From Margaritifera margaritifera (lineage: Eukaryota > Mollusca > Bivalvia > Unionida > Margaritiferidae), in contig JAQPZY010001626.1 in assembly GCA_029931535.1 (NCBI GenBank), forward strand, positions 5,958,843 through 6,022,842: a stretch of 64,000 nucleotides of DNA. The letters are read 5' to 3'. The notes under the pieces were generated by a model. That model saw nothing but the letters and a program-made list of their open reading frames with translations. It was not told where the DNA came from and made no database searches. The position numbers and the translations under genes are program-made. Positions 1 through 64,000 of the stretch are shown here, one piece after another; the stretch's first letter is position 1, and every line of letters starts with the position of its first letter.

Positions 1-300
1 AAGAAACACTTTTAATTAAAAAAAATAATTTTTTTATTTTTAAAAAAAAAACACATACACCAAACACACTCCATATAAACACCATTTTTTTGAAAATATT
101 TTATTTTTATTTTTAAAAAAACACATACACAAACATACATACAATCATTTTTAGAAGATTTTTTAATTTTATTTTTTAAAAAACACGTACACCAAACACA
201 CTCTATACAAAAACACATCAAACACATACAAGAGAATGGGATTTTATTTTTTGAGCGGGAAAGACAAAGACAAAGAGACACACATACACTTAACCTACAA
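1..300. repeat. A/T-rich tandem repeats at left end of element
   Basis: About three diverged units of 65-80 bp, each with a T-rich stretch, an A run, and a block close to acacatacaccaaacacact. They lie near 30-100, 104-160 and 160-240. A related block recurs at 1060-1230, downstream of the next gene, so the left end appears built from duplicated gene-plus-3'-flank modules. The open frames here are low-complexity Cys/Lys translations and are not taken as genes. Confidence 0.6.
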
Positions 301-341
301 ACACATATGTGGCAAATAAGATTTTTCTTTTCTTGGCAATT

Positions 342-364
342 GGTCGGCTCTAAAAAGGGCCGTT
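342..364 (-). terminator. Histone-type 3' stem-loop, gene B
   Basis: On the minus strand the sequence is AACGGCCCTTTTTAGAGCC followed by GACC. It matches the replication-dependent histone mRNA 3' hairpin: six-base stem arms with one C·A mismatch and a UUUU loop. The stop proposed for gene B at 383-385 is 19 nt upstream. The following DNA (minus strand) reads AAGAAAAGAAAAA, like the purine-rich histone downstream element bound by U7 snRNA. Confidence 0.6.
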
Positions 365-382
365 AGGTTTATGTAGGTACAC

Positions 383-852
383 CTAGAGATGCCCGCACCT
401 CCCAGGTCTAGCCCCACAAGCCGCACACCTCCCACTCCATCTATCTCCACTCCGCCAGGGATCGATGGAGATGGGGAAGGCAGAAGGGGGTTGGGTTGCT
501 TCACTGTCCCAATCCTCTGTGCTTGGGATAGTGAAGATTTGTCTCCTCCTCCTAATTATCCTATGGGCACAGGGGATGCGGTTGTGGAGGCTGATGGGGC
601 TGGGGTTGTGGCTGCGCTGGTTGCTGGGGCTGCTGGAGCTGCGGTCTCTGTTGTTGCGGCGACTGTGGTGGTGTCAACACCATCGGCAGCACCGTGCAGT
701 TAGGCCGCATCATCGGATGTGGCGGTATGGGTTCTTGCTTTTCGTTTTCCGTCTCCTCCTCTTTTGTCTTTTCCTCCATCTCCTCCACTTCCTGTTGGAG
801 GTGTCAGGCTATCTCTAGTTGTACTCTGATCTGATTTTTTCTTTTTGTTCAT
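383..852 (-). pseudogene. Gene B: short Lys-, Gln- and Pro-rich protein, frameshifted
   Basis: Not recognised. The ATG at 850-852 follows a TATA box at a normal distance. The first frame gives a 50-residue product with a basic start (MNKKKKS) and a Gly/Asp/Lys-rich stretch, ending at 700. A second frame, 561 to about 788, is acidic and then Pro/Gln-rich. A third runs to a TAG at 383-385, just before the stem-loop. The simplest reading is one gene of about 150 codons with two frameshifts. Layout and 3' flank match gene A, so the two may be diverged duplicates. Function unknown; a nuclear, nucleic-acid-binding or regulatory protein is only a guess. Confidence 0.4.
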
Positions 853-1000
853 CTTGACGGGTGAATGGTGGTAGCTTGACTGCTGAATGCGTCGCTTTAT
901 ATACTTAAAGCATGGACGTGAAGGAAAACATCCCTCGCACATACATAAAAACAAAACAAACGCTACCGAGCTGACATCATCATTTTGACGTCATTCTTCG
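853..1000 (-). promoter_or_regulatory. Gene B promoter: TATA box and CRE
   Basis: The minus strand carries TATATAAA at 896-903, about 45 nt upstream of the gene B ATG, and a perfect CRE palindrome TGACGTCA at 986-993. The sequence after the TATA box (TATAAAGCG) is shared with the gene A promoter. The CRE is shared with the divergent C/D promoter at the other end of the element. Confidence 0.55.
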
Positions 1001-1274
1001 CTTCGCGGATCCTGCACTGCACCATACATAATAAAAAACACCAAGTACGCGGACCTAAAAGAAAACACTTTTTAATTTTTTTAATTTTTTTTTTTTTAAA
1101 ACACAGACACCAAACACACTCTATACAAAGACACACCACACATACATTCTTTTAGAAGAGAAAGGGATTTTTTTGAGTGGCAAGACAAAGACAAACAAAA
1201 CAAACAAACACTTAACATACAAAGACACTCAATTTTTTGTAGGCAATCCTAGAGTAGTCTTTTCTAGAGATCTG

Positions 1275-1300
1275 GGTGGCCCTGAAAAGGACCGTTGGGG
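1275..1300 (-). terminator. Histone-type 3' stem-loop, gene A
   Basis: The minus strand reads CCAACGGTCCTTTTCAGGGC then CACCCA. Stem GGUCCU/AGGGCC has one G·U pair, the loop is the canonical UUUC, and the 3' flank ACCCA matches the metazoan histone consensus. AGAAAAGA follows about 15 nt later, like a histone downstream element. The gene A stop is 22 nt upstream. The 26-nt core is identical to the one after gene C at 15,445-15,470. Confidence 0.75.
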
Positions 1301-1322
1301 GGTATTTTGATGAGAAGTTTTT

Positions 1323-1706
1323 TTAAAAACTTCTGGCAGCAGGACGGCTATGTTTCGCCACAGGTCTCACCGCTGCAGGACAAGGTCGCTTTCTGGTGAA
1401 AGAGAAGGCAAACTCACAATCCATTCTACAACTGACTTCTCCGTCTTGTTGCTTCAGTTGCTGCAAGTGTTGTTGTTGTTGTAGCTGCTGCTTTTGTTGT
1501 TGTCTTTGCTGCTGCTGAACTCTTTGTCTCTCCTCCCATTCCACTCTGTCCCTGACGATTTCTTCTCGCAAAACTTCTTCCACCTGATCTTGAGCCATTT
1601 GCAAGAAGATCATCGTCTTCTTCTCTGGGTTCTTCTCAAGTAGGTTATGTCTAGCCCGCTGCATATTAACCATTGCTTCATTCAGTTTACTAATTTTAGC
1701 TGCCAT
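1323..1706 (-). CDS. Gene A: 127-aa coiled-coil, Gln-rich protein
   Basis: Not recognised by family. The frame is open from the ATG at 1706. Residues 1-60 are heptad-like (KISKLNEAMVNMQ and on), consistent with a coiled coil. Residues about 68-92 are a Gln tract mixed with Arg, Lys, His and Leu. The C-terminus is basic with Lys-Arg and Arg-Pro pairs. It has its own TATA box and a histone-type 3' end, unlike the core viral genes. Architecture resembles gene C (coiled coil then basic tail). Kapitonov and Jurka described coiled-coil proteins in Polintons (PC1/PC2), but I cannot assign this one to either. Confidence 0.65.
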   Translation of the reverse strand: MAAKISKLNEAMVNMQRARHNLLEKNPEKKTMIFLQMAQDQVEEVLREEIVRDRVEWEERQRVQQQQRQQQKQQLQQQQHLQQLKQQDGEVSCRMDCEFAFSFTRKRPCPAAVRPVAKHSRPAARSF

Positions 1707-1870
1707 GTTCTTGAGATCTTGACGAGTCAACGAGAGTGACTAGACTGACAAGCGCACCGCTTTATATGCTGGAAGCGCGGACGCAATGGAAAACATATCT
1801 CAGATCGATAGAGAGAAATGTGAAAGAGTAGGTATCTCAGATCGATAGAAAGAGTGAAAGATCATATCCA
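1707..1870 (-). promoter_or_regulatory. Gene A promoter with TATA box and duplicated upstream block
   Basis: TATAAA lies on the minus strand at 1761-1766, about 55 nt upstream of the ATG, in the context GCATATAAAGCG, close to the gene B core promoter. Upstream, a block containing tctcagatcgatag occurs twice within 1797-1863. No CRE was seen here. Confidence 0.5.
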
Positions 1871-1956
1871 TTTCATTTTTTTTTCAAATCAATAAACAGC
1901 ACAACACCAATTTTTAAAAAAAATAAACATATTTTAATAGATAATAAGAAGCTCCT

Positions 1957-2556
1957 CTAACACAAAATGCAAATGCCAACTAAACAAACAAACATTTTTT
2001 TGTAAACATGAACGTATTTACAGGGTTGACAATGTTGGGAAGTCAAACTAGACTTCCACTGTTCTAAATCATTCTGTTCTCGATGCACACTACGTTTCTG
2101 AGCTAAAGACAAGAGATAACCATGATGTTCACAAAACCATCTTTCTACTTTGGCATCGTATCTAGCATACTCCCTATCAAAACAAGTCACTAAATGTTCT
2201 AAGCTACATCCGAGACTGCGTTGATGAAGAGCATATTGTCCACACACCATATAATTTGATCCTTGTAATATGGCATTATTGAATCGAGTGTAGACAGCAT
2301 TTCTTCTCATAAAGTCAATGATGTCGTCTTCCAAAGAAGGTAATCCATAAGAATCAAAATATTCCACATTGTGATCGTTGGGAAAGTATACTGCTACCCA
2401 ATGGGTTCCTGGTCGATCACTGTCGTCGGTATTGATGACATAGGCATGAAGGTCTTTAGGTTTGCGACGGGGAAGTTTATCTTTAGCACATAGCACAGGA
2501 TTCCAAGAAGTGTACGAATTGCTAGTCAACAGATAATGAAGTTCCCAGGTATCCAT
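1957..2556 (-). CDS. Adenain-like cysteine protease (PRO), intact
   Basis: Maturation protease of the Ulp1/adenain (C5-like) type that cleaves capsid precursors in adenoviruses and Polintons. The frame is open for 199 aa from the ATG at 2556. The catalytic set is visible: His in THWVAVYF (about residue 52), the acidic residue in FDSYGLPS (about 67), and Cys in MVCGQYAL (about 104), in the expected order and spacing. Length is normal for Polinton proteases. It follows the Cys/His-rich gene by 11 nt. It is the only core gene here with no visible lesion. The C-terminal 25 residues (MFVCLVGICILC end) are hydrophobic and could be read-on past a lost stop. Confidence 0.9.
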   Translation of the reverse strand: MDTWELHYLLTSNSYTSWNPVLCAKDKLPRRKPKDLHAYVINTDDSDRPGTHWVAVYFPNDHNVEYFDSYGLPSLEDDIIDFMRRNAVYTRFNNAILQGSNYMVCGQYALHQRSLGCSLEHLVTCFDREYARYDAKVERWFCEHHGYLLSLAQKRSVHREQNDLEQWKSSLTSQHCQPCKYVHVYKKMFVCLVGICILC

Positions 2557-2567
2557 TTTGTATTTGT

Positions 2568-3060
2568 TCACAGGTAATAATAAGTCATCAATTCACACTT
2601 GACTTTATGCTTGAATCTTTCCGTCAAGTAAGTCCAAGAATCACGACGGGTAGTCTCTGTACTCTGTTGCAAGAGAGCTTCGATGCGTTTGGTCTCCAGA
2701 GAAGTGAGTGGAGGTGAGGAAGAATCCTGCAAGTCTTTATATCACTTCCTCAACACCTTTTCTTCCGAGATCAGAGCCCATTCTTCCTCCAAATATTCGT
2801 CCAATTTGTCTTCTGTAGTCATCATCATACATTTGTCGTGTTGTTTCTGGCTCGCATGATCGATTTGACATCCATGACAATGTTCTCGGATCAGCGTTGT
2901 AATTCTTTCAGCCAATTCCTTAGCACAACAGAAGACTAAATGTTGTTCTTGTCTGGCCATCTACAGGCCATAAATCAAGTAATCTTGGGAACACTACTTT
3001 TCTCTTCTTCTTCTTCTCCACTGGTTGTTTGTGACTGATGTGGTTCACAAAATCCCTCAT
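2568..3060 (-). pseudogene. Cys/His-rich small viral protein, frameshift plus TGA
   Basis: A small protein between capsid and protease that I cannot name. A first frame from ATG 3060 carries a monopartite nuclear-localisation-like run KKKKRKV near residue 20. The reading then shifts to a frame with ATG 2960 that contains a zinc-binding-like block (HCHGCQIDHASQKQHDKC). That frame is stopped by TGA at 2742-2744 but stays open beyond it to TGA 2568-2570. Ser/Thr-rich and charged residues follow. The Cys-x2-Cys, His, Cys arrangement suggests one zinc site. It is probably one gene of about 160 codons with one frameshift and one nonsense change. A 38-aa acidic frame at 2974-3090 overlaps and is not favoured. 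Confidence 0.6.
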
Positions 3061-3101
3061 CTTTTATCTCCATAGGTTCTTCGTGTTGCATCGTTTTTCT
3101 T

Positions 3102-4384
3102 CTAACAGTCTAGAATCACTTCTCTCAAACTGTTGATTTCCAGAGTATTGTCAAATTCTGCATACAAGATGACGTTCACAGTGTTGGCTAGAGCTGTAAC
3201 AAACTGAAGTTCCACACGAAGTTGGCCTGATTTTATAGGAAGAAAATGTCGTTCGTCGCTGTCTTGGTCGGGAGTGAAATCAAATCCCCACAAAGCATAT
3301 ACTCCTGCATAATCCTTGTACGCAATGCCGTGGCTGCTATTGGTGCCCAACTGTCCCGTGGCTTCAAACAGAGTCAAGTAAGATCGCAAGTAATTTCTCT
3401 GGGCAAAGTTAGGTTAAAAAGGTCTGATACACAACGTCTGACCATCTCGATTGACTTCTATCTTAGAGACGTTGACGTGTTGTTGAAACTCGAACGGATT
3501 TTGATCGAATGCTCCATTGAGGGCTGCATTACTGACGATGCCGATCGGCAAACGCTTGGGGAGCTGTCCTTGGAAGACTTGATCCTTTGACTTTGGATCG
3601 GAGTCCAGAGGCAATGTTAAACGTTTTCACTTCCACTCGTCGCACAGGATACTTGGCGGTGGCTCTGCTCAAAGTTTGACTGATGTCGTTGGCCACTTTA
3701 GGTAAGGCTTAGACACGACGCACGTAAAGTCTGGCTTCTTCGACGACGGTTTTGTACTCGTTGGCATTGACCATCAAATGGAAGACCTTTCTGCTGCGAT
3801 TCAGTCTTAGCCGTACATCCACTCCGTCCAACAAATACTTGTCTTGTAACCACATGTCCAAATGCAAACGATCCATCAGTTCTAAAGTGCGCCCTTGTCG
3901 TCATCTGCAGTCACTGCTCCGTCGCTGAACTTTTTCAAAGTGTCAGGTTTCCATACCACAGAAGCATCCAGATGGGTGTTCTTGGCTTCTTTTCCGTAGT
4001 AAGCACAGTAAGGGTAAGTATCCATGCTGCTGCTGACCAGTTTGTTATTTAAGTACAAATCCACTTCGCTGAACAAGGAATGCGTGAAATTATTGACGGG
4101 GGCAACTCTGGCATCGGCATCTGGATTGATGTTGTCCGTTTTGATCACTTTGAGTTTCAGGTACAAGTGGTTGCTATTCAGATCGATGCAATCTCCGGTT
4201 TGTCCTTTCATTTCAAATTCGATAGGAGCTGAAGTCGTCAAGGCCGATACAGGATGAAATTCTACCCATTGGGATTCTTGCATCGTCATCATGATCGTGG
4301 GCATGGCAAACAGATCCAGTTCTGACTTGGTACATTCGCAAGAACTTCTGTGCATCATTTTCAACAGTTGGTATTCAAATACGT
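3102..4384 (-). pseudogene. Double jelly-roll major capsid protein (MCP), several frameshifts
   Basis: The hexon-like capsid protein of Polintons. The N-terminal part (3882-4358) shows the typical opening MMHRSSCECTKSELDL and the conserved VAPVNNFTHSLFSEVDLYLN block of the first jelly roll. The C-terminal part (3102-3389) shows YKDYAGVYALWGFDFTPDQ and ends NTLEINSLREVILDC, matching the family C-terminus. Parts at 3698-3904 and 3414-3614 lie in other frames, so at least two or three frameshifts break it. Total length of about 425 codons is near normal. Homologous reading continues upstream of the first ATG (4358) toward 4384 without an ATG, so the true start is uncertain. Confidence 0.9.
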
Positions 4385-4807
4385 CTAATTCTCTGACCGT
4401 TCTTCTTTTTTATTCTTTTTCTGAACACCGCGCGGTTTATGACCTCTGAAGAAATGTCGACGTCTCTTTCTGCCTTGTACTTGCTGTGTCGTTGTGGAAG
4501 AAGTAATGTCAGGGCTAGAAGTGTGAAGTGAATTTATAGGGGTCACTCGGCGACCCAAAAAATCTTGTCCAGTTTGCAGCAACACATTTAATCCTGCTCT
4601 CATAAAGGCTTCTTTCGGATTTTATTTGTCGATGAGGATGTTTTGAAGAAATTCTTTTCCTTGCGTCCAAGCGGCATCATTTAAGGCATGCAATCCTTGA
4701 GTCACCATGGGTTTCAAGATGGGAGCTACCGTTCGAAAAGCAGATTTTGACATACCTCCTAAACCGTGTCCTCTTTGTCGAGCCACTCCTCGGTACACAG
4801 GATACAT
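4385..4807 (-). pseudogene. PX / adenovirus pVI-like minor capsid protein, one TAA
   Basis: The ATG at 4807 begins MYPVYRGVARQRGHGLGGMS, the characteristic start of the Polinton PX protein, compared in the literature with adenovirus pVI. A hydrophobic/amphipathic segment follows (residues 20-55). TAA at 4622-4624 interrupts after residue 61, but the same frame continues for 78 codons and ends in a strongly basic tail with RKRRRHFFRG, typical of this protein's DNA- or nucleus-directed C-terminus. So it is one gene of about 140 codons with a single nonsense change. It lies just upstream of MCP, its usual neighbour, and its 3' end overlaps the upstream MCP reading. Confidence 0.8.
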
Positions 4808-4815
4808 TTTGGGTG

Positions 4816-5742
4816 TTACAATTCTCTGGAGAACCTTTTTCGAAAATGAATATTTTGTCCCAGATCTCCTTTTATACTAATGTTGACACTGTCAAAATAC
4901 GATTTGCTGACTGGAAGATAATGAGGATGTACAAATTAACGGTGAACGTGATAAGTGTTTCCACCTTCCTCGTACGCAGCGCCGGCAGAATCCACTTTGA
5001 AAGGAATGACTCTCAGTAACGGAGCAGTTGTGTTTCCCACCACGTTGTACTCCACCAGATTGGAGTACACAAACAATAAATTCAGTCCTTCGATCAATTC
5101 GACAGGGTAGCGAAAAAACTTGTAAAATTGATCGTTGTTCTTGATGTCTTTGGTAGAAGTGAGTTTTGTGTTACCACCCAACATGGCAAACAGCTCAGGA
5201 GAAAAATTGATGGACACTATCTTGGCGTCCGAAAAATGGATTTTGAGACGATGCGAAATGGCAATGTACTCGATCAGGACACTTTTCTTTGTTTTGTACA
5301 GGGCTTTGCCAAACTGGTCGTTGAAAATAGCCGCAATGGTGTCCACCAAATGTCGAGCACTAAAATAATAGCCTGCATGAATTCTCATGTGATAGAGACT
5401 GAGATGAGGTTTGGCGTTTCCTGGTTTTTTGGATTCGTAATAACCAGGATCATTGACATCCCGTTGTGCTTGTTGTGACTGTGCGTCGTATATTTCAAGG
5501 ATGGACTGGGTAGAAGATAACCGATGCAACTGTGGTCCACAATTGTTTGTCCCCTTGTTGCAAACTCAAATTGGCAATGGCTGCTCCAATGACACAATAG
5601 ACCACAACGATTTGGCAGAAAAGGACGATTCGATTTTAGGCACACGTTCTCCGCACCACACCCACAAAGGTTGCTTTTGTAATCCTTGAAGAGAAGAACT
5701 CTGCGAAGTAGAAGAGGTAGTTGCTGTTGTGTTGAACGGCAT
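4816..5742 (-). pseudogene. Penton-like minor capsid protein (single jelly roll), broken
   Basis: The Polinton vertex protein. The main frame, 4936-5529, contains the typical HAGYYFSARHLVDTIAAIFN motif and, near the end, LVEYNVVGNTTAPLLRVIP, which is diagnostic of this family. TAA at 4936-4938 interrupts, but the frame continues to 4816 with the expected C-terminal region (GDLGQNIHF). The likely start is ATG 5742 in another frame, with a Thr/Ser/Gln-rich leader, so there is at least one frameshift near 5,560. About 309 codons in all. It lies directly after integrase and 9 nt before the PX-like gene. Confidence 0.85.
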
Positions 5743-5747
5743 GTTGG

Positions 5748-6849
5748 TTACTTCTTCTTTTTATAGTCGACGACTTGGGAAACGTCAATCCAAGAATCCA
5801 AACTAGGTGGATATCCTTTCCAACGCACTTTGACTTCTTCTACTCGACGTTTGCCTACTTTACGTGTTCTTCGTTCGAGAATGCTTTCGATATCGTACAA
5901 GCCGTCTTCTTTTTTGGTCACTCGTTGTAACTCAGGCAAGTAGAAAGTTCCATTGAACACTTCTCCGTGCATGTCTTCCAATTTATAGACGGGAGGATCA
6001 CGTCCTCGCACTGGTCCAGTGACACGAAACAATTCGGTCGTCCAGTTGGGTAAATAACCTTTGTCAAAAGTGCCTTTGTTTTTCCAATGCGAACCCGATC
6101 TCCCACCTTGAGCACCAGGGTTTTCTGGTGTCCAATTTGAGGTGTACCAAACAGTTTATCAAACACTGTCACTTCGTAATTATTCGGTGACCTCTTCGGG
6201 GGCATATCCGATGCTACAATGGTACGATTGATTGTATGCTTTGACCAAACGTGGTAAGACGTCGATGTACTTGAGAGTGTATTTATGTGTACAATATTTC
6301 CAAATGCGTTCTTTCAAAGTTCTTTGAAAAAGTTCCACGACACTGGCTTCAGGATTTTCGGTGGTAAAAAAGTGAATGTGCCTTTTTTTAAAATTCTTTT
6401 TGAAAAGCTTGGTTTAGAAATTCGGTGTCTTGGTCTGTTCGCCATTGTAAAGGATGACGACCACTTTGTTTCATCACAAGTTTAAAAGCGCGTACTAACT
6501 TGGTACTGCTTTTCTAAGTCAAAGGAACGACCTAAGGAAATTTGGAAAACACGTCGATGACACAAAACAAATATTTGTAACCACGATTGTACACTGCCAA
6601 ATGAGATACATCGGCTAAATCTGCTTGCCATTGATGATCGATGCCATCCACTTTGGTTTGACTTCAAGAAAATTTTCGTCGAATGGGTTTGTGTAACGTG
6701 TACGTCGATTGTTCTTGTAACCATCGTCATACTTCTGACAAAAGTGCACTTTTCAATTTGCTTTTAGCAGCCCGATACAAGTTTTGAACTCCTCCGTAAC
6801 CATCAGCATGGGCATTATTGTAGTAAATGCTAGCTAAAGGTTTCTCCAT
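5748..6849 (-). pseudogene. RVE-family integrase with C-terminal chromodomain, degenerate
   Basis: DDE-type integrase that inserts the element. Start taken at ATG 6849. The N-terminal part shows the conserved TYTLHKPIRR block near 6690. The first catalytic Asp lies in HQWQADLADV (near 6630). A TDQDTEF block near 6430 carries the second Asp. NPEASVVELFQRTLKER near 6340 carries the Glu. A chromodomain (YDIESILERR to WKGYPPSLDSW) lies at about 5770-5900. Frames are split: at least four in-frame stops (near 6744, 6664, 6533 and 6507) and at least two frameshifts, near 6380 and 6060. The three catalytic residues are still present, so decay does not seem to target them. Confidence 0.9.
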
Positions 6850-6959
6850 GATACAATGTCACCAACTGTTCGATACCAATTTTGGTGTCGCGAGGTTTGG
6901 ACGAGCCACATGAGTGGATTGTGACGGGGTGATGGTAGGTTTCTTTTTGATGTCTTTTT

Positions 6960-7469
6960 TCAGTCTTGCTTTCTTTCTTTTTTTCTTCTGCTGAACAGAG
7001 AGTGGACATCATCTTTTTTAACCCAAGCTTTCATTTCTTCTCGATGAAGTGTAGGGGAGGGTGTCAACAAGGCAGCTGCAATCTTGCTAGGGATGGGAGC
7101 AGGTGGAGTTTGAAACACTTCTCGGGGCTCGTCTTATTATGTCGTCCCCGTGGCGGTGTCTGCTGTCTTGGTGGTGGTTTCAGGTTTGTGTTTCATCATG
7201 GCTTTGAAATCTCTCAGAGTGGGTTGAGCTGTTTCGTCTACAGCTTTCTGGTGAAAGAGTTGAAGACGTTGCAAGAGTTGACCATACCGTTGCGATCTTT
7301 CTGTTTCTGACAAATCACTTCGATCCATGAGCGATTGTAATTCTTGTTGTAACTGTGACATCTCGTTGAGATTTGGATTTGGAGGTAAATGAGGTATCCG
7401 TTGTTCGTACCAACGATGGAGTTCCATCCATCGTTTGTAAGGAACTAGAGTCAGTTTTCGTCCTTCCAT
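6960..7469 (-). pseudogene. Unrecognised viral protein, tandem TAATAA then basic tail
   Basis: Start at ATG 7469 (MEGRKLTLVPYKRW). The frame is also open upstream of this ATG to about 7557 with a charged stretch, so an earlier start may have been lost. Residues 30-75 are rich in Leu, Gln and Glu (LQQELQSLMDRSDLSETER), suggesting helices or a coiled coil. Two stops in a row lie at 7134-7139. The frame then stays open for about 57 codons, with a Pro-rich segment and a basic end RRKKERKQD. I know LVPY-type proteins between integrase and ATPase in Polintons but cannot give a function; a virion or DNA-binding protein is possible. Confidence 0.6.
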
Positions 7470-7525
7470 AAGATCCAAAGGTACAAGTGGGGTGTCCTTT
7501 TTATCTTCTTTTTTCTGCTCGTCTT

Positions 7526-7710
7526 TTATCTCAAGAGTCCTAACAGCTTAAGAAATTCTCCTAGTTGCACCAGCCTTTTTTTCTTTTGACAACGAGCTAG
7601 TTTCTTCTTTTTGGCCATTGGTCGACGAACAGTCAGATGTTTTCTTATTTTTTTGTTCTGGTTTTGTTTTTCTTGGAACGAGTTGAAAGGTATGTACTTT
7701 TTCGGGTCAT
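7526..7710 (-). CDS. Very small Lys-rich ORFs (possible core peptides)
   Basis: Two short basic frames. ATG 7710 gives 21 residues ending KKNKTRTKK. ATG 7618 gives 30 residues starting MAKKKKLARCQKKKRL and ending LGLLR. Both look like nucleic-acid-binding peptides, comparable only in composition to adenovirus core peptide µ. They may be exposed parts of one frameshifted basic protein. Confidence 0.3.
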
Positions 7711-7773
7711 CTTCTTAGGGCGTCGGGAGCAAAAAAAATAGAACTGAGGTCTCTCGGAGGTCTCACTACTTTT

Positions 7774-8139
7774 TTATACTGAAACAGGTCTCCACCGATG
7801 GTCAGCACGGCGTACCATCTTCATGACAAGCATCACTCGACGTTGAGGTGTTTTAAACGTACTAAATCGTGTCAGTTCTTGTTTGGATAAATCCAGTAAA
7901 CTTTGTAACACGCCAATTTTCTCTTGGACTTTGGTTTTAGTTGAGGTCTCTTTTTTAGCGGCGTCCGCAGTGGCCAGAGCAGACGAAGTAGAAGCCCCCA
8001 GAGTGGTGACTTTCGAAATGGGTTTCCATTTTTGCATCAAATTAGGAAACACTTGTCTTAAATCAGGTTTGACAAGCATCATCACGAAGGGTGAATACGA
8101 AGGAGACGAAGTGGACGGAGGAGAAGGAGACACCGTCAC
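7774..8139 (-). pseudogene. Unrecognised Ser/Pro- and Lys-rich viral ORF fragment
   Basis: An open frame of 121 codons without an early ATG. The first in-frame Met codons are about 20 residues in (MMLVKPDLRQVFPNLMQKW). The N-terminal part is Ser/Pro-rich, the middle is Ala/Thr/Lys-rich, and the end is basic. The upstream DNA (8140-8330) encodes Lys- or Arg-rich peptides in more than one frame, so this may be the C-terminal half of a basic protein. No family recognised. Confidence 0.35.
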
Positions 8140-8648
8140 TGCCCCTCCTGGCTTTTGGGAGTACGTGCGCGTCTTAGCAGTAGTACCTCTCTTTCGGGCA
8201 GCAGATGTGGTGGTTGGATTTTTCTATAAAGGGTTTTTCTTCTTCTTCTTCTTTGGGGATTTCGTCTTAGGGGTTTTTTCTTGGGGATTTTCTCTTTCGT
8301 TTTCATTTTGGTTTGGGCATTAGGATCCCATTGCAAAAGAAAACGAATCATGACACCTATTAAAGAACCACTACCACCAAGAGTCAAAATGATTTATTTT
8401 TTAGTGCTTGGATCGATTCTGGGATCTGCCAGTTGTGACACTTTATGTTTTTCTAAAATACGTTTGGTTTGATCAGGGATGTGAATGATACCTTGAAGTA
8501 ATTGACGTGCTCTCAAAGTAAACCATCGTAACACTTCTTTGAGACTAGTTTCTAACAAATGGGCACGGACTTGTGCACTTTTTTCTCGACTGATGCCATA
8601 CAGGGCACGAATCAATTTGGCAGGAGGATGAGATTGAAAGAAAGTCAT
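8136..8648 (-). pseudogene. Small viral protein downstream of ATPase, one TAA
   Basis: ATG 8648 opens MTFFQSHPPAKLIRALYGIS and gives 84 residues with helical, basic character. It stops at TAA 8394-8396, but the same frame goes on to 8136 with a short hydrophobic stretch (LGGSGSLIGVMIRFLLQW, possible membrane segment) and then a very Arg/Lys/Pro-rich tail. It sits 57 nt after the ATPase, a position where Polintons often keep a small structural gene. I cannot name it. The 84-residue part is confident as coding; the extension is plausible. Confidence 0.55.
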
Positions 8649-8705
8649 CTCGAAGACTGTGAGAAAGAAATGACGCGGTGGATGTTTTAATAGATCTTTC
8701 TTCTT

Positions 8706-9478
8706 TCAGAGAATGTCCGAAGGATACGTGTAAAGGACGGGACCTCCATCTTGACACCAATGGTGAATTAATTGGGTACGAAATCTCAAATACTCGGGAG
8801 TGGTAGGTTTTAAGTCGATGGAGTAAATACGCATGAGGTGTTTGAGTGGCATCGTCGTCCGCATAATTAAGCCAAGGAGTGCCTAACTGTTTGGCTAACA
8901 CATGAACTTGAGATTTGTCTCTGGGGCTTTTAAACAACACCACGTAATGGGCGTTGAGACTGATGGTATGATGGGCTTTACTTTGTTGAAATAAATTTTG
9001 AGTAATGTAAATGATGCCTGCATTACGATGATGTCCTTTTCGTGTAAACCAAAGTTTTATTTCTTCTTCGTCTCCTCCTAACATGTCGTCCACGATGACC
9101 AGATGTGTTTGACTCGTCAGACACGATCCGATCATCTTCGTGAGGGATGCCTTCCACAAACGAAATGGCTTCTCCTTGACTTTCACGAAGTAACGTGTAA
9201 GACGATTACCACTCTTTGTAACACCACACGACACTTTGAAGAGGACAATCAAACAAATGAGATTTCTCTTCGATCTAACGTTTGATAAATTCAGTTTTGC
9301 CTGAACCACTCGATCCAGCAATCAACATGTTAAATGGATGGCGCAAATATAAAGCTTCCCAACTTTGACGATCTAACTTTTCGATAATCACTTTGACCAC
9401 AGAAGAAGAGGCAGCAGAAGATGCAGAAATGACTGAGGTAGGGAGAATTTTGAGCTGAACACGAAAGACACAAGACAT
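8706..9478 (-). pseudogene. FtsK/A32-type genome-packaging ATPase, broken
   Basis: The packaging ATPase of Polintons and related viruses. Start at ATG 9478 (MSCVFRVQLKILP). Walker A AGSSGSGKTEF lies near residues 54-64. TAG follows four codons later (about 9282) and TAA about 20 codons further on. A second frame carries Walker B THLVIVDDMLGG and the sensor-like block IIYITQNLFQQ with HTISLNAHYVVLFKSPRDKS, all typical of the family. Near 8,835 the frame changes again, and the conserved C-terminal reading ends at TGA 8706-8708. About 257 codons overall, normal for this enzyme. At least two nonsense changes and two frameshifts. Confidence 0.9.
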
Positions 9479-9539
9479 TTTATACCTTTTATACACGTTT
9501 AATGTTTAAAAAAAACAACAACAAAAACATTTTTACAGG

Positions 9540-9700
9540 TCATGAAGCACGAAAACTCATACAGGAAAAATGGTGAGGTACAACAATAAGGCAACCACTA
9601 AAAGAATCAAAGGTTGGTATAAACAAATCAATGTACAACAACCATAGTTCCGATGGAGGTGTGTCGTACGAAATTCGTGTACACGCACTAGTGTTCTGTC
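9540..9700 (-). other. Possible small membrane-protein ORF between ATPase and next gene
   Basis: One minus-strand frame encodes a Leu/Val/Ile-rich segment (PLILLVVALLLYLTIFP) preceded by a short Cys/His-containing stretch. It could be a single-pass membrane peptide, but no good ATG precedes it and it may be chance. Confidence 0.2.
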
Positions 9701-10458
9701 TCTGTTGTGGAAGAATGGAATGTCTTTGACGGAAAGGTTGTTTGTTCCTCAGGTGTTTCTATTGGTACGACGATGTTGTCTTCTTCTTCTTGAAGTTCGA
9801 GTGTCATTGTTAACTTGGGTTCCAAGTTCAATTTTTGTCTTGGAGAATTAATGACGCGCAAGGTTCTTGACAAAGAAACCAACACTTTTCCTGCCACGTA
9901 CATCTTCCCAATCGTAAAGTTGTTGGTGTAACCAACCAGCGATGCAGACTTCTTGGAAAGTTTGAAGTGTAGATAAAGTTTGACAAATGTCTTCTTCACA
10001 CGGATGTACACAGCTGGTGTTCATCACGATTCTCAACACTTGGAGCACAATTTGTCTTTCATGCGCCGATAAAGCGTGAATGGGCATGTCTTTGTTGCAT
10101 GTACCGTTCATTAAAATAATCCACCGTTCATTAAAATAATCCACAACAAATACTTTTCCTCCAATATAGTCCACAACGAATGTCCTGGGAAACGAAATCC
10201 AAGAAAAGTGGTCACTAACAGACACACCATAGCGTCCAAAATTCAATGAAAACAGTTCCTGTATCAGTCTACTCCAAGGCAGCTGCGATAGTTTCTTCCA
10301 AGAATCAGTCTTCTTATACTGTGGAAGTAACAATAGTTTAAAAATCGAGAAATGACTTTGAGTTTGCGTTTCACTTGTATCTTGACAAACTCTCTGTAAA
10401 TGCGTTCTCGCAGATACGGAGGCAAACAACGAATGTACTCTTTTAAAGTATCCGACAT
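9688..10458 (-). pseudogene. Unrecognised viral gene with 20-bp duplication and frameshifts
   Basis: Not recognised. ATG 10458 lies 4 nt after the BIR1 stop and opens MSDTLKEYIRCLPPYLRERI. The reading then moves to another frame (9848 to about 10,310, including DHFSWISFPRTFVVDYIGG and HALSAHERQIVLQVLRIV), and finally to a third frame ending EETEH-like at 9688. Within it, accgttcattaaaataatcc is repeated in tandem at about 10,103-10,142; a 20-bp duplication changes the frame, so it is a visible cause of one break. About 250 codons. Hydrophobic and charged segments alternate; no motif that I can name. Confidence 0.5.
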
Positions 10459-10461
10459 GTG

Positions 10462-11106
10462 TTACTTCTTGGGACCGACCAAAGGTAGGTACTGACAGCG
10501 CGGAGACCATCTGACATGTAGCAAGTAAGCTGAGTCTTTATACTCCCATTCGTAAAGCGTCACACCGCAGCTGAAACACTGGACTTTATCACCTTCTCAC
10601 AAGTAGATAAACCCGGCACTGGCTAAAGCTTTGGGAGTAGGTCCTTGCAGATATTTAGGCCACTTATCTTTGAACGTCTGGAATCGACTTTCAAAGTCGC
10701 AGTAGTCAGGCAAAGCCACAGGCAACATGTATACTTTGTCAAAGTTGGGATGGCATCCGCAGGTAGGTACACGCTTATCATCCCTAATAAAGAAGAAAGG
10801 GCGTCGTGCTGCATTGCTTTCGCTAGTGTGGCGGCAAGGCACACGAACGGCATCACTTTTGAGGGTTCCAGAGGAGGAGCGACAAGGTTGTGCTGCATCG
10901 CTGATGTCAAAGCGTACGTCATCCGTCTCGTCGCAAGGCACTGCATCGCACTCCAGGTCGTGATCGCACTTGGAGTCCATAGTAGGTCCTTAGCTCGCTG
11001 GTTGTGTCGAGTTCGTCAGCATCGGTGCCTGTATACTGGTCTCTGCATTGAACGTGAAGTTCACAGTGAGTTCCTCATTCGGGGGGTGTGTGGCATTAGT
11101 ATTCAT
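10462..11106 (-). pseudogene. BIR1: IAP-like gene with one baculovirus-IAP-repeat domain
   Basis: The second of two tandem BIR genes. ATG 11106 opens a frame that meets TAA just before another ATG at 10980. From 10980 the protein has an acidic/Cys-rich leader, then the BIR start YCDFESRFQTFKDKWPKY and AGFIYL. A TGA follows, at the place of a normally conserved glycine. The same frame continues with CFSCGV and ends HVRWSPRC, the zinc ligands Cys-x2-Cys and His-x6-Cys, stopping at TAA 10462-10464. No RING finger is encoded. BIR proteins of viruses and animals bind caspases or IAP antagonists, so an anti-apoptotic role is a reasonable inference. Two nonsense changes make this copy a likely pseudogene. 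Confidence 0.8.
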
Positions 11107-11121
11107 CTTCTTCTTGCTCGG

Positions 11122-11496
11122 TCAACGTTTGGAGTCACAATAAATGGTTGGTCTTGGAAGTTGTCCCCTTTTTATGCTGGAGAACTGTGGAAACACAAAA
11201 GAAAGGTAACCACAGTTTGGAGTCCTTATGGTATTTTCCAGGATAACTGAATCTTTATAGTCCATACGAATGGTTACACTACAACTGAAACACTGCACTT
11301 CGCTTCCCTGTCCAAAGTAGATAAATTCTGCTCTGGCTAAAGAGTTGGAAGTGGGTAATCCATTCCTATGTTTAGGGCATTTTTTGAACGTATTCAATCG
11401 ACTGGCAATATCACAATAGTCAGGCAAGACAACGGGAAGTTTGTATACTTTCCACTAGAATTCTGCACTGGGTTCATCACACGGTGTTGAAGTCAT
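11122..11496 (-). pseudogene. BIR2: IAP-like gene, degenerate BIR lacking the zinc His
   Basis: ATG 11496 lies 3 nt after the polymerase stop. A TAG (near 11,457) interrupts after 13 codons. The frame continues LPVVLPDYCDIASRLNTF, closely matching BIR1 (LPVALPDYCDFESRFQTF), so the two are tandem duplicates. CFSC (first zinc pair) is kept, but the His of His-x6-Cys is Asn (NTIRTPNC), so zinc binding is probably lost. The stretch between the BIR start and CFSC is also divergent (KKCPKHRNGLPTSNSLARAE). It ends at 11122. No RING domain. Confidence 0.7.
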
Positions 11497-11498
11497 CG

Positions 11499-14400
11499 TC
11501 AATCTTGGTGGGTGTCTGTTCTAGTGAAGATCGTCGTGTCCTTACAGCAAAGTGGTGTGGTCTCGAAGTCGCACTCGTTTCTGGTACGGTACACAATTTG
11601 GTAAACTTTTTCTAAAGGGCGACTGACGATTTGGTAATTTGGTAACCATACGATTTTGTGTTGTTCTAAAGTTTTCACTCGAAAGTGTTGAGCTTGTCCA
11701 GACTGTAAAGCATTTTTCAAGACATCAAAGTTCACCACTTGGCTGGTTTGAGAGTTTTGTGTTAATCCTTTGACTTTACATTTGGTTTGAAGTTGGCCTT
11801 GTCTGTCTCGGTATCGGTACCCGTAATTTTTAGGACCACCGCTGACAAGACAGAGGATCGTTTCTTGAGGGTGCTCGTCCGTCCATGCTCTTAACTGATC
11901 TCCTTCGATGGTTGGGTGTGGGCAACTGGGGCGATGGATGTACATACAACTGTCGGTGTCAAAGTACAGAACACGATCTCCCAACACTTCTAAAGCCTCG
12001 TCGTACAATTTCAAGCGAGCATGGGCTTTCACGTAGGCTGCTATGACCACATTGCTAAAGTCGTCGGGGTGTACAAACTTGGGTTCTTCTTCGTAATTGA
12101 TCAAGATCAAATCTTCGCGGATGATTTCTACGTGATTCACTAGATTACCTTTGTCGTCCACCAGTTGAAAGTAGCGGCTGGGATCTAGCAAGTATTCCGT
12201 CTTGGGCAAGATCGTACGTTGTGCCATTTTTCCCCACAAGCAATTCAACATGACTTAGGCAAACGATCTTCCTCCTTCGTTCTTTTCTACGTCTTCCAAA
12301 GTGATGCCTTCTATGGCACGGTACCGTTTTTTGAATTGGACTTGGTCTTTTGGCGTCCGACACCAAGAGGGATATCCGCTGGTTTCTTGTTTTGGTTTGA
12401 GAAATTCGTTGACGTAGCCTGAGAAAATGTCTGGATTGCGGGCGTCGTCCTTTTGGCATTGTGCTGACCCACGTTCCTGTCAAAGCGCGTTCTTCCTCCG
12501 TGTGGTGACATGGGTGATCTTGGTTGCATGTTTCGGCACACGTACCGCATAAAGGAAACATCGTTTTCCTTGGCAATGATGGGGTAAGATAGGATGGAAC
12601 ATGTTGGTCGGGGGTAAGACTTTGCATTTGATCAATCCTTCGAATCGACGAATGTTTTCCACGTCGATGTGTTCTGTCAGGATTTCAGGGTGTTCTGTAA
12701 GAAATCGCTTGTATTTACACAAACAAATATACAACGAACACACGTCAATGTATTTGATTTCTTCTCCTCAATATTTTTCGTCGACTTCGTACAGCAAACG
12801 CGTGGCATTGGTTCGTCCTCCAAACAAACTGTAGCGTGATCCAAAGGTTCTATGTCGACCACGTCGTAACTCTCGGCAATACGTCTAAAGCCTGGATCGG
12901 TTTTGAAACGTCGATCGTACTCGTGCTCCCCTATTTCTACCACATGGTATCCTTGACTTTCTAACTTCAGACGTCGTTGGTAGATGTGTTTGTACAACTC
13001 TTCCATGGTGATGTCTGAAAAAAGGACTTTTCAGGTGTCGTTGAGGAAAACAAGTAAGGCATCTGTGAAATAAGCATCCCTGAAATTCGTACAACTTCTG
13101 AGGGTTTTCTAAATCCCAACCATCCACAGAAAGACTGCCTATTTTTTTTCTCCCCACCCATCCGTTTCTGGCATGTCGTATCAATTTGTCTTTCTTTTGG
13201 CACAAGTAATGCAACCAACACAATACTTTGGCAGAGTATTGACGACTGGCCGAGAAAGAAGTGTTAGGGTCTATGATGGCTAGTTCGTTCTCGGGCATGA
13301 ACGTTTTGGTGTACACTAATGTAAAGGCTTGGGCTAGGGTGCACGCTTCCTTCAAAGGATCGACTTCTCCGTGATCTAGAAATAATCGTCGAAACATTCC
13401 ACAGAACGGCATAAAATGTCCACATCGGATCGGCAATACTTTAATATTTCTTCTTGAAAGTCAAACGGTTCTGAAGCGTGAGCGTGGTATCAAGTGTGGA
13501 AGGCTTCTCGGTGTTTGGTCGGCATTCCGTCTGGGACGTATTAGTGCACGTGAGGCAAATGCGGCAGCACTAGGTGTTGATTGGTTTCCGTATTAAAGAA
13601 GTGGGGAAAATATCCTTTGGCCACTTTTGTCATTCCAAATGTTTTAGGCATTCGACTATAAGGCAAGGCCAAATAACTCATGGAATCTTTGAATTGTACT
13701 TGTCCCACTTGCATGTAGATGAGTTTGGCTCCGTTCATGGTGACTTTGGGGCATTCGGTACCTTGTTCTGAATAATATTTTAGCAGAAACTGTCCATCGT
13801 ATCCCGAGAATTTGTGAGCCATGATGGTAGCAAAGCGATGACAGTCCCCGTAACGTTGAATGTCCTCTTCGCTCCAAGTATCGTCGATGGGGACTAAAAT
13901 TCATTGGGGTAAAATCGGGTAGAGTGTTGGCGCCACGACATATTTTTTCACGTCCTCCTGGAATCCTACTACAATGAGGACAGTAAAAATGATTAGGTTC
14001 TTGAATTCACTTCTCACATGCCCGATTAGCGACGCAGAAATTAGGGATGTAAATGCCCGTCTCTTGCATGCATTCAAAGTCAAAAATGATGAAATACACT
14101 TTGGTCTTGTTCTTCTTGGTTTCACCCTTTAATTCTTTCTCCAGTGTATTGTCGTATTTTTGAATGAAACATTGATGATCATAATCCACGATTTGGTCAC
14201 AAATGCGGCATCTTTTCTTTCCGGCACAAACGTGTTTCTTGTGGTCGTTGGTTCAAATAAGTTGTCCACACCTGGAGCACAATCTCAATAAGTCACAAGC
14301 ACTTTTTTGCTGATGACCTTGTGTCCTGCGATGTTGTTCGTAACAAGCGGGACTGACAAAAGTTCGTCGACAAGTCGAGCAATGCACGTGTTTTTCAGGA

Positions 14401-14800
14401 AGGCATGGTGCGAAAGCTAAACAACCCCGACATTTCTCTGCACAATGAATGTGTTTGTCCCGATTACAAAATCCTTTGTCACATTTCTCGCAGTAGTATG
14501 AGTATCCAAGAAATCCTGTGATATTCGTGATGGCATCAAACTGTTCTTGATGATAATACACGTGAATATATTTTCCCTCCGGGAATTCGTGTCCTCGAAA
14601 CAGCAGAGCTCCGCGAACTTCTTGAGGGTGTACTTTCAAGGTGTAGCGAGGAGCCAAGACGTCTTGAAGTTGTTGTATTTTAGAAATGCCACACATGGTC
14701 TCTTTTGGTATGCCTGCTTGTTGTAACAGGAGTGCTGCTTCTTTTCTTTGTTGGGGTGTCTCCGATTGTCGAATGCTCTTCCACCTTAAACCAGTGAAGA
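11499..14800 (-). pseudogene. Protein-primed family B DNA polymerase (PolB), multiply broken
   Basis: The Polinton replicase. The N-terminal region (14,250-14,800) shows SIRQSE, a YCEKCDKGF block and several Cys/His pairs. The exonuclease region includes AHKFSGYDGQFLLKYY (near 13,790). A palm region has MLNCLWGKM (near 12,240). Motif C YFDTDS lies near 11,960, and the C-terminal part 11,499-12,251 is fully open for 250 codons. Lesions: TGA near 14,250, a frameshift near 14,020, stops near 13,541 and 13,491, a frameshift near 13,400, further shifts near 13,020, 12,800 and 12,430, and TAA near 12,255. The N-terminus is short: the usual 100 or so residues before SIRQ are absent, and a zinc-knuckle ORF on the other strand fills the adjoining DNA. 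Confidence 0.92.
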
Positions 14801-15240
14801 TGGAAGAGCCAAGACAGATCGCCTTTGTGGTTAGAGATTTACAGAGAGTGCTTGGAAAGTATACCACTCTCAGTACGACAAAGGACTACTCCTCTATTGC
14901 CTCTCGAGATAAAAGTCAAGATACTTGCTATATCTGCCAAGAGAAAGGACATTGGGCTCCAGAATATCCACAACGTCAAAACCAGAGAGACAAAGGGAAA
15001 GATACCTGTTATCATTGTCAAGATAAAGGACATTGGTCTTCAGAGTGTCCTGAGAAACAAGAGAACAAAAACCAAGAGAGGGAGGAAGCAGAGGGATCTT
15101 CAGCACCAGAAGAAGAAGAAGAACTAATCCTCGTCGTTTAGAAAGGCAAGAAGGCCAGACGACTGGAAGACAGTGAAAAAGAAGAAAAAGAACCACTGAT
15201 ACCTGTGAAGAAATTCAAGAAAAAGAGAGACAGGCAGTGA
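14800..15240 (+). CDS. CCHC zinc-knuckle protein with in-frame TAG and basic tail
   Basis: The only clear plus-strand gene in the core region. ATG 14800; 113 codons to TAG 15139-15141, then the same frame stays open for 32 more codons to TGA 15240. Two Gag/CNBP-type zinc knuckles, 23 residues apart: CYICQEKGHWAPEY, where the fourth ligand is Tyr, and CYHCQDKGHWSSEC, which is intact. An acidic stretch follows (EEEEE). The part after the TAG is strongly basic (KFKKKRDRQ). The surrounding Lys/Glu/Gln-rich linkers resemble retroelement Gag or CNBP-like single-strand nucleic-acid-binding proteins. It could be a captured gene or the remains of an inserted retroelement. It replaces the expected polymerase N-terminus. 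Confidence 0.6.
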
Positions 15241-15281
15241 ACAATGAACTTGAGTGATGTGTCATGAAATGTTCATTGTGC
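15240..15281 (+). terminator. 9-bp stem hairpin after zinc-knuckle gene
   Basis: acaatgaac at 15,241-15,249 is the inverse of gttcattgt about 20 nt later, directly after the TGA. It is not of histone type. A role in 3' end formation is possible but unproven. Confidence 0.3.
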
Positions 15282-15444
15282 TTTTTAAGAGAATATACCA
15301 AAATGGAAAAAAGTAAGTGTCTTTTGGTTTTGATTTTTTAGAGTATGGACGCACGCACACACTCACTCCTACACAAACCAAGGATGGGATTTTAAGTTTT
15401 ACTTGATTTTTGACAGCGAGATTCTTTCTTTTCTAAGAAATATA

Positions 15445-15470
15445 GGTGGCCCTGAAAAGGACCGTTGGGG
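15445..15470 (-). terminator. Histone-type 3' stem-loop, gene C
   Basis: The 26-nt core is identical to that after gene A (1,275-1,300): stem GGUCCU/AGGGCC with UUUC loop and ACC flank. On the minus strand AGAAAAGAAAGAA follows, a very good match to the purine-rich histone downstream element. The extended gene C reading stops at TAA 15480-15482, only about 10 nt upstream. Confidence 0.75.
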
Positions 15471-15479
15471 TGTTTGTTT

Positions 15480-16154
15480 TTAACAAACCTTTGGACTGGA
15501 CATAATGAGCTTTAACTGTCTCAATCCCTTTCCACGGCCAAGTCCTACTCCTCCTCCTCCTCCTCCTGCTTTGGTAGTGGTGGTAGTAGTAGTAGGCAAT
15601 AGTGGTGGTGGTGGTGGTGATGGTGTTAACATCTCAGTAATAGTAGTTATGGGCTTAGAATGTTTCGCCCGTGATAGTCTCTTTCTCTTGGGTGGTGTTA
15701 AAGAAATCTATTACATGTTTCTCAGATGTTTTAACTCTCCTAAAATGTCTTGTAACAAACTCACCGTTTTGTTTCCATCACTCCCTTCCTTCTGTCCTTC
15801 ACACTTCTCTTCTAGCTTTCTTATTTCTTCATCTTGCTTTCTTCTTTCCTCTTCTTGCTGAAGAACGGCTTCTTCAGCTTCTCTCTGACGCTGTAAAAAT
15901 GTTTCCAATTCTTCCTTTGGTCTCTTTTTAAAATCATCGATCACAGGTAAAGATGGTGGTGGTGGTGGTGGTGGTACAACAGCGGTTGTTGTTTCAGGAA
16001 AAATTTCTTGCGATGACAGAAAATCCACAAAATATAAATTAAAATATTCTGTTTGAAATTTCACCACTGCATTGGCCGTCGTCGTACTCTCACTCCGAAT
16101 ATAACTTTCCGTCGTCGGCTCACACCAATACATTGACTTCGTTGTATTAGCCAT
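15480..16154 (-). CDS. Gene C: Pro-rich coiled-coil protein, possible NLS/Gly-rich tail after TAATAG
   Basis: ATG 16154 (MANTTKSMYWCEPTTES). 147 residues to TAA 15711-15713: a Thr/Ser-rich N-terminal region, a short polyproline run (about residues 60-67), then a long charged coiled coil (EELETFLQRQREAEEAVLQQ and on). TAA is followed at once by TAG. The same frame then stays open to 15480 with a basic NLS-like run (PPKRKRLSRAKHSKP), a polyproline/Thr stretch and a Gly-rich basic end. That end stops just before the histone-type stem-loop, which argues that it was once part of the gene. Not recognised; the layout parallels gene A. Confidence 0.6.
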
Positions 16155-16379
16155 ACTCAAACTATGCCGCAAAAGGTAAAACCATACGAAATTAGTGACA
16201 ACTATATACTGAAGATGACGTCAGCCCCCCGCTCTCTTCCTATTGGAAGAGAGACTCCCCCATGTTGTAACGCGCGATTGGATTGGTTGTTCATTTCGAT
16301 CCGTTTCAATCCGCTCTTAGGATATATATATATACCACCGCTTTTGTCACATAGTTTCACCGGTTTTGAAGACCAGAAG
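16155..16379. promoter_or_regulatory. Divergent promoter of genes C and D: two TATA boxes, CRE, CCAAT boxes
   Basis: Towards gene C the minus strand has TATATAG at about 16,203-16,209, about 50 nt before its ATG. Towards gene D the plus strand has a TATA run at 16,321-16,335, about 45-60 nt before its ATG. Between them lie a perfect CRE TGACGTCA at 16,216-16,223 and ATTGG (inverse CCAAT) motifs near 16,242 and, as a pair, near 16,275-16,285. Head-to-head layout with TATA and CCAAT boxes resembles paired replication-dependent histone genes. Confidence 0.6.
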
Positions 16380-16613
16380 ATGTATACCTCTGTTGAATCT
16401 TCGAACATCGTATCGGGGATGCTGTTCAATCCGGACTATCAGATGTATGTGAAAGCATCATGGGCGATCACCAAGATCACAGCTACAGAGGTGTGGAAGA
16501 GAAGGATCTATATACAGAGACAATGCTGCCTGAAGCGTGTATTGATTTACAGTCCTGAAGTCCGTCGAAGTTTAAGGAGAAAAAGACCCTCCACGAGGTG
16601 TGATCTGTGTTAA
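16380..16613 (+). CDS. Gene D: 77-aa protein with basic C-terminus
   Basis: ATG 16380, stop TAA 16611-16613, fully open. Not recognised and not a histone in any frame. The N-terminal half is neutral (MYTSVESSNIVSGMLFNPDY); the C-terminal half is basic (VWKRR, RRSLRRKRPSTRC). It has its own TATA box, shares the CRE/CCAAT region with gene C, and is followed 18 nt after the stop by a histone-type stem-loop. It is transcribed outward toward the right end, mirroring genes A and B at the left end. Start chosen for its spacing to the TATA box. Confidence 0.55.
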   Translation: MYTSVESSNIVSGMLFNPDYQMYVKASWAITKITATEVWKRRIYIQRQCCLKRVLIYSPEVRRSLRRKRPSTRCDLC

Positions 16614-16630
16614 CTTGGTTCACACCACTC

Positions 16631-16656
16631 CAACATCCCTTTTAAGGGCCACCCAC
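16631..16656 (+). terminator. Histone-type 3' stem-loop, gene D
   Basis: The plus strand reads CCAACATCCCTTTTAAGGGC then CACCCA. Four perfect pairs plus one G·U, with a mismatch at the stem base, loop UUUA, and canonical ACCCA flank. CTAGAAAAGA follows about 10 nt later. The DNA to 16,700 is the inverse of 1,230-1,275 at the left end. Confidence 0.6.
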
Positions 16657-16789
16657 CTCTCTAGAAAAGATTACTCTAGGATTGCCTTTAAAAAAAATAT
16701 TGTTTGTTTGTTTTGTTTTTTTTTGTGTTAGGTGTATGTGTCACTTCTATCCCTCTAAAATACTTCTGTCCCTCTCAGCCTTTTTTGAC

Positions 16790-16910
16790 CCCATCAACAC
16801 TTTTGAGGCTCAAGTGCTCCCTCCATATTCATTTCCCGTTTGAGGCTCAAGTGCCCCCTCCGTGTTCATTTCCCGTTTGAGGCTCAAGTGCCCCCTTTTA
16901 GGCTCAATAC
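16790..16910. repeat. Short tandem repeat just outside the Polinton right end
   Basis: About three copies of a unit of roughly 35 bp containing ttgaggctcaagtgccccct, spaced by catttcccg. The core tgaggctca is partly palindromic. Confidence 0.7.
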
Positions 16911-18145
16911 CCACCCTATACTACTGAGGTGTAACAATACTCGTTTCACATGAAGTGTAACCATACTCGTTTTACGTAAGTATTCATTATCTTGTATGCC
17001 CTTGTTTTACAATAGAATTCACATTAACTATAGATGTGAAGGCAAATAGCAATATTCGTATGAATTTACAAACTAATAGACAATCAAATGTGATTTTACC
17101 CACTCCTATTTATGAACATAGATAAATCAATTCTATATCATGTGATAACTGCATTTATTATATACCTACCAACTTTTTACCCAAGAAAGAGCCAGAATTT
17201 TACCGTCATTTCCTACAAGCAGAAACACGATACTGTCGTTTTCTAAATCTGTATTACAATACTCTCAAATGAGGCTGGAACTACTTCATCCCGAGGTGTC
17301 CTGGTGACAAATGCTGCGCTCCAAGCGACGGAATGCCAACACTAGCAGTAAACAAAGCTCTCACAGCAACATTGGTTAAGAGACCGTGCGTTATATGTAA
17401 AATATATGAAAGTTCTAAACCATGTTTTTGTCACAACAGCAATAAAAAAAAACAACATTTATTCATTTATTTTTAAGTAGTAAAATATAGCCAAAAGGTT
17501 CGTCTGAAACAAGATCACATTCAGAAATCGCGTACCAAAACATTATAGTTGTACAGTACAATTCATTTACGGAAGTTCATCAACGGTAACGTCAGTGAGC
17601 TTCCTGCATAACGGATGAATTTTAAAATATAAATGAGTAACATTCTCTGCAACAAATCTCTAGCATCAAGTTCCAACAATTTCTCCAATCCTGTTGTTAA
17701 TAACTGTTAAAATAGTGTTGTCATTCCCATGTCAAGTTCCCATCGGAACCTCTCACAATGTTCCGCCAGAAACAGTTTAACCGCGATCACCTGGCCTCTG
17801 AAAGAAACTTCCAGTCACTCAGGTGATGAAAGCTTCCATGACGCAAAATTTGAGAACTGCACAATAGCTGTAAATCACATATATTAGTCTGCTACCCCCA
17901 AGCGTCGAAGAATTCGTGTTATTGACAAGATGGTAGTCAAACTGAGTGAGCACTGTTTCACAAGCTTCATTCATAAAACTAATATTCATGCGCATGTCAG
18001 CTTTTCAAAAAGTAATTCGGTTTATGCTTTAAGATGAAGTTCGTATTAAAGAGGTTGAAATGTTTAGCAATTTCTTGTGCTTTTTCAGCTACATATAGCG
18101 ATTTTATTAAAGTATCTAAAAATTGATAGGTATATAATAAAAATA
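16911..18145. other. Gene-free host-like DNA
   Basis: AT-rich, no open frame of note, no RNA gene seen. Confidence 0.6.
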
Positions 18146-18147
18146 TC

Positions 18148-18312
18148 ATTATCACAGTAATGCGATTTTGATTGCTAGATCACATCTCGTTTTCAGCATT
18201 AAAAATCCGGATCCTAACTCGACGCTTCGCGTCTCGTAAAGATCCGGATTTTTTTTAATGCTGACAACTCGACGTGATCCAGCAATCAAGATCGCGTTAC
18301 TGTGATTGATAG
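18148..18312. mobile_element. Palindromic foldback / MITE-like element
   Basis: Two arms of about 75 bp are near-perfect inverses. The outer ends are atcacagtaatgcgattttg and its inverse caagatcgcgttactgtgat. Inner parts share aatccggat(c) and agcattaaa. The centre is a small GC-rich hairpin cgacgcttcgcgtctcg. No coding capacity. Target-site duplication not certain. Confidence 0.8.
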
Positions 18313-18640
18313 TTTAACCCATGCCTGCCACTGTTAGTTCATACCAAAACTTTTAATATTAGTGACCATGTGTTCAGTGGATTAAATCCCTTGATACTTA
18401 ACTACAAAACGTTTGATGTTAGTAACCATGTGTTCAGTGGATTAACTCATATCTGTCACTGTTTGTTAACTTAAAAGAAAAACAGCAAAAAGGTCTGATG
18501 TTGGTAACAATATGTTCAGTGGATTAGCTAATGCATGCCATTGTTAGTTAATTCAAAACGTCTGATGTTTTTAGCCATGTGTTCTGTGGTTTAACTCCTA
18601 CATGTCATTATTAGGTAATTTCAAACGTCCATCTTTTACG
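18313..18640. repeat. Minisatellite, about 70-80-bp unit
   Basis: Four to five diverged copies, each with a block close to gatgttagtaaccatgtgtt then cagtggatta, directly next to the foldback element. Confidence 0.7.
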
Positions 18641-19124
18641 GCATTTTGAATTTGTTGAGGCTTTCTCGTTCATTATATTTTGCCTCCTTCAAAGCGCGCA
18701 CAGATGACATCACCTGTAATCAACTGTACTTATTAATCGATAGGATAACAAAAAAGTGAAATTACGCGAAATGAAAGCTTTTAATGCGTAAAATGTCTTT
18801 AAGATTTCTAGAATTTCATACTATAAAAGAAAAACAAAACACCTAGTTTTTGTTAGAAGGCGAAATTGCAAATTTGGTGTTTAGAGCCTACATGGTAATC
18901 TGTTAAGTGCGAAAAGTGTCCTTTCTTAATAATGGTAATAGAAGGGTATCCACATTATGTGAATGTCCTTTTTTATTAATGGTGTCAGTATGCTATCTAA
19001 GTTATGTGAAGTATATAAAGACTTTCTCATATGCCCACATATTTTTTTGAGATGCAAGAACACAATTTTAGAATTCGCTGAAAATATACGTATATTTGGT
19101 TCTTCCTACATACAGTGGATTAAC
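18641..19124. other. Gene-free host-like DNA
   Basis: AT-rich; only short chance frames. Confidence 0.5.
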
Positions 19125-19133
19125 TATATATAT

Positions 19134-19210
<77 letters not shown>

Positions 19211-19246
19211 CCCTTACTTCCTTACTTCAGCACAGCGGATTAACCT

Positions 19247-19307
<61 letters not shown>
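19125..19307. repeat. Two (TA)n microsatellites
   Basis: Runs at 19,125-19,208 and 19,249-19,307. Each is preceded by a similar sequence ending cagyggattaac, so the two are likely duplicates. Confidence 0.95.
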
Positions 19308-19975
19308 TCTTTCTTGTATTCAGGACGTGTGACATCATAGCCTGAGTGTACTGTAGACATGCAAAGTTTCTACGTGCCGTCATCGCCTGAGTGTACTGTA
19401 AACATGAAAAGTGTTTACGTTTATGCCTGGTTCCATTGCACCCACACAGGGAACTAAGTTAGAGGATCAGCGCGAAAATTATGACAGTGATTTGTGAGTA
19501 GCACACGAATTGCATTCCATGACCCTTCGGAACATGCTTTACTTCTTTGCCCAAAGATCAACACTATTTGTTCTGTTTACAATTATCGCTTGAAAGCATG
19601 TATTCAATATACCAGTAAGATTACACACACACGTGTACTTGTTCGCAATGAAAACTATCTATGCGAGAAACGCCAATAAATAGAATTTGAAGAAAAATAA
19701 AGCTTTTGCTTATCGTTTAATTGTCAATTTCTACATCCAAGATGCAATAAGGTCCTTTTATCAAAATTGTTTCAAAGTGATACAATAAAAAACTGGAGTT
19801 TCCAATGTCAATACCTTTGCAAAAATGAGAGAGAGAGAGAGAGAGATACGCTGATAGACCTTAAATCCCCGTGCAACTATTGAAAATATATAACAATGCA
19901 TTTTGGGACAAATAAGAAAATATGCAGCTTTGATAAAAGTGATTGTAAAGATATTCTATTCTATTTACTACCGGA
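19308..19975. other. Gene-free DNA with short GA run
   Basis: Contains a (GA)n run near 19,828-19,846; nothing else supported. Confidence 0.5.
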
Positions 19976-20170
19976 GCTATATGTTCTTCATTTATATAAT
20001 TATACAAAATGATGCAAATTCATATTTTTCTTCTATGTATTACATAATTATATAAAATGATGCAAATTCATATTTTTCTCCTATATATTCAAGCTATATG
20101 TTCTTCATTTACATAATTATACAAAATGATGCAAATTCATATTTTTCTTCTATGTATTCAAGCTTAAAAG
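19976..20170. repeat. Minisatellite with nested units
   Basis: Three copies of a roughly 60-bp block built on acataattatacaaaatgat and gcaaattcatatttttcttc. Confidence 0.75.
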
Positions 20171-21619
20171 ACAACACAATTCATTTCTCACACATGGTCT
20201 TGAAAGTGAATGAATACATGAGACATATTCTTTGTGATAATTCGATTAAATGGGAATAAATGAGATATATTCTGTGTAATATTAAATGAGAAACGACTTC
20301 TGTTTAAAAATATTCGATTTTTGTGAAATCTGCTATCTTAATTGTTATTGTTAAAGCTAGAACAGTATCAATTATTTTCGTCAACTTCCTAATTGCCATT
20401 ATGAGAAAGTAAACTGATTTATAAGCATGTATGTCCAGGCTAAATAACAGAGATATAAATGTGTGTAATAGATACACATACACACGCCTTTAATCAGTCG
20501 GGACACTTCCATAACAATAAAATAAGAAAATTCTGTTTTGGATCTGTATGCATAGAGGAAAAATGTTTCTTTTTTGTAATATATTAAGCTAACTGTTGTC
20601 TAAAACATATATGTCAACAGTTAGAGAAACAAATAGGTATTTTTTCAATGCTCACACAGCATCTTTATTTAACATTTAAACAGTGATGTATTCAATAGAA
20701 CTCCATACGATAATTGTGTGTGGTGTTACAAATTGTGGAAAAACAAAGTATATTTTAGACTTGATTGAAACCGAATATAAGTCCTGTATTACAATGCTGT
20801 CATTATCTGTCCAATAATTTCGTGGAACAAGACTTACACTAGGAAAGGGTTAGTTAAAGATGGCAAAGTAACTGTGATAGATTCGGGTAATTAGATAAAT
20901 GGTTATTATATTTTATGAATGTTTACCAGACTACTTATATTTTGTTTGCGATAGACGATTGTGCTTACTTAGAAGAGGAAAAGAAGATGGAAATAAATCT
21001 AACCAACTTAGCGTTCAGCGCTAAACATTATGATATATATGTTTGGGAGATAATGCAAATAAACAATGTTGTCATTAAGGAGCGAACAAGAATATTTAAG
21101 CGGTCTCTTACTCCAAAGATAAAATGTAGCTGAAAAATAGGTATGAGGAAAATGGTGTGGAACATGTAGTTATGAGGTTTGAGCTTGCTGAAAAGTCGAA
21201 ACAAAATTTAAAAATAAAGAACTTAAAATGAGGTTGGAATATCCGTGTGATTTAAAGGTTGTATAGTAACCATATGGTAAAGTTTTGATATTATCCATTG
21301 AATATCTGTTGTCGTCCTAGAAAGGAAAAAAGAAATCCCTGAAACTTTTTTACAGTAATGTTATATAACTCATGCTAATTTGACTTCATTTAATTCATTT
21401 CCTTGTAATTTATACTTTGATTAAACAGTTTAAGCTTTCTGCATATACAATTCTTAATTGTTTCATGATGACAGAGTTCCTAATACCCTTATATACCTTT
21501 ATATCTGTGTTAGTTCAATGTGAATAGAGCTTACTTCTGAGACCCGAGAGTTCTTAAACAGATGTATCGTTCATTTCCTCTTTGATTAATCCAACATCTG
21601 TTTTTCTTACTTATGGTAT
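20171..21619. other. Gene-free host-like DNA
   Basis: AT-rich. A 72-codon frame at 20,915-21,133 has no recognisable content. Confidence 0.4.
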
Positions 21620-21885
21620 GTAATAAATGCTACCTTTCTTGTAATCACTAGTACCATAAAACTAAATGTTATCTTTCTTGTAATCACAAGTATCATAGAA
21701 ATAAATGTTATTTTAAATGTAATCACTTGCATCATTCAACAAAATGTTGTTTTCATGTAATAACTTGTTTAATAAATCTTAATGTTATCTTTCTTGCAAT
21801 CACAAGTATAATAGAACTAAATGTAATCTTTCATGTAACCACTTGTATCATAAAACTAAATGTCTCTTTCGTGTAGCAGCAAAAG
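21620..21885. repeat. Minisatellite, about 39-40-bp unit
   Basis: Six to seven diverged copies of a unit containing aaatgttatctttcttgtaa then tcac(t/a)agta. Confidence 0.75.
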
Positions 21886-24475
21886 TTATGTTTTAGTATG
21901 AACAAATACCGAGTCTGTCCCTGTCGTTATTTATTGGAATCCTATCGCCATCTTTATTTTTAGTTTATTGTACTGCAATGCATATATCAAACATTTTGAT
22001 AAGTTCAGCACTATAAATCATCTGTAAATAGGTTCCGTTAATTTGACTTTTGTATTCTTCATAGTTACAGGAACCAAATTCTAATCTATTAATGTTTTCT
22101 TTACAACATAATAAGACTTGCTGATATTTGAACTTCTTTGAAGCGAATATATTAGTACAACTCATTTCTTTTGTAATGCTTCCATCTGCTTTCCAAATAC
22201 AGCGTTATTCAGTAGTTTTAAGAAAAAAAGCTTCTTAAATTATTGGTTGCTTTTTGTTTTAAATTTGGATTGCGTTTAATGTATACCTTTTAAAAAGTTC
22301 TTACTCAACTAATACTACTCTTTATATATTTTTGTTAAAATTATTTTTTACAGATTGAAATTTAATTAATGAGTTACTTATTTCTCTTTCTACATAATAA
22401 GTTAGGTAATGTTGGTTTTGTTCCTTTCTATTATCTATCAACTGTTTTTGTGGTGGTGATAAATCAGCTATCTTGTCATCATTGTTTGTGGTACTTAAAT
22501 ATATTTTTTGAAATAATCGTGTAGATATATTGGTACATCTAAATCGACTTCTAAAATAACACCTGTTGTATCATCATAATTCCACTTCATTAATTTATTT
22601 TTGGATTATTTTAATTAATCCTGGTGCACTATTATAATAATCTAGATTTAATTGATAATTTTGTATCCAGGCAGATCAAAATTCTTCAGCATTATTACAC
22701 CCCATTAAGGTATCTTTTTTACCTACTATGAACATCACTAAGAGATTTTAGTTTACATACTGGTTGCATTCTTCTGCTATCCGCTATCCCTTCACCTATG
22801 AGAATTGAGTAAAATATTCCTATTGGTTGCAGCTCGGTTTCTTTAAACCTATCAAGGCATCAATATAAGTCATTATGGGCAAAAAAAAGTCTTTTGTTAA
22901 AAACATTGTTTCCAATATGTTCAAATGTTTTCTTTCTGTAATTCTAGCCAGTCTTATATAGAGTATCGCATCACTTTGCTCCCTTCGCGTATCAATAATC
23001 TAATAAACATTCATTGATACATCAAATTCTTTTTCAAAATCATTAATAGTATTTTTCTTTATTGTATGTCTTGTTTGTCTATTTGTATTACCTCGAGGAA
23101 TGGGTAGAATTGATTCAATGGCATAAAATAATTTATTTTTCAATATTTTGAACTTTAACTCAGACTTTATTTGCCTTTACCCACTGGTGTAATTCAAGAT
23201 ATATGATCCACAGCTACCTATAATAGGCTGGTATATATCTGCGTGCAATATTGAATAACTTAATTTACTAACGATCCAGTTTCGATCTGCACATATTTTC
23301 TTTCCAAATTTTGCTTGCAGCATTTCAAATAGGTTATAAACTAGTTTTGTATTTCATTTCTTTTATGATATTGAATGATTTTGTTTTCTGAAACCAGTTT
23401 CTACTGAGTGATGTTTGTGATGACTGTAATTGCTGAATTGATAATGAAAAATCTAACTAATCTAATAGAACTTTCACTAAACCAAAATCTGTCAGTTTTC
23501 TTATTATAATTGTTTGCAATGGAATTACTTTTCTAGTAGGAACACATATTGAAGGTGATATGAATGTACTTTTAGTTTTTGATACTGGCGCGTCAATTCA
23601 ATTTGGTCGACTTACACCCTCTTCTACACCTTTTGATATTGGTATATCGATTCATGTTTTTTTTTATTGTACTAGTATTATTTCATTTAAATAAATATGA
23701 CGAAACTTAGGTTCTCTATGAGCACAATATGAATGTTTAGTTATAGTCCTTCAACAATCACATACAATTTTCTTTTGATTCTTTTCTTTTATGATAATAT
23801 TTACTATACTATATTTTCAGCTTGAGGTCAACATGTTTCCATATCTTTCACAGCGTTGGTATCTTGTGTTTTCATTTTTGTTTTCTTCTTAATCAATTCG
23901 TTGTTCCACATTACATCTGTCAGTACTCATGTATGTTTTAATTTGTATTTTTTATTAATGAATTTAACGTTTGAATTACTTTTTACAATAATTGTACCAT
24001 AAACATTATTTAAAGTGATCAATTATCTCAGCTATTCTTTTCGGTTCAAATTCTTTAATCAAGGCAAACTTTAAGTCCTTTTTGTTCAACAATATTTATG
24101 ACATTGTAAAAAAAAGTATGTATACTTATGTACTTAGAGATGTCTGAATGTCATTGATAATAAATGAATCATATTGGTATCCAAGAGTTTGCTGCAATAA
24201 GAACAAAAACTTAATGATTAATTCCAAAAGTATTTTCCCATCAAAATAACAAAATACTTAATTATTATCATAATTGGCTGCAATTTATTTTGAGGTGGTT
24301 CGTCAAATTCTAGAGAGACCAATTTGATGTTGACTATTTTGTTTGGATGTCAAACTATATTTTTCGATCTTGTTCCCAGCTGTTAAAAAATAATGTCATA
24401 TCCCTTCCATTTTAACAGTACATGTTTTTTTTTCCTTTTTACATTTAATTATTTTTAAAGTTTTTGAAATGTTTT
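21886..24475. other. Very AT-rich DNA, probably decayed body of a second Polinton
   Basis: No usable frame. It lies directly downstream (minus-strand sense) of a recognisable Polinton integrase remnant, so it may hold other genes of that element in an unrecognisable state. Composition is extremely AT-rich compared with the first element. Confidence 0.35.
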
Positions 24476-25245
24476 CATTTTTGTACAAATCTTTTTCCTT
24501 GTCGAATAGTGAGAATTCCTCCTCGAAAAATATATCATCAATATTCTCTTCATTTAAGTCTTCTAATTAGTAGACAACTACATCGCCTATTATCACCTTT
24601 CCCACTTTGAGTATCTCCTCTGTAAAATTAGGTAGATATAAGTTCCTATAGATAGATTTATATCTTGAAATTCTAACTGTTTTACCACTTTCGATATTCA
24701 GCTGCTCCTATTGTTAGTTGTTAGGTAAAATAACAGATCAATGTAGACTTTAGATTTGTTTGGTATGTCATGCCTTAGATGATGCCGTGTCTGTAAATAT
24801 ATGATGTGTTATTATATCTCTCAATCAGATTAAAGCCCATTTTCTGGTTTCATTTTGAGTGAAATATTTCCACATTTTAGTTTTCAAAGTTCTGTTAAAC
24901 TTACCTGTTTAAGATATTTTTATCAGGGTATGTAGACAAATTGTCAGTGTTCTTTTTTTTCAGGCAACTCCTTAACTTTCTTGATATACAATTATATTAA
25001 TTCAACATATTATATCTTTGTTAGTTTTCACTCCTTGAAGATACATGAAAGCACGCCGTGTATACCATCACTTAATTTCGCCTTAACTTTCAAGCTATGC
25101 ATATTTTCATAAATATCTATGACAGTAAAATGCATTTTAATAAGTTGTTATCCTTCTTGTATGCTTGCAAATCGGCTATATCTGCCTGCCATTGCGAATC
25201 AATGTCCTTGACATTAATCTTATTGTATATTAGTCTAGGTCGGTC
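24476..25245 (-). pseudogene. Second, heavily decayed Polinton-type integrase
   Basis: Read on the minus strand across shifting frames, blocks follow in the right order: DIDSQWQADIADL (first catalytic Asp, near 25,200), FTVIDIY (near 25,115), FNRTLKTKMWKYFTQNETRK (near 24,860), RISRYKSIYRNLYLPNF (near 24,670) and an acidic C-terminal part ending near 24,476. The Glu expected before FNRTLK seems replaced, and many stops are present. It is clearly distinct from the integrase at 5.7-6.8 kb and much older. Confidence 0.7.
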
Positions 25246-25786
25246 TGATGCTTAAGATACCCCAACACGGGTTCTAACTCAACGTAAAGTTTTTCCTAGT
25301 GTGCGCGTCGACAAAGTCAAATATACATTGTCATCGTTTAATGCAAAACCGAATTATTTTCATGCCTTATTCCGTGACACAGTTAGCAAATATTATGAGC
25401 TAGACCACTACAAGCATACAAAACACAAAATTACATACAATTTGAGTTTCCCTTGTAGAAAACATAGATGATCAATGAAAAGGATTTCATCGGCTTTGCC
25501 ACTTTTATTATGTACAGTGGCATCAATTCTATGATCACAATGATTAAAATCTCTTAAATATAAAAGGTAACATTTATTGAATTTTACAACACAAAGCTAC
25601 ATGCATTCAATCCATCCTTGTATGGCCTTGCTATTTAAATTAAGGTACTCATTGGAAATATCTGACATCATAAACTTAATCCAATTTAGAAATGATGTAC
25701 AAAATACTAGCTATATACCTGGTATCATTAAGTAAAACAATCATGCAGTTTACAAGTGATTACAAGTTAGCCATTAGAAAAAGATA

Positions 25787-26870
25787 ACTATATATATATG
25801 AAGCACATTGAAAGCTCATGGTCCTGTCCACAAAACTAGCTATATGTATCAAGCACATATAAAGCTCATGGTCCTGTCCACAAAACTAGCTATATGTATC
25901 AAGCACATCTAAAGCTCATAGTCCTCTCCACAAAACTAGCTATATGTATCAAGCACATTTAAAGCTCATGGTCCTGTCCACAAAACAAGCTATATGTATC
26001 AAGCACATTTAAAGCTCATGGTCCTGTCCACAAAACAAGCTATATGTATCAAGCACATCTAAAGCTCATAGTCCTCTCCACAAAACTAGCTATATGTATC
26101 AAGCACATATAAAGCTCATGGTCCTGTCCACAAAACTAGCTATTTTATCAAGCACATTTAAAGCTCATGGTCCTGTTCACAAAAACTATCTATATGTATC
26201 AAGCACATTTAAAGATCATAATCCTGTCATCAAAACTAGCTATATGTATCAAGCACGTTTAAAGCTCATAATCCTGTCCACAAAACTAGCTATGTGTATC
26301 AAGCACATTTAAAGCTCATGGTCCTGTCAACAAAACTAGCTATATGTATCAAGCACATTTAAGGCTCATGATTCTGTCCACAAAACAAGCTATATGTATC
26401 CAACACATTTAAAGCTCATGGTCCTGTCCACAAAAACTGGCTATATGTATCAAGCACATCTAAATCTCGTTGCCCTGTCCACAAAACTAGCTATATGTAT
26501 CAAGCACATTTAAAGCTCGTAGCCCTGTACAAAAACTAGCTCTATGTATCAGACACATCTAAAGCTCATAGCCCTGTACAAAAACTAGCTATATGTACCA
26601 AGCACATTTAAAGCTCATAGCCCTGTACAAAAACTAGCTATATGTATCAAGCACATTTAAAGCTCATAGCCCTGTACAAAAACTAGCTATATGTCTCAAG
26701 CACATGGAAGCATCATGAGCACGTAGGAAAACTAGCTATATGTAATAAGCACATTCAAAGTTCACGGCCTTGTACACAAACCCAGCCGTATGTATCCGGT
26801 ACATTGAAAGGCTTATGGCCCTGTATAACAAATAGCTAAATGCATCAAACATATTAAATCATTATGACCA
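25787..26870. repeat. 50-bp satellite array (copy 1)
   Basis: About 21 copies. Consensus contains caaaactagctatatgtatc and aagcacatttaaagctcatg. Units are almost exactly 50 bp in the first half and more diverged toward the right. Frames across it are chance translations. Confidence 0.9.
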
Positions 26871-28350
26871 GGGTTGGAGTTAGCAGTCGGAACTAGGTTC
26901 CGTTTGGAACTACTTGATCTATCTTGCGTTTGATCACAAGTTTATATTTCAATGCCTTCAATCAAATCCTTTTAGCATTACGTTCTTTTAAGCATACATT
27001 TTAAAGACCATTTCACACTGGATGCGCATGCTTTGTGCACATGCTTTAATATCGTATTTACAACCTTGGTTATCCCGATATTGCGACAATCCAATTCATC
27101 CTAACCAAAAACAAAAGAAGAATACAACATTTTTTCCCTATACTCTCAATTACCTCCTTGTTGTTTCCTTCCCTTGGATCGATTGTATTATTACAACGGA
27201 CTGCTTTTTGCCAGCTATCTAAATTACAACACAGCAAACAGAGACTGGGAAAAGTATATTAAAGTTAGTGTATAAATGCTATAAGATATATAAAAAGATA
27301 ATTTAACACTCGTTGCAGACGGCGGAAGCTTTTAAAATTTTAAATTCAGTAAACAGCATATGCTTCATTTATGACTACGATCAAAACAATGTGGATTTTA
27401 GCTGGTGGTCCACTGAAGTAAACAATATCTTCAAGCTTTAACAAGCTCAACAAAGACATTTTATCATTTGACCTTTAGACTAAAGTGAATCTTTATCGGG
27501 TGTGGACTGAATACAATGTCAAACTTCATGTTCTGTGATTGTGTAAGCTATTGCCGACCCTAACCAAGGCACACACACAAACATAAAAACAACGAACAAC
27601 ACGATTGTTTGTATATCATCTGAATGACCTCCTTCCTGTTTCCTTGCATTAATTCGACCGGATAATTTAGGAAACATAATCCAGTTAGGAGTGACAACAA
27701 AACAAGGTAGATTGTGGCTAGTGATCCATTGAAGTAAACATCATGTCACAATTTGAATGGCAAAAGCTCCACGTCGAGGGTCTGTCATTTGACCTTTAGA
27801 CTAAAGTTCATCTACATCTGATATGGACTCTACAAAAGGAAGTCAAATAGTTTCTTCACCAAATATCAATATCAACATAGAGTTCGTTGTTGTTAGAATC
27901 GTGCAAACAGATTCAAATTATTCGGGACCCGTGAAAAAGAAAACCTCATATTTATTATTGTAATATGCATTATTTCCATGCAATACTAGTTTAAATAAGT
28001 AATGGCCAGTAAGAGAGCAATCTTTATTAATCATAAATTTGCATAATTAGGATAGGAGGCTCGAAATTCAAAAGCTTTAAGGTACGATTACTTTAATTTG
28101 ATGGAGAGAAGAACACAACAAAACGTAACTTATTTATTCCAAAAATGCAAATACTACAACTTGTTCCTCAATTGAGATTTGTACTGAAACGGCACGCAAA
28201 AGCATTATCGATCGCATTTATCTTTTGGCTTTTGTAGCCAAGATTTAGTTTTAAAAATTATTTTTTTGCAATTTATTTTTACTGACATCGATTATCAGCC
28301 ATGGCTTGCACAATTTAATATAACTGCCTAAGATGTTGTTCCTATAAAAA
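26871..28350. other. Gene-free DNA in duplicated segment
   Basis: No supported gene; strongly conserved in copy 2, which reflects duplication and not necessarily function. Confidence 0.5.
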
Positions 28351-28456
28351 TAATTATATGTGCACAACTTCAACACATTCTGCTTTTATTTTAATTCTTC
28401 TAAGCATCATCAAATCTTTCATTTGTTAAGGTTGTTGTATCACGGAGAGGCCAGTA

Positions 28457-28537
28457 ATGTTTGTACAATCTCTGTTGATATTGTTGGTGACTTTCCAAGT
28501 GACCTCTGCCTGATATTGCACAATGCTCCCATTGCAG
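28457..28537 (+). pseudogene. Signal-peptide exon, inactivated copy
   Basis: Same 27-codon exon as at 44,190-44,270 but TGC-GAT has become TGA-TAT, so a TGA at 28,511-28,513 truncates it just after the signal peptide. Splice-donor-like CAG/gt is retained. Confidence 0.35.
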
Positions 28538-28599
28538 GTATCCATGTGTCCTGAACGTGTTAAAACAGGTTGGTTAAAGTTGAAGTAAATTTATAGGAT

Positions 28600-30724
28600 T
28601 CACGCTTCTACTCAAGTAACAAAGCAAAAGAATAATTTTGATCATGATGATGGTAGTAGTGATGGTGGTGATGGTCGTGACAAACAATCAAATAATAATA
28701 TGTCCTACACTGCTTATACTGCTACTACTGCCGCTATTATAAAACGTGTTGTTACATGCATTGATTCTAACCACCAAGGGTCTTTTAAAACAAAAAACAG
28801 AAATTAATGTCTTACGTCCACTAAAACTTGATTTTTTGATAGGATTTTCCATTTCAAACAGCAAATCGTACGCATGCACCAACTAGATAATATTGTTATT
28901 GTAGTCTTTAATATTAAATATATGAAATAATAAGCGAATACTTCACCCAAAGTGTGAATCAGCGGTAGAACCATGGAAAATAAATGTAACAGACAGACAA
29001 TATTGTTTGTTTGTATTACAGCTGTCTTGAGGTAAATTATGTAAATTTGCTTTTGAAGAGAAGGACATATATGCCTGGTACAGGTACACATTATATATGT
29101 TGCCACAAAATGCTGTCATCGTCTAGATTAAGATAAAATAGATCACAAAAATCAGTTCGACATTATTATGACGAACATGCTTTAATATGTTATGTTTTAT
29201 TTTTTAAAGGGGTGTGTGTGTGACTGTCTTCTAATTACTATTGACTAAGTCAGTATTACTATTTACCAAGTCAGTAACGTGGTGACTTTGAAAAGAAGGA
29301 ACCAGTTTATAATCTTACAATGGATTTATGTAATGATGTTATGAGACGGCTGAGTCATTTTAAACAGAGCAAGTTTGAGGTCTCGCATGATAATCAATCA
29401 ATCGAGCAAATTATTTGATACTGTCACTTGACGGTAACGACACACGCTGTACAGTTTCTATTGTCTACCAATGGGTTAATATTGGGTGGACTGTTTTCAG
29501 CTGCTTGTGACATACTGAGTGTAGTTTGGGAATCCGACCAAGTATCAGTCAACCAGGAACATGATATTTTTAAAGCGTGAAAATGGTCGAGTGCGAATAA
29601 TGATGACGTCTTGTGTCCCCGATTATGATTAATGTCATATTATGTAGCAAACTATGGCGGATCCCAGTGTTTGTCATCTAGCTTTTTAAATGAGATGGGT
29701 AACACTCTATTACACTTTAATTGAAACTATGTCGTCATGCCAACACAAAAAGATCCAACCCATGACAAAAGGTGAAGCGTGTTCCCTGTCACAGCACTGT
29801 CAAGACATGAATCATGTCATAGTCGCTTTCATCAGATCATAATGCACACAATTGAATAATGACGTATTAGAAATCAGTCAAGCTCATTTATTTCTTTTCT
29901 GGCTAATATCCATCACGATGTCCCCTTTCCTCGTTTTTCCCTTGATTCTGTACGTTTTCTGCAGAATAATTATTATTCTCAATTGTTCGAAATTTGAATC
30001 CTTATTAGCGACGAAATTCAGCTTGAAATGGTCATTAAACACATTGAGAAAACTGGTTCTTGTATTCGCAGACAAGAAATAAATTCTCATCAATCTAAGA
30101 TGGTTAGAATCTAAGATGGAAACATTCTCATCACCAACCCTTAATATAATCAAGAATCGATGGATTATGAATCGTATCTGGTGCTAAATCACAGAAGGTA
30201 ACTGCATGACACATCTTAGATGTATATTAGGCGAAACAACTGGAACGTTTCCTACCGTAAGTTTAGGTTTATTTACAGTTAGATCGTTAAATTATGACCT
30301 GGAAACACTTAAGTGACCAATCATTTAACTTTTTTTTTTTTGGAGTGGGGGGGGGGGGATGATGTAGGTAGTCATGGTTTTTTTCGCGTCGTGATTGTTT
30401 TCTTCTTTTATCTCAAGATAATAAATTCTTTCAAAAATATAATAGCTATATTAGGGAATTTTTCCCTATCAATCCAGGCAAGAATATATTTTTGAAGCCA
30501 ATAGATGGCTGGCAATTTTTCTCCCAAAAAAACTCCATCCTTCCACCCCCACTCACTGCATCCCTCACACCCTTCCCCCGCTCCGCGAAAAATAAAATGT
30601 CGTTCCCTAAAATGCAGGAACTTCTGTAAGTTCTGTGTATATCCCAAATGTGAGTTAATTGTGGAAAATGCTTTAAAGTGATTTTATGCTGTTGCATAAT
30701 TTTGTAAGTGCTGTACATCACGGA
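28600..30724. other. Gene-free DNA in duplicated segment
   Basis: Includes CAT/TGA-rich simple sequence near 28,640-28,720 and a G run near 30,348. No gene supported. Confidence 0.5.
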
Positions 30725-31256
30725 TGGTGATTTTGCCGGCGGATCAGTAAAACACAGTACTCACTAATCCGTTTGGGCAGTGAAAATTTCCACCGGTCAC
30801 CTATCGTAATAGTTAAGTACTTAAGAAGTTGTCGTAAGTCGGCATTTCCTTTCATGGTTAATTGATCTGTTTATTTTGTTAATTGAGCATCTACCAATAT
30901 ACTGCAATTGACAAGGACAAATGAATGCACGCGGAGCAAATGGACAAGTTTTAAACCAATCATCCACCCATCAAGTAAATTAGTGTGATTATTGTCAAAA
31001 CAGTTTTCGCGCACGTGAAACTAGCCTGGTGTAATACCCCCAGCACTGATCTTATTACCGATGATAATAAAATGTATAGGGCTCAGGCTAATATTGACCA
31101 ATTTGAAAAGGTCGCGTTCGCCAAGGAATAATCCATAATTATACCGAACAATGTGTTTTAATAAACACTCAATACATTGTGCGGTGACAATTGTAAACAT
31201 GTGGAAGTATTTTCAAGATGCGCAGCCTACACCGAAACGGCAGAAATTAGATGTTG

Positions 31257-31259
<3 letters not shown>

Positions 31260-31314
<55 letters not shown>
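31260..31314. repeat. (GA)n microsatellite
   Basis: About 27 perfect GA units at the inner end of the left arm; a shorter CT run sits at the matching place in the right arm (33,745-33,777). Confidence 0.95.
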
Positions 31315-31317
<3 letters not shown>

Positions 31318-31319
31318 AT

Positions 31320-32125
31320 CGCAAATATGATCAGTAGAAGAGACTAAGAAATTAAGGCGGGATCAGTAATTAATTTATTATGGTAATCCTGCGGGTTAGT
31401 GAAAACAAATTCTAATTTCGAGCCCTGCATGTACCTACTAATAATAAACAGTGGAAGAGGGCATTACCATTATATTCGCAGGGGGAAACAAAATCAATAT
31501 TTGGTGCCCAACCATATCATTTACAAATACAGAAATATTTCTCTAATATTATCCTCATTTATTTTAATTAAAAAATGTTGTTACTGTATATCCTCTGATC
31601 ACATACTCTGCTAGTATTCTATTTTATGACTGGTGAGCATAGATATGTGTGCCACATATTAACCTATCCAACACAAATGAAGTGGCTGTCGTTACTGCAT
31701 TATGTTATTCAATACTGGTGATGATGATTGTCCATGAACCATTCATGGTCCAAAAATGCAAATTTAGACGTCTGTCTAAATCAGATTTCAGTTATAACGA
31801 AAACAAAAAACCAAAGATGTGCATAGTACTAATGATATATCTGTTTGCTTTAAATTAAAACTGATGATAAAAATGCACTATTGAAACTGACTGAAAAAGG
31901 CTGTAGTTTCTTATGATTCCCAAACTCATTGATTTTAGTACAAGTATAGCAGTAATGGGTTAAACAAATTTAAAATATAACTAATAATTAAAAAACTTAA
32001 AAAGACGATCGCCTGTAGTAATGTAATTTTGCGAGTTGAAGTTTTCTCCACTTTCGAAGAAAAGCAAATAGAAAAAAGAGCTACATTTGAGCTCTAAAAA
32101 CACTGGACAAGACAATGACATGGTT

Positions 32126-32157
<32 letters not shown>

Positions 32158-33395
32158 ACGAGAGAGAATATAATATAATCTATTATATGCATCAGTGAAG
32201 GATATGAAAATTCCACCCGAGGGTCAGAATTTTGCCTCGCGTCTGACGCGAAATGATGATCCCGAAGGTGAAAGTTTCCTATCCTACACAGAAACATAAT
32301 AATGGATTCTTTTTTACTCACATTTGTGAACGAAAACAAAGGGCCAAAGTAAAAATGGCGTTTAGCCAATACGGCTGTAACTTTCAAACAGCAGAACACT
32401 CATTGAAAATTTCCTTACCCTAAGATAAAGCATACAAAGCTAGGTTAACACTGAAAAATTCAGTGTAATCTTTCAATGACGTTTAAACACATTTTAGCTT
32501 TCAAAGAACTGGTTGAAATTGATATTGTAATGGTAATACACAGCGTCTGAATTGTGTGAAGCAGAAAGCTTGCGCAATGATACAAATGTGAACAGGTAAA
32601 AAAAAAAAGTTCACTTCTATGCATGCAATTAATCCAGACAAACAAAAAATAATGAAATAGCCCTCGATTCAACTTTGATCTAAAATTGATTTACTATTCA
32701 AAATTAAGAAGAAGAATATGAATTTTTAGAAAATAACATTTACAACAACTGCTTTTTCAACTCGAAATGGACTAAAGAATCCGTACATGTAGCTAGGTCG
32801 ATCAGTACGAAACGGTATGTTTGTCGAACACTTAACTTAAACCACTGCTCGTTTCAGTACTTAAATGTGTCGCAATTAATGTTTATGTTGACTATTATGA
32901 AAGAATGTTCAAGTGATGATTGAAATTGGGAAGTGTTTGCTACTTTGTGTACACTACGCTCGCAGCAGAAGGTCAAAATAGTCCATGAGTCAAGATAAAG
33001 GTCACGTGTGAGGCAGGATAGAGCTATCCAGCACCGGTGTTCCACACTGGAAAACACGATCATACACATATAGGAATGTGAGAATAACTAGTCATGCAGA
33101 TTTTGAGCACTAAACGCTTAAAACGTATCGGACGTAAGAATATATGCAGTCACCTTCTTCTATTATACACTTGAATACGTATTTTAAAAAAAAACAACAC
33201 ACGCACACTAAGCTACCATATTACTATTGCATAATAGTTTTTATTTAGTTTTAGCGCCTGCATCAAAATTTGCAATACACAGGGTTTGAAGTTAGGAATT
33301 TATTCTCCACTAACCTACAGAATCACCATAATACAAATTTTAACTAATTCTGCCTATATTTCACTGATGCTGATAAATTTAAACAGAACCCAGTT
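31320..33395. other. Interior of inverted-repeat element, no gene recognised
   Basis: AT-rich, with a second GA run near 32,125-32,165. Open frames are short and unrecognised. Confidence 0.5.
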
Positions 33396-33399
33396 CAGA

Positions 33400-33735
33400 T
33401 TTTAATTCAAAGATTATTATTCAATAACATCAACTCAAACCTCAGGCCTTCTATTTCTTAGTCCTGCAGCATGCCACAGCTTGATGACATCTCTTGGACC
33501 ATAATCCCTGATGCATGGTGAGTTAAGGAGTACCATCTTTAGCGTGATTACAGGGAGGATTTTTTTAAGCTTTACCCCCACTAACGAATTAAATACCACG
33601 CGCAATTTCCAATTTGTCTGAATATTCCGCGCAGAAGGTACACACAACCACAGCCTTTCCTGGGTCATAATTCAACCATTCATTGCATGTTCCCAGCATT
33701 TCAGGTACTAATTGCTCTCTTCTCTTGATCACATT
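33400..33735 (-). pseudogene. Possible zinc-finger N-terminus of a DNA transposase
   Basis: Minus-strand frames next to the right inverted arm encode a CTFC pair and then CNHAKDGTP and TMHQ-like Cys/His residues, with stops between. The spacing recalls the TTF/BED-type finger at the start of hAT-like transposases. The left arm has a matching basic start (MWKYFQDAQPTPKRQKLD near 31,200). Tentative. Confidence 0.3.
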
Positions 33736-34375
33736 TACGACCGGTCTCTGTCTGTCTGTCTCTCCCTCTCTCTCTCGTCATCATCTAATTTCTGAGGTTT
33801 CGATAAAACCTGTGCATCTTGCACAAACTGCCACGTTTTCAATTGTCATCACATTATGCATTGAATGTTTATCAACAACGATATAAATATGAAAGCACGT
33901 GATTCGATATAATTCTGGATTATTCGTTGAATCCTCCAGCGCAACCTTTTTATATTGGCCAATACTGGCCTTATACCCTACATCTTTTGTTATCATCAGT
34001 ATTGAAATCAGTGTTTGTGCCAGTACACCAGGCTAGTTCTACGTGCCTAAAGAACGTTTGGACAATAATTACCCTAATTTACTTGATGCATAGAATAAAA
34101 CCTATACAGTTCTGCCGCGAGCATTTATTGTACATCGTCAAGTGCAGAATATTTGTAGGTAGTCAGTTAACACAATAAACATATCAATTAGCTATTAAAG
34201 GCGATGGCGTCTCCCCTTTTTTTGTTTTATTTTATTTTTTATTTTTTTTTGTTGATAACATGAGACACAAGACCACAAGTTTACTGTTATGATAGCGACC
34301 GGCGGGCATTTTTACTGCTCAAACAGATACAGATTAGTGATCCCTGTAGTTTACTGATCCGTCGGCGGGGAAGGC

Positions 34376-34995
34376 GAAACAAAGTAGCTCATGTTCTAGA
34401 TTTTCAATCCGATATCGTATCTCCTAGCTCTTACCTTCTCTTTCCACTTTGGATAGGCTCGTTTCGTTTACCACCCTAAACATATTTTTTTCTACAGTGA
34501 CGTTTTTATCGACCTCTGCATGCTTTGACAAATTATTTATATACTCTCCACACATATTTAGAAGCGCCTTAGATCAATCGCCTGGGAGGCGGTTAGGTTC
34601 ATGTGCTGCCGCCTCCTTGACCGCTATGTCCTCCAATACCGTTGCAGGGAGCAGTCAGTATCTGTCAGCCTGTTTGTTTCTGTTGGGGTATCTATTTGTA
34701 CATTCAACGTTATATTGCCCTGTCTTACCGCTTACCTTTCTTGATGGTCTTATATGACTAGTTTTTCCTAAATGCCTCTACTATGCTTTTGTACTAGTGA
34801 GAATAAATTTGTATGGCCTAACAACTCCGTTCTTTTATATTCGGTAGGGATATTATACCTCCAGAATTTTAGCACACTATTATTATCTACATTAAAGTCG
34901 GTATAGACAGACCTTTCATTCATGTCATTGGCCTTAAATGAGGCGTCTAGCCTTTTATTTCGAATTTCATTTTAGCCGCTATTAGCTCGTCGCCC
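34376..34995. other. Gene-free DNA
   Basis: A 102-codon plus-strand frame at 34,449-34,757 has no recognisable content. Confidence 0.4.
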
Positions 34996-37920
34996 TTAAA
35001 ATGTTCTAGCCGGCATTCCGATTCCTGTATTTGTTCACAACTTTCGGAGTAGGTTCGATAAATGGAGTTTCATCATCGGTGGATTGGCCGTTAGCAGAAC
35101 AGCCAAACAAATTCGCCTTAAGTATTGTTGTACAAGAAGTGCAACGAGGTGCGCTTATTCCAGAAATACACGTGTGCTTCAGTAGCACCGTAGATAAACA
35201 GCAAACATGTTGTCTCAATACGGAAGCAAACTCAATCCATTCAGTTGCATCCGCTGCGCGCTTGGCGTCAAGGGGGCCTGGAGCACCTTTGGTGTGACTA
35301 ATGACCCAAGCACCATAGACCAAAAAACCAGCTGCTTTTTATCAGATTTCCCACCCTCGGTAGCAACGATGTAATTGTGCCCGGTGCCGCTTGATCGACA
35401 TTCACAATCGCACAGCACACCATGACGCCAACCGCACGATCGTCAATAATCTGGGTTGCGCTATCGTTAAAAAAGGCTAGTACAAAGCTTGAGAGAAATG
35501 ATTTGGCCTGCATTGATGATTTCAATGTTTGGAGTGTCTGCAAGGATGTGTGGCTGGCTGAAAAAAAGAGCCAACTAACGCCGTCTATCAGGTTATACAA
35601 AACGCCAACACTGCCGCTATACGTGTCGGTGCTGTCAATGCCGCCGCTTACACACAGCCCTAAGCGTCTATTGCCGCTGCTTTGGAATAAGTTTTGTTGT
35701 GCCTCTCGACTTCGAATTGCTAAATAACCACACGCCATACTACCAGTCCGGCCTTTCAGACCGCCTCACCTTTTAAGTTTGCATTTAACGACTTCGGCAA
35801 GTCATACGGAGTGCCATGAAAGGGGTGAGCGATGCCATTAGCGGTATTTATCTGTAGTACGAAGTTGTGACCCACCCAGAGTTTGCGCGCATGATTCGGC
35901 AGTTGCATGTGGGAAAAGTGTCTATCTTGTACACCTGAGTGCTGCCCCTTCGCAGTGTGGTAGTGAACAAGCAGATGATACGTGGAATATCAAAAGACGC
36001 CAGCTAAAAGCATGAAGGTTATAGTCATGTTTTTTGAGGACATGACACAAAGAGCTGATTTTTGTACACGATATGTAGTATATCTACAATCCCCTTATCG
36101 ATAAGGTAGTAGTGACGATCTAGGGCATCCTAAGTAAGATCAATACCCAAAGGCAGGCTCGATACCAGTAGTGGGAAGAGGTTCTACAAGTAATGCCGAG
36201 GGACTCTGCCAAGGATGCGAAGCTGTCGTCAATTGATGCTGGTGCCTGCAACCAAAACCTGTTTGCCCTTTTCATCGATATGAGGTTAAACAAAGACCAC
36301 ACGCTCCACGGATCAGGATGCCACGTAGAAAACGCAAGCAAAGCCGTAACCCTGCAAACTGAAGAAACCACCCAGGTGGCAGGTATTTTAAACATGTAAT
36401 TATATAGCTCAACATACTAAATGGACAGTTTGTGTCAGCCGTTCTATTAGTCATAAAGGAAGACCAGCATTCACCGTCCTTCGGGCGGTCTACAAAATTT
36501 TTTCATAATTTACAGCCACTGTGCTATGATCATCGGCCTCCGCGGCTGAGACAAGAGGGTGTTTGCCTGAGAACTGTTTTATCGTCATCATCTACTATGC
36601 AAGACCTACTATAGACAGTGGGGCCGCGGCACAAAAAGACGTCGGAATACTTTTTGGTTAAACCCTGAGTGGCATGATTGTAATGCCCTGCTTTGCGCGC
36701 TTGCTAAAATGTTGAGGAAAACCACCAGGCTTTTTTACTTGACGATTGTGCTTTTTTCCGGCGTCCGGCATAAGGAAGCAGCCCTTACTTAACTTGCACA
36801 AACGTACAACGCCGTTGCTCGCGATGTTTGAAAGCAGGTCTCGTCGATAGCCCTCTTCTCCTGAAAAGACAAAGATTCGTTTAGGGACACCCTGAGAGAA
36901 AAACGATATCACTGAGGCTTAGCGTCGCATGGAAGCCTACGAGTTTCTTAAAAATGAAAGTTTCGGCAAGCTCCTTCTGTGTACAGACCTGCCAGTGTCC
37001 AACCAGTAGGTTTGCTCTTGAGCGGCCTGTTCGAGAGCTAGTGATGTTGCGTAATGTAGCAGATTTATGTTGTATGCGTCGCCTGCCATGCCATAACACT
37101 TGTGGCCTTAGGCTACGTGCTGCTTAGAGCCAGGCGATTAATGAACAATAACCACAACATCAGAATAGCTATGGCAGAAACTGTGTGACCTTGATGTTGA
37201 GGAGCTGCTAAGTGGGTTGGCAGCTAAGCCGGAAAGCACAATGATGGCCCGCACAAGTGCAATTGAAACTGCTAGGACAGCGGCACATCAGCGTGTCCGC
37301 CTGTCTGAGCTAGTTGCTTCTGGAGCGGCGAAAAGATCTTTGGTGGCCTCAGGGCCATGAGCGATGAAGAGGCAGTAAAAGCCGATGACATACACGAGGC
37401 TAACCTTTGGGGCCAGGATGACTGCTTCACTGTTGTCGTCTCTGTCCATAGACGCCCGCAAGCCAGGCTTGTTTGACAATCATCAGTAGCCACCTCTACT
37501 TAACGGACGACCCTGTACTAGCGTTAATAGCACATGGTAGGATAAGATCCAGGCAGGCTGGACAAAAGCAGCGTAAGAAAAATAACTAACGATGAGTGCG
37601 CGACAGCAGAAACGATCAGCTATTTGCGCACCAGTTCGTCCTGGAGTTTTGCTTTCTGCGAAAACCGCAGAAACAGCACGCGAGAGGTCACCTGGAGGGC
37701 TGGAAGGTGGACAAGGCCGTTCCACCAAACCTGCGTGGTCCATAAATGTCTGTAGGATAGATAGTGCCGTTGGTACCACCTGCTCGCCCTTCCTATATTA
37801 TCTGCATAGCACCTACGGTGTTGTACCTAATCGCGTGTTTGTGCATGAAGAGCTGCAGGTTGTGCCCCCTGACAAAAATCTGCCTCCGAGTCGGGTCCTC
37901 ACACGTTGATGGGGTAGTTA
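34996..37920 (-). other. ORF-rich, GC-raised degenerate block of unknown origin
   Basis: Composition is visibly richer in G and C than both sides, and long frames occur on both strands. On the minus strand, pieces at 37,288-37,479, 36,658-36,912, 35,298-35,738 and 35,006-35,323 look protein-like, with hydrophobic segments (VYVIGFYCLFIAHG, FLSSFVLAFFN, VGVMVCCAIVNV). They are separated by stops. It looks like a decayed multi-gene insertion, viral or transposon, but I recognise no family. Confidence 0.4.
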
Positions 37921-38970
37921 CCACTATTCTGCTTGTCATCTAGACACATGGTGTCACGGAATTGTATAAATCCCTTTTATTAAATACATGTACTCGGGTT
38001 TCGTTTTTCAGTATAACAACGATGCCCGAGAGTGAGTTATGTATATTGTACAATATTTCGAAACAGTGAGTTCGGTTCAACCCATGCCGCACGTGCGAAG
38101 TGCTTTCGATGGGAAAAATCGAATGCACCAAGCGTACGGACGATGTAGAGCTGCATCGTCCGTGTATAAATGCCTCACCGTAAGACTAAATCTTTACATT
38201 ACGGAACGTCTTGTCAGTGAGCAGTCTACGTAAGGACTTGCACGTCTTCAGCTGTAGAGGTACGTAAATCGTTTATTAATTTATAGCGTATATTTTCTAT
38301 GTAGCTTCGGCTTGCGTAGTACAATGCAAATATTTTCTGTTCTTGTTTGTATATTCTCTATTCTTGTTTGTATATTTTCTATTCTTGTCTGTTCTTAATA
38401 AGAGCTTTATATCAGCAATATAAAGTGGCATTTTTAGGAAACGTTTAGTACCATAAGATTCTTATCAGACACGTGTAGGTTCACTTTTGAACTTGTTCAT
38501 TGCTTTGTAATGTCGTGCCGATAATGTAATTTGTATAACTTACCGTATATAACGTCATTACGTGTTATCGTATATGCCCGTGTCAATCATACTACACGGT
38601 GTTAGATTTATTTTCAGCTGTAGAGCTGTAGAGATCAGAGTCGACGAGGTCCCAGCTATAGTGGGGACAAGAGAAGTTGACTAAAGCTAACCATAGCAGC
38701 CGTGGAGCTGAATAAACAGTGGGTTGCTTGAATACCAGGTGATCGGGCGTTGTTGACCCATTGGTGGGCGTGGATCGCTTGATTGACCAGTGCGACTAGC
38801 AGCCGAGTATGCTAGTGACGGAGTGTTTGTGAGTCACTCCATATATGTAATCTTTTAGCCGTGGGCTAATTTTGGGTTTTTGTGATACCCATTGGTTTGG
38901 GAGTGTAAAGATATTTTGTATCATATCTATCCCATTTGTTTGCACCACATTTTATTATTTGAATAAAGTG
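37921..38970. other. Gene-free DNA, possibly LTR- or SINE-like
   Basis: ttcagctgtagag occurs at about 38,248 and 38,616, and tatattctctattcttgtttg is repeated near 38,345-38,395. This could be the flank of a retroelement; not demonstrated. Confidence 0.3.
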
Positions 38971-39175
38971 CCTCATGTTTCATTATTTGAGGGTATACAT
39001 TTTTGCTATATGAGTAAAATACATCATTTTTGCTATATGAGTAAAATACATCATTTTGCTGTCTGAGCAAAACACATCATTCCAGCCTCAGGTTTCATTA
39101 TTTGAGGGTATACATTTTTGCTATATGAGTAAAAACACATCATTTTTGCTATCTGAGTAAAACACATCATTCCTT
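38970..39175. repeat. Minisatellite, about 28-bp unit
   Basis: Units with tttttgctatatgagtaaaa and cacatcat repeat about five times; a larger block starting cattatttgagggtatacat occurs twice. Confidence 0.7.
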
Positions 39176-40459
39176 TCATCGTGTGAGATAAATCATTAGC
39201 CTTTATCATTGCACTGTGTATTTATTTATTTGTGTTCATATTTGGGTTACCGTATTAGGTTCGTGCGGATTATGTTAATTCGTCCAATATTTGGACCCTA
39301 TACACGCACGTATTAATCATAACCTTTCTTCCCATTCAAGTCATTCATCAATAAACATTGCATTTTTATCACTATCAACAGTGTTCTGTTATAAATCCGA
39401 AATCCAACCCGGTTATCTTGTTACACATGGGACAAAGCGGAGTTGTCCCTCTTCTCCGGTTGTATTTCAGACAGGTCAACTTCACGTTACACTTCGAGTG
39501 TGTCTTGGAGTTGTCCAAGCGAGCCGCACTGAATTACTACATGTCTTTTTGCTATCAGGTCCTGACCGTCATCGACCTTCAGAACTTCTGCACAGCTATC
39601 GTGGGCGATACAGGAGAGACGCAGGTTGGTCTGGAGAGTGCTTTAACTGGCGCTCAAATAGCAGCGCATGGGTCCCGTCCCTTATAGCAGTAGAGGAGAC
39701 CACGAGCCTGTCAGCGGGCTTCCACTGCTGCTCGAAGGAGCTCCAGCCACGGCAAACGGGAAGGGCATTTTGCATCTCCTGACACTAGACCCTGTCATAT
39801 TTGAGGCGTGTTCTCTTTTATATATTTTTAAGGGCAACGTCCTTAGCTTGGTAGTCTTCCACTATAATATTCCTCCACCACATCTTAGTAGTCCGTGTGC
39901 TCCTTCAGCCAGTCAAGTGGCAGCATTTTGGCAATAGGCAAGGGTTACTCCTGGTCCACTTCTTCTTAGTAGTTAGTGCTCTTTCAGCCAGTGATGTGGT
40001 GGCACTTTGAGGGTTTGATGCGCTAACGCCTATCAAAGAACAATGTGGATACGTGACTACTGAAAGATTAATCTGTTGTAACAACTCAAAGATTCATCTG
40101 CTGTTATCAAACTGACTATCGTTGAGTATTTGTAAATTGGTTAATTCGGGGCCTTTAACTGCACTCCACTCGTATCACAAAAAATTTACAAACTAATCGT
40201 GTTGGAGAAGATGCATAACAGGCGACATCCGTGTCACAAGTGACCTAATAAACCATTACCACCACCACCATAAATGCAAGTTCTTCAGATTAATTTGAAA
40301 TTTGAATCTGACATTCGGTTGAATGTCATTTCATATTAGGAACTTCACACGAAGAAGGAAACAATAATAACAATGTAATAACAAATATTGGCTTACATTT
40401 GGTCAGTGTATATGGTTAAATTTGAATATAGAGCTGCCATACAACATTAACTGTATCTA
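39176..40459. other. Gene-free DNA with two unrecognised plus-strand frames
   Basis: Overlapping frames at 39,291-39,782 (163 codons) and 39,358-39,687 (109 codons) show no known domain; both cannot be real. Confidence 0.35.
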
Positions 40460-40604
40460 TACAGGAGAATTAGCAAATATTATGTGCTAGACCACTACAA
40501 GCATGCAAAACACAAAATTACATACAATTTGAGTTTCTCTTGTAGAAAACATAATTGATCAATGACATGATTTCTTCTGTCTTGCCACTTGCTATTATAT
40601 AGAA

Positions 40605-41695
40605 GGAGAAGAAAAAGAAAAGTCTTTATTCATTCCAATAGACCAAATGGACTGTGAGGATACATCTTTTTTCAATGAACTGAGTTTAATGGCAGATAGT
40701 ACAATAAACAACAAGGTATCATCATCTGTAGTCTACAATATACAAAGAAATAATAGTAAGAAACGAAATTACATATGCATGCAGATGCAGATCAATGCAA
40801 ATGAAATAAGCAGATTAATTCACAAAATTTATCTTTAGTGAGAAAGAGATATCTACATTAATAAAGGAAAAAAATATGAAGATAAATTCAGAAGTTATGT
40901 AATTTAAATTCATATTGAAGTGGTGGTCAGACAAAATACTTTCAAGATATGTGAATATACGACGGTATTTCTATGATTAAAAGCTTTATAAAAGTAAGTG
41001 GTCAAATTATTCAAAATTCTAGTATTCTGGGTATTCATAAGTTCTATAAAGCTAAATATTTTTGGTCTTTTTCTGAAATATTTCTCTATATATTTGACTC
41101 TTAGATATTTATATACAATAAGCATTCAAGGACAAAATGATATTCATTTCAGTGAGGTAACAAATATACAAAGTTCATCATGAACTGGTTTATACGGTCT
41201 CGCCCTTCTACCAGCCTCAGCTTCGAGTCTGTGAGAGGATACTCTAAATTTAGCAACTGCATTTCTATATTTCAAAGAATAGATGCTGTCAAGATAAAGT
41301 TTTGATCCGAAATTTGCAATATTTACATTAAATAATGCTTGACTACTGTTCTTAAGACGATCCATCCACGTTTGGATAAAATTGTCCGATAGCCTTAATT
41401 TAAATGACTGTAAAAATTATGTCAGTGTTACCGACCCCTTGATTAACCCAAACTTCATAGAATCCTAATCTTGACAATAACTCTTTAACTAAATATTCCC
41501 AATTTACTGTATTGGGTAGAGCTTCTAAATCATTCAACATCATTTGATATATATATTTTATATATTTGTCCTCCTTTGCATCTAATATCTAAAGCCAATT
41601 CTTTACAATGCAATAAAATCTATTTACTATCATTGTCGTACGCCCTAACTCCCTATACATAAAATCAATTTGTGTTGTCTTCTTTACTCCTAATA
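40605..41695 (-). mobile_element. 5'-truncated non-LTR retrotransposon (LINE) in copy 2
   Basis: Absent from the matching place in copy 1, so it inserted after the duplication. Minus-strand frames encode the region after the reverse transcriptase: YRELGRTT near 41,640, FYEVWVNQGVGN near 41,455, RLSDNFIQTWMDRL near 41,380, then KFRVSSHRLEAEAGRRARP and LCIF (Cys/His end). Frameshifts are present. The 3' part (40,605-41,140) is AT-rich and ends in AATAAAGACTTTTC-like sequence. Homologous to the element at 52,320-52,955. Confidence 0.8.
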
Positions 41696-41984
41696 TTGAT
41701 ATTATGTACTAGCATCAATTCTATAATCAGAATAATTAAAACCCTTTGAATATAAAAGGTAACATTTATTGAATTTTACAACACAGCGCTGTATGCATGC
41801 AATCTATCCTTGTATGGCCTTGTTATTTAAATTAAAGTACTCACTGGAAATATCCGACACTATTAACTTCAAACCATCATCCAATTTAGAAATGATTTGC
41901 AAAATACTAGCTATTTGCCTGACATCATTAATTAAAACCCATCATACAGTTTACAAGTGATTACAAGTTAGCCACTAATATAGG

Positions 41985-42600
41985 CTAGCTATATGTATCA
42001 CGCAGATTGAGGGTGTATGCTTCTGTAACTAGTTTTAAGTATCAAGCATACTAAAAGCTCATCGTTCTGTACATATAACTAGCTATATGTATCAAGCACA
42101 TGGAAGGATCCTGGACCTTTACAAAAACTAGCTATATGTATCAAGCACATGTAAAACCAATTGTCCTGTACACAGAACTAGCTATATGCATCAAGCACAT
42201 GGAAGGATCATGATCATGTACGAAAACTAGCTATATGTATCAAGCACATCTAAATCTCATAGCCCTGTACAAAAACTAGCTATATGTATCAAGAACATTT
42301 AAAGCTCATAGCCTTGTACAAACGCTAGCTATATGTATCAAGCACATCGAAGGATCATGACCACGTACGAAAACTAGCTATATGTATCAAGTACATCTAA
42401 ATCTCATAGCAAAGTACGAAAACTAGCTATATATATCAAGCACATGGAAGGATCATGACCACGTACGAAAACTAGCTATATGTAATAAGCACATTCAAAG
42501 TTCATGGCCTTGTACACAAACCTAGCCGTATGTATCAAGTACATGGAAAGGCTTATGGCAATGTAAAACAAACAGCTATATGCATCGAGTATATTAAAAC
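41985..42600. repeat. 50-bp satellite array (copy 2)
   Basis: About 12 diverged copies of the same unit as at 25,787-26,870 (actagctatatgtatcaagc core). Confidence 0.85.
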
Positions 42601-44060
42601 ATCATGGCCAGAGCCGGAATTTGCAACAGGAACTAGGCTCCGCTAGGAACTGGACTTGATATATCTTGAGTCCAATCAAAAATTATCATTTCAGTGCCTT
42701 CGATCAAATCTTTAAAGTATTACTTTCTTTTAAACATACATTTTAAAGACCATTTCACACTTTATACAAATGCTTTAATATTGTATTTACAACCTTTGTT
42801 ATCCCGATGTTGCGACAATCCAATTCATCCTAACCAAAACCAAAAGAAGAATAAAACAATTTTGTTTTATACAAAATCTCAATTACCTGCTTGATGTTTC
42901 CTTCCCTTGGATTGATTATATTATTAAACGGTCTGCATTTTGCTAGCTATATAAATTACAACACAGCAAACAGAGACTGGAAAAAAGTATATTAAAATTA
43001 GTGTATAACTGCTATAAGATTTATAAGAAGATAATTTAACACTCGTTGCAGAAGGTGGAAGCTTTTAAAATTTTTAATTTAGCAAACAGCATATGCTCTA
43101 TTCATGACTACGATCAAAACACTGTGGATTTTGGCTAGTGATCCACTGAAGTAAATACTATGTTCAAGCTTTAACAAGCTAAACAAAGACATTCTGTTTT
43201 TTTACCTTTAGGCTAAAGTGAATCTTTATCGGGTGTTGACTGAATACAATGTCAAACTTCATGTTCTGTGATTGTGTAAGTTATTGCCGACCCTAAACAA
43301 AGCACACACACAAAAATAAAACAATGAACAACACGATTGTTTGTATATCATCTGAATGACCTCCTTCCTGTTTCCTTGCATTAATTCGACCGGATAATTT
43401 AGGAAACATAATCCAGTTAGGAGTGACAACAAAACAAGGTAGATTGTGACCAGTGATCCATTGAAGTAAACATCATGTCACAATTTGAATGGCAAAAGCT
43501 CCACGTCGAGAGTGTGTCATTTGACCTTTTGACTAAAGTTCGTCTACATATGATATGGACTCTACAAAAAGAAGTCGAATCGTTTGTTCACCAAATATAA
43601 ATATCAACAGAGAGTTCGTTGTTGTTAGAATCGTGCAAACAGAGTCAAACTATTTGTGACCTGAGAAAAAGAAAACCTCATATTTATTATTGTAATAATG
43701 CGTTATTTCCATGCAATATTAGTTTAAATAAGTAATGGTCAGTAAGAGAGCAATCTTTATTAATCACAAGTTTGCATAATTAGGATAGGAGGCTCGCAAT
43801 TCAAAAGATTTAAGGTACGATTATTTTAATTTGATGGAGAAAAAAACACAACAAAACGTAACTTATTTATTTTAAAAATGTAAATACTACAACTTGTTCC
43901 TCAATTGAGATTTGTATTGAAACGGAACGCATAAACATTATCGATTGCATTTATCTTTTGGCTTTTGTAGCCAAGATTTTTTTGTAAAAAATATTGTTTA
44001 CAATTAATTTTGCTGACATCGATTATCTGCTATGGCTTGCACAATTTAATATAACTGCCT
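42601..44060. other. Gene-free DNA in duplicated segment
   Basis: Matches 26,870-28,330; no gene supported. Confidence 0.5.
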
Positions 44061-44189
44061 AAGATGTTGTTCCTATAAAAATAATTATATGTGTGCACAA
44101 CTTCAACACATTCTGCTTTTCTCTATATTCTTCGAGTCATCATAAAATATTTCGTTTGTCAAGGTTGTTGTATCACGGAGAGGCCAGTA

Positions 44190-44270
44190 ATGTTTGTACA
44201 ATCTCTGTTGATATTGTTGGTGACTTTCCAAGTGACCTCTGCCTGCGATTGCACAATGCTCCCATTGCAG
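44190..44270 (+). CDS. Candidate first coding exon of a secreted protein (TIMP-like start?)
   Basis: ATG 44190 opens a classic signal peptide (MFVQSLLILLVTFQVTSA), followed at once by CDCTMLPLQ and a splice-donor-like CAG/gtgtcc. A mature N-terminus starting Cys-x-Cys straight after the signal peptide is the hallmark of tissue inhibitors of metalloproteinases, so a TIMP-type gene is possible. A TATA-like ctataaaaa lies near 44,074. No further exons were recognised, so this may be a lone exon. Another open frame over the same DNA has no such features. Confidence 0.35.
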
Positions 44271-44289
44271 GTGTCCATGTTAAAACAGG

Positions 44290-44574
44290 TTGGTTAAAGT
44301 TGAAGTAAACTTTTCGGATTAACGCTTTAACACAAATAACAAAAAACAAAAGGAATTAGAATAATTTTGATCATGATGATGGTAGTAGTGATGGTGGTGA
44401 TGGTCATGGTAAACAATCAAATAATGATATTTCTTACACTGTTTCTACTGCTGCTAATACTACTACCACCGCTACTTCAACTGCTACTGTTACTAGGGCA
44501 TACACCAACAATAAATACTGATCATCATCACGACTACTACTTCAACACCTACTACTACTATATGTATATATGTG

Positions 44575-44616
<42 letters not shown>

Positions 44617-46134
44617 GCCACAAAATGCTGTGATCGTCTAAATTAAAATTCAATAGTTCACCAAAATTTTAATACATCATAATATCTCAAATCTATTTTC
44701 TTGCTAAAAAATCAATGTTGACTGTCCAGTTTGTTATGTTTTATTTTTTTAAAGGGGTGTGGGCTTTATGTGACTGTCTTTTAATTACTATTGACAAAGT
44801 CAGTGACGTTGCGACTTTGTAAAGAAGAAACCAGTTTATAATCTTGAAATGGATTAATGTAATGATTGTATGAGACCGCTGAGTCATTTTAGGTAGAGTA
44901 AGTTTGAGGTCTCGCATGATAATCAAGCAATCAAGCAACTTATATGATACTGATGCTGGACAGTTATGGCACAAGCTATACAGTCTGTATTGCCTACCAA
45001 TGGGTTAATATTGGGTAAGCTGTTTACAGCTGCTTGAGACGTGCTGAGTGTAGTTTGGGAATCCGATCAAGTATCAGTCAACCAGGAACATGATATTTTT
45101 AAGGTGTGAAAATGGTCAAGTGGGAATAAAGATGGCGTCTTGTGTCTCCGAACATGATTAATTGCCTATTCTGTGTCAAACTATGGCAGTTCTCAGTGTT
45201 TGCCATCTAGCTTCTTCCCAAGAATGGGTTACATTCTATTACACTTTAATCGAAACAATGTCGTCACGTCCAACCCATGACAAAGGTGAAGCGTGTTCCC
45301 TGCCACAGCACTGTCAAGACATGAAACATGTTATGGTCGCTTTTATCAGATCATAATGCACACAAGTGAATAATGACGTATTAGAAATCAGTCAAGCTCA
45401 CTTATTTCTTTTCAGGCAAATAAACATAGGAAAGTACCTTTCCCCATTTTCCCCTTGATTCTGTACGTTTTCTGCAGAATAATTATCATTCTCAATTGTT
45501 TGAATTTTAAATCCTTATTGTCGACGAAATTTAGCTTGAAATGGTCATTAAGCACACTGAGAGCGCTGGTTCTTCTATTTGTAGACAAGAAATAAATTCT
45601 CATCAATCTAAGATGGTTGCATTGAAACATTCACATCACCAACCCTAATTATAATCAAGAGTTGATGGATTATGAATCGTATCTGGTGCTACATAACAGA
45701 AGGTAACTGTATGACACATCTTAGATGTATATTAGGCGAAACAACTGGAACGTTTCCTACCGTAAATTTAGTTTTTTTTTTACAGTTAGATCGTTAAATT
45801 ATGCCCTGAAAACACTTAAGGGACCGATCATTTAATTTTCGGGGGAGGGGGTAGGTGGTAATGATTTTCTTTCGCGTTAATAGCTATATTAGGATAGTTT
45901 TCACTATCAAACCAAGCAAGAATATTGTTAAAGCCATATGAAACAGGCAATTTTTTCCCCAAAAAATTCCATCCCTCTCCTGACACCACCCTCCACCTCC
46001 ACACCCCTACCCGAACTCCCCGCGAAATATAAATGCCCAGTCCCTAAAATGCAAGAACTTCTGTAAATTCCGTGTGCATCGCATTCTGGGCCCCACCAGG
46101 GGTTCCATCCCACCGACCTTTTGCTACTTGTTTA
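44290..46134. other. Gene-free DNA in duplicated segment, with (TG)n
   Basis: Includes (TG)n at about 44,579-44,614. No gene supported; matches 28,560-30,620. Confidence 0.5.
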
Positions 46135-46136
46135 CA

Positions 46137-46156
46137 CCCCCCCCCCCCCCCCCCCC
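46137..46156. repeat. Poly-C tract
   Basis: About 20 consecutive C residues near the end of duplication copy 2. Confidence 0.95.
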
Positions 46157-46159
46157 GCC

Positions 46160-47040
46160 TTTAACGATATTTCTGGATCCGCCTCTGCCCATAAACTAAC
46201 ATTCTAAAGTAAAATGTCAGTGACTTTTCCATGACCAATGTTAACTGGGAGAAAATGATAAGAACTTGATTTGTGACAAATTAAAAAGGTATTGACGGTA
46301 ACCTAAATAAATGATAAAGTAGTCTGATTGCCTCAGGTCCATTAGATTTTATCACACTTTTTCCAATCTGACAGGCGTATTTATTTATTATCTTCACTAT
46401 ACCTCAACTCACCTGAACGTCAAGTTAACAGCGGTTTTTTCATGATTACAATTTGCCCATAATGTAAAATTGACCGGGTGTTAGACCATCGTGTAATTAT
46501 ACTGGTTTATACAGCTATAGTCACCAAAAGTGTTTGAAGAAAGCAAATTATGATAAGCCTTGCCTAAGAATAGATAGCAGAAAACTGAAAGTATGAATTA
46601 ACAATTTACCGTCACCTAGTGTTTACTTGCAATTAATCACCATACAATAGATCCAAGAAAGATTTTACTACCACCTGGTGTGAGCTTTCAATTAATCACC
46701 ATACATTAGGCCTGAGAGTAAGACAAAAGATTTAATTGTTGGGGCTGTTTACAGGTATGTTTTGAATATGAGCTTAGAAACTTTATCTAATTCACTGCCC
46801 TATCATTGAAGGGACTCGAACTATGTCATTTTGATGTAAATATGTTTAGCTGAAATGTTGAATCAGTTTGGTCTGTACGAAATCTTCCAGAGCGCTCCAC
46901 GCGATCTTCAGTCAGTAGATATCATCTGACTGAGAAACACGATCCCAACCTGAGGATTAGTCAATGCAACATGCATTGTCAAAGTCAGCATTTCTGCGAG
47001 CTCAAGTGTGAGGAGATGGAATTGCCATAAGATCTTCACT
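46160..47040. other. Gene-free DNA
   Basis: A short tandem block (caattaatcaccatacaatag, twice near 46,630-46,705) and nothing else. Confidence 0.5.
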
Positions 47041-47790
47041 TTGATAGCGACGCGAAATATACCGTGTTCCAAAAGTACGCGCTGCCTCACTTCGAGACCA
47101 AACAGGTGTATAACCACTGGAGATCAGGGAATGAAGACTATGAAATGAGGTTCTGGCAAAATCAGGTAAAGTTTGCCGTATGGTGCGTGACGACCGGTTG
47201 CGGCGACAGAGTTCGCGACCCCTGTTCCCTGCTGCAAGACTGCCAGCGTTCGATGCACAAAATCAGTTTCTCACGCTCGTAAATGCAGTAAAAGATAATT
47301 ACCAGGATGCGATCACAAAGGTCAGAACCAAGCTAGATTACGTCCTTGGGGCGACCTTTACATGATCCCCTCTGACATGGAGCTTTAAGCTGGCACCAAT
47401 GTAGGCTATAATGACAACAATCAGGAGGCGATCAACGACACTGTGGTCGCAACCAACGTTCACAGTCCAAGAAGATGAAACATAAGGAAGTGTGATTCAA
47501 CCCGCCCGCGTCCTCACCAACAGCCTGGACCATAGAAAAAGTGCAGAAGTGGAAAGAGGCCGAAGACCACGAAGCCAAGAAAACGGCATTTGTCGTGGGC
47601 GGCATCGCGGTGGGGCTTTTAGCTATCTGGTTTCTCCGCTGAGCCCAAGCGCCTAGCTATCTTTCTTCAGCGCAAACGCAAGCGATGAACGGCATAGAAT
47701 GTAACCGCTATCGTGATGACAACTACCACGTGATTTTGGCCAGCCAACCGATTGGATTGCCAGCGGTCTTTAGCAAAAACGACACGAATG
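47040..47790 (+). pseudogene. Virus-like coding remnants, unrecognised
   Basis: A GC-raised island with three plus-strand pieces. 47,064-47,282 encodes YNHWRSGNEDYEMRFWQNQV followed by KFAVWCVTTGCG, which looks like a conserved aromatic-rich block. About 47,530-47,641 encodes a charged helix and then a single membrane segment (TAFVVGGIAVGLLAIWFLR) ending at a stop, like a tail-anchored protein. 47,685 on encodes MNGIECNRYRDDNYHVIL. They look like adjacent genes of a compact element with lesions between. I cannot name the family. Confidence 0.45.
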
Positions 47791-47873
47791 ATACTATAAC
47801 AAGCCTGCCATCCCAATCTAATAACGTCATCTGCATATTAAAACGAACCTGCCTGCCGAATCTAATCACGTCA

Positions 47874-47939
<66 letters not shown>

Positions 47940-50480
47940 TAGCTACCAAATCTAAAATCTTTTTCTGCATAATTATAGAAACTTGCCTACCTAATCGTAT
48001 CGCGACAGCGCCGTTTTAATACAAATATGCGTGCCCAATCCAATCACGCCATAAGCATATTAATACAAACCTGACTCCTGAATCTAATTACGTCATATGC
48101 ATATGTGCACAACCTGGCTACATAACCTAATCAAGTCAGCTGCATATTACTAATAACCTGCATACCCAATCTAATCACGTTATCTGCATAGGAATATCAA
48201 CCTGTGTACCAAATCTAATCCCGTCAACTACATATTAACATGAACCTGCCTGCCGAATCTAATCACGTCATCTGTATATTAATACAAGCCTCCCTACTTA
48301 ATCTAATAACGTCATCTGAAGATTCATACAAACATGCCTACCCAATCTAATAACGTCATCTGAAGATTCATACAAACATGCCTACCCAATCTAATAACGT
48401 CATCTGAAGATTCATACAAACATGCCTACCCAATCTAATGACGTCATCTGCTTCCTAATTCAAACCTGTCTATCGTCATCAGCATATTAAAACAAACTTT
48501 GCTCCCACAATCTAATTACGTCATCTACATAGTAATACAAGCCTCTCTACTAAATCTAATAACGTCATCTGCAGATTCATACAAGCATATCTACCCAATC
48601 TAATGACGACATCTGCATCCTAATTTAAACCTGTCTATCGTCATCTGCATATTAAAACAAACCTTGCTCCCACAATCTAAATACGTCATCTACATATTAA
48701 TACAATCCCGTCTACCAAATGTAATCACGTCATCAGGATATTCATACAAACTTGCCTAGCTAATATAATCACTCCATCTGCATACTTCTTCAAACCGAAT
48801 GCAATCACATGATCTTCATATTGATACATACCTGCCTACCAATTCTAATCACATCATCTGTATATTAACATAACATACCTATCGAATCTAGTAAAGCTTC
48901 ATCTGCATATTAAAGTAACCTAGCAACCAAATATAATCAAATCATCAAGATATTAATACAAACCTGCCAAGCAAATCTAATTGCGTCATCTGCATATTGA
49001 TATAAACCTGTCTATCAAATCGAATCACGTCATCTGCATATTGATAGAAAACTACCTACACAATCTAATTACTCCGTCTGTATATTAACCCAAACTTGCT
49101 TGCCAGATCAAGTCACGTAATGTGCATATCAATACAAATCTGCCTGCCACATGTAATTGAGTCAACTGCATTTTAATACAAACCTGTTTACCCAATTTAA
49201 ACATTCGATCTGCATACTAAAAATCTAACTACTAAATCTAATCACGTCATGTGCATTTTAATACAAACCTACCGATCCAGTCTTATCACTTTAAAAAAAG
49301 CCTGCCTACCAAATTTAATTATATCATTTGGATATTAATACAAACCTGTCCACCACATGTAATCACGTCATCTGCACTTTAGTATTAGACTGCCATGCAA
49401 ATTGAATTACGTCATCGGCATAATATTGCAAACCTGCCTATGCAATCTAATGACGTCGATTTGCATATTAATACAACCATGCCTACCCAGTCTAATTACA
49501 TCATCTGCATATTAATACAATCCCGCATACCAAATCTAATCTTGTCATCTGGTTATTAATAAAAACTTGCCAACCAAACTGAATTACGTCATCTGCATAT
49601 TAGTACAAACGTGCCAATGAAATCTAAGCACGTAATCTGCATATTAATAATAACCTAACGATAATCATCTATATATTAATACATACTTGCCTGTCAAATG
49701 CACTCATGACATCTGTATATTAATACTTACATGCCTGTCAAATGGACTCACGCCATCTGTAGATTAATATATATCTGATGGTCAAATGCACTCACGTCAT
49801 CTGTATATTAATACATACCTGCCTGTCAAATGCACTCACGGCATCTGTATATTAAAACATAAGTGCCTATCAAATGCACTTACGGCATCTGTATATTAAT
49901 ACAAATCTCCATACCAAATCTAGTCATGTTTATGTTAATACAAACCTGCCCACCCAATCTTATCACGTTACCTGTATATTAATAGAAATCTGCCCACCAA
50001 AACCAAATTACCTCAAAGGCATATTAATACAAACCTTCGTACCAAATCTAATCACGTCATTTGCATATTAACACAAACCCGTATACCAACTATTAGCACA
50101 AGCCAGCCTATCGCCATCAGCATAATAATAGAATACCTGAAACCGAACCTAATCAGGTCATCTGCATATTAATACATACCTGCATACCCAATCTAATCAA
50201 GTCATCTGCATGATAATAAAAACGTGCCTACACAACATAACCAAGTCTTCTGTATATTAATACAAATTTGCTTCCCGAATCTAGTCATGACATTGCATAC
50301 TAATACAAGCCTGCCTACCAAATATAACCGCATCATCTGCATATAAATACAAACTGTATATTAATACAAACATGGCTATCAAATCTAATAATGCCATATG
50401 CGTATTAATACAAACCTGCGTACGAAATCTAATCACTTCATCTGCATATTAACACAAGCCTACCCACCAAACTTATGCAT
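47790..50480. repeat. 44-bp satellite array
   Basis: About 55-60 diverged units. Consensus contains ctgcatattaatacaaacct, gcctacc(a/c)aatctaatcac and gtcat. Some adjacent units near 48,300-48,430 are nearly identical, indicating recent local copying. Interrupted near the left end by (TA)n at 47,877-47,935. Confidence 0.9.
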
Positions 50481-50805
50481 GCCAGGACCGACATACAGAT
50501 ATGACCACACGAATTAAAACGTTTATGCAATGGTCAGAAATCGTATGAGTCCATCATTATATGACGTATCTGTTCATCTTCATTTGAATATCAATATGCT
50601 TACCAAAATTCATGTGTATGGCACAAGTAGATTTTGTTTAATCGTGCTAAAAAATTTATTTTGTCAAAAAGGTCCCAAAACTTCAAAAATAAAAAAAATA
50701 AATAATTACTGTAAGGGCCTGAAAATCTAAACAGGTAATATACATTATCTACATAATATTTTAAATATACGCTCCAAATTAGCAAATTTTAATTTGTGTA
50801 CATAG

Positions 50806-50842
<37 letters not shown>

Positions 50843-52320
50843 CAGGTGCATCATGAATTCATATTCAAATTACATACAAAAGATTAATTTTTTTGGTACG
50901 CTTCATTCTGAATGCAAGCACAGTTACAAACCCAAACCATTTTGACGCAAAGATGGCATCACTCGTTCAACATCAACTGTTTGCACAAACTCGTGTTAGC
51001 TCATCCAAATTAGTATGGAGAATTTGATATGATGCATCGTTAGAAACATGGGGTCATATGTTTAACTTTCATTCGCGTGACTCAGCTTTGCTGCGATCAC
51101 GTGCTATCTAATTTTGTGCACACAAATAACCGTTGGATTAATTATAATGCTAAGCCACTTGGATTTAAGGCAAATGATCGGTATTTCGGTATTTCCTCGG
51201 TTCATGTGACAAAATTGTCTTTGTTATTTTCATTACATGCACGATATAATACAGATGACGAAGTAGAAATGATCACAGAGTATCGTTACCTCAACATCGG
51301 TCATAATACAAACACGTCGTGAACAGTTTAAACACGAAAAGTCGTAAGCAGAAAAAAAACTTGTGCTCTTTTTATGATAATATTCTTTCTCAATGTAAAT
51401 ATGCAAAGCAATTAAAATATTAATGGAATGAAGAGGAAATCATGATAGGCAATGGCCTCCTTGACAAACTTACAAGTCTGTCAGGATAAGCATTTAAGTA
51501 ATCAAAATCTGTTATTGGGAATGTTTTCTTTATTGAAAATCTGTCATGGAAGTATTTTAAATATTGAATTCAATTTACATTGTGTGCTAGGTATGGAACT
51601 TAGAGTTTGCATACTGTGGCTGGAATTACTTCATCACTATACTAAGCCTTTGTTACATTAAAGATTTAATTATGTGCTTCAGCAGATTATCAAGTCTTCT
51701 TACAAATGCCCAAGTATTTTCATCTTAGTGAATTTCAAGTAAGTAATATTTTTTCATCTACATGGTCACTACATTTACTGATATGAGTTCTGGAATAGTA
51801 CCATGCAGCGTGTATAAATAATTGACCTACCTAAAAGGTCAGCACTGTTTACATCATATTTGTTTTAATACTGAAGTCTGACAGATCTCACTGCAAAAAA
51901 AAAACACTTTAAGAATCTTTAAGAAAAGTCATCTTTTGAAAGATAGTCATATCAAAAAGTAAAGTTTCTCTCCAAATAATTGTCTTTTTTCTATTTTGTT
52001 TCTTCAAATTTCACTTGGCTGAAAAATAACGCAATAGAAAACGTTGCATGTATTAAATAAAGCTAGAGTGAGATGGTATATTGTCAATTGTCATGGCATT
52101 GCCAATAATATGGAGAATGCATTGTTACAAAAGCATTATCCTACATACAATTTACTCCACAAGGTCGAAGGTTTTGAAATCACCCCTTTATTTTGATAAC
52201 ACCCCGGTATGTGAATCACGTTCAGGCACGGGCTCTGCAATGTACTTTCCTAGTATGTGAATATTGTACATGCATTAGCTCTGCAATTTAAAAAGTGGTT
52301 GATAAGGTTTTAGAAAAATT
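50481..52320. other. Gene-free DNA with poly-T tract
   Basis: T run at 50,811-50,839. An 81-codon frame at 51,077-51,322 is unrecognised. Confidence 0.45.
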
Positions 52321-52329
52321 GGTCATCGT

Positions 52330-52955
52330 TAGTCCGGAATTTATTAAATAGCCTGGGTCTGGGGGAAGTGTGGATAAATCAAGCTGTTGGGAATATAAAT
52401 GTTTTCTTATCCTTAGTTAAACAACGGCTATCTGACCAGTTTATTCAAAATTGGCAATCAAGAATCAGAGAATCTTCAAGAGCTAGATTATATAGAAATT
52501 TGTCACAAAATTTTGGCTATAAGGAGTATTTAGATATAGTAACAGTGACAAAATTTAGAAAATCCCTTTCAAAAATAAGAATGTCTGGCCATACTTTACA
52601 TATTGAATCAGGGAGATGTAAGAGACCACATTGCACCCCACTAGATCAAAGAATTTGTATTTTTTGCAACTCATCTCCATTTCATTGATTAATACATGCA
52701 TTACTATCTCTCATATTTCATGTATAATGTTCTTATAATGCTAGTAAGAAAAGCATTTTGAATACGGCTTATATATTGATAACAGTTTTTATGTCTTCTC
52801 CCGAAGGAGATATATATTGATAACACTTTTTATGTTTGTTTTCCTGTATGTATTAAACGTGTCACCATCAATGTTTGTAAGAAACTTAAATGAATACGTA
52901 TATACTTGCTGATGGCCAATTGGCTAAATGCAAATAAAGTTCTATTCTTATATAT
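52330..52955 (+). mobile_element. 5'-truncated non-LTR retrotransposon with 3' end
   Basis: The frame at 52,368-52,688 encodes the C-terminal part of a LINE polyprotein: WINQAVGN, RLSDQFIQNWQSRI, FGYKEYLD, KFRKSLSKIRMSGHTLHIES and CIFC. It matches the copy at 40,605-41,695. The tail has a repeated tatatattgataac block and ends with AATAAAGTTCTATTCTTATA, a typical LINE 3' end. Confidence 0.8.
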
Positions 52956-53625
52956 TAGTCGTAAGTCTCATGTTGTCTTGGGCTTTTGTTAGTAACTATG
53001 GATAAGCTATATTACACTTACTTATTTCATTCAGAAGATATTAGCGATGACGTGCTTCTTGCTGTGTCACAGGCAGCAGAGGATGATTTTCTCATTCGAA
53101 CATTCATTTTACAGAAATTCCTGTTCTCTCGCATCCTCTGTCTCTATATCTCTCTGTCTCTGTCTGTCTGTCTGTCTGTCTGTCTCCCTCAGAACTGAAC
53201 GAGTACAGATCAGCGATATTACACATTTCATTATTTATTATACATTGGTTTATCAATAGCGTTTTCCGTGTATGGTTGATTGGTAAATCACGAGAAAAGT
53301 ATTTGTTTTTTCCACCTCGGCCCAACAGGACCCCCGTTGCTCATTTGTTGAGACCCATACTGATTGGTATCCAAAATCTCGCAAATCATGAGCTATGGTA
53401 TACAAAATAAGCCAGCTGGGGAAATACTGTTATAAAATGTCTCGTGTTTGTGTTTTAAGTAACTCTTTATGTCAGCTGTTACATTTTTTATACGACCCAT
53501 GATAAGTGGATTCAGTACAGGTCGGAGGATATTGTCATAAATAATGCACTGCTGCCAAAAATAGAGTCAAATTTTATGTAATGATATCCTGATTGAGAGT
53601 CCCTTACATATAACTTATCGAGTGG
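52956..53625. other. Gene-free DNA
   Basis: Contains a short (TCTG)n run near 53,155-53,183. Confidence 0.5.
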
Positions 53626-53626
53626 A

Positions 53627-54045
53627 AAATGAAGATACGGGGTCTAGGATGAGTGGAAATGAAGACACGTGTTCTAGGATGAGTGGAAATGAAGACACGT
53701 GGTCTAGGATGAATGGAAATGAAGACACGTGGTCTTGGATGAGTGGAAATGAAGACACGTGGTCTTGGATAAGTGGAAATGAAGACACGTGATCTAGGAT
53801 GAATGGAAATGAAGAGGCGTGGTCTAGGATGAATGGAAATGAAGACGCGTGGTCTAGGATTAATGGAAATGAAGACACGTGGTCTAGGATGCATGGAAAT
53901 GAAGACACGTGGTCTAGGATGAATGGAAATGAAGACACGTGGTCTAGGATGAGTGGAAATGAAGACACGTGGTCTAGATGAGTGGAAATGAAGACACGTG
54001 GTATAGGATGAGTGGAAATGAAGACACGTGGTCTAGGATGAGGGA
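53627..54045. repeat. 30-bp minisatellite open in both strands
   Basis: About 14 copies of a 30-bp unit containing gaagacacgtggtctaggat and ga(g/a)tggaaat. Because 30 is a multiple of three, frames stay open on both strands (10-residue peptides such as SGNEDTWSRM or ISTHPRPRVF). One unit has a 1-bp deletion near 53,977. No sign that it is translated. Confidence 0.9.
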
Positions 54046-54435
54046 AACGAGCGACAAGGCTGCAATGTAGAAGTTGAGGTCGGTATAGCAAAAAATACAA
54101 ATCGAGGGAAAATAATGAAATGTCTGCATGTGCTGTCAAAATTAAAATAAAATCCGCATTCCTTTCGGTCGACATACACATAAATTGTGACCTTTGGCCT
54201 AGTGATTCCGACAAGACATCAAGATCCTTTATTTTCTAACGTCTCATAGCTATAGAGCGGAATATTAATCATTTAAAGTTTATAACGGGAGCAAAATTAA
54301 TTTTTAGAAGTTCAAAAAACATAAAATGGTTGAAATATACTATCTCATCTTTTTCTGACCACAATTTTGAAGATTTAAAACATAACATGAATAATTTCAA
54401 TAATGAATATAGTCAGCCATTAGAACATCCACGGA
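54046..54435. other. Gene-free DNA
   Basis: Nothing supported. Confidence 0.5.
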
Positions 54436-54592
54436 ACAATTCATACTGTAAACCTACTTTGCCTGAAACCATCATAATGTAAACCTATTTTGCGTGACAC
54501 CATCATACTGTAAACCAACTTTTAGAGACACCATCATACTGTAAAACCTACTTTGCGTGACACCATCATACTGTAAACCTACTTTGCGCCCC
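54436..54592. repeat. Minisatellite, about 31-bp unit
   Basis: Five copies of accatcatactgtaaaccta then ctttgcgtgac. Confidence 0.85.
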
Positions 54593-54658
54593 AAAAAATA
54601 TCGTGATTTTCTTACTACAAAAAAAACTTGCAAAGCTGCTACTAATGGTTTTTGTTTG

Positions 54659-54661
<3 letters not shown>

Positions 54662-54701
<40 letters not shown>
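54662..54701. repeat. (GT)n microsatellite
   Basis: About 19 GT units. Confidence 0.95.
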
Positions 54702-54702
<1 letters not shown>

Positions 54703-54769
54703 ACATTTGAAGACAAAAAGAAAAGATTTCGCTACTCATTTCGCTGATATTTACTCCCTGCCAAATTAC

Positions 54770-55043
54770 GCGGAAAATATATTTATTACATTTTATAATG
54801 AGATATTTAAATATGTCAGTCGGAAGAAAACTTGTATCAGCACAGTGGCGATATCACTTTTATTGCCACAGTGGCGATATCACGTTTGGAACTAGGTTCT
54901 TTACCCATACTAGAAAATTTACTCTAGCCTTATATATTTTATTCAAATCTGTATTTCATATTTAGACCTATTCCATTTTTCCTTTTCTTCTTCGTTTGCT
55001 CCTTCTCCACATCACTTTTCTTTCTCCTCTCACTTTCTTTCTT

Positions 55044-55077
<34 letters not shown>

Positions 55078-56260
55078 ATTCTCTCTTCCTCTCTCGTCTC
55101 TCTCTCTCCATTAGGATGATATGAGATATTAAAAATGTGTCAAGGGACGTAGACCCTCTAGTATACATTTAATTTATGTCGAGTAAGGGATTGTGCCATC
55201 AAAAAAATGCCTAAAAACGAAAAATCCAATCAAATAAAAAGCAGGCTGAACAAATAATTAAAATATTCTTAATAAGTCTTTTTCCATCATGAAACTCTGC
55301 AAAGTATTACGTGACTGCAAAGTAATTAGTGATTGCACGAAGTAATTTTTAGTGACTGCAAAGTATTAGTATGGACTGCAAAGTATAATTAGTGCGACCT
55401 GAACTTCCTTGAACTGTTGCTTATTCGATCATTCTGTGTCATCCCATACAGTATCGTATGCCAATTTATCACTCTAACGACACAACTGAACAACATTCTT
55501 TGGAAAACACTCTTGATTAAATATAGTAATGAAATTGTTTAAAGTAGCGAGTCTACACTCCTCCAAAACGTACTCAATAATCATGTTTGAAAAAAGATTG
55601 GGAGAGATATAATTCTGGCATTTGATGAGTGCTGATTGACAAACTGAAAATAAAGTGGCCAATCAAAATGTGGTGTGCAAAAAAACATTTCCCTCTGTTT
55701 ACCCAAACTAGACTGGCAAAGCTTGCCAAAGCCAAAAAAAAAAACATCGTTTGAATGCCAAATGAACAAAAATAAAAGAAAAAATACAAAATCTATACAA
55801 GTAAACTTACAAATCATAATAAATATCGTTCTTGTTTTCAAAGACGTGTACGCTCCTGAAATCTGTCGGATGGCGGACCGCCCTCCCCTATCGCCAATGT
55901 TATCTAGAGCACTCCTACCGCACACAATGTTCACTATATCACATCCTGCACACAAGAAATGTGATTAGCAAAAAATAAAAATCTCTTGGTAAATTTATAA
56001 CACAATCCTCTCAGAGCGCAGACGCGTTTGAAAACAACCATTGACAAAAAATACACAATTTGAAGCATTATATGTGCAAGCTACATTGGGTATAGAGGGT
56101 TCGCTCGTCCTAAAGCTTAATTGTTAACAAAGTTCGGAACAACCCTTCGGGTTCAATCAATTGATAGTAAATGCCAGCCAAGTTAATCGCGTTGGCACCT
56201 GAAGTGGGGAAAAATTCCATGCAAATCGACGGTGTTTGCCTTTATCGCAATAGATAATTA
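54770..56260. repeat. Diverged duplicated segment, copy 1
   Basis: Shares order and short blocks with 58,670-59,790: gagatatt(a/g)aaa, CT run, tagtatacattta, acacaatttgaagcattat, and the end with atgcaaat(c/t)gac. Probably two old copies of one transposable element. A CT-rich stretch lies at 55,000-55,110. Frames at 55,581-55,968 are unrecognised. Confidence 0.6.
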
Positions 56261-56283
56261 ACTAAATTTTTTTAAAATAATTT

Positions 56284-56372
56284 TTAGAGCTAGAAGTAAG
56301 GAAATGGTAGATGCAACAATTACCCACCACTTCACTGAACGAGAAATAATATTCCTTATATCTAGCTAAAAA
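56284..56372. mobile_element. Small foldback element (MITE-like)
   Basis: ttagagctagaagtaaggaa at the left is loosely the inverse of ttccttatatctagctaa at the right. Related to the element at 59,766-59,891. Confidence 0.45.
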
Positions 56373-58160
56373 AAAGAAAAAAATAAACAAAAAAAAAAAA
56401 GAATGAAACGAATATCCTTAATATTTAAACAGTTGCAAAACATTACAGAATATTGCATTTTTTCGGCTTCTGCAAAAAAAATAGCGGTTTTAATGGCTAA
56501 ATCAACACGTCTTTTAATATCAAAATATCTGTACATGGCCCGTGGTGTTTTGGAACTTTTTAAACACTTTAAACAAGCGTATCTTGGCAGTCAAAAAGCA
56601 TTCTTAAATATGATATTTTTATTTACAACAGGATCAGCGATCTTTCCAATTTTCAATTACAAATAAAAAAAAAAAATGGATATATCATATATAAGTAAAC
56701 TCCTACCGTCTGAATGTTTTTGAGAGAATCAAATATTAAAAGCCCCGTCCTCAGAGAATGTGTCACCCTCACCCGAGCATTTTTGCAGCCATTTGGAACC
56801 CCTCATATAAATTCCCAGTGGAGTATATAACTCTTTATAATAGGGTTCTGAGTATGTTTGATAAGCAGAAGACAACGACTGCTACGTGCAGTCGCTTATG
56901 CATTCATGGGTAAAATTTCATATTCTTATCAACGCAAAGAAATATAAGGGGTTTGTAAGTTAAGTGCTTTAGAGATTATTTAAGGGAATGTGGACAACAA
57001 AGAATACGAAATATATGCTCTCTAACGGTCTGATCTTTTGAGAGAATTGTATTAGTAGCGGAAGACGGACAGGACACTCTTCAGAAAACTGCATTCAAAC
57101 TATGAATATTGGCATAATAACAATTTATTGCCTTAATAGTAGGAGGTATGGTAATGTTTTCACGCACAAGACAGTTACACTGCTATCGTGCACTTGCTTA
57201 TTTAAATTTCAATTCCAACTAGCAATACATGTGTTTAGTCATTAGTGAGAGTGGTAAGATTCCACATGCTTACTTTGTCATGCATACTACTCTACACATG
57301 ACTAGGCATACATAGTGTAAACAAATACGTGTAAACATCCGCATTGATAATCATAATCAGGCAGTGACGTTTTGCCGTTTGTTCGATTTTCATATATCAC
57401 ACATCGTATGACGTTAGACATTTTCATGACTTAAATACATGCTAAACAAGTATGTTTGTTTATATACGTACATCATGATATTAATATTTAAAGGACAGAA
57501 TGTTTAATTTTATCTCTAAGTTTGTTCCGTTATGTCAGTCGCGGTCGAATATGAAGTGACAGAATGTCTTTTGTTTTCCGTTCATGGGACTGGTTTTGGG
57601 GCAGGGGCGCAGAAAAAATAAACATTTTTGAACATTTACCTTGTTGAATGTGGTAGAATTTTCATGGAGTATTGAATAATCTTAAAAAAAGGAGTAGGAA
57701 ATATATTTCCTTTATAGTTGTTTGTGTCTTGTTTTGTTTTTTTTGTGGGGTGGGGATCTGTTAATGTATTGATTTTTTAAACACAGAATAAATATTTACC
57801 ATTTGCCCTTTTCTGTCTTTGTTTACCCTGCTCTTAAATGAACATTTTGACGATTGAGGTGGAAACAAATTTGTTGCATTCACTTTTACTGTTTATCTTT
57901 CTTATTTATAAATTTGCAAGACTGCAATAATTTCAAGTCATAACGGTGTTTTATATAATGCACTAAAGACCAACTGTTCCTTTTAACTTTTTCTAATTCA
58001 TTTATATTTGTTATACACTTCAAATTAAATTCAGTACAAATGGTCTTACTATTAAAGCAGAAAAACGGTAGAAAATTCAAAAGCATGTAATAATAAACAT
58101 TTTGTGACTATTGATTTCGGTTGATACATAGAGGATATTTGTTTGAAACGAGTGAATAAC
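56373..58160. other. Gene-free DNA
   Basis: AT-rich. An 87-codon frame at 56,403-56,666 starts in a poly-A region and is unrecognised. Confidence 0.45.
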
Positions 58161-58164
58161 GGAT

Positions 58165-58280
58165 ATATTTCATCGAGTAGGTGAAAAACTCAATATTTGT
58201 ATAAGTGGCGAAGCCACGAGTGAAAATACTACACTTTTAAACCCACGAGATAAAATATATGAGTATTTCACTCGGAGCAA
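58165..58280. mobile_element. Possible MITE
   Basis: Partly inverted ends (cgagtaggtgaaaaactcaa versus atgagtatttcactcg) around an inner gtggcgaagccac hairpin. Confidence 0.4.
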
Positions 58281-58669
58281 ACACATTTTGTTTTTATTTT
58301 ATGCTCAAACGTACTGGCTCGCAATATGTAGAATAGACTGAAGTAACAGATTTCTTACTGCATCCCGCACGATAATGTCAGTGGTTTTACCATTAATTAA
58401 TGTTCTGCTGTATTTTGTATATATTAGCACAGAAAATATTAGTAGTAACATAATTCTCTTCCCCAATTCGAGGTAAAAAGGCACATTAGAAACAACAAAA
58501 TTGAGTAAGAAAAGTATATGCAGATTGTGAGATTTCAGTCTGATTCGTCTGCATGCAAGGCAGCCACAATCTTGGTCTTAATCTGATCATTCTTATTGAC
58601 GGTATTCCACTTCAGTGAATTAACAAAATTATTTCTCTTGGATAATTCCAATAATTCACGGCCTGGCAT

Positions 58670-59790
58670 AAAACAAAAGGATTTAGTATATATTTCATAA
58701 TGAGATATTGAAATGTATCAGTGGCAATATTACTTTTGGAACATATTTCGTTTTCCATTTAGGAAATACATCTGCCCATATTTATGTTATTTTAAAACTT
58801 GTGTTTCTATATTTAGGCCTCTCTCTCTCTCTCTCTCTCTCTCAGGATGAACAGATCTTAAAATATGTCGAGGCTGTAGTATACATTTATTGAATCAATG
58901 AAAAGGTGCCATTAGAAAATACCGGAAAATGAAATACAAACAACAAAATGTAGGCTTCAAGTATTAACTTGTTTACAAAAAGATTACACGTGAATCGTGC
59001 ACATTTTCAGTGACTGAACTTATTACCTGTTGCTATTTGATGCTCGGTGTCAACCATACAGAACTTGTTACTCTCTACGACAACTGTACAAGTTTTAGGA
59101 GAAAAAAAATTCTTCGCTAAATATATAGTAATAATTTTTTTTAAATTGGGATTTTTACTCTCATCTAAATCATAATCATGTTTGAAAATAGAGAAACAAT
59201 GGAGAAATAGAGCATTGATGAGTGTTGACTACAAACCGAAATTAAGTGACAATAGAAATTTTGGTACAACGTCAGTTACCGCACTTGACTTAAATTTTTG
59301 CCAAGACAACACAACTCACGTTTGAATGCACAAATATACAAAAAAAGGACTAATATCCTTATTGGTAAACTCACAATCCCAAAAACTTTTGTTTACAGAT
59401 GTTACGCTCTGAATTCTTTTGGAGACGACCGCTCTGTGATGTTTCTACAGTAACCCCACACAAACAATGTGTTAATTGTATCAATCCGCAAAGAAACGTG
59501 TCAACAAACATGAACTATATCTCGTAATATTTTAATGAAAGCAGTCATTAATTTGACCAAATACACAATTTAAAGCAGTATATGTAAGAGTTAAATTTGT
59601 AAAATGTCACTGTCCTGGAATTATTGTATAAATTTTTAAGTTAGTTTTATTGCTGTAATAATGCAGCCGTTAATCGCATTGACACACAATGGAGACAACC
59701 ACCCATGCAAATTGACCGTTTTTGTCTTTAAAAAAATATAATAAAAAGTAAAATCTGCATTGTTATAGTAGATATAGGGATTGATTTCAC
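58670..59790. repeat. Diverged duplicated segment, copy 2
   Basis: Partner of 54,770-56,260; contains a (CT)n run at about 58,818-58,842. Confidence 0.6.
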
Positions 59791-59891
59791 TCGTGAAGCG
59801 GAAACACTTTAAATTGTCCCTCGTGGCATGGCCACTTATGACAATACAATGTTTCCATTCACTTGTGAAATATTTCCTTATATCTACTAAA
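59766..59891. mobile_element. MITE-like inverted-repeat element, about 125 bp
   Basis: Ends agtagatatagg and ccttatatctact are inverse, and inner ttcactcgtgaagcggaaac matches the inverse gtttccattcacttgtgaa. The core has a ctcgtggcatggccacttatg hairpin. Confidence 0.65.
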
Positions 59892-60057
59892 CAAAACGTA
59901 GATATCTCTATTCAGCAACCTTATCAAAAGTTGTAAATTGTATAATCTTATTCGTAGTTCTCTTTTAGCTCAAAGTCATCCTGAGTATTCGTTGTTTAGT
60001 GAATTTATTTCTATATTTGTCATGTTTTCCACTCATACCGTACCTGTTCTTTTTATT

Positions 60058-61290
<1,233 letters not shown>

Positions 61291-61294
61291 CTGC

Positions 61295-61640
61295 AAACAC
61301 CCTCAGCTCAAGGCGGACAGTGGAAACACCCTCAGCTCAAGGCATATCACAGTGGAAACACCCTCAGCTCAAAACAGGCACAACACAACGGAAACACCCT
61401 CAGCTCAAGGCCCAGTGGAAACACCCTCAGCTCAAGGCATATGACATTGGAAACAACCTCAGTTCAAATCAAGGCACAGCACAACGGAAACACCCCCAGC
61501 TAAAGGCACAGTGGACACACCCTCAGCTCAAGGCACAGTGCAATCACCCTCAACTCAATGCACAGTGGAAGTACATCTTAGCTCAAGGCAAGGCGCATTG
61601 GAAATACCCTCAATTCAAGGCACAGTGGAAACTCAGTATA
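61295..61640. repeat. 27-bp minisatellite
   Basis: About 12 diverged units of ggaaacaccctcagctcaag plus gcacagt. The plus-strand translation repeats KHPQLKAQW, which is a by-product of the 27-bp period. Confidence 0.85.
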
Positions 61641-62220
61641 TATTTTCTTCATTTTAGTCATTGTTAAAAAGCAGTGATGTTTATCCAACTCTTTTATTTA
61701 TATCCATTTTATAAGATACACACATTGAAGTATATTCTAGAAATAAGGATGGCGGCAGCCGACACACGGCAGATGCATCGCTCTTGGAACTTTGTGAACT
61801 CTAAAGGTACTTGTAATAATAAAACGAGCGTTTACCACCCGAATAAAGTCTCTTAAGGTTTCCGTTGCTAACTGCAACAACACATTGTATGTCAGGTAAT
61901 GGGGATCAGTCGACTTCTCAATGTGTTCCGTGTGTTCAAGGGTTGCCTACATCGTCTCCTACTAATCGCCATGGCCTACACCCGACCTTTAACTAGGGGA
62001 CGATATATATATGTATGTAGCAGTGCTTTACTGCACTTCATCACAAAATTGGCCATGTAGTGCCAACAAATGGTTATGTTCCAACTATGTAAAATTGAAC
62101 TGCAGAAAAATTAGGAAAATAAAGCCCTCCAAATAAATGAATAACTAAGCACTACAAAATAAAATATAAAACGTGAAGACGTAAAGATTCTGTAAAATGT
62201 ATATAAAATAACAGAGAAAG
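61641..62220. other. Gene-free DNA
   Basis: Nothing supported. Confidence 0.45.
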
Positions 62221-62224
62221 ATAT

Positions 62225-63425
62225 CACATTTAAAATCCTTAAAGCGTGATTAAAATTTCAAAATACTTCTGTCTCACAGGATGGAAATCGACAAACTCGA
62301 CAAGAATCTGCTCCACTATCAGTGGACACTGCCATGGTACACACTCCGGTCAAGCTTCACCCTTTTAGAGGTATGCAAGTTAGGTATGTGTGTCCGATTT
62401 GCGATCGGCACAATATTATCTCATCTCTTCGATTGTTCTTTACGAGGGATACCACTCACTGATAGTGGGTTTGATGTTCTGATGTTTGTTTGTGGAATTG
62501 TAATTCCAAATATTTTGCCATGTATGACGAACATGCTGATTTATACAATATTTCAAGTCAGTATATGGAATCTTCCATTCGGAGACGGATGACTGCTTGG
62601 CAGCCCTGGCTGCTTTATCTGCCCTTCCATAACCCTTTGTCCCAATGTGACTAGGCAGCCAACATTACATAATACTTCTCCGTGATAATATGAGAATCTC
62701 ATGTTTCTCTAATATCTTGGATATTAACGGATTGTCAGATATAAGTCTGCAAGGATTTCAGTCTAAAAAGGGAATCCAAAAAAGATGATGTAACTTGTTT
62801 TTTTGAGACGTTTCAATATAGTATGTAATTTCTGCACTAAAACTTGAGGTTTTGTCCGGTAATCGTATCGAGATGGTGCCACGGGACCATCTGTATACAT
62901 GGACGCATGACTACACTAAAAGGCTCTAATTTCATTGAATTTACTCTGAAACAGGAAAGGATTTGTTGAAGACGTTTCGAATTCGCAAAGGTGAAAAATT
63001 ATTTTAGGAGGTTTTGATAACCATGGTGGAGATTCGGGGATACAGAATTTTGCAATATTTCCAACACTCATTTTTGTTGTTTCTAAGTGAACACTAATTC
63101 GTATACGTAAAGGTGGAATGAAGTTTGGTTTCTTAACGTACAAATGTTCGGTATTTGGGCCTAAACACTGCATCATATGCGGGGTAGATGGATTAGAAGA
63201 TAGTAGTTTGGTAGCATACTGAAGAGCTGGTTTCATTTTTCTGAGATAAAGTAACAGTTCGTTTGACTCTACGTAGTCGCTTTCTGAAGGGGAAGTTCTA
63301 AATAGACCCGACAGATTAATAGTCCCTGATAGTCCATCGGATCAGGCGCCTGGGGGTAGGATTTACAAGCTGATCCGTACACAATCGAGCCATAGTCAAG
63401 TTTTATGCATACCCTTTGAAGTATA
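62225..63425 (-). mobile_element. Non-LTR retrotransposon fragment: RT-RNase H junction and RNase H
   Basis: Minus-strand reading in order: KLDYGSIVYGSA (post-RT, near 63,390); an open frame 62,916-63,236 with ALQYATKLLSSNPSTP, PPLRIRI and PPWLSKPP; YTDGPVA (RNase H first Asp, near 62,890); then RADKAARAA, IPYTDLKYCINQHVRHTWQ and a zinc-knuckle-type tail. Stops and shifts are present, so it is a dead copy. It differs from the other two LINE fragments and fits RNase-H-bearing clades such as Jockey/I. Confidence 0.75.
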
Positions 63426-63429
63426 ACAG

Positions 63430-63900
63430 ATCAAGACGTCGTCAACATACAGTTCATGGCTTAAGGAATTTCACTATGCTAATAATTATGATAATGCACA
63501 TGGTGTGTGAGTGACATCATGGGGACGATGAATTAAAACATTTCACTATATTGTGAATTTTGATGTTGAACAGGGTGAGTGACAACAAGGGGACGATGAT
63601 TCCTTCTCCTAAATGTATACCCAAGATGTTATTTCGTACTATGATCTAGATTCTCGTTCTAAAGGATTTTGATAGTTGATAAATCTCGTAGATTCCCAAT
63701 CAGAAATATATAGACCAATTAGATACATATTTAATGGGGAGCCAGTGGATGTATATGTGTGTAATCTCTTAAACTTTACAAACAACACAGAAAACCTGAT
63801 AAAACTGGTACAGGACTGTTTTAATAAGTCGGAAACAACAGTTGCCAAAATGCCCGCCATAGTGTGCTAATTATCGAACAAAATTCCATGAAATTCAGTA
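63430..63900. other. Gene-free DNA with one unrecognised frame
   Basis: A 64-codon plus-strand frame at 63,676-63,870 (ends KMPAIVC) reads like protein (VDVYVCNLLNFTNNTENLI) but is unrecognised. Confidence 0.3.
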
Positions 63901-63902
63901 CT

Positions 63903-63904
<2 letters not shown>

Positions 63905-63959
<55 letters not shown>

Positions 63960-63995
63960 ATATGTTAATATATATAATATATCTATATATATATT
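63905..63995. repeat. (TA)n microsatellite
   Basis: TA run to about 63,963 followed by palindromic AT-rich sequence at the window end. Confidence 0.9.
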
Positions 63996-64000
63996 TGTTT

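Follow-up and report, generated by a model that had tools for sequence, protein, structure and literature searches.

Histone-type promoter motifs and 3′ ends on the short end genes of a multicopy Polinton family

The genome of the invertebrate host carries a multicopy family of Polintons, virus-like mobile elements, with four to five short end genes (g1 to g5), each consisting of one open frame where intact. Judging from their sequences, these genes have, to a greater or lesser extent, the regulatory surroundings of a replication-dependent histone gene of the host, whose 3′ side comprises a 6-bp stem with a 4-nt loop, usually followed by ACCCA, and an AAAAGA located usually 14 nt past the stem. 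The combination of histone-like promoter motifs with these RNA 3′ signals suggests that the mRNAs are produced and matured in the histone manner during DNA copying. It is very likely that the end genes are expressed via the replication-dependent histone pathway, with S-phase transcription, SLBP/U7 processing, and no poly(A). The initial annotation had described such signals in one copy; the observation turned out to be larger, involving many copies and several gene families.

The window copy and its end genes

The analysed window is a 64-kb stretch of DNA, of which the Polinton element occupies 16.75 kb. Its features are as follows (RF00032 has a gathering score of 34).

321–366, minus strand: g1 histone-type 3′ end (RF00032 17.0 bits, E 3.2; exact IUPAC consensus), with stem 346–361, UUUU loop, one C-A mismatch, and AAAAGA at 326–331
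383–855, minus strand: g1 gene, frame-shifted here, with open pieces in different frames and a stop at 383
908–930, minus strand: g1 promoter, host-histone motif A with 3/23 mismatches, then a TATA box at ~896–901
1253–1298, minus strand: g2 histone-type 3′ end (RF00032 31.1 bits, E 1.9e-5), with stem 1278–1293 (GGTCCTTTTCAGGGCC), ACCCA, and AAAAGA at 1258–1263; fold −8.7 kcal/mol
1323–1706, minus strand: g2 ORF, 127 aa, Gln-rich with a basic C-terminus, without a histone match
1773–1795, minus strand: g2 promoter, host-histone motif A with 2/23 mismatches, then a TATA box at ~1761–1766
2227–14822, minus strand: Polinton core, broken in places (tblastn with L004, L006, and L007 proteins), with no RF00032 match inside
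2227–2487, minus strand: protease (tblastn)
3117–4364, minus strand: major capsid (tblastn)
4840–5400, minus strand: minor capsid (tblastn)
5790–6858, minus strand: integrase (tblastn)
8788–9391, minus strand: ATPase (tblastn)
11550–14822, minus strand: DNA polymerase B (tblastn)
15424–15468, minus strand: g3 histone-type 3′ end (RF00032 32.6 bits, E 4.7e-6), with stem 15448–15463, ACCTA flank, and AAAAGA at 15427–15432
15480–16154, minus strand: g3 gene, in two frames here (15711–16154 and 15480–15707)
16155–16379, no strand: divergent g3/g4 promoter, recognised by sequence, with CCAAT/ATTGG boxes and TGACG/CGTCA
16292–16303, plus strand: g4 promoter, with an exact copy of host H2B motif B (CATTTCGATCCG) and a TATA run at ~16323–16335
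16380–16613, plus strand: g4 ORF, 77 aa, with a basic C-terminus
16630–16675, plus strand: g4 histone-type 3′ end (RF00032 17.0 bits, E 3.4), with stem 16635–16650 (two basal pairs mismatched here), ACCCA, and AAAAGA at 16665–16670

The window copy is a decayed Polinton. The Polinton gene set (polymerase B, integrase, ATPase, protease, and capsids) is recognised in it by homology to the ORFs of three other Polinton-type contigs (L004, L006, and L007). PF03175 was found on many relatives of the polymerase; the other core genes are presumably what their names say, as these names follow the typical Polinton gene set rather than domain matches, and Pfam searches of the window pieces detected none of them (protease, capsids, integrase, or ATPase). 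Polymerase B adjoins the g3 end in all three copies looked at. The 3′ flanks of g2 and g4 form an inverted repeat of 117 nt (73% alike) near both element ends, which is the only terminal-repeat candidate, and the left end of the element may lie beyond the window.

The two genes that are frame-shifted here are intact elsewhere: g1 relatives with an open frame encode 87 to 93 aa with the C-terminus ...GRCPHL (6 ORFs), and g3 is a single ORF of 195 to 205 aa in three relatives. For g4, 150 relatives in the host genome, the window copy counted in, were scored out of 4966 first-look candidates, a number that is only a rough hint at copy number. The initial annotation called the end genes short and TATA-driven and their products non-histone, and both descriptions hold, as TATA-like boxes lie upstream of all four window genes and Pfam detected no histone domain in the window pieces (g1 part, g2, g3 part, and g4) or in five intact proteins (g1, g3, g4, and two of g5). 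Searches of 5.8 billion proteins with g4 and with g2 residues 1–62 gave no relative by a method that needs shared 5-residue words. The AlphaFold prediction for g4 alone (pLDDT 64, pTM 0.31) was not used in any reading.

The covariance search proposed in the initial annotation does return matches to the window. In positions 1–20000, run in E-value mode, RF00032 gave two strong and two weak matches, and at E up to 10 there was no match in positions 16700–64000. Thus, of the four histone-type hairpins reported initially, those of g2 and g3 (E 1.9e-5 and 4.7e-6) are strong, retaining all six pairs and the two canonical UUUC loops that had been noted, whereas those of g1 and g4, with mismatched stems, are weak and individually insignificant, yet correctly placed. 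None of the four attains the gathering score, the best reaching 32.6, and the g4 stem keeps only its upper four pairs, as does the same stem in the near-copy L085. The ACCCA flank reported for two hairpins is that of g2 and g4, and the purine-rich downstream tract is seen in all four, its AAAAGA beginning 14–15 nt past the stem. The distance from stop to stem, given initially as 10–25 nt, is close to that: 16–29 nt as measured from the ORF ends, with g1 and g3 frame-shifted. The orientation of the hairpins tracks the gene, not the element end. An AATAAA lies ~100 nt downstream of the g1 hairpin, so poly(A) transcripts are possible there. The exact consensus GGYYYTTHTNARRRCC occurs at three sites in the 64 kb (346–361, 1278–1293, and 15448–15463, all on the minus strand), and its chance expectation is 0.009 per 16.75-kb element (first-order Markov, 1500 runs, maximum 2); a looser hairpin pattern with up to two mismatches occurs 14 times versus 10.7 expected.

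Hairpins and promoter motifs across the host genome

Across the host genome (2.45 Gb), 75 RF00032 matches were scored, each of them above the Rfam cut-off. Inspected singly, 38 of them belong to g5, 29 to g4, and 7 to g1, with none on a histone gene; the remaining match, in locus L069, is on a short remnant resembling g4 (15 aa, E 0.002). There were no scored genome matches for g2 and g3 of their own, and their hairpins are known as neighbours. Altogether, 72 of the 75 loci contain 116 hairpins, 114 of which could be assigned (41 to g4, 40 to g5, 15 to g1, 14 to g3, and 4 to g2); the assigned hairpins are on the sense strand, at a median of ~17–33 nt past the stop, depending on the family (open frames). 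When 15 element matches were scored, 9 were above the cut-off and 6, including g3, were below it at 25.0–32.6; hairpins of g3 often fall under the RF00032 cut-off.

Conservation of the hairpin in related copies, which the initial annotation had named as a check, is evident from the 74 of 75 genome matches that lie on g1, g4, or g5 and from g4 copies chosen by protein, 25 of 27 of which have a recognisable hairpin. Hairpin quality in the larger set is itself a selected property, because most copies were chosen by hairpin score. The exact consensus is present in 12 of the 30 protein-chosen copies, and in such copies the stem and loop are conserved at 0.85–0.91 versus 0.75 and 0.55 for the flanks. 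Stems are decaying in copies close to the window copy. Covariation in the mixed set is weak (the observed values were reached by 23 and 42 of 500 shuffles), so that strong stem covariation was not found there. The ORFs are under purifying selection, with dN/dS medians of 0.12–0.30.

Host histone genes agree with the element genes in stem type, in spacing, and in the downstream element. The best element hairpin scores 45.8 bits with RF00032, compared to 34.2–40.6 for seven host H1, H2A, H2B, and H3 ends. Among 91 distinct element ends, a set from which rows without AAAGA had been removed beforehand, AAAAGA is found 14 nt past the stem in 82 and 15 nt past it in 8, and ACCCA follows the stem in 78; one g4 copy (L077) has a downstream element without AAAGA. 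In the host, AAAAGA at 14 nt is seen in 5/5 H3 ends and 2/3 H2B ends. An SLBP gene is present in the host (E 2e-14). The search of the host genome for U7 with RF00066 gave none among the 65 scored of 776,085 candidates and was uninformative.

The resemblance extends to the promoters. Motif A (23 nt, TGTTTTCC-TCACGTCCGCGCTT) is exact in all three host H2B promoters, which come from three arrays, and within 3 mismatches it is found in 33/40 copies of g5 and 9/10 copies of g1, whereas the best among 1000 Markov controls reached 6. It is also present in the window g2 and is absent in the sole other g2 copy with sufficient upstream DNA. Motif B (CATTTCGATCCG) is found within 1 mismatch in 23/29 copies of g4 and in 22/27 protein-chosen copies of g4 (controls, 0/1000), and both motifs are absent from g3 (0/14 copies). 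A TATA box is located near the ATG in most g3, g4, and g5 copies; of the nine g1 copies with motif A, six have no TATA[AT]A within the next 40 nt. Motifs A and B are adjacent in host H2B, and in the element they are divided among genes and re-spaced relative to TATA. These common H2B promoter motifs fit S-phase timing at the level of transcription.

Expression via the histone pathway and its alternatives

According to the proposed scheme, host factors of histone promoters would transcribe g1 to g5 in S phase, SLBP and the U7 snRNP would bind the pre-mRNA, and the 3′-end endonuclease would cleave it after ACCCA. The resulting mRNAs would have no poly(A), depend on SLBP for translation, and decay once replication stops, providing abundant small proteins when the element's own polymerase-driven replication can proceed. 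The two degraded hairpins among the four in the window, and the broken core genes, were counted against this reading. In a broader and less certain proposal, which we consider fairly probable, this is an animal mobile-element class with a second, non-polyadenylated expression programme, encased in a histone-gene cis-regulatory coat, with products made alongside histones. Such a coat would consist of the promoter motifs, stem-loop, downstream element, and possibly a third element, TTGCC. Its small, often basic-tailed products could be available as the element DNA is newly replicated, and perhaps coat or package that DNA or steer the S-phase cell.

S-phase timing itself is inferred from sequence, and the 3′ signals could instead provide for ends formed independently of poly(A) and for mRNA storage or translation through SLBP, e.g., in oocytes and early embryos. 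This alternative appears unlikely, since the H2B promoter motifs found in both element and host point to common control of transcription in addition to 3′ processing. Less likely still is that histone flanks were captured long ago and hitch-hike as relics, the promoters and 3′ ends being functionless. Relics would also resemble the host's motifs and 3′ ends, and this notion has in its favour the similarity of the g2 and g4 3′ flanks in the window and the decay of stems in copies near the window copy; however, the same signals accompany several gene families whose proteins are dissimilar, motifs that are neighbours in host H2B are separated and re-spaced to TATA in the element, the stem and loop are conserved above their flanks in protein-chosen copies, and the ORFs are under purifying selection.

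That the hairpins work as DNA, serving replication, integration, or packaging in the form of subterminal repeats, seems highly improbable. They do lie near both ends of the element, two of them inside the inverted repeat, but the assigned hairpins are on the sense strand shortly past a stop, their spacing and downstream element are those of host histone pre-mRNA, and in the window it is the gene that sets their orientation. Chance or a compositional artefact, which the two matches insignificant on their own (E ~3) and the looser scan might suggest, is refuted by three exact consensus sites against 0.009 expected and by genome-wide recurrence on the same genes, along with the agreement with host histone genes, and has practically no standing.

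Comparison with other elements and known systems

In its array of polymerase B, integrase, packaging ATPase, protease, and two capsid genes, the element is like other Polinton/Maverick elements, among which adintovirus-like elements are counted. A scan of genome contigs detected nine loci in MAG records; eight of these, distant Polinton-type contigs including L004, L006, and L007 (L012 was left out), were scanned with Rfam, and unlike the host's family, none has an RF00032 match. The hairpin is thus a trait of the family in this host, not of Polintons generally. Searches of IMG/VR for relatives by a polymerase piece, polymerase alignment, ATPase, and capsid yielded none that was confirmed. Hairpin patterns were detected in 3 + 3 IMG/VR contigs, one of which (L002) has an RF00032 match at E 0.94; these were taken as chance, their ORFs being, by eye, prokaryotic-virus-like or unclear.

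With metazoan replication-dependent histone genes, the end genes share the stem class, loop, AAAAGA position, short distance from stop to stem, and short ORF, as well as the TATA near the start in most g3 to g5 copies and the H2B motifs in g5, g1, g4, and the window g2. They differ in that their products lack Pfam histone matches and the genes reside inside a mobile element. In PMC6303110, histone mRNAs are described as the sole animal protein-coding messages with a stem-loop instead of poly(A). No precedent for histone-type expression of such element genes was found in the literature searched, and within that literature, these would be the first animal non-histone protein-coding mRNAs with a designed histone stem-loop end. 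If so, this family, with its numerous copies and several kinds of end gene, would show that the histone 3′ pathway is open to non-histone genes. It would also offer a natural collection in which histone-type promoters and 3′ ends flank other coding regions, and would link the expression of Polinton genes to S phase of the host. The family allows direct tests, in an animal genome, of SLBP/U7 processing of transposon mRNAs and of the timing of element replication. Use of a host's SLBP by a virus is described for the frameshifting element of the RNA virus SARS-CoV-2 (PMC12166091); that virus likewise employs SLBP, but with a different RNA and for a different purpose.

Histone-type hairpins in the element and in the host

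The initial annotation had placed histone-type 3' hairpins behind four short non-histone genes (g1 to g4) at the ends of the Polinton. This observation is confirmed by the Rfam histone 3' stem-loop model (RF00032), which in E-value mode matched all four places and gave no match in the remaining 47 kb of the window; none of the four matches reached the gathering score of 34.

Matches of RF00032 in the window
321-366, minus strand: histone-type 3' stem-loop, E = 3.2
1253-1298, minus strand: histone-type 3' stem-loop, E = 1.9e-5
15424-15468, minus strand: histone-type 3' stem-loop, E = 4.7e-6
16630-16675, plus strand: histone-type 3' stem-loop, E = 3.4

The exact consensus, GGYYYTTHTNARRRCC, occurs at three sites in the window, all within the element; sequences simulated from the element with a first-order Markov model contain 0.009 on average. 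Once two mismatches are tolerated, the number of sites (14 versus 10.7 expected) is not above chance, and the weight therefore rests on the exact matches and their position. In g2 (1313-1334), g3 (15472-15488) and g4 (16597-16626), another inverted repeat lies across or around the stop codon that precedes the hairpin; its place is the same in the three genes but its sequence differs, and the one in g4 is weaker than some shuffles.

The host genome carries tandem histone arrays (PF00125) and an SLBP gene; a weakly informative search with the U7 model RF00066 (65 of 776,085 candidates scored) found no match. The host histone 3' ends that were read (H3 at five loci, H2B at three, H2A and H1 at one each) have the stems GGCCCTTTTTAGGGCC, GGCCCTTTTCAGGGCC, GGCCCTTTTAAGGGCC or GGTCCTTTTCAGGACC, which is the same kind of signal as in the element. 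The flavour CAAGAAAAGA, seen in H3 of the histone loci C528 and C1339, is the commonest in g1, g4 and g5 (a further end gene of the family), and CTAGAAAAGA, as in H2B, is found in most g3, half of the g2, and the window copies of g2 and g4. The histone downstream element AAAAGA lies 14 nt past the stem in all five host H3 and two of the three H2B genes (GAAAGA takes this place in the C528 H2B), with AAAAGA in H1 and AAAAGG in H2A one place later; it starts at the same 14 nt in 82 of the 91 distinct element ends. ACCCA, after which the major cleavage is reported (PMC6303110), directly follows the stem in 78 of these 91. When 14 sources were scored in one Rfam run, 15 element matches reached 25.0-45.8 bits (9 above the cut-off and 6, including g3, below it) and seven host histone matches 34.2-40.6 bits. 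A third element shared by element copies and host histones, TTGCC, is located 3' of the downstream element, ∼26-39 nt past the stem: at 34 nt in three host H2B genes and 35 nt in H2A, and, among distinct ends, at 33-36 nt in g1 (14/15), 34-36 nt in g4 (37/39), 34-39 nt in g5 (34/37) and 26-28 nt in g3 (9/10). It is present in the window copies of g1, g2 and g4 and absent from that of g3.

Conservation of the hairpins and of the genes that carry them

The hairpin is conserved in related copies of the element, a check for which the initial annotation had asked. At least 75 RF00032 matches, all above the cut-off, were scored in the 2.45-Gb host assembly (a lower bound; the first look gave 508,685 candidates), and all of these places (73 loci) were fetched and mapped individually. 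The adjacent gene is g5 in 38 cases, g4 in 29 and g1 in 7, that is, in 74 of the 75, the last match (L069) following a g4-like remnant of 15 aa. No histone gene, g2 or g3 is among these scored matches; the hairpins of g2 and g3 are known from these loci, where they lie beside scored ones. Counting only hairpins with AAAGA downstream, which leaves out such cases as the g4 hairpin of L077, 114 of 116 in 72 loci were assigned (g4, 41; g5, 40; g1, 15; g3, 14; g2, 4), the other two being that of L069 and the second hairpin of L040.

Copies of g4 were also chosen by protein alone (150 scored relatives among 4966 candidates, 77-100% identical, window copy included). The exact consensus lies within 260 nt after the stop in 12 of the best 30 of these 150, and a recognisable hairpin is found in 25 of the 27 copies with a readable ORF, all but L102 and L111; the six standard pairs are all intact in 15 of the 25. 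Mean conservation, with L102 and L111 included, is 0.85-0.91 in stem and loop, compared with 0.75 in the 3' UTR before them and 0.55 beyond, and 0.66 in the downstream element, partly because its distance shifts. Some decay is expected in this set, which is made up of the nearest relatives of the window copy, itself decayed. In a mixed set of copies, covariation is weak.

The genes g1, g3, g4 and g5 themselves look like real genes under constraint, judging from median dN/dS values of 0.12 for g4 (318 pairs; their selection by protein similarity biases the value downwards) and, for open frames only, 0.24 for g5 (24 pairs), 0.24 for g1 (15) and 0.30 for g3 (6). Pfam gave nothing above the cut-off for these four, and no relatives of g4 or g2 were found in the protein database. 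Basic tails are present at the C-terminal ends of g4 and the window g2, and g3 contains the basic stretch KRKRPSRAKH. The C-terminal tail of g3, such as ...LGRGKGLRQLKLIM in the 205-aa product of L032, recalls the GRGKG start of H2A and H4, perhaps by chance.

Promoters and putative use of the histone pathway

A 23-nt motif, TGTTTTCCATCACGTCCGCGCTT (motif A), is identical in the H2B promoters of three host arrays. After it come CATTTCGATCCG, which differs by one letter in C528, and CATATAAATA; near host H2A and upstream of host H1, motif A is found in variants with 3-4 mismatches. Within 3 mismatches, motif A occurs in the window only immediately 5' of the TATA boxes of g1 and g2, and the window g4 promoter has an exact copy of the second H2B motif (motif B). 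Where 600 nt or more of upstream sequence was available, motif A (≤3 mismatches) precedes g5 in 33/40, g1 in 9/10, g4 in 1/29, g3 in 0/14 and g2 in 0/1 copies; the closest site in 1000 Markov control kilobases has 6 mismatches. Motif B (≤1 mismatch) precedes g4 in 23/29, or 22/27 of the protein-chosen copies, with 0/1000 in controls. TATA boxes are located 34-65 nt before the ATG in 24/29 g5, ∼50 nt in 7/8 g3 and 51-78 nt in 25/25 g4, and were found in only 1/7 g1. CCAAT boxes occur in the divergent g3/g4 promoter of every copy whose start can be read (25/25 and 8/8), and also in the one host H3 promoter read; the H2B promoter of the histone locus C642 has none.

Given this anatomy, the simplest explanation is that the end genes use the replication-dependent histone pathway: they would be transcribed together with histone genes in S phase, and their mRNAs would undergo SLBP/U7-dependent cleavage, without poly(A). 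Passive carry-over of histone signals is a very improbable account, as motifs A and B are split between genes and re-spaced relative to TATA, and the signals are conserved over dissimilar ORFs. Host SLBP/U7 processing and S-phase timing, as proposed in the initial annotation, are supported by sequence evidence that reaches well outside the window; what is directly seen are sequence features, from which we infer the processing, the timing and the function of the proteins. The system represents a new form of gene expression for Polintons. Among the papers listed in searches of PMC, which do not extend to subscription literature, none describes a histone-type 3' end in a Polinton, another mobile element or a virus. 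As far as could be found, the end genes would be the first set of non-histone genes to wear the coat of a histone gene.

The Polinton and its relatives

The start of the window falls in or close to the left end of the ∼16.7-kb element. Its protease, major and minor capsid, integrase, ATPase and polymerase B regions, all on the minus strand and partly in different frames, align to proteins encoded by the Polinton contigs L004, L006 and L007, all three from records of a Limnohabitans MAG; the names other than polymerase B are ones that we assume from the typical Polinton gene set, and Pfam named no core gene on the window pieces. Named polymerase relatives among the 120 listed come from molluscs (Saccostrea, Haliotis and Mercenaria), nemerteans (Lineus and Tubulanus) and cnidarians, which points to a probable lophotrochozoan host. 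In all three other copies examined, the g3 end is adjoined by polymerase B (74-80% identical) and a zinc-knuckle ORF, and the end genes are therefore Polinton genes in those copies too. This CCHC zinc-knuckle ORF, at 14797-15141 (plus strand, opposite to the core) in the window, is 70-77% identical over longer segments in three other copies. RF00032 had no match in eight Polinton-type MAG contigs (L004-L011). Several such contigs (L004-L009) belong to the records of the bacterial Limnohabitans sp. MAG20, where they are probably contamination from a eukaryote.

Within the window, a diverged direct repeat (74-75%; 10559-10737 and 11273-11451, 714-bp spacing) lies between the polymerase and ATPase regions, and short Polinton-type integrase fragments are found outside the element at 24801-25233. 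Just outside the last (g5) hairpin of the copy L021, a long and almost perfect inverted repeat that contains ACGTCA motifs was noticed by eye at 2460-2550, with a tandem repeat further on; this is perhaps the end of the element or a nested element.
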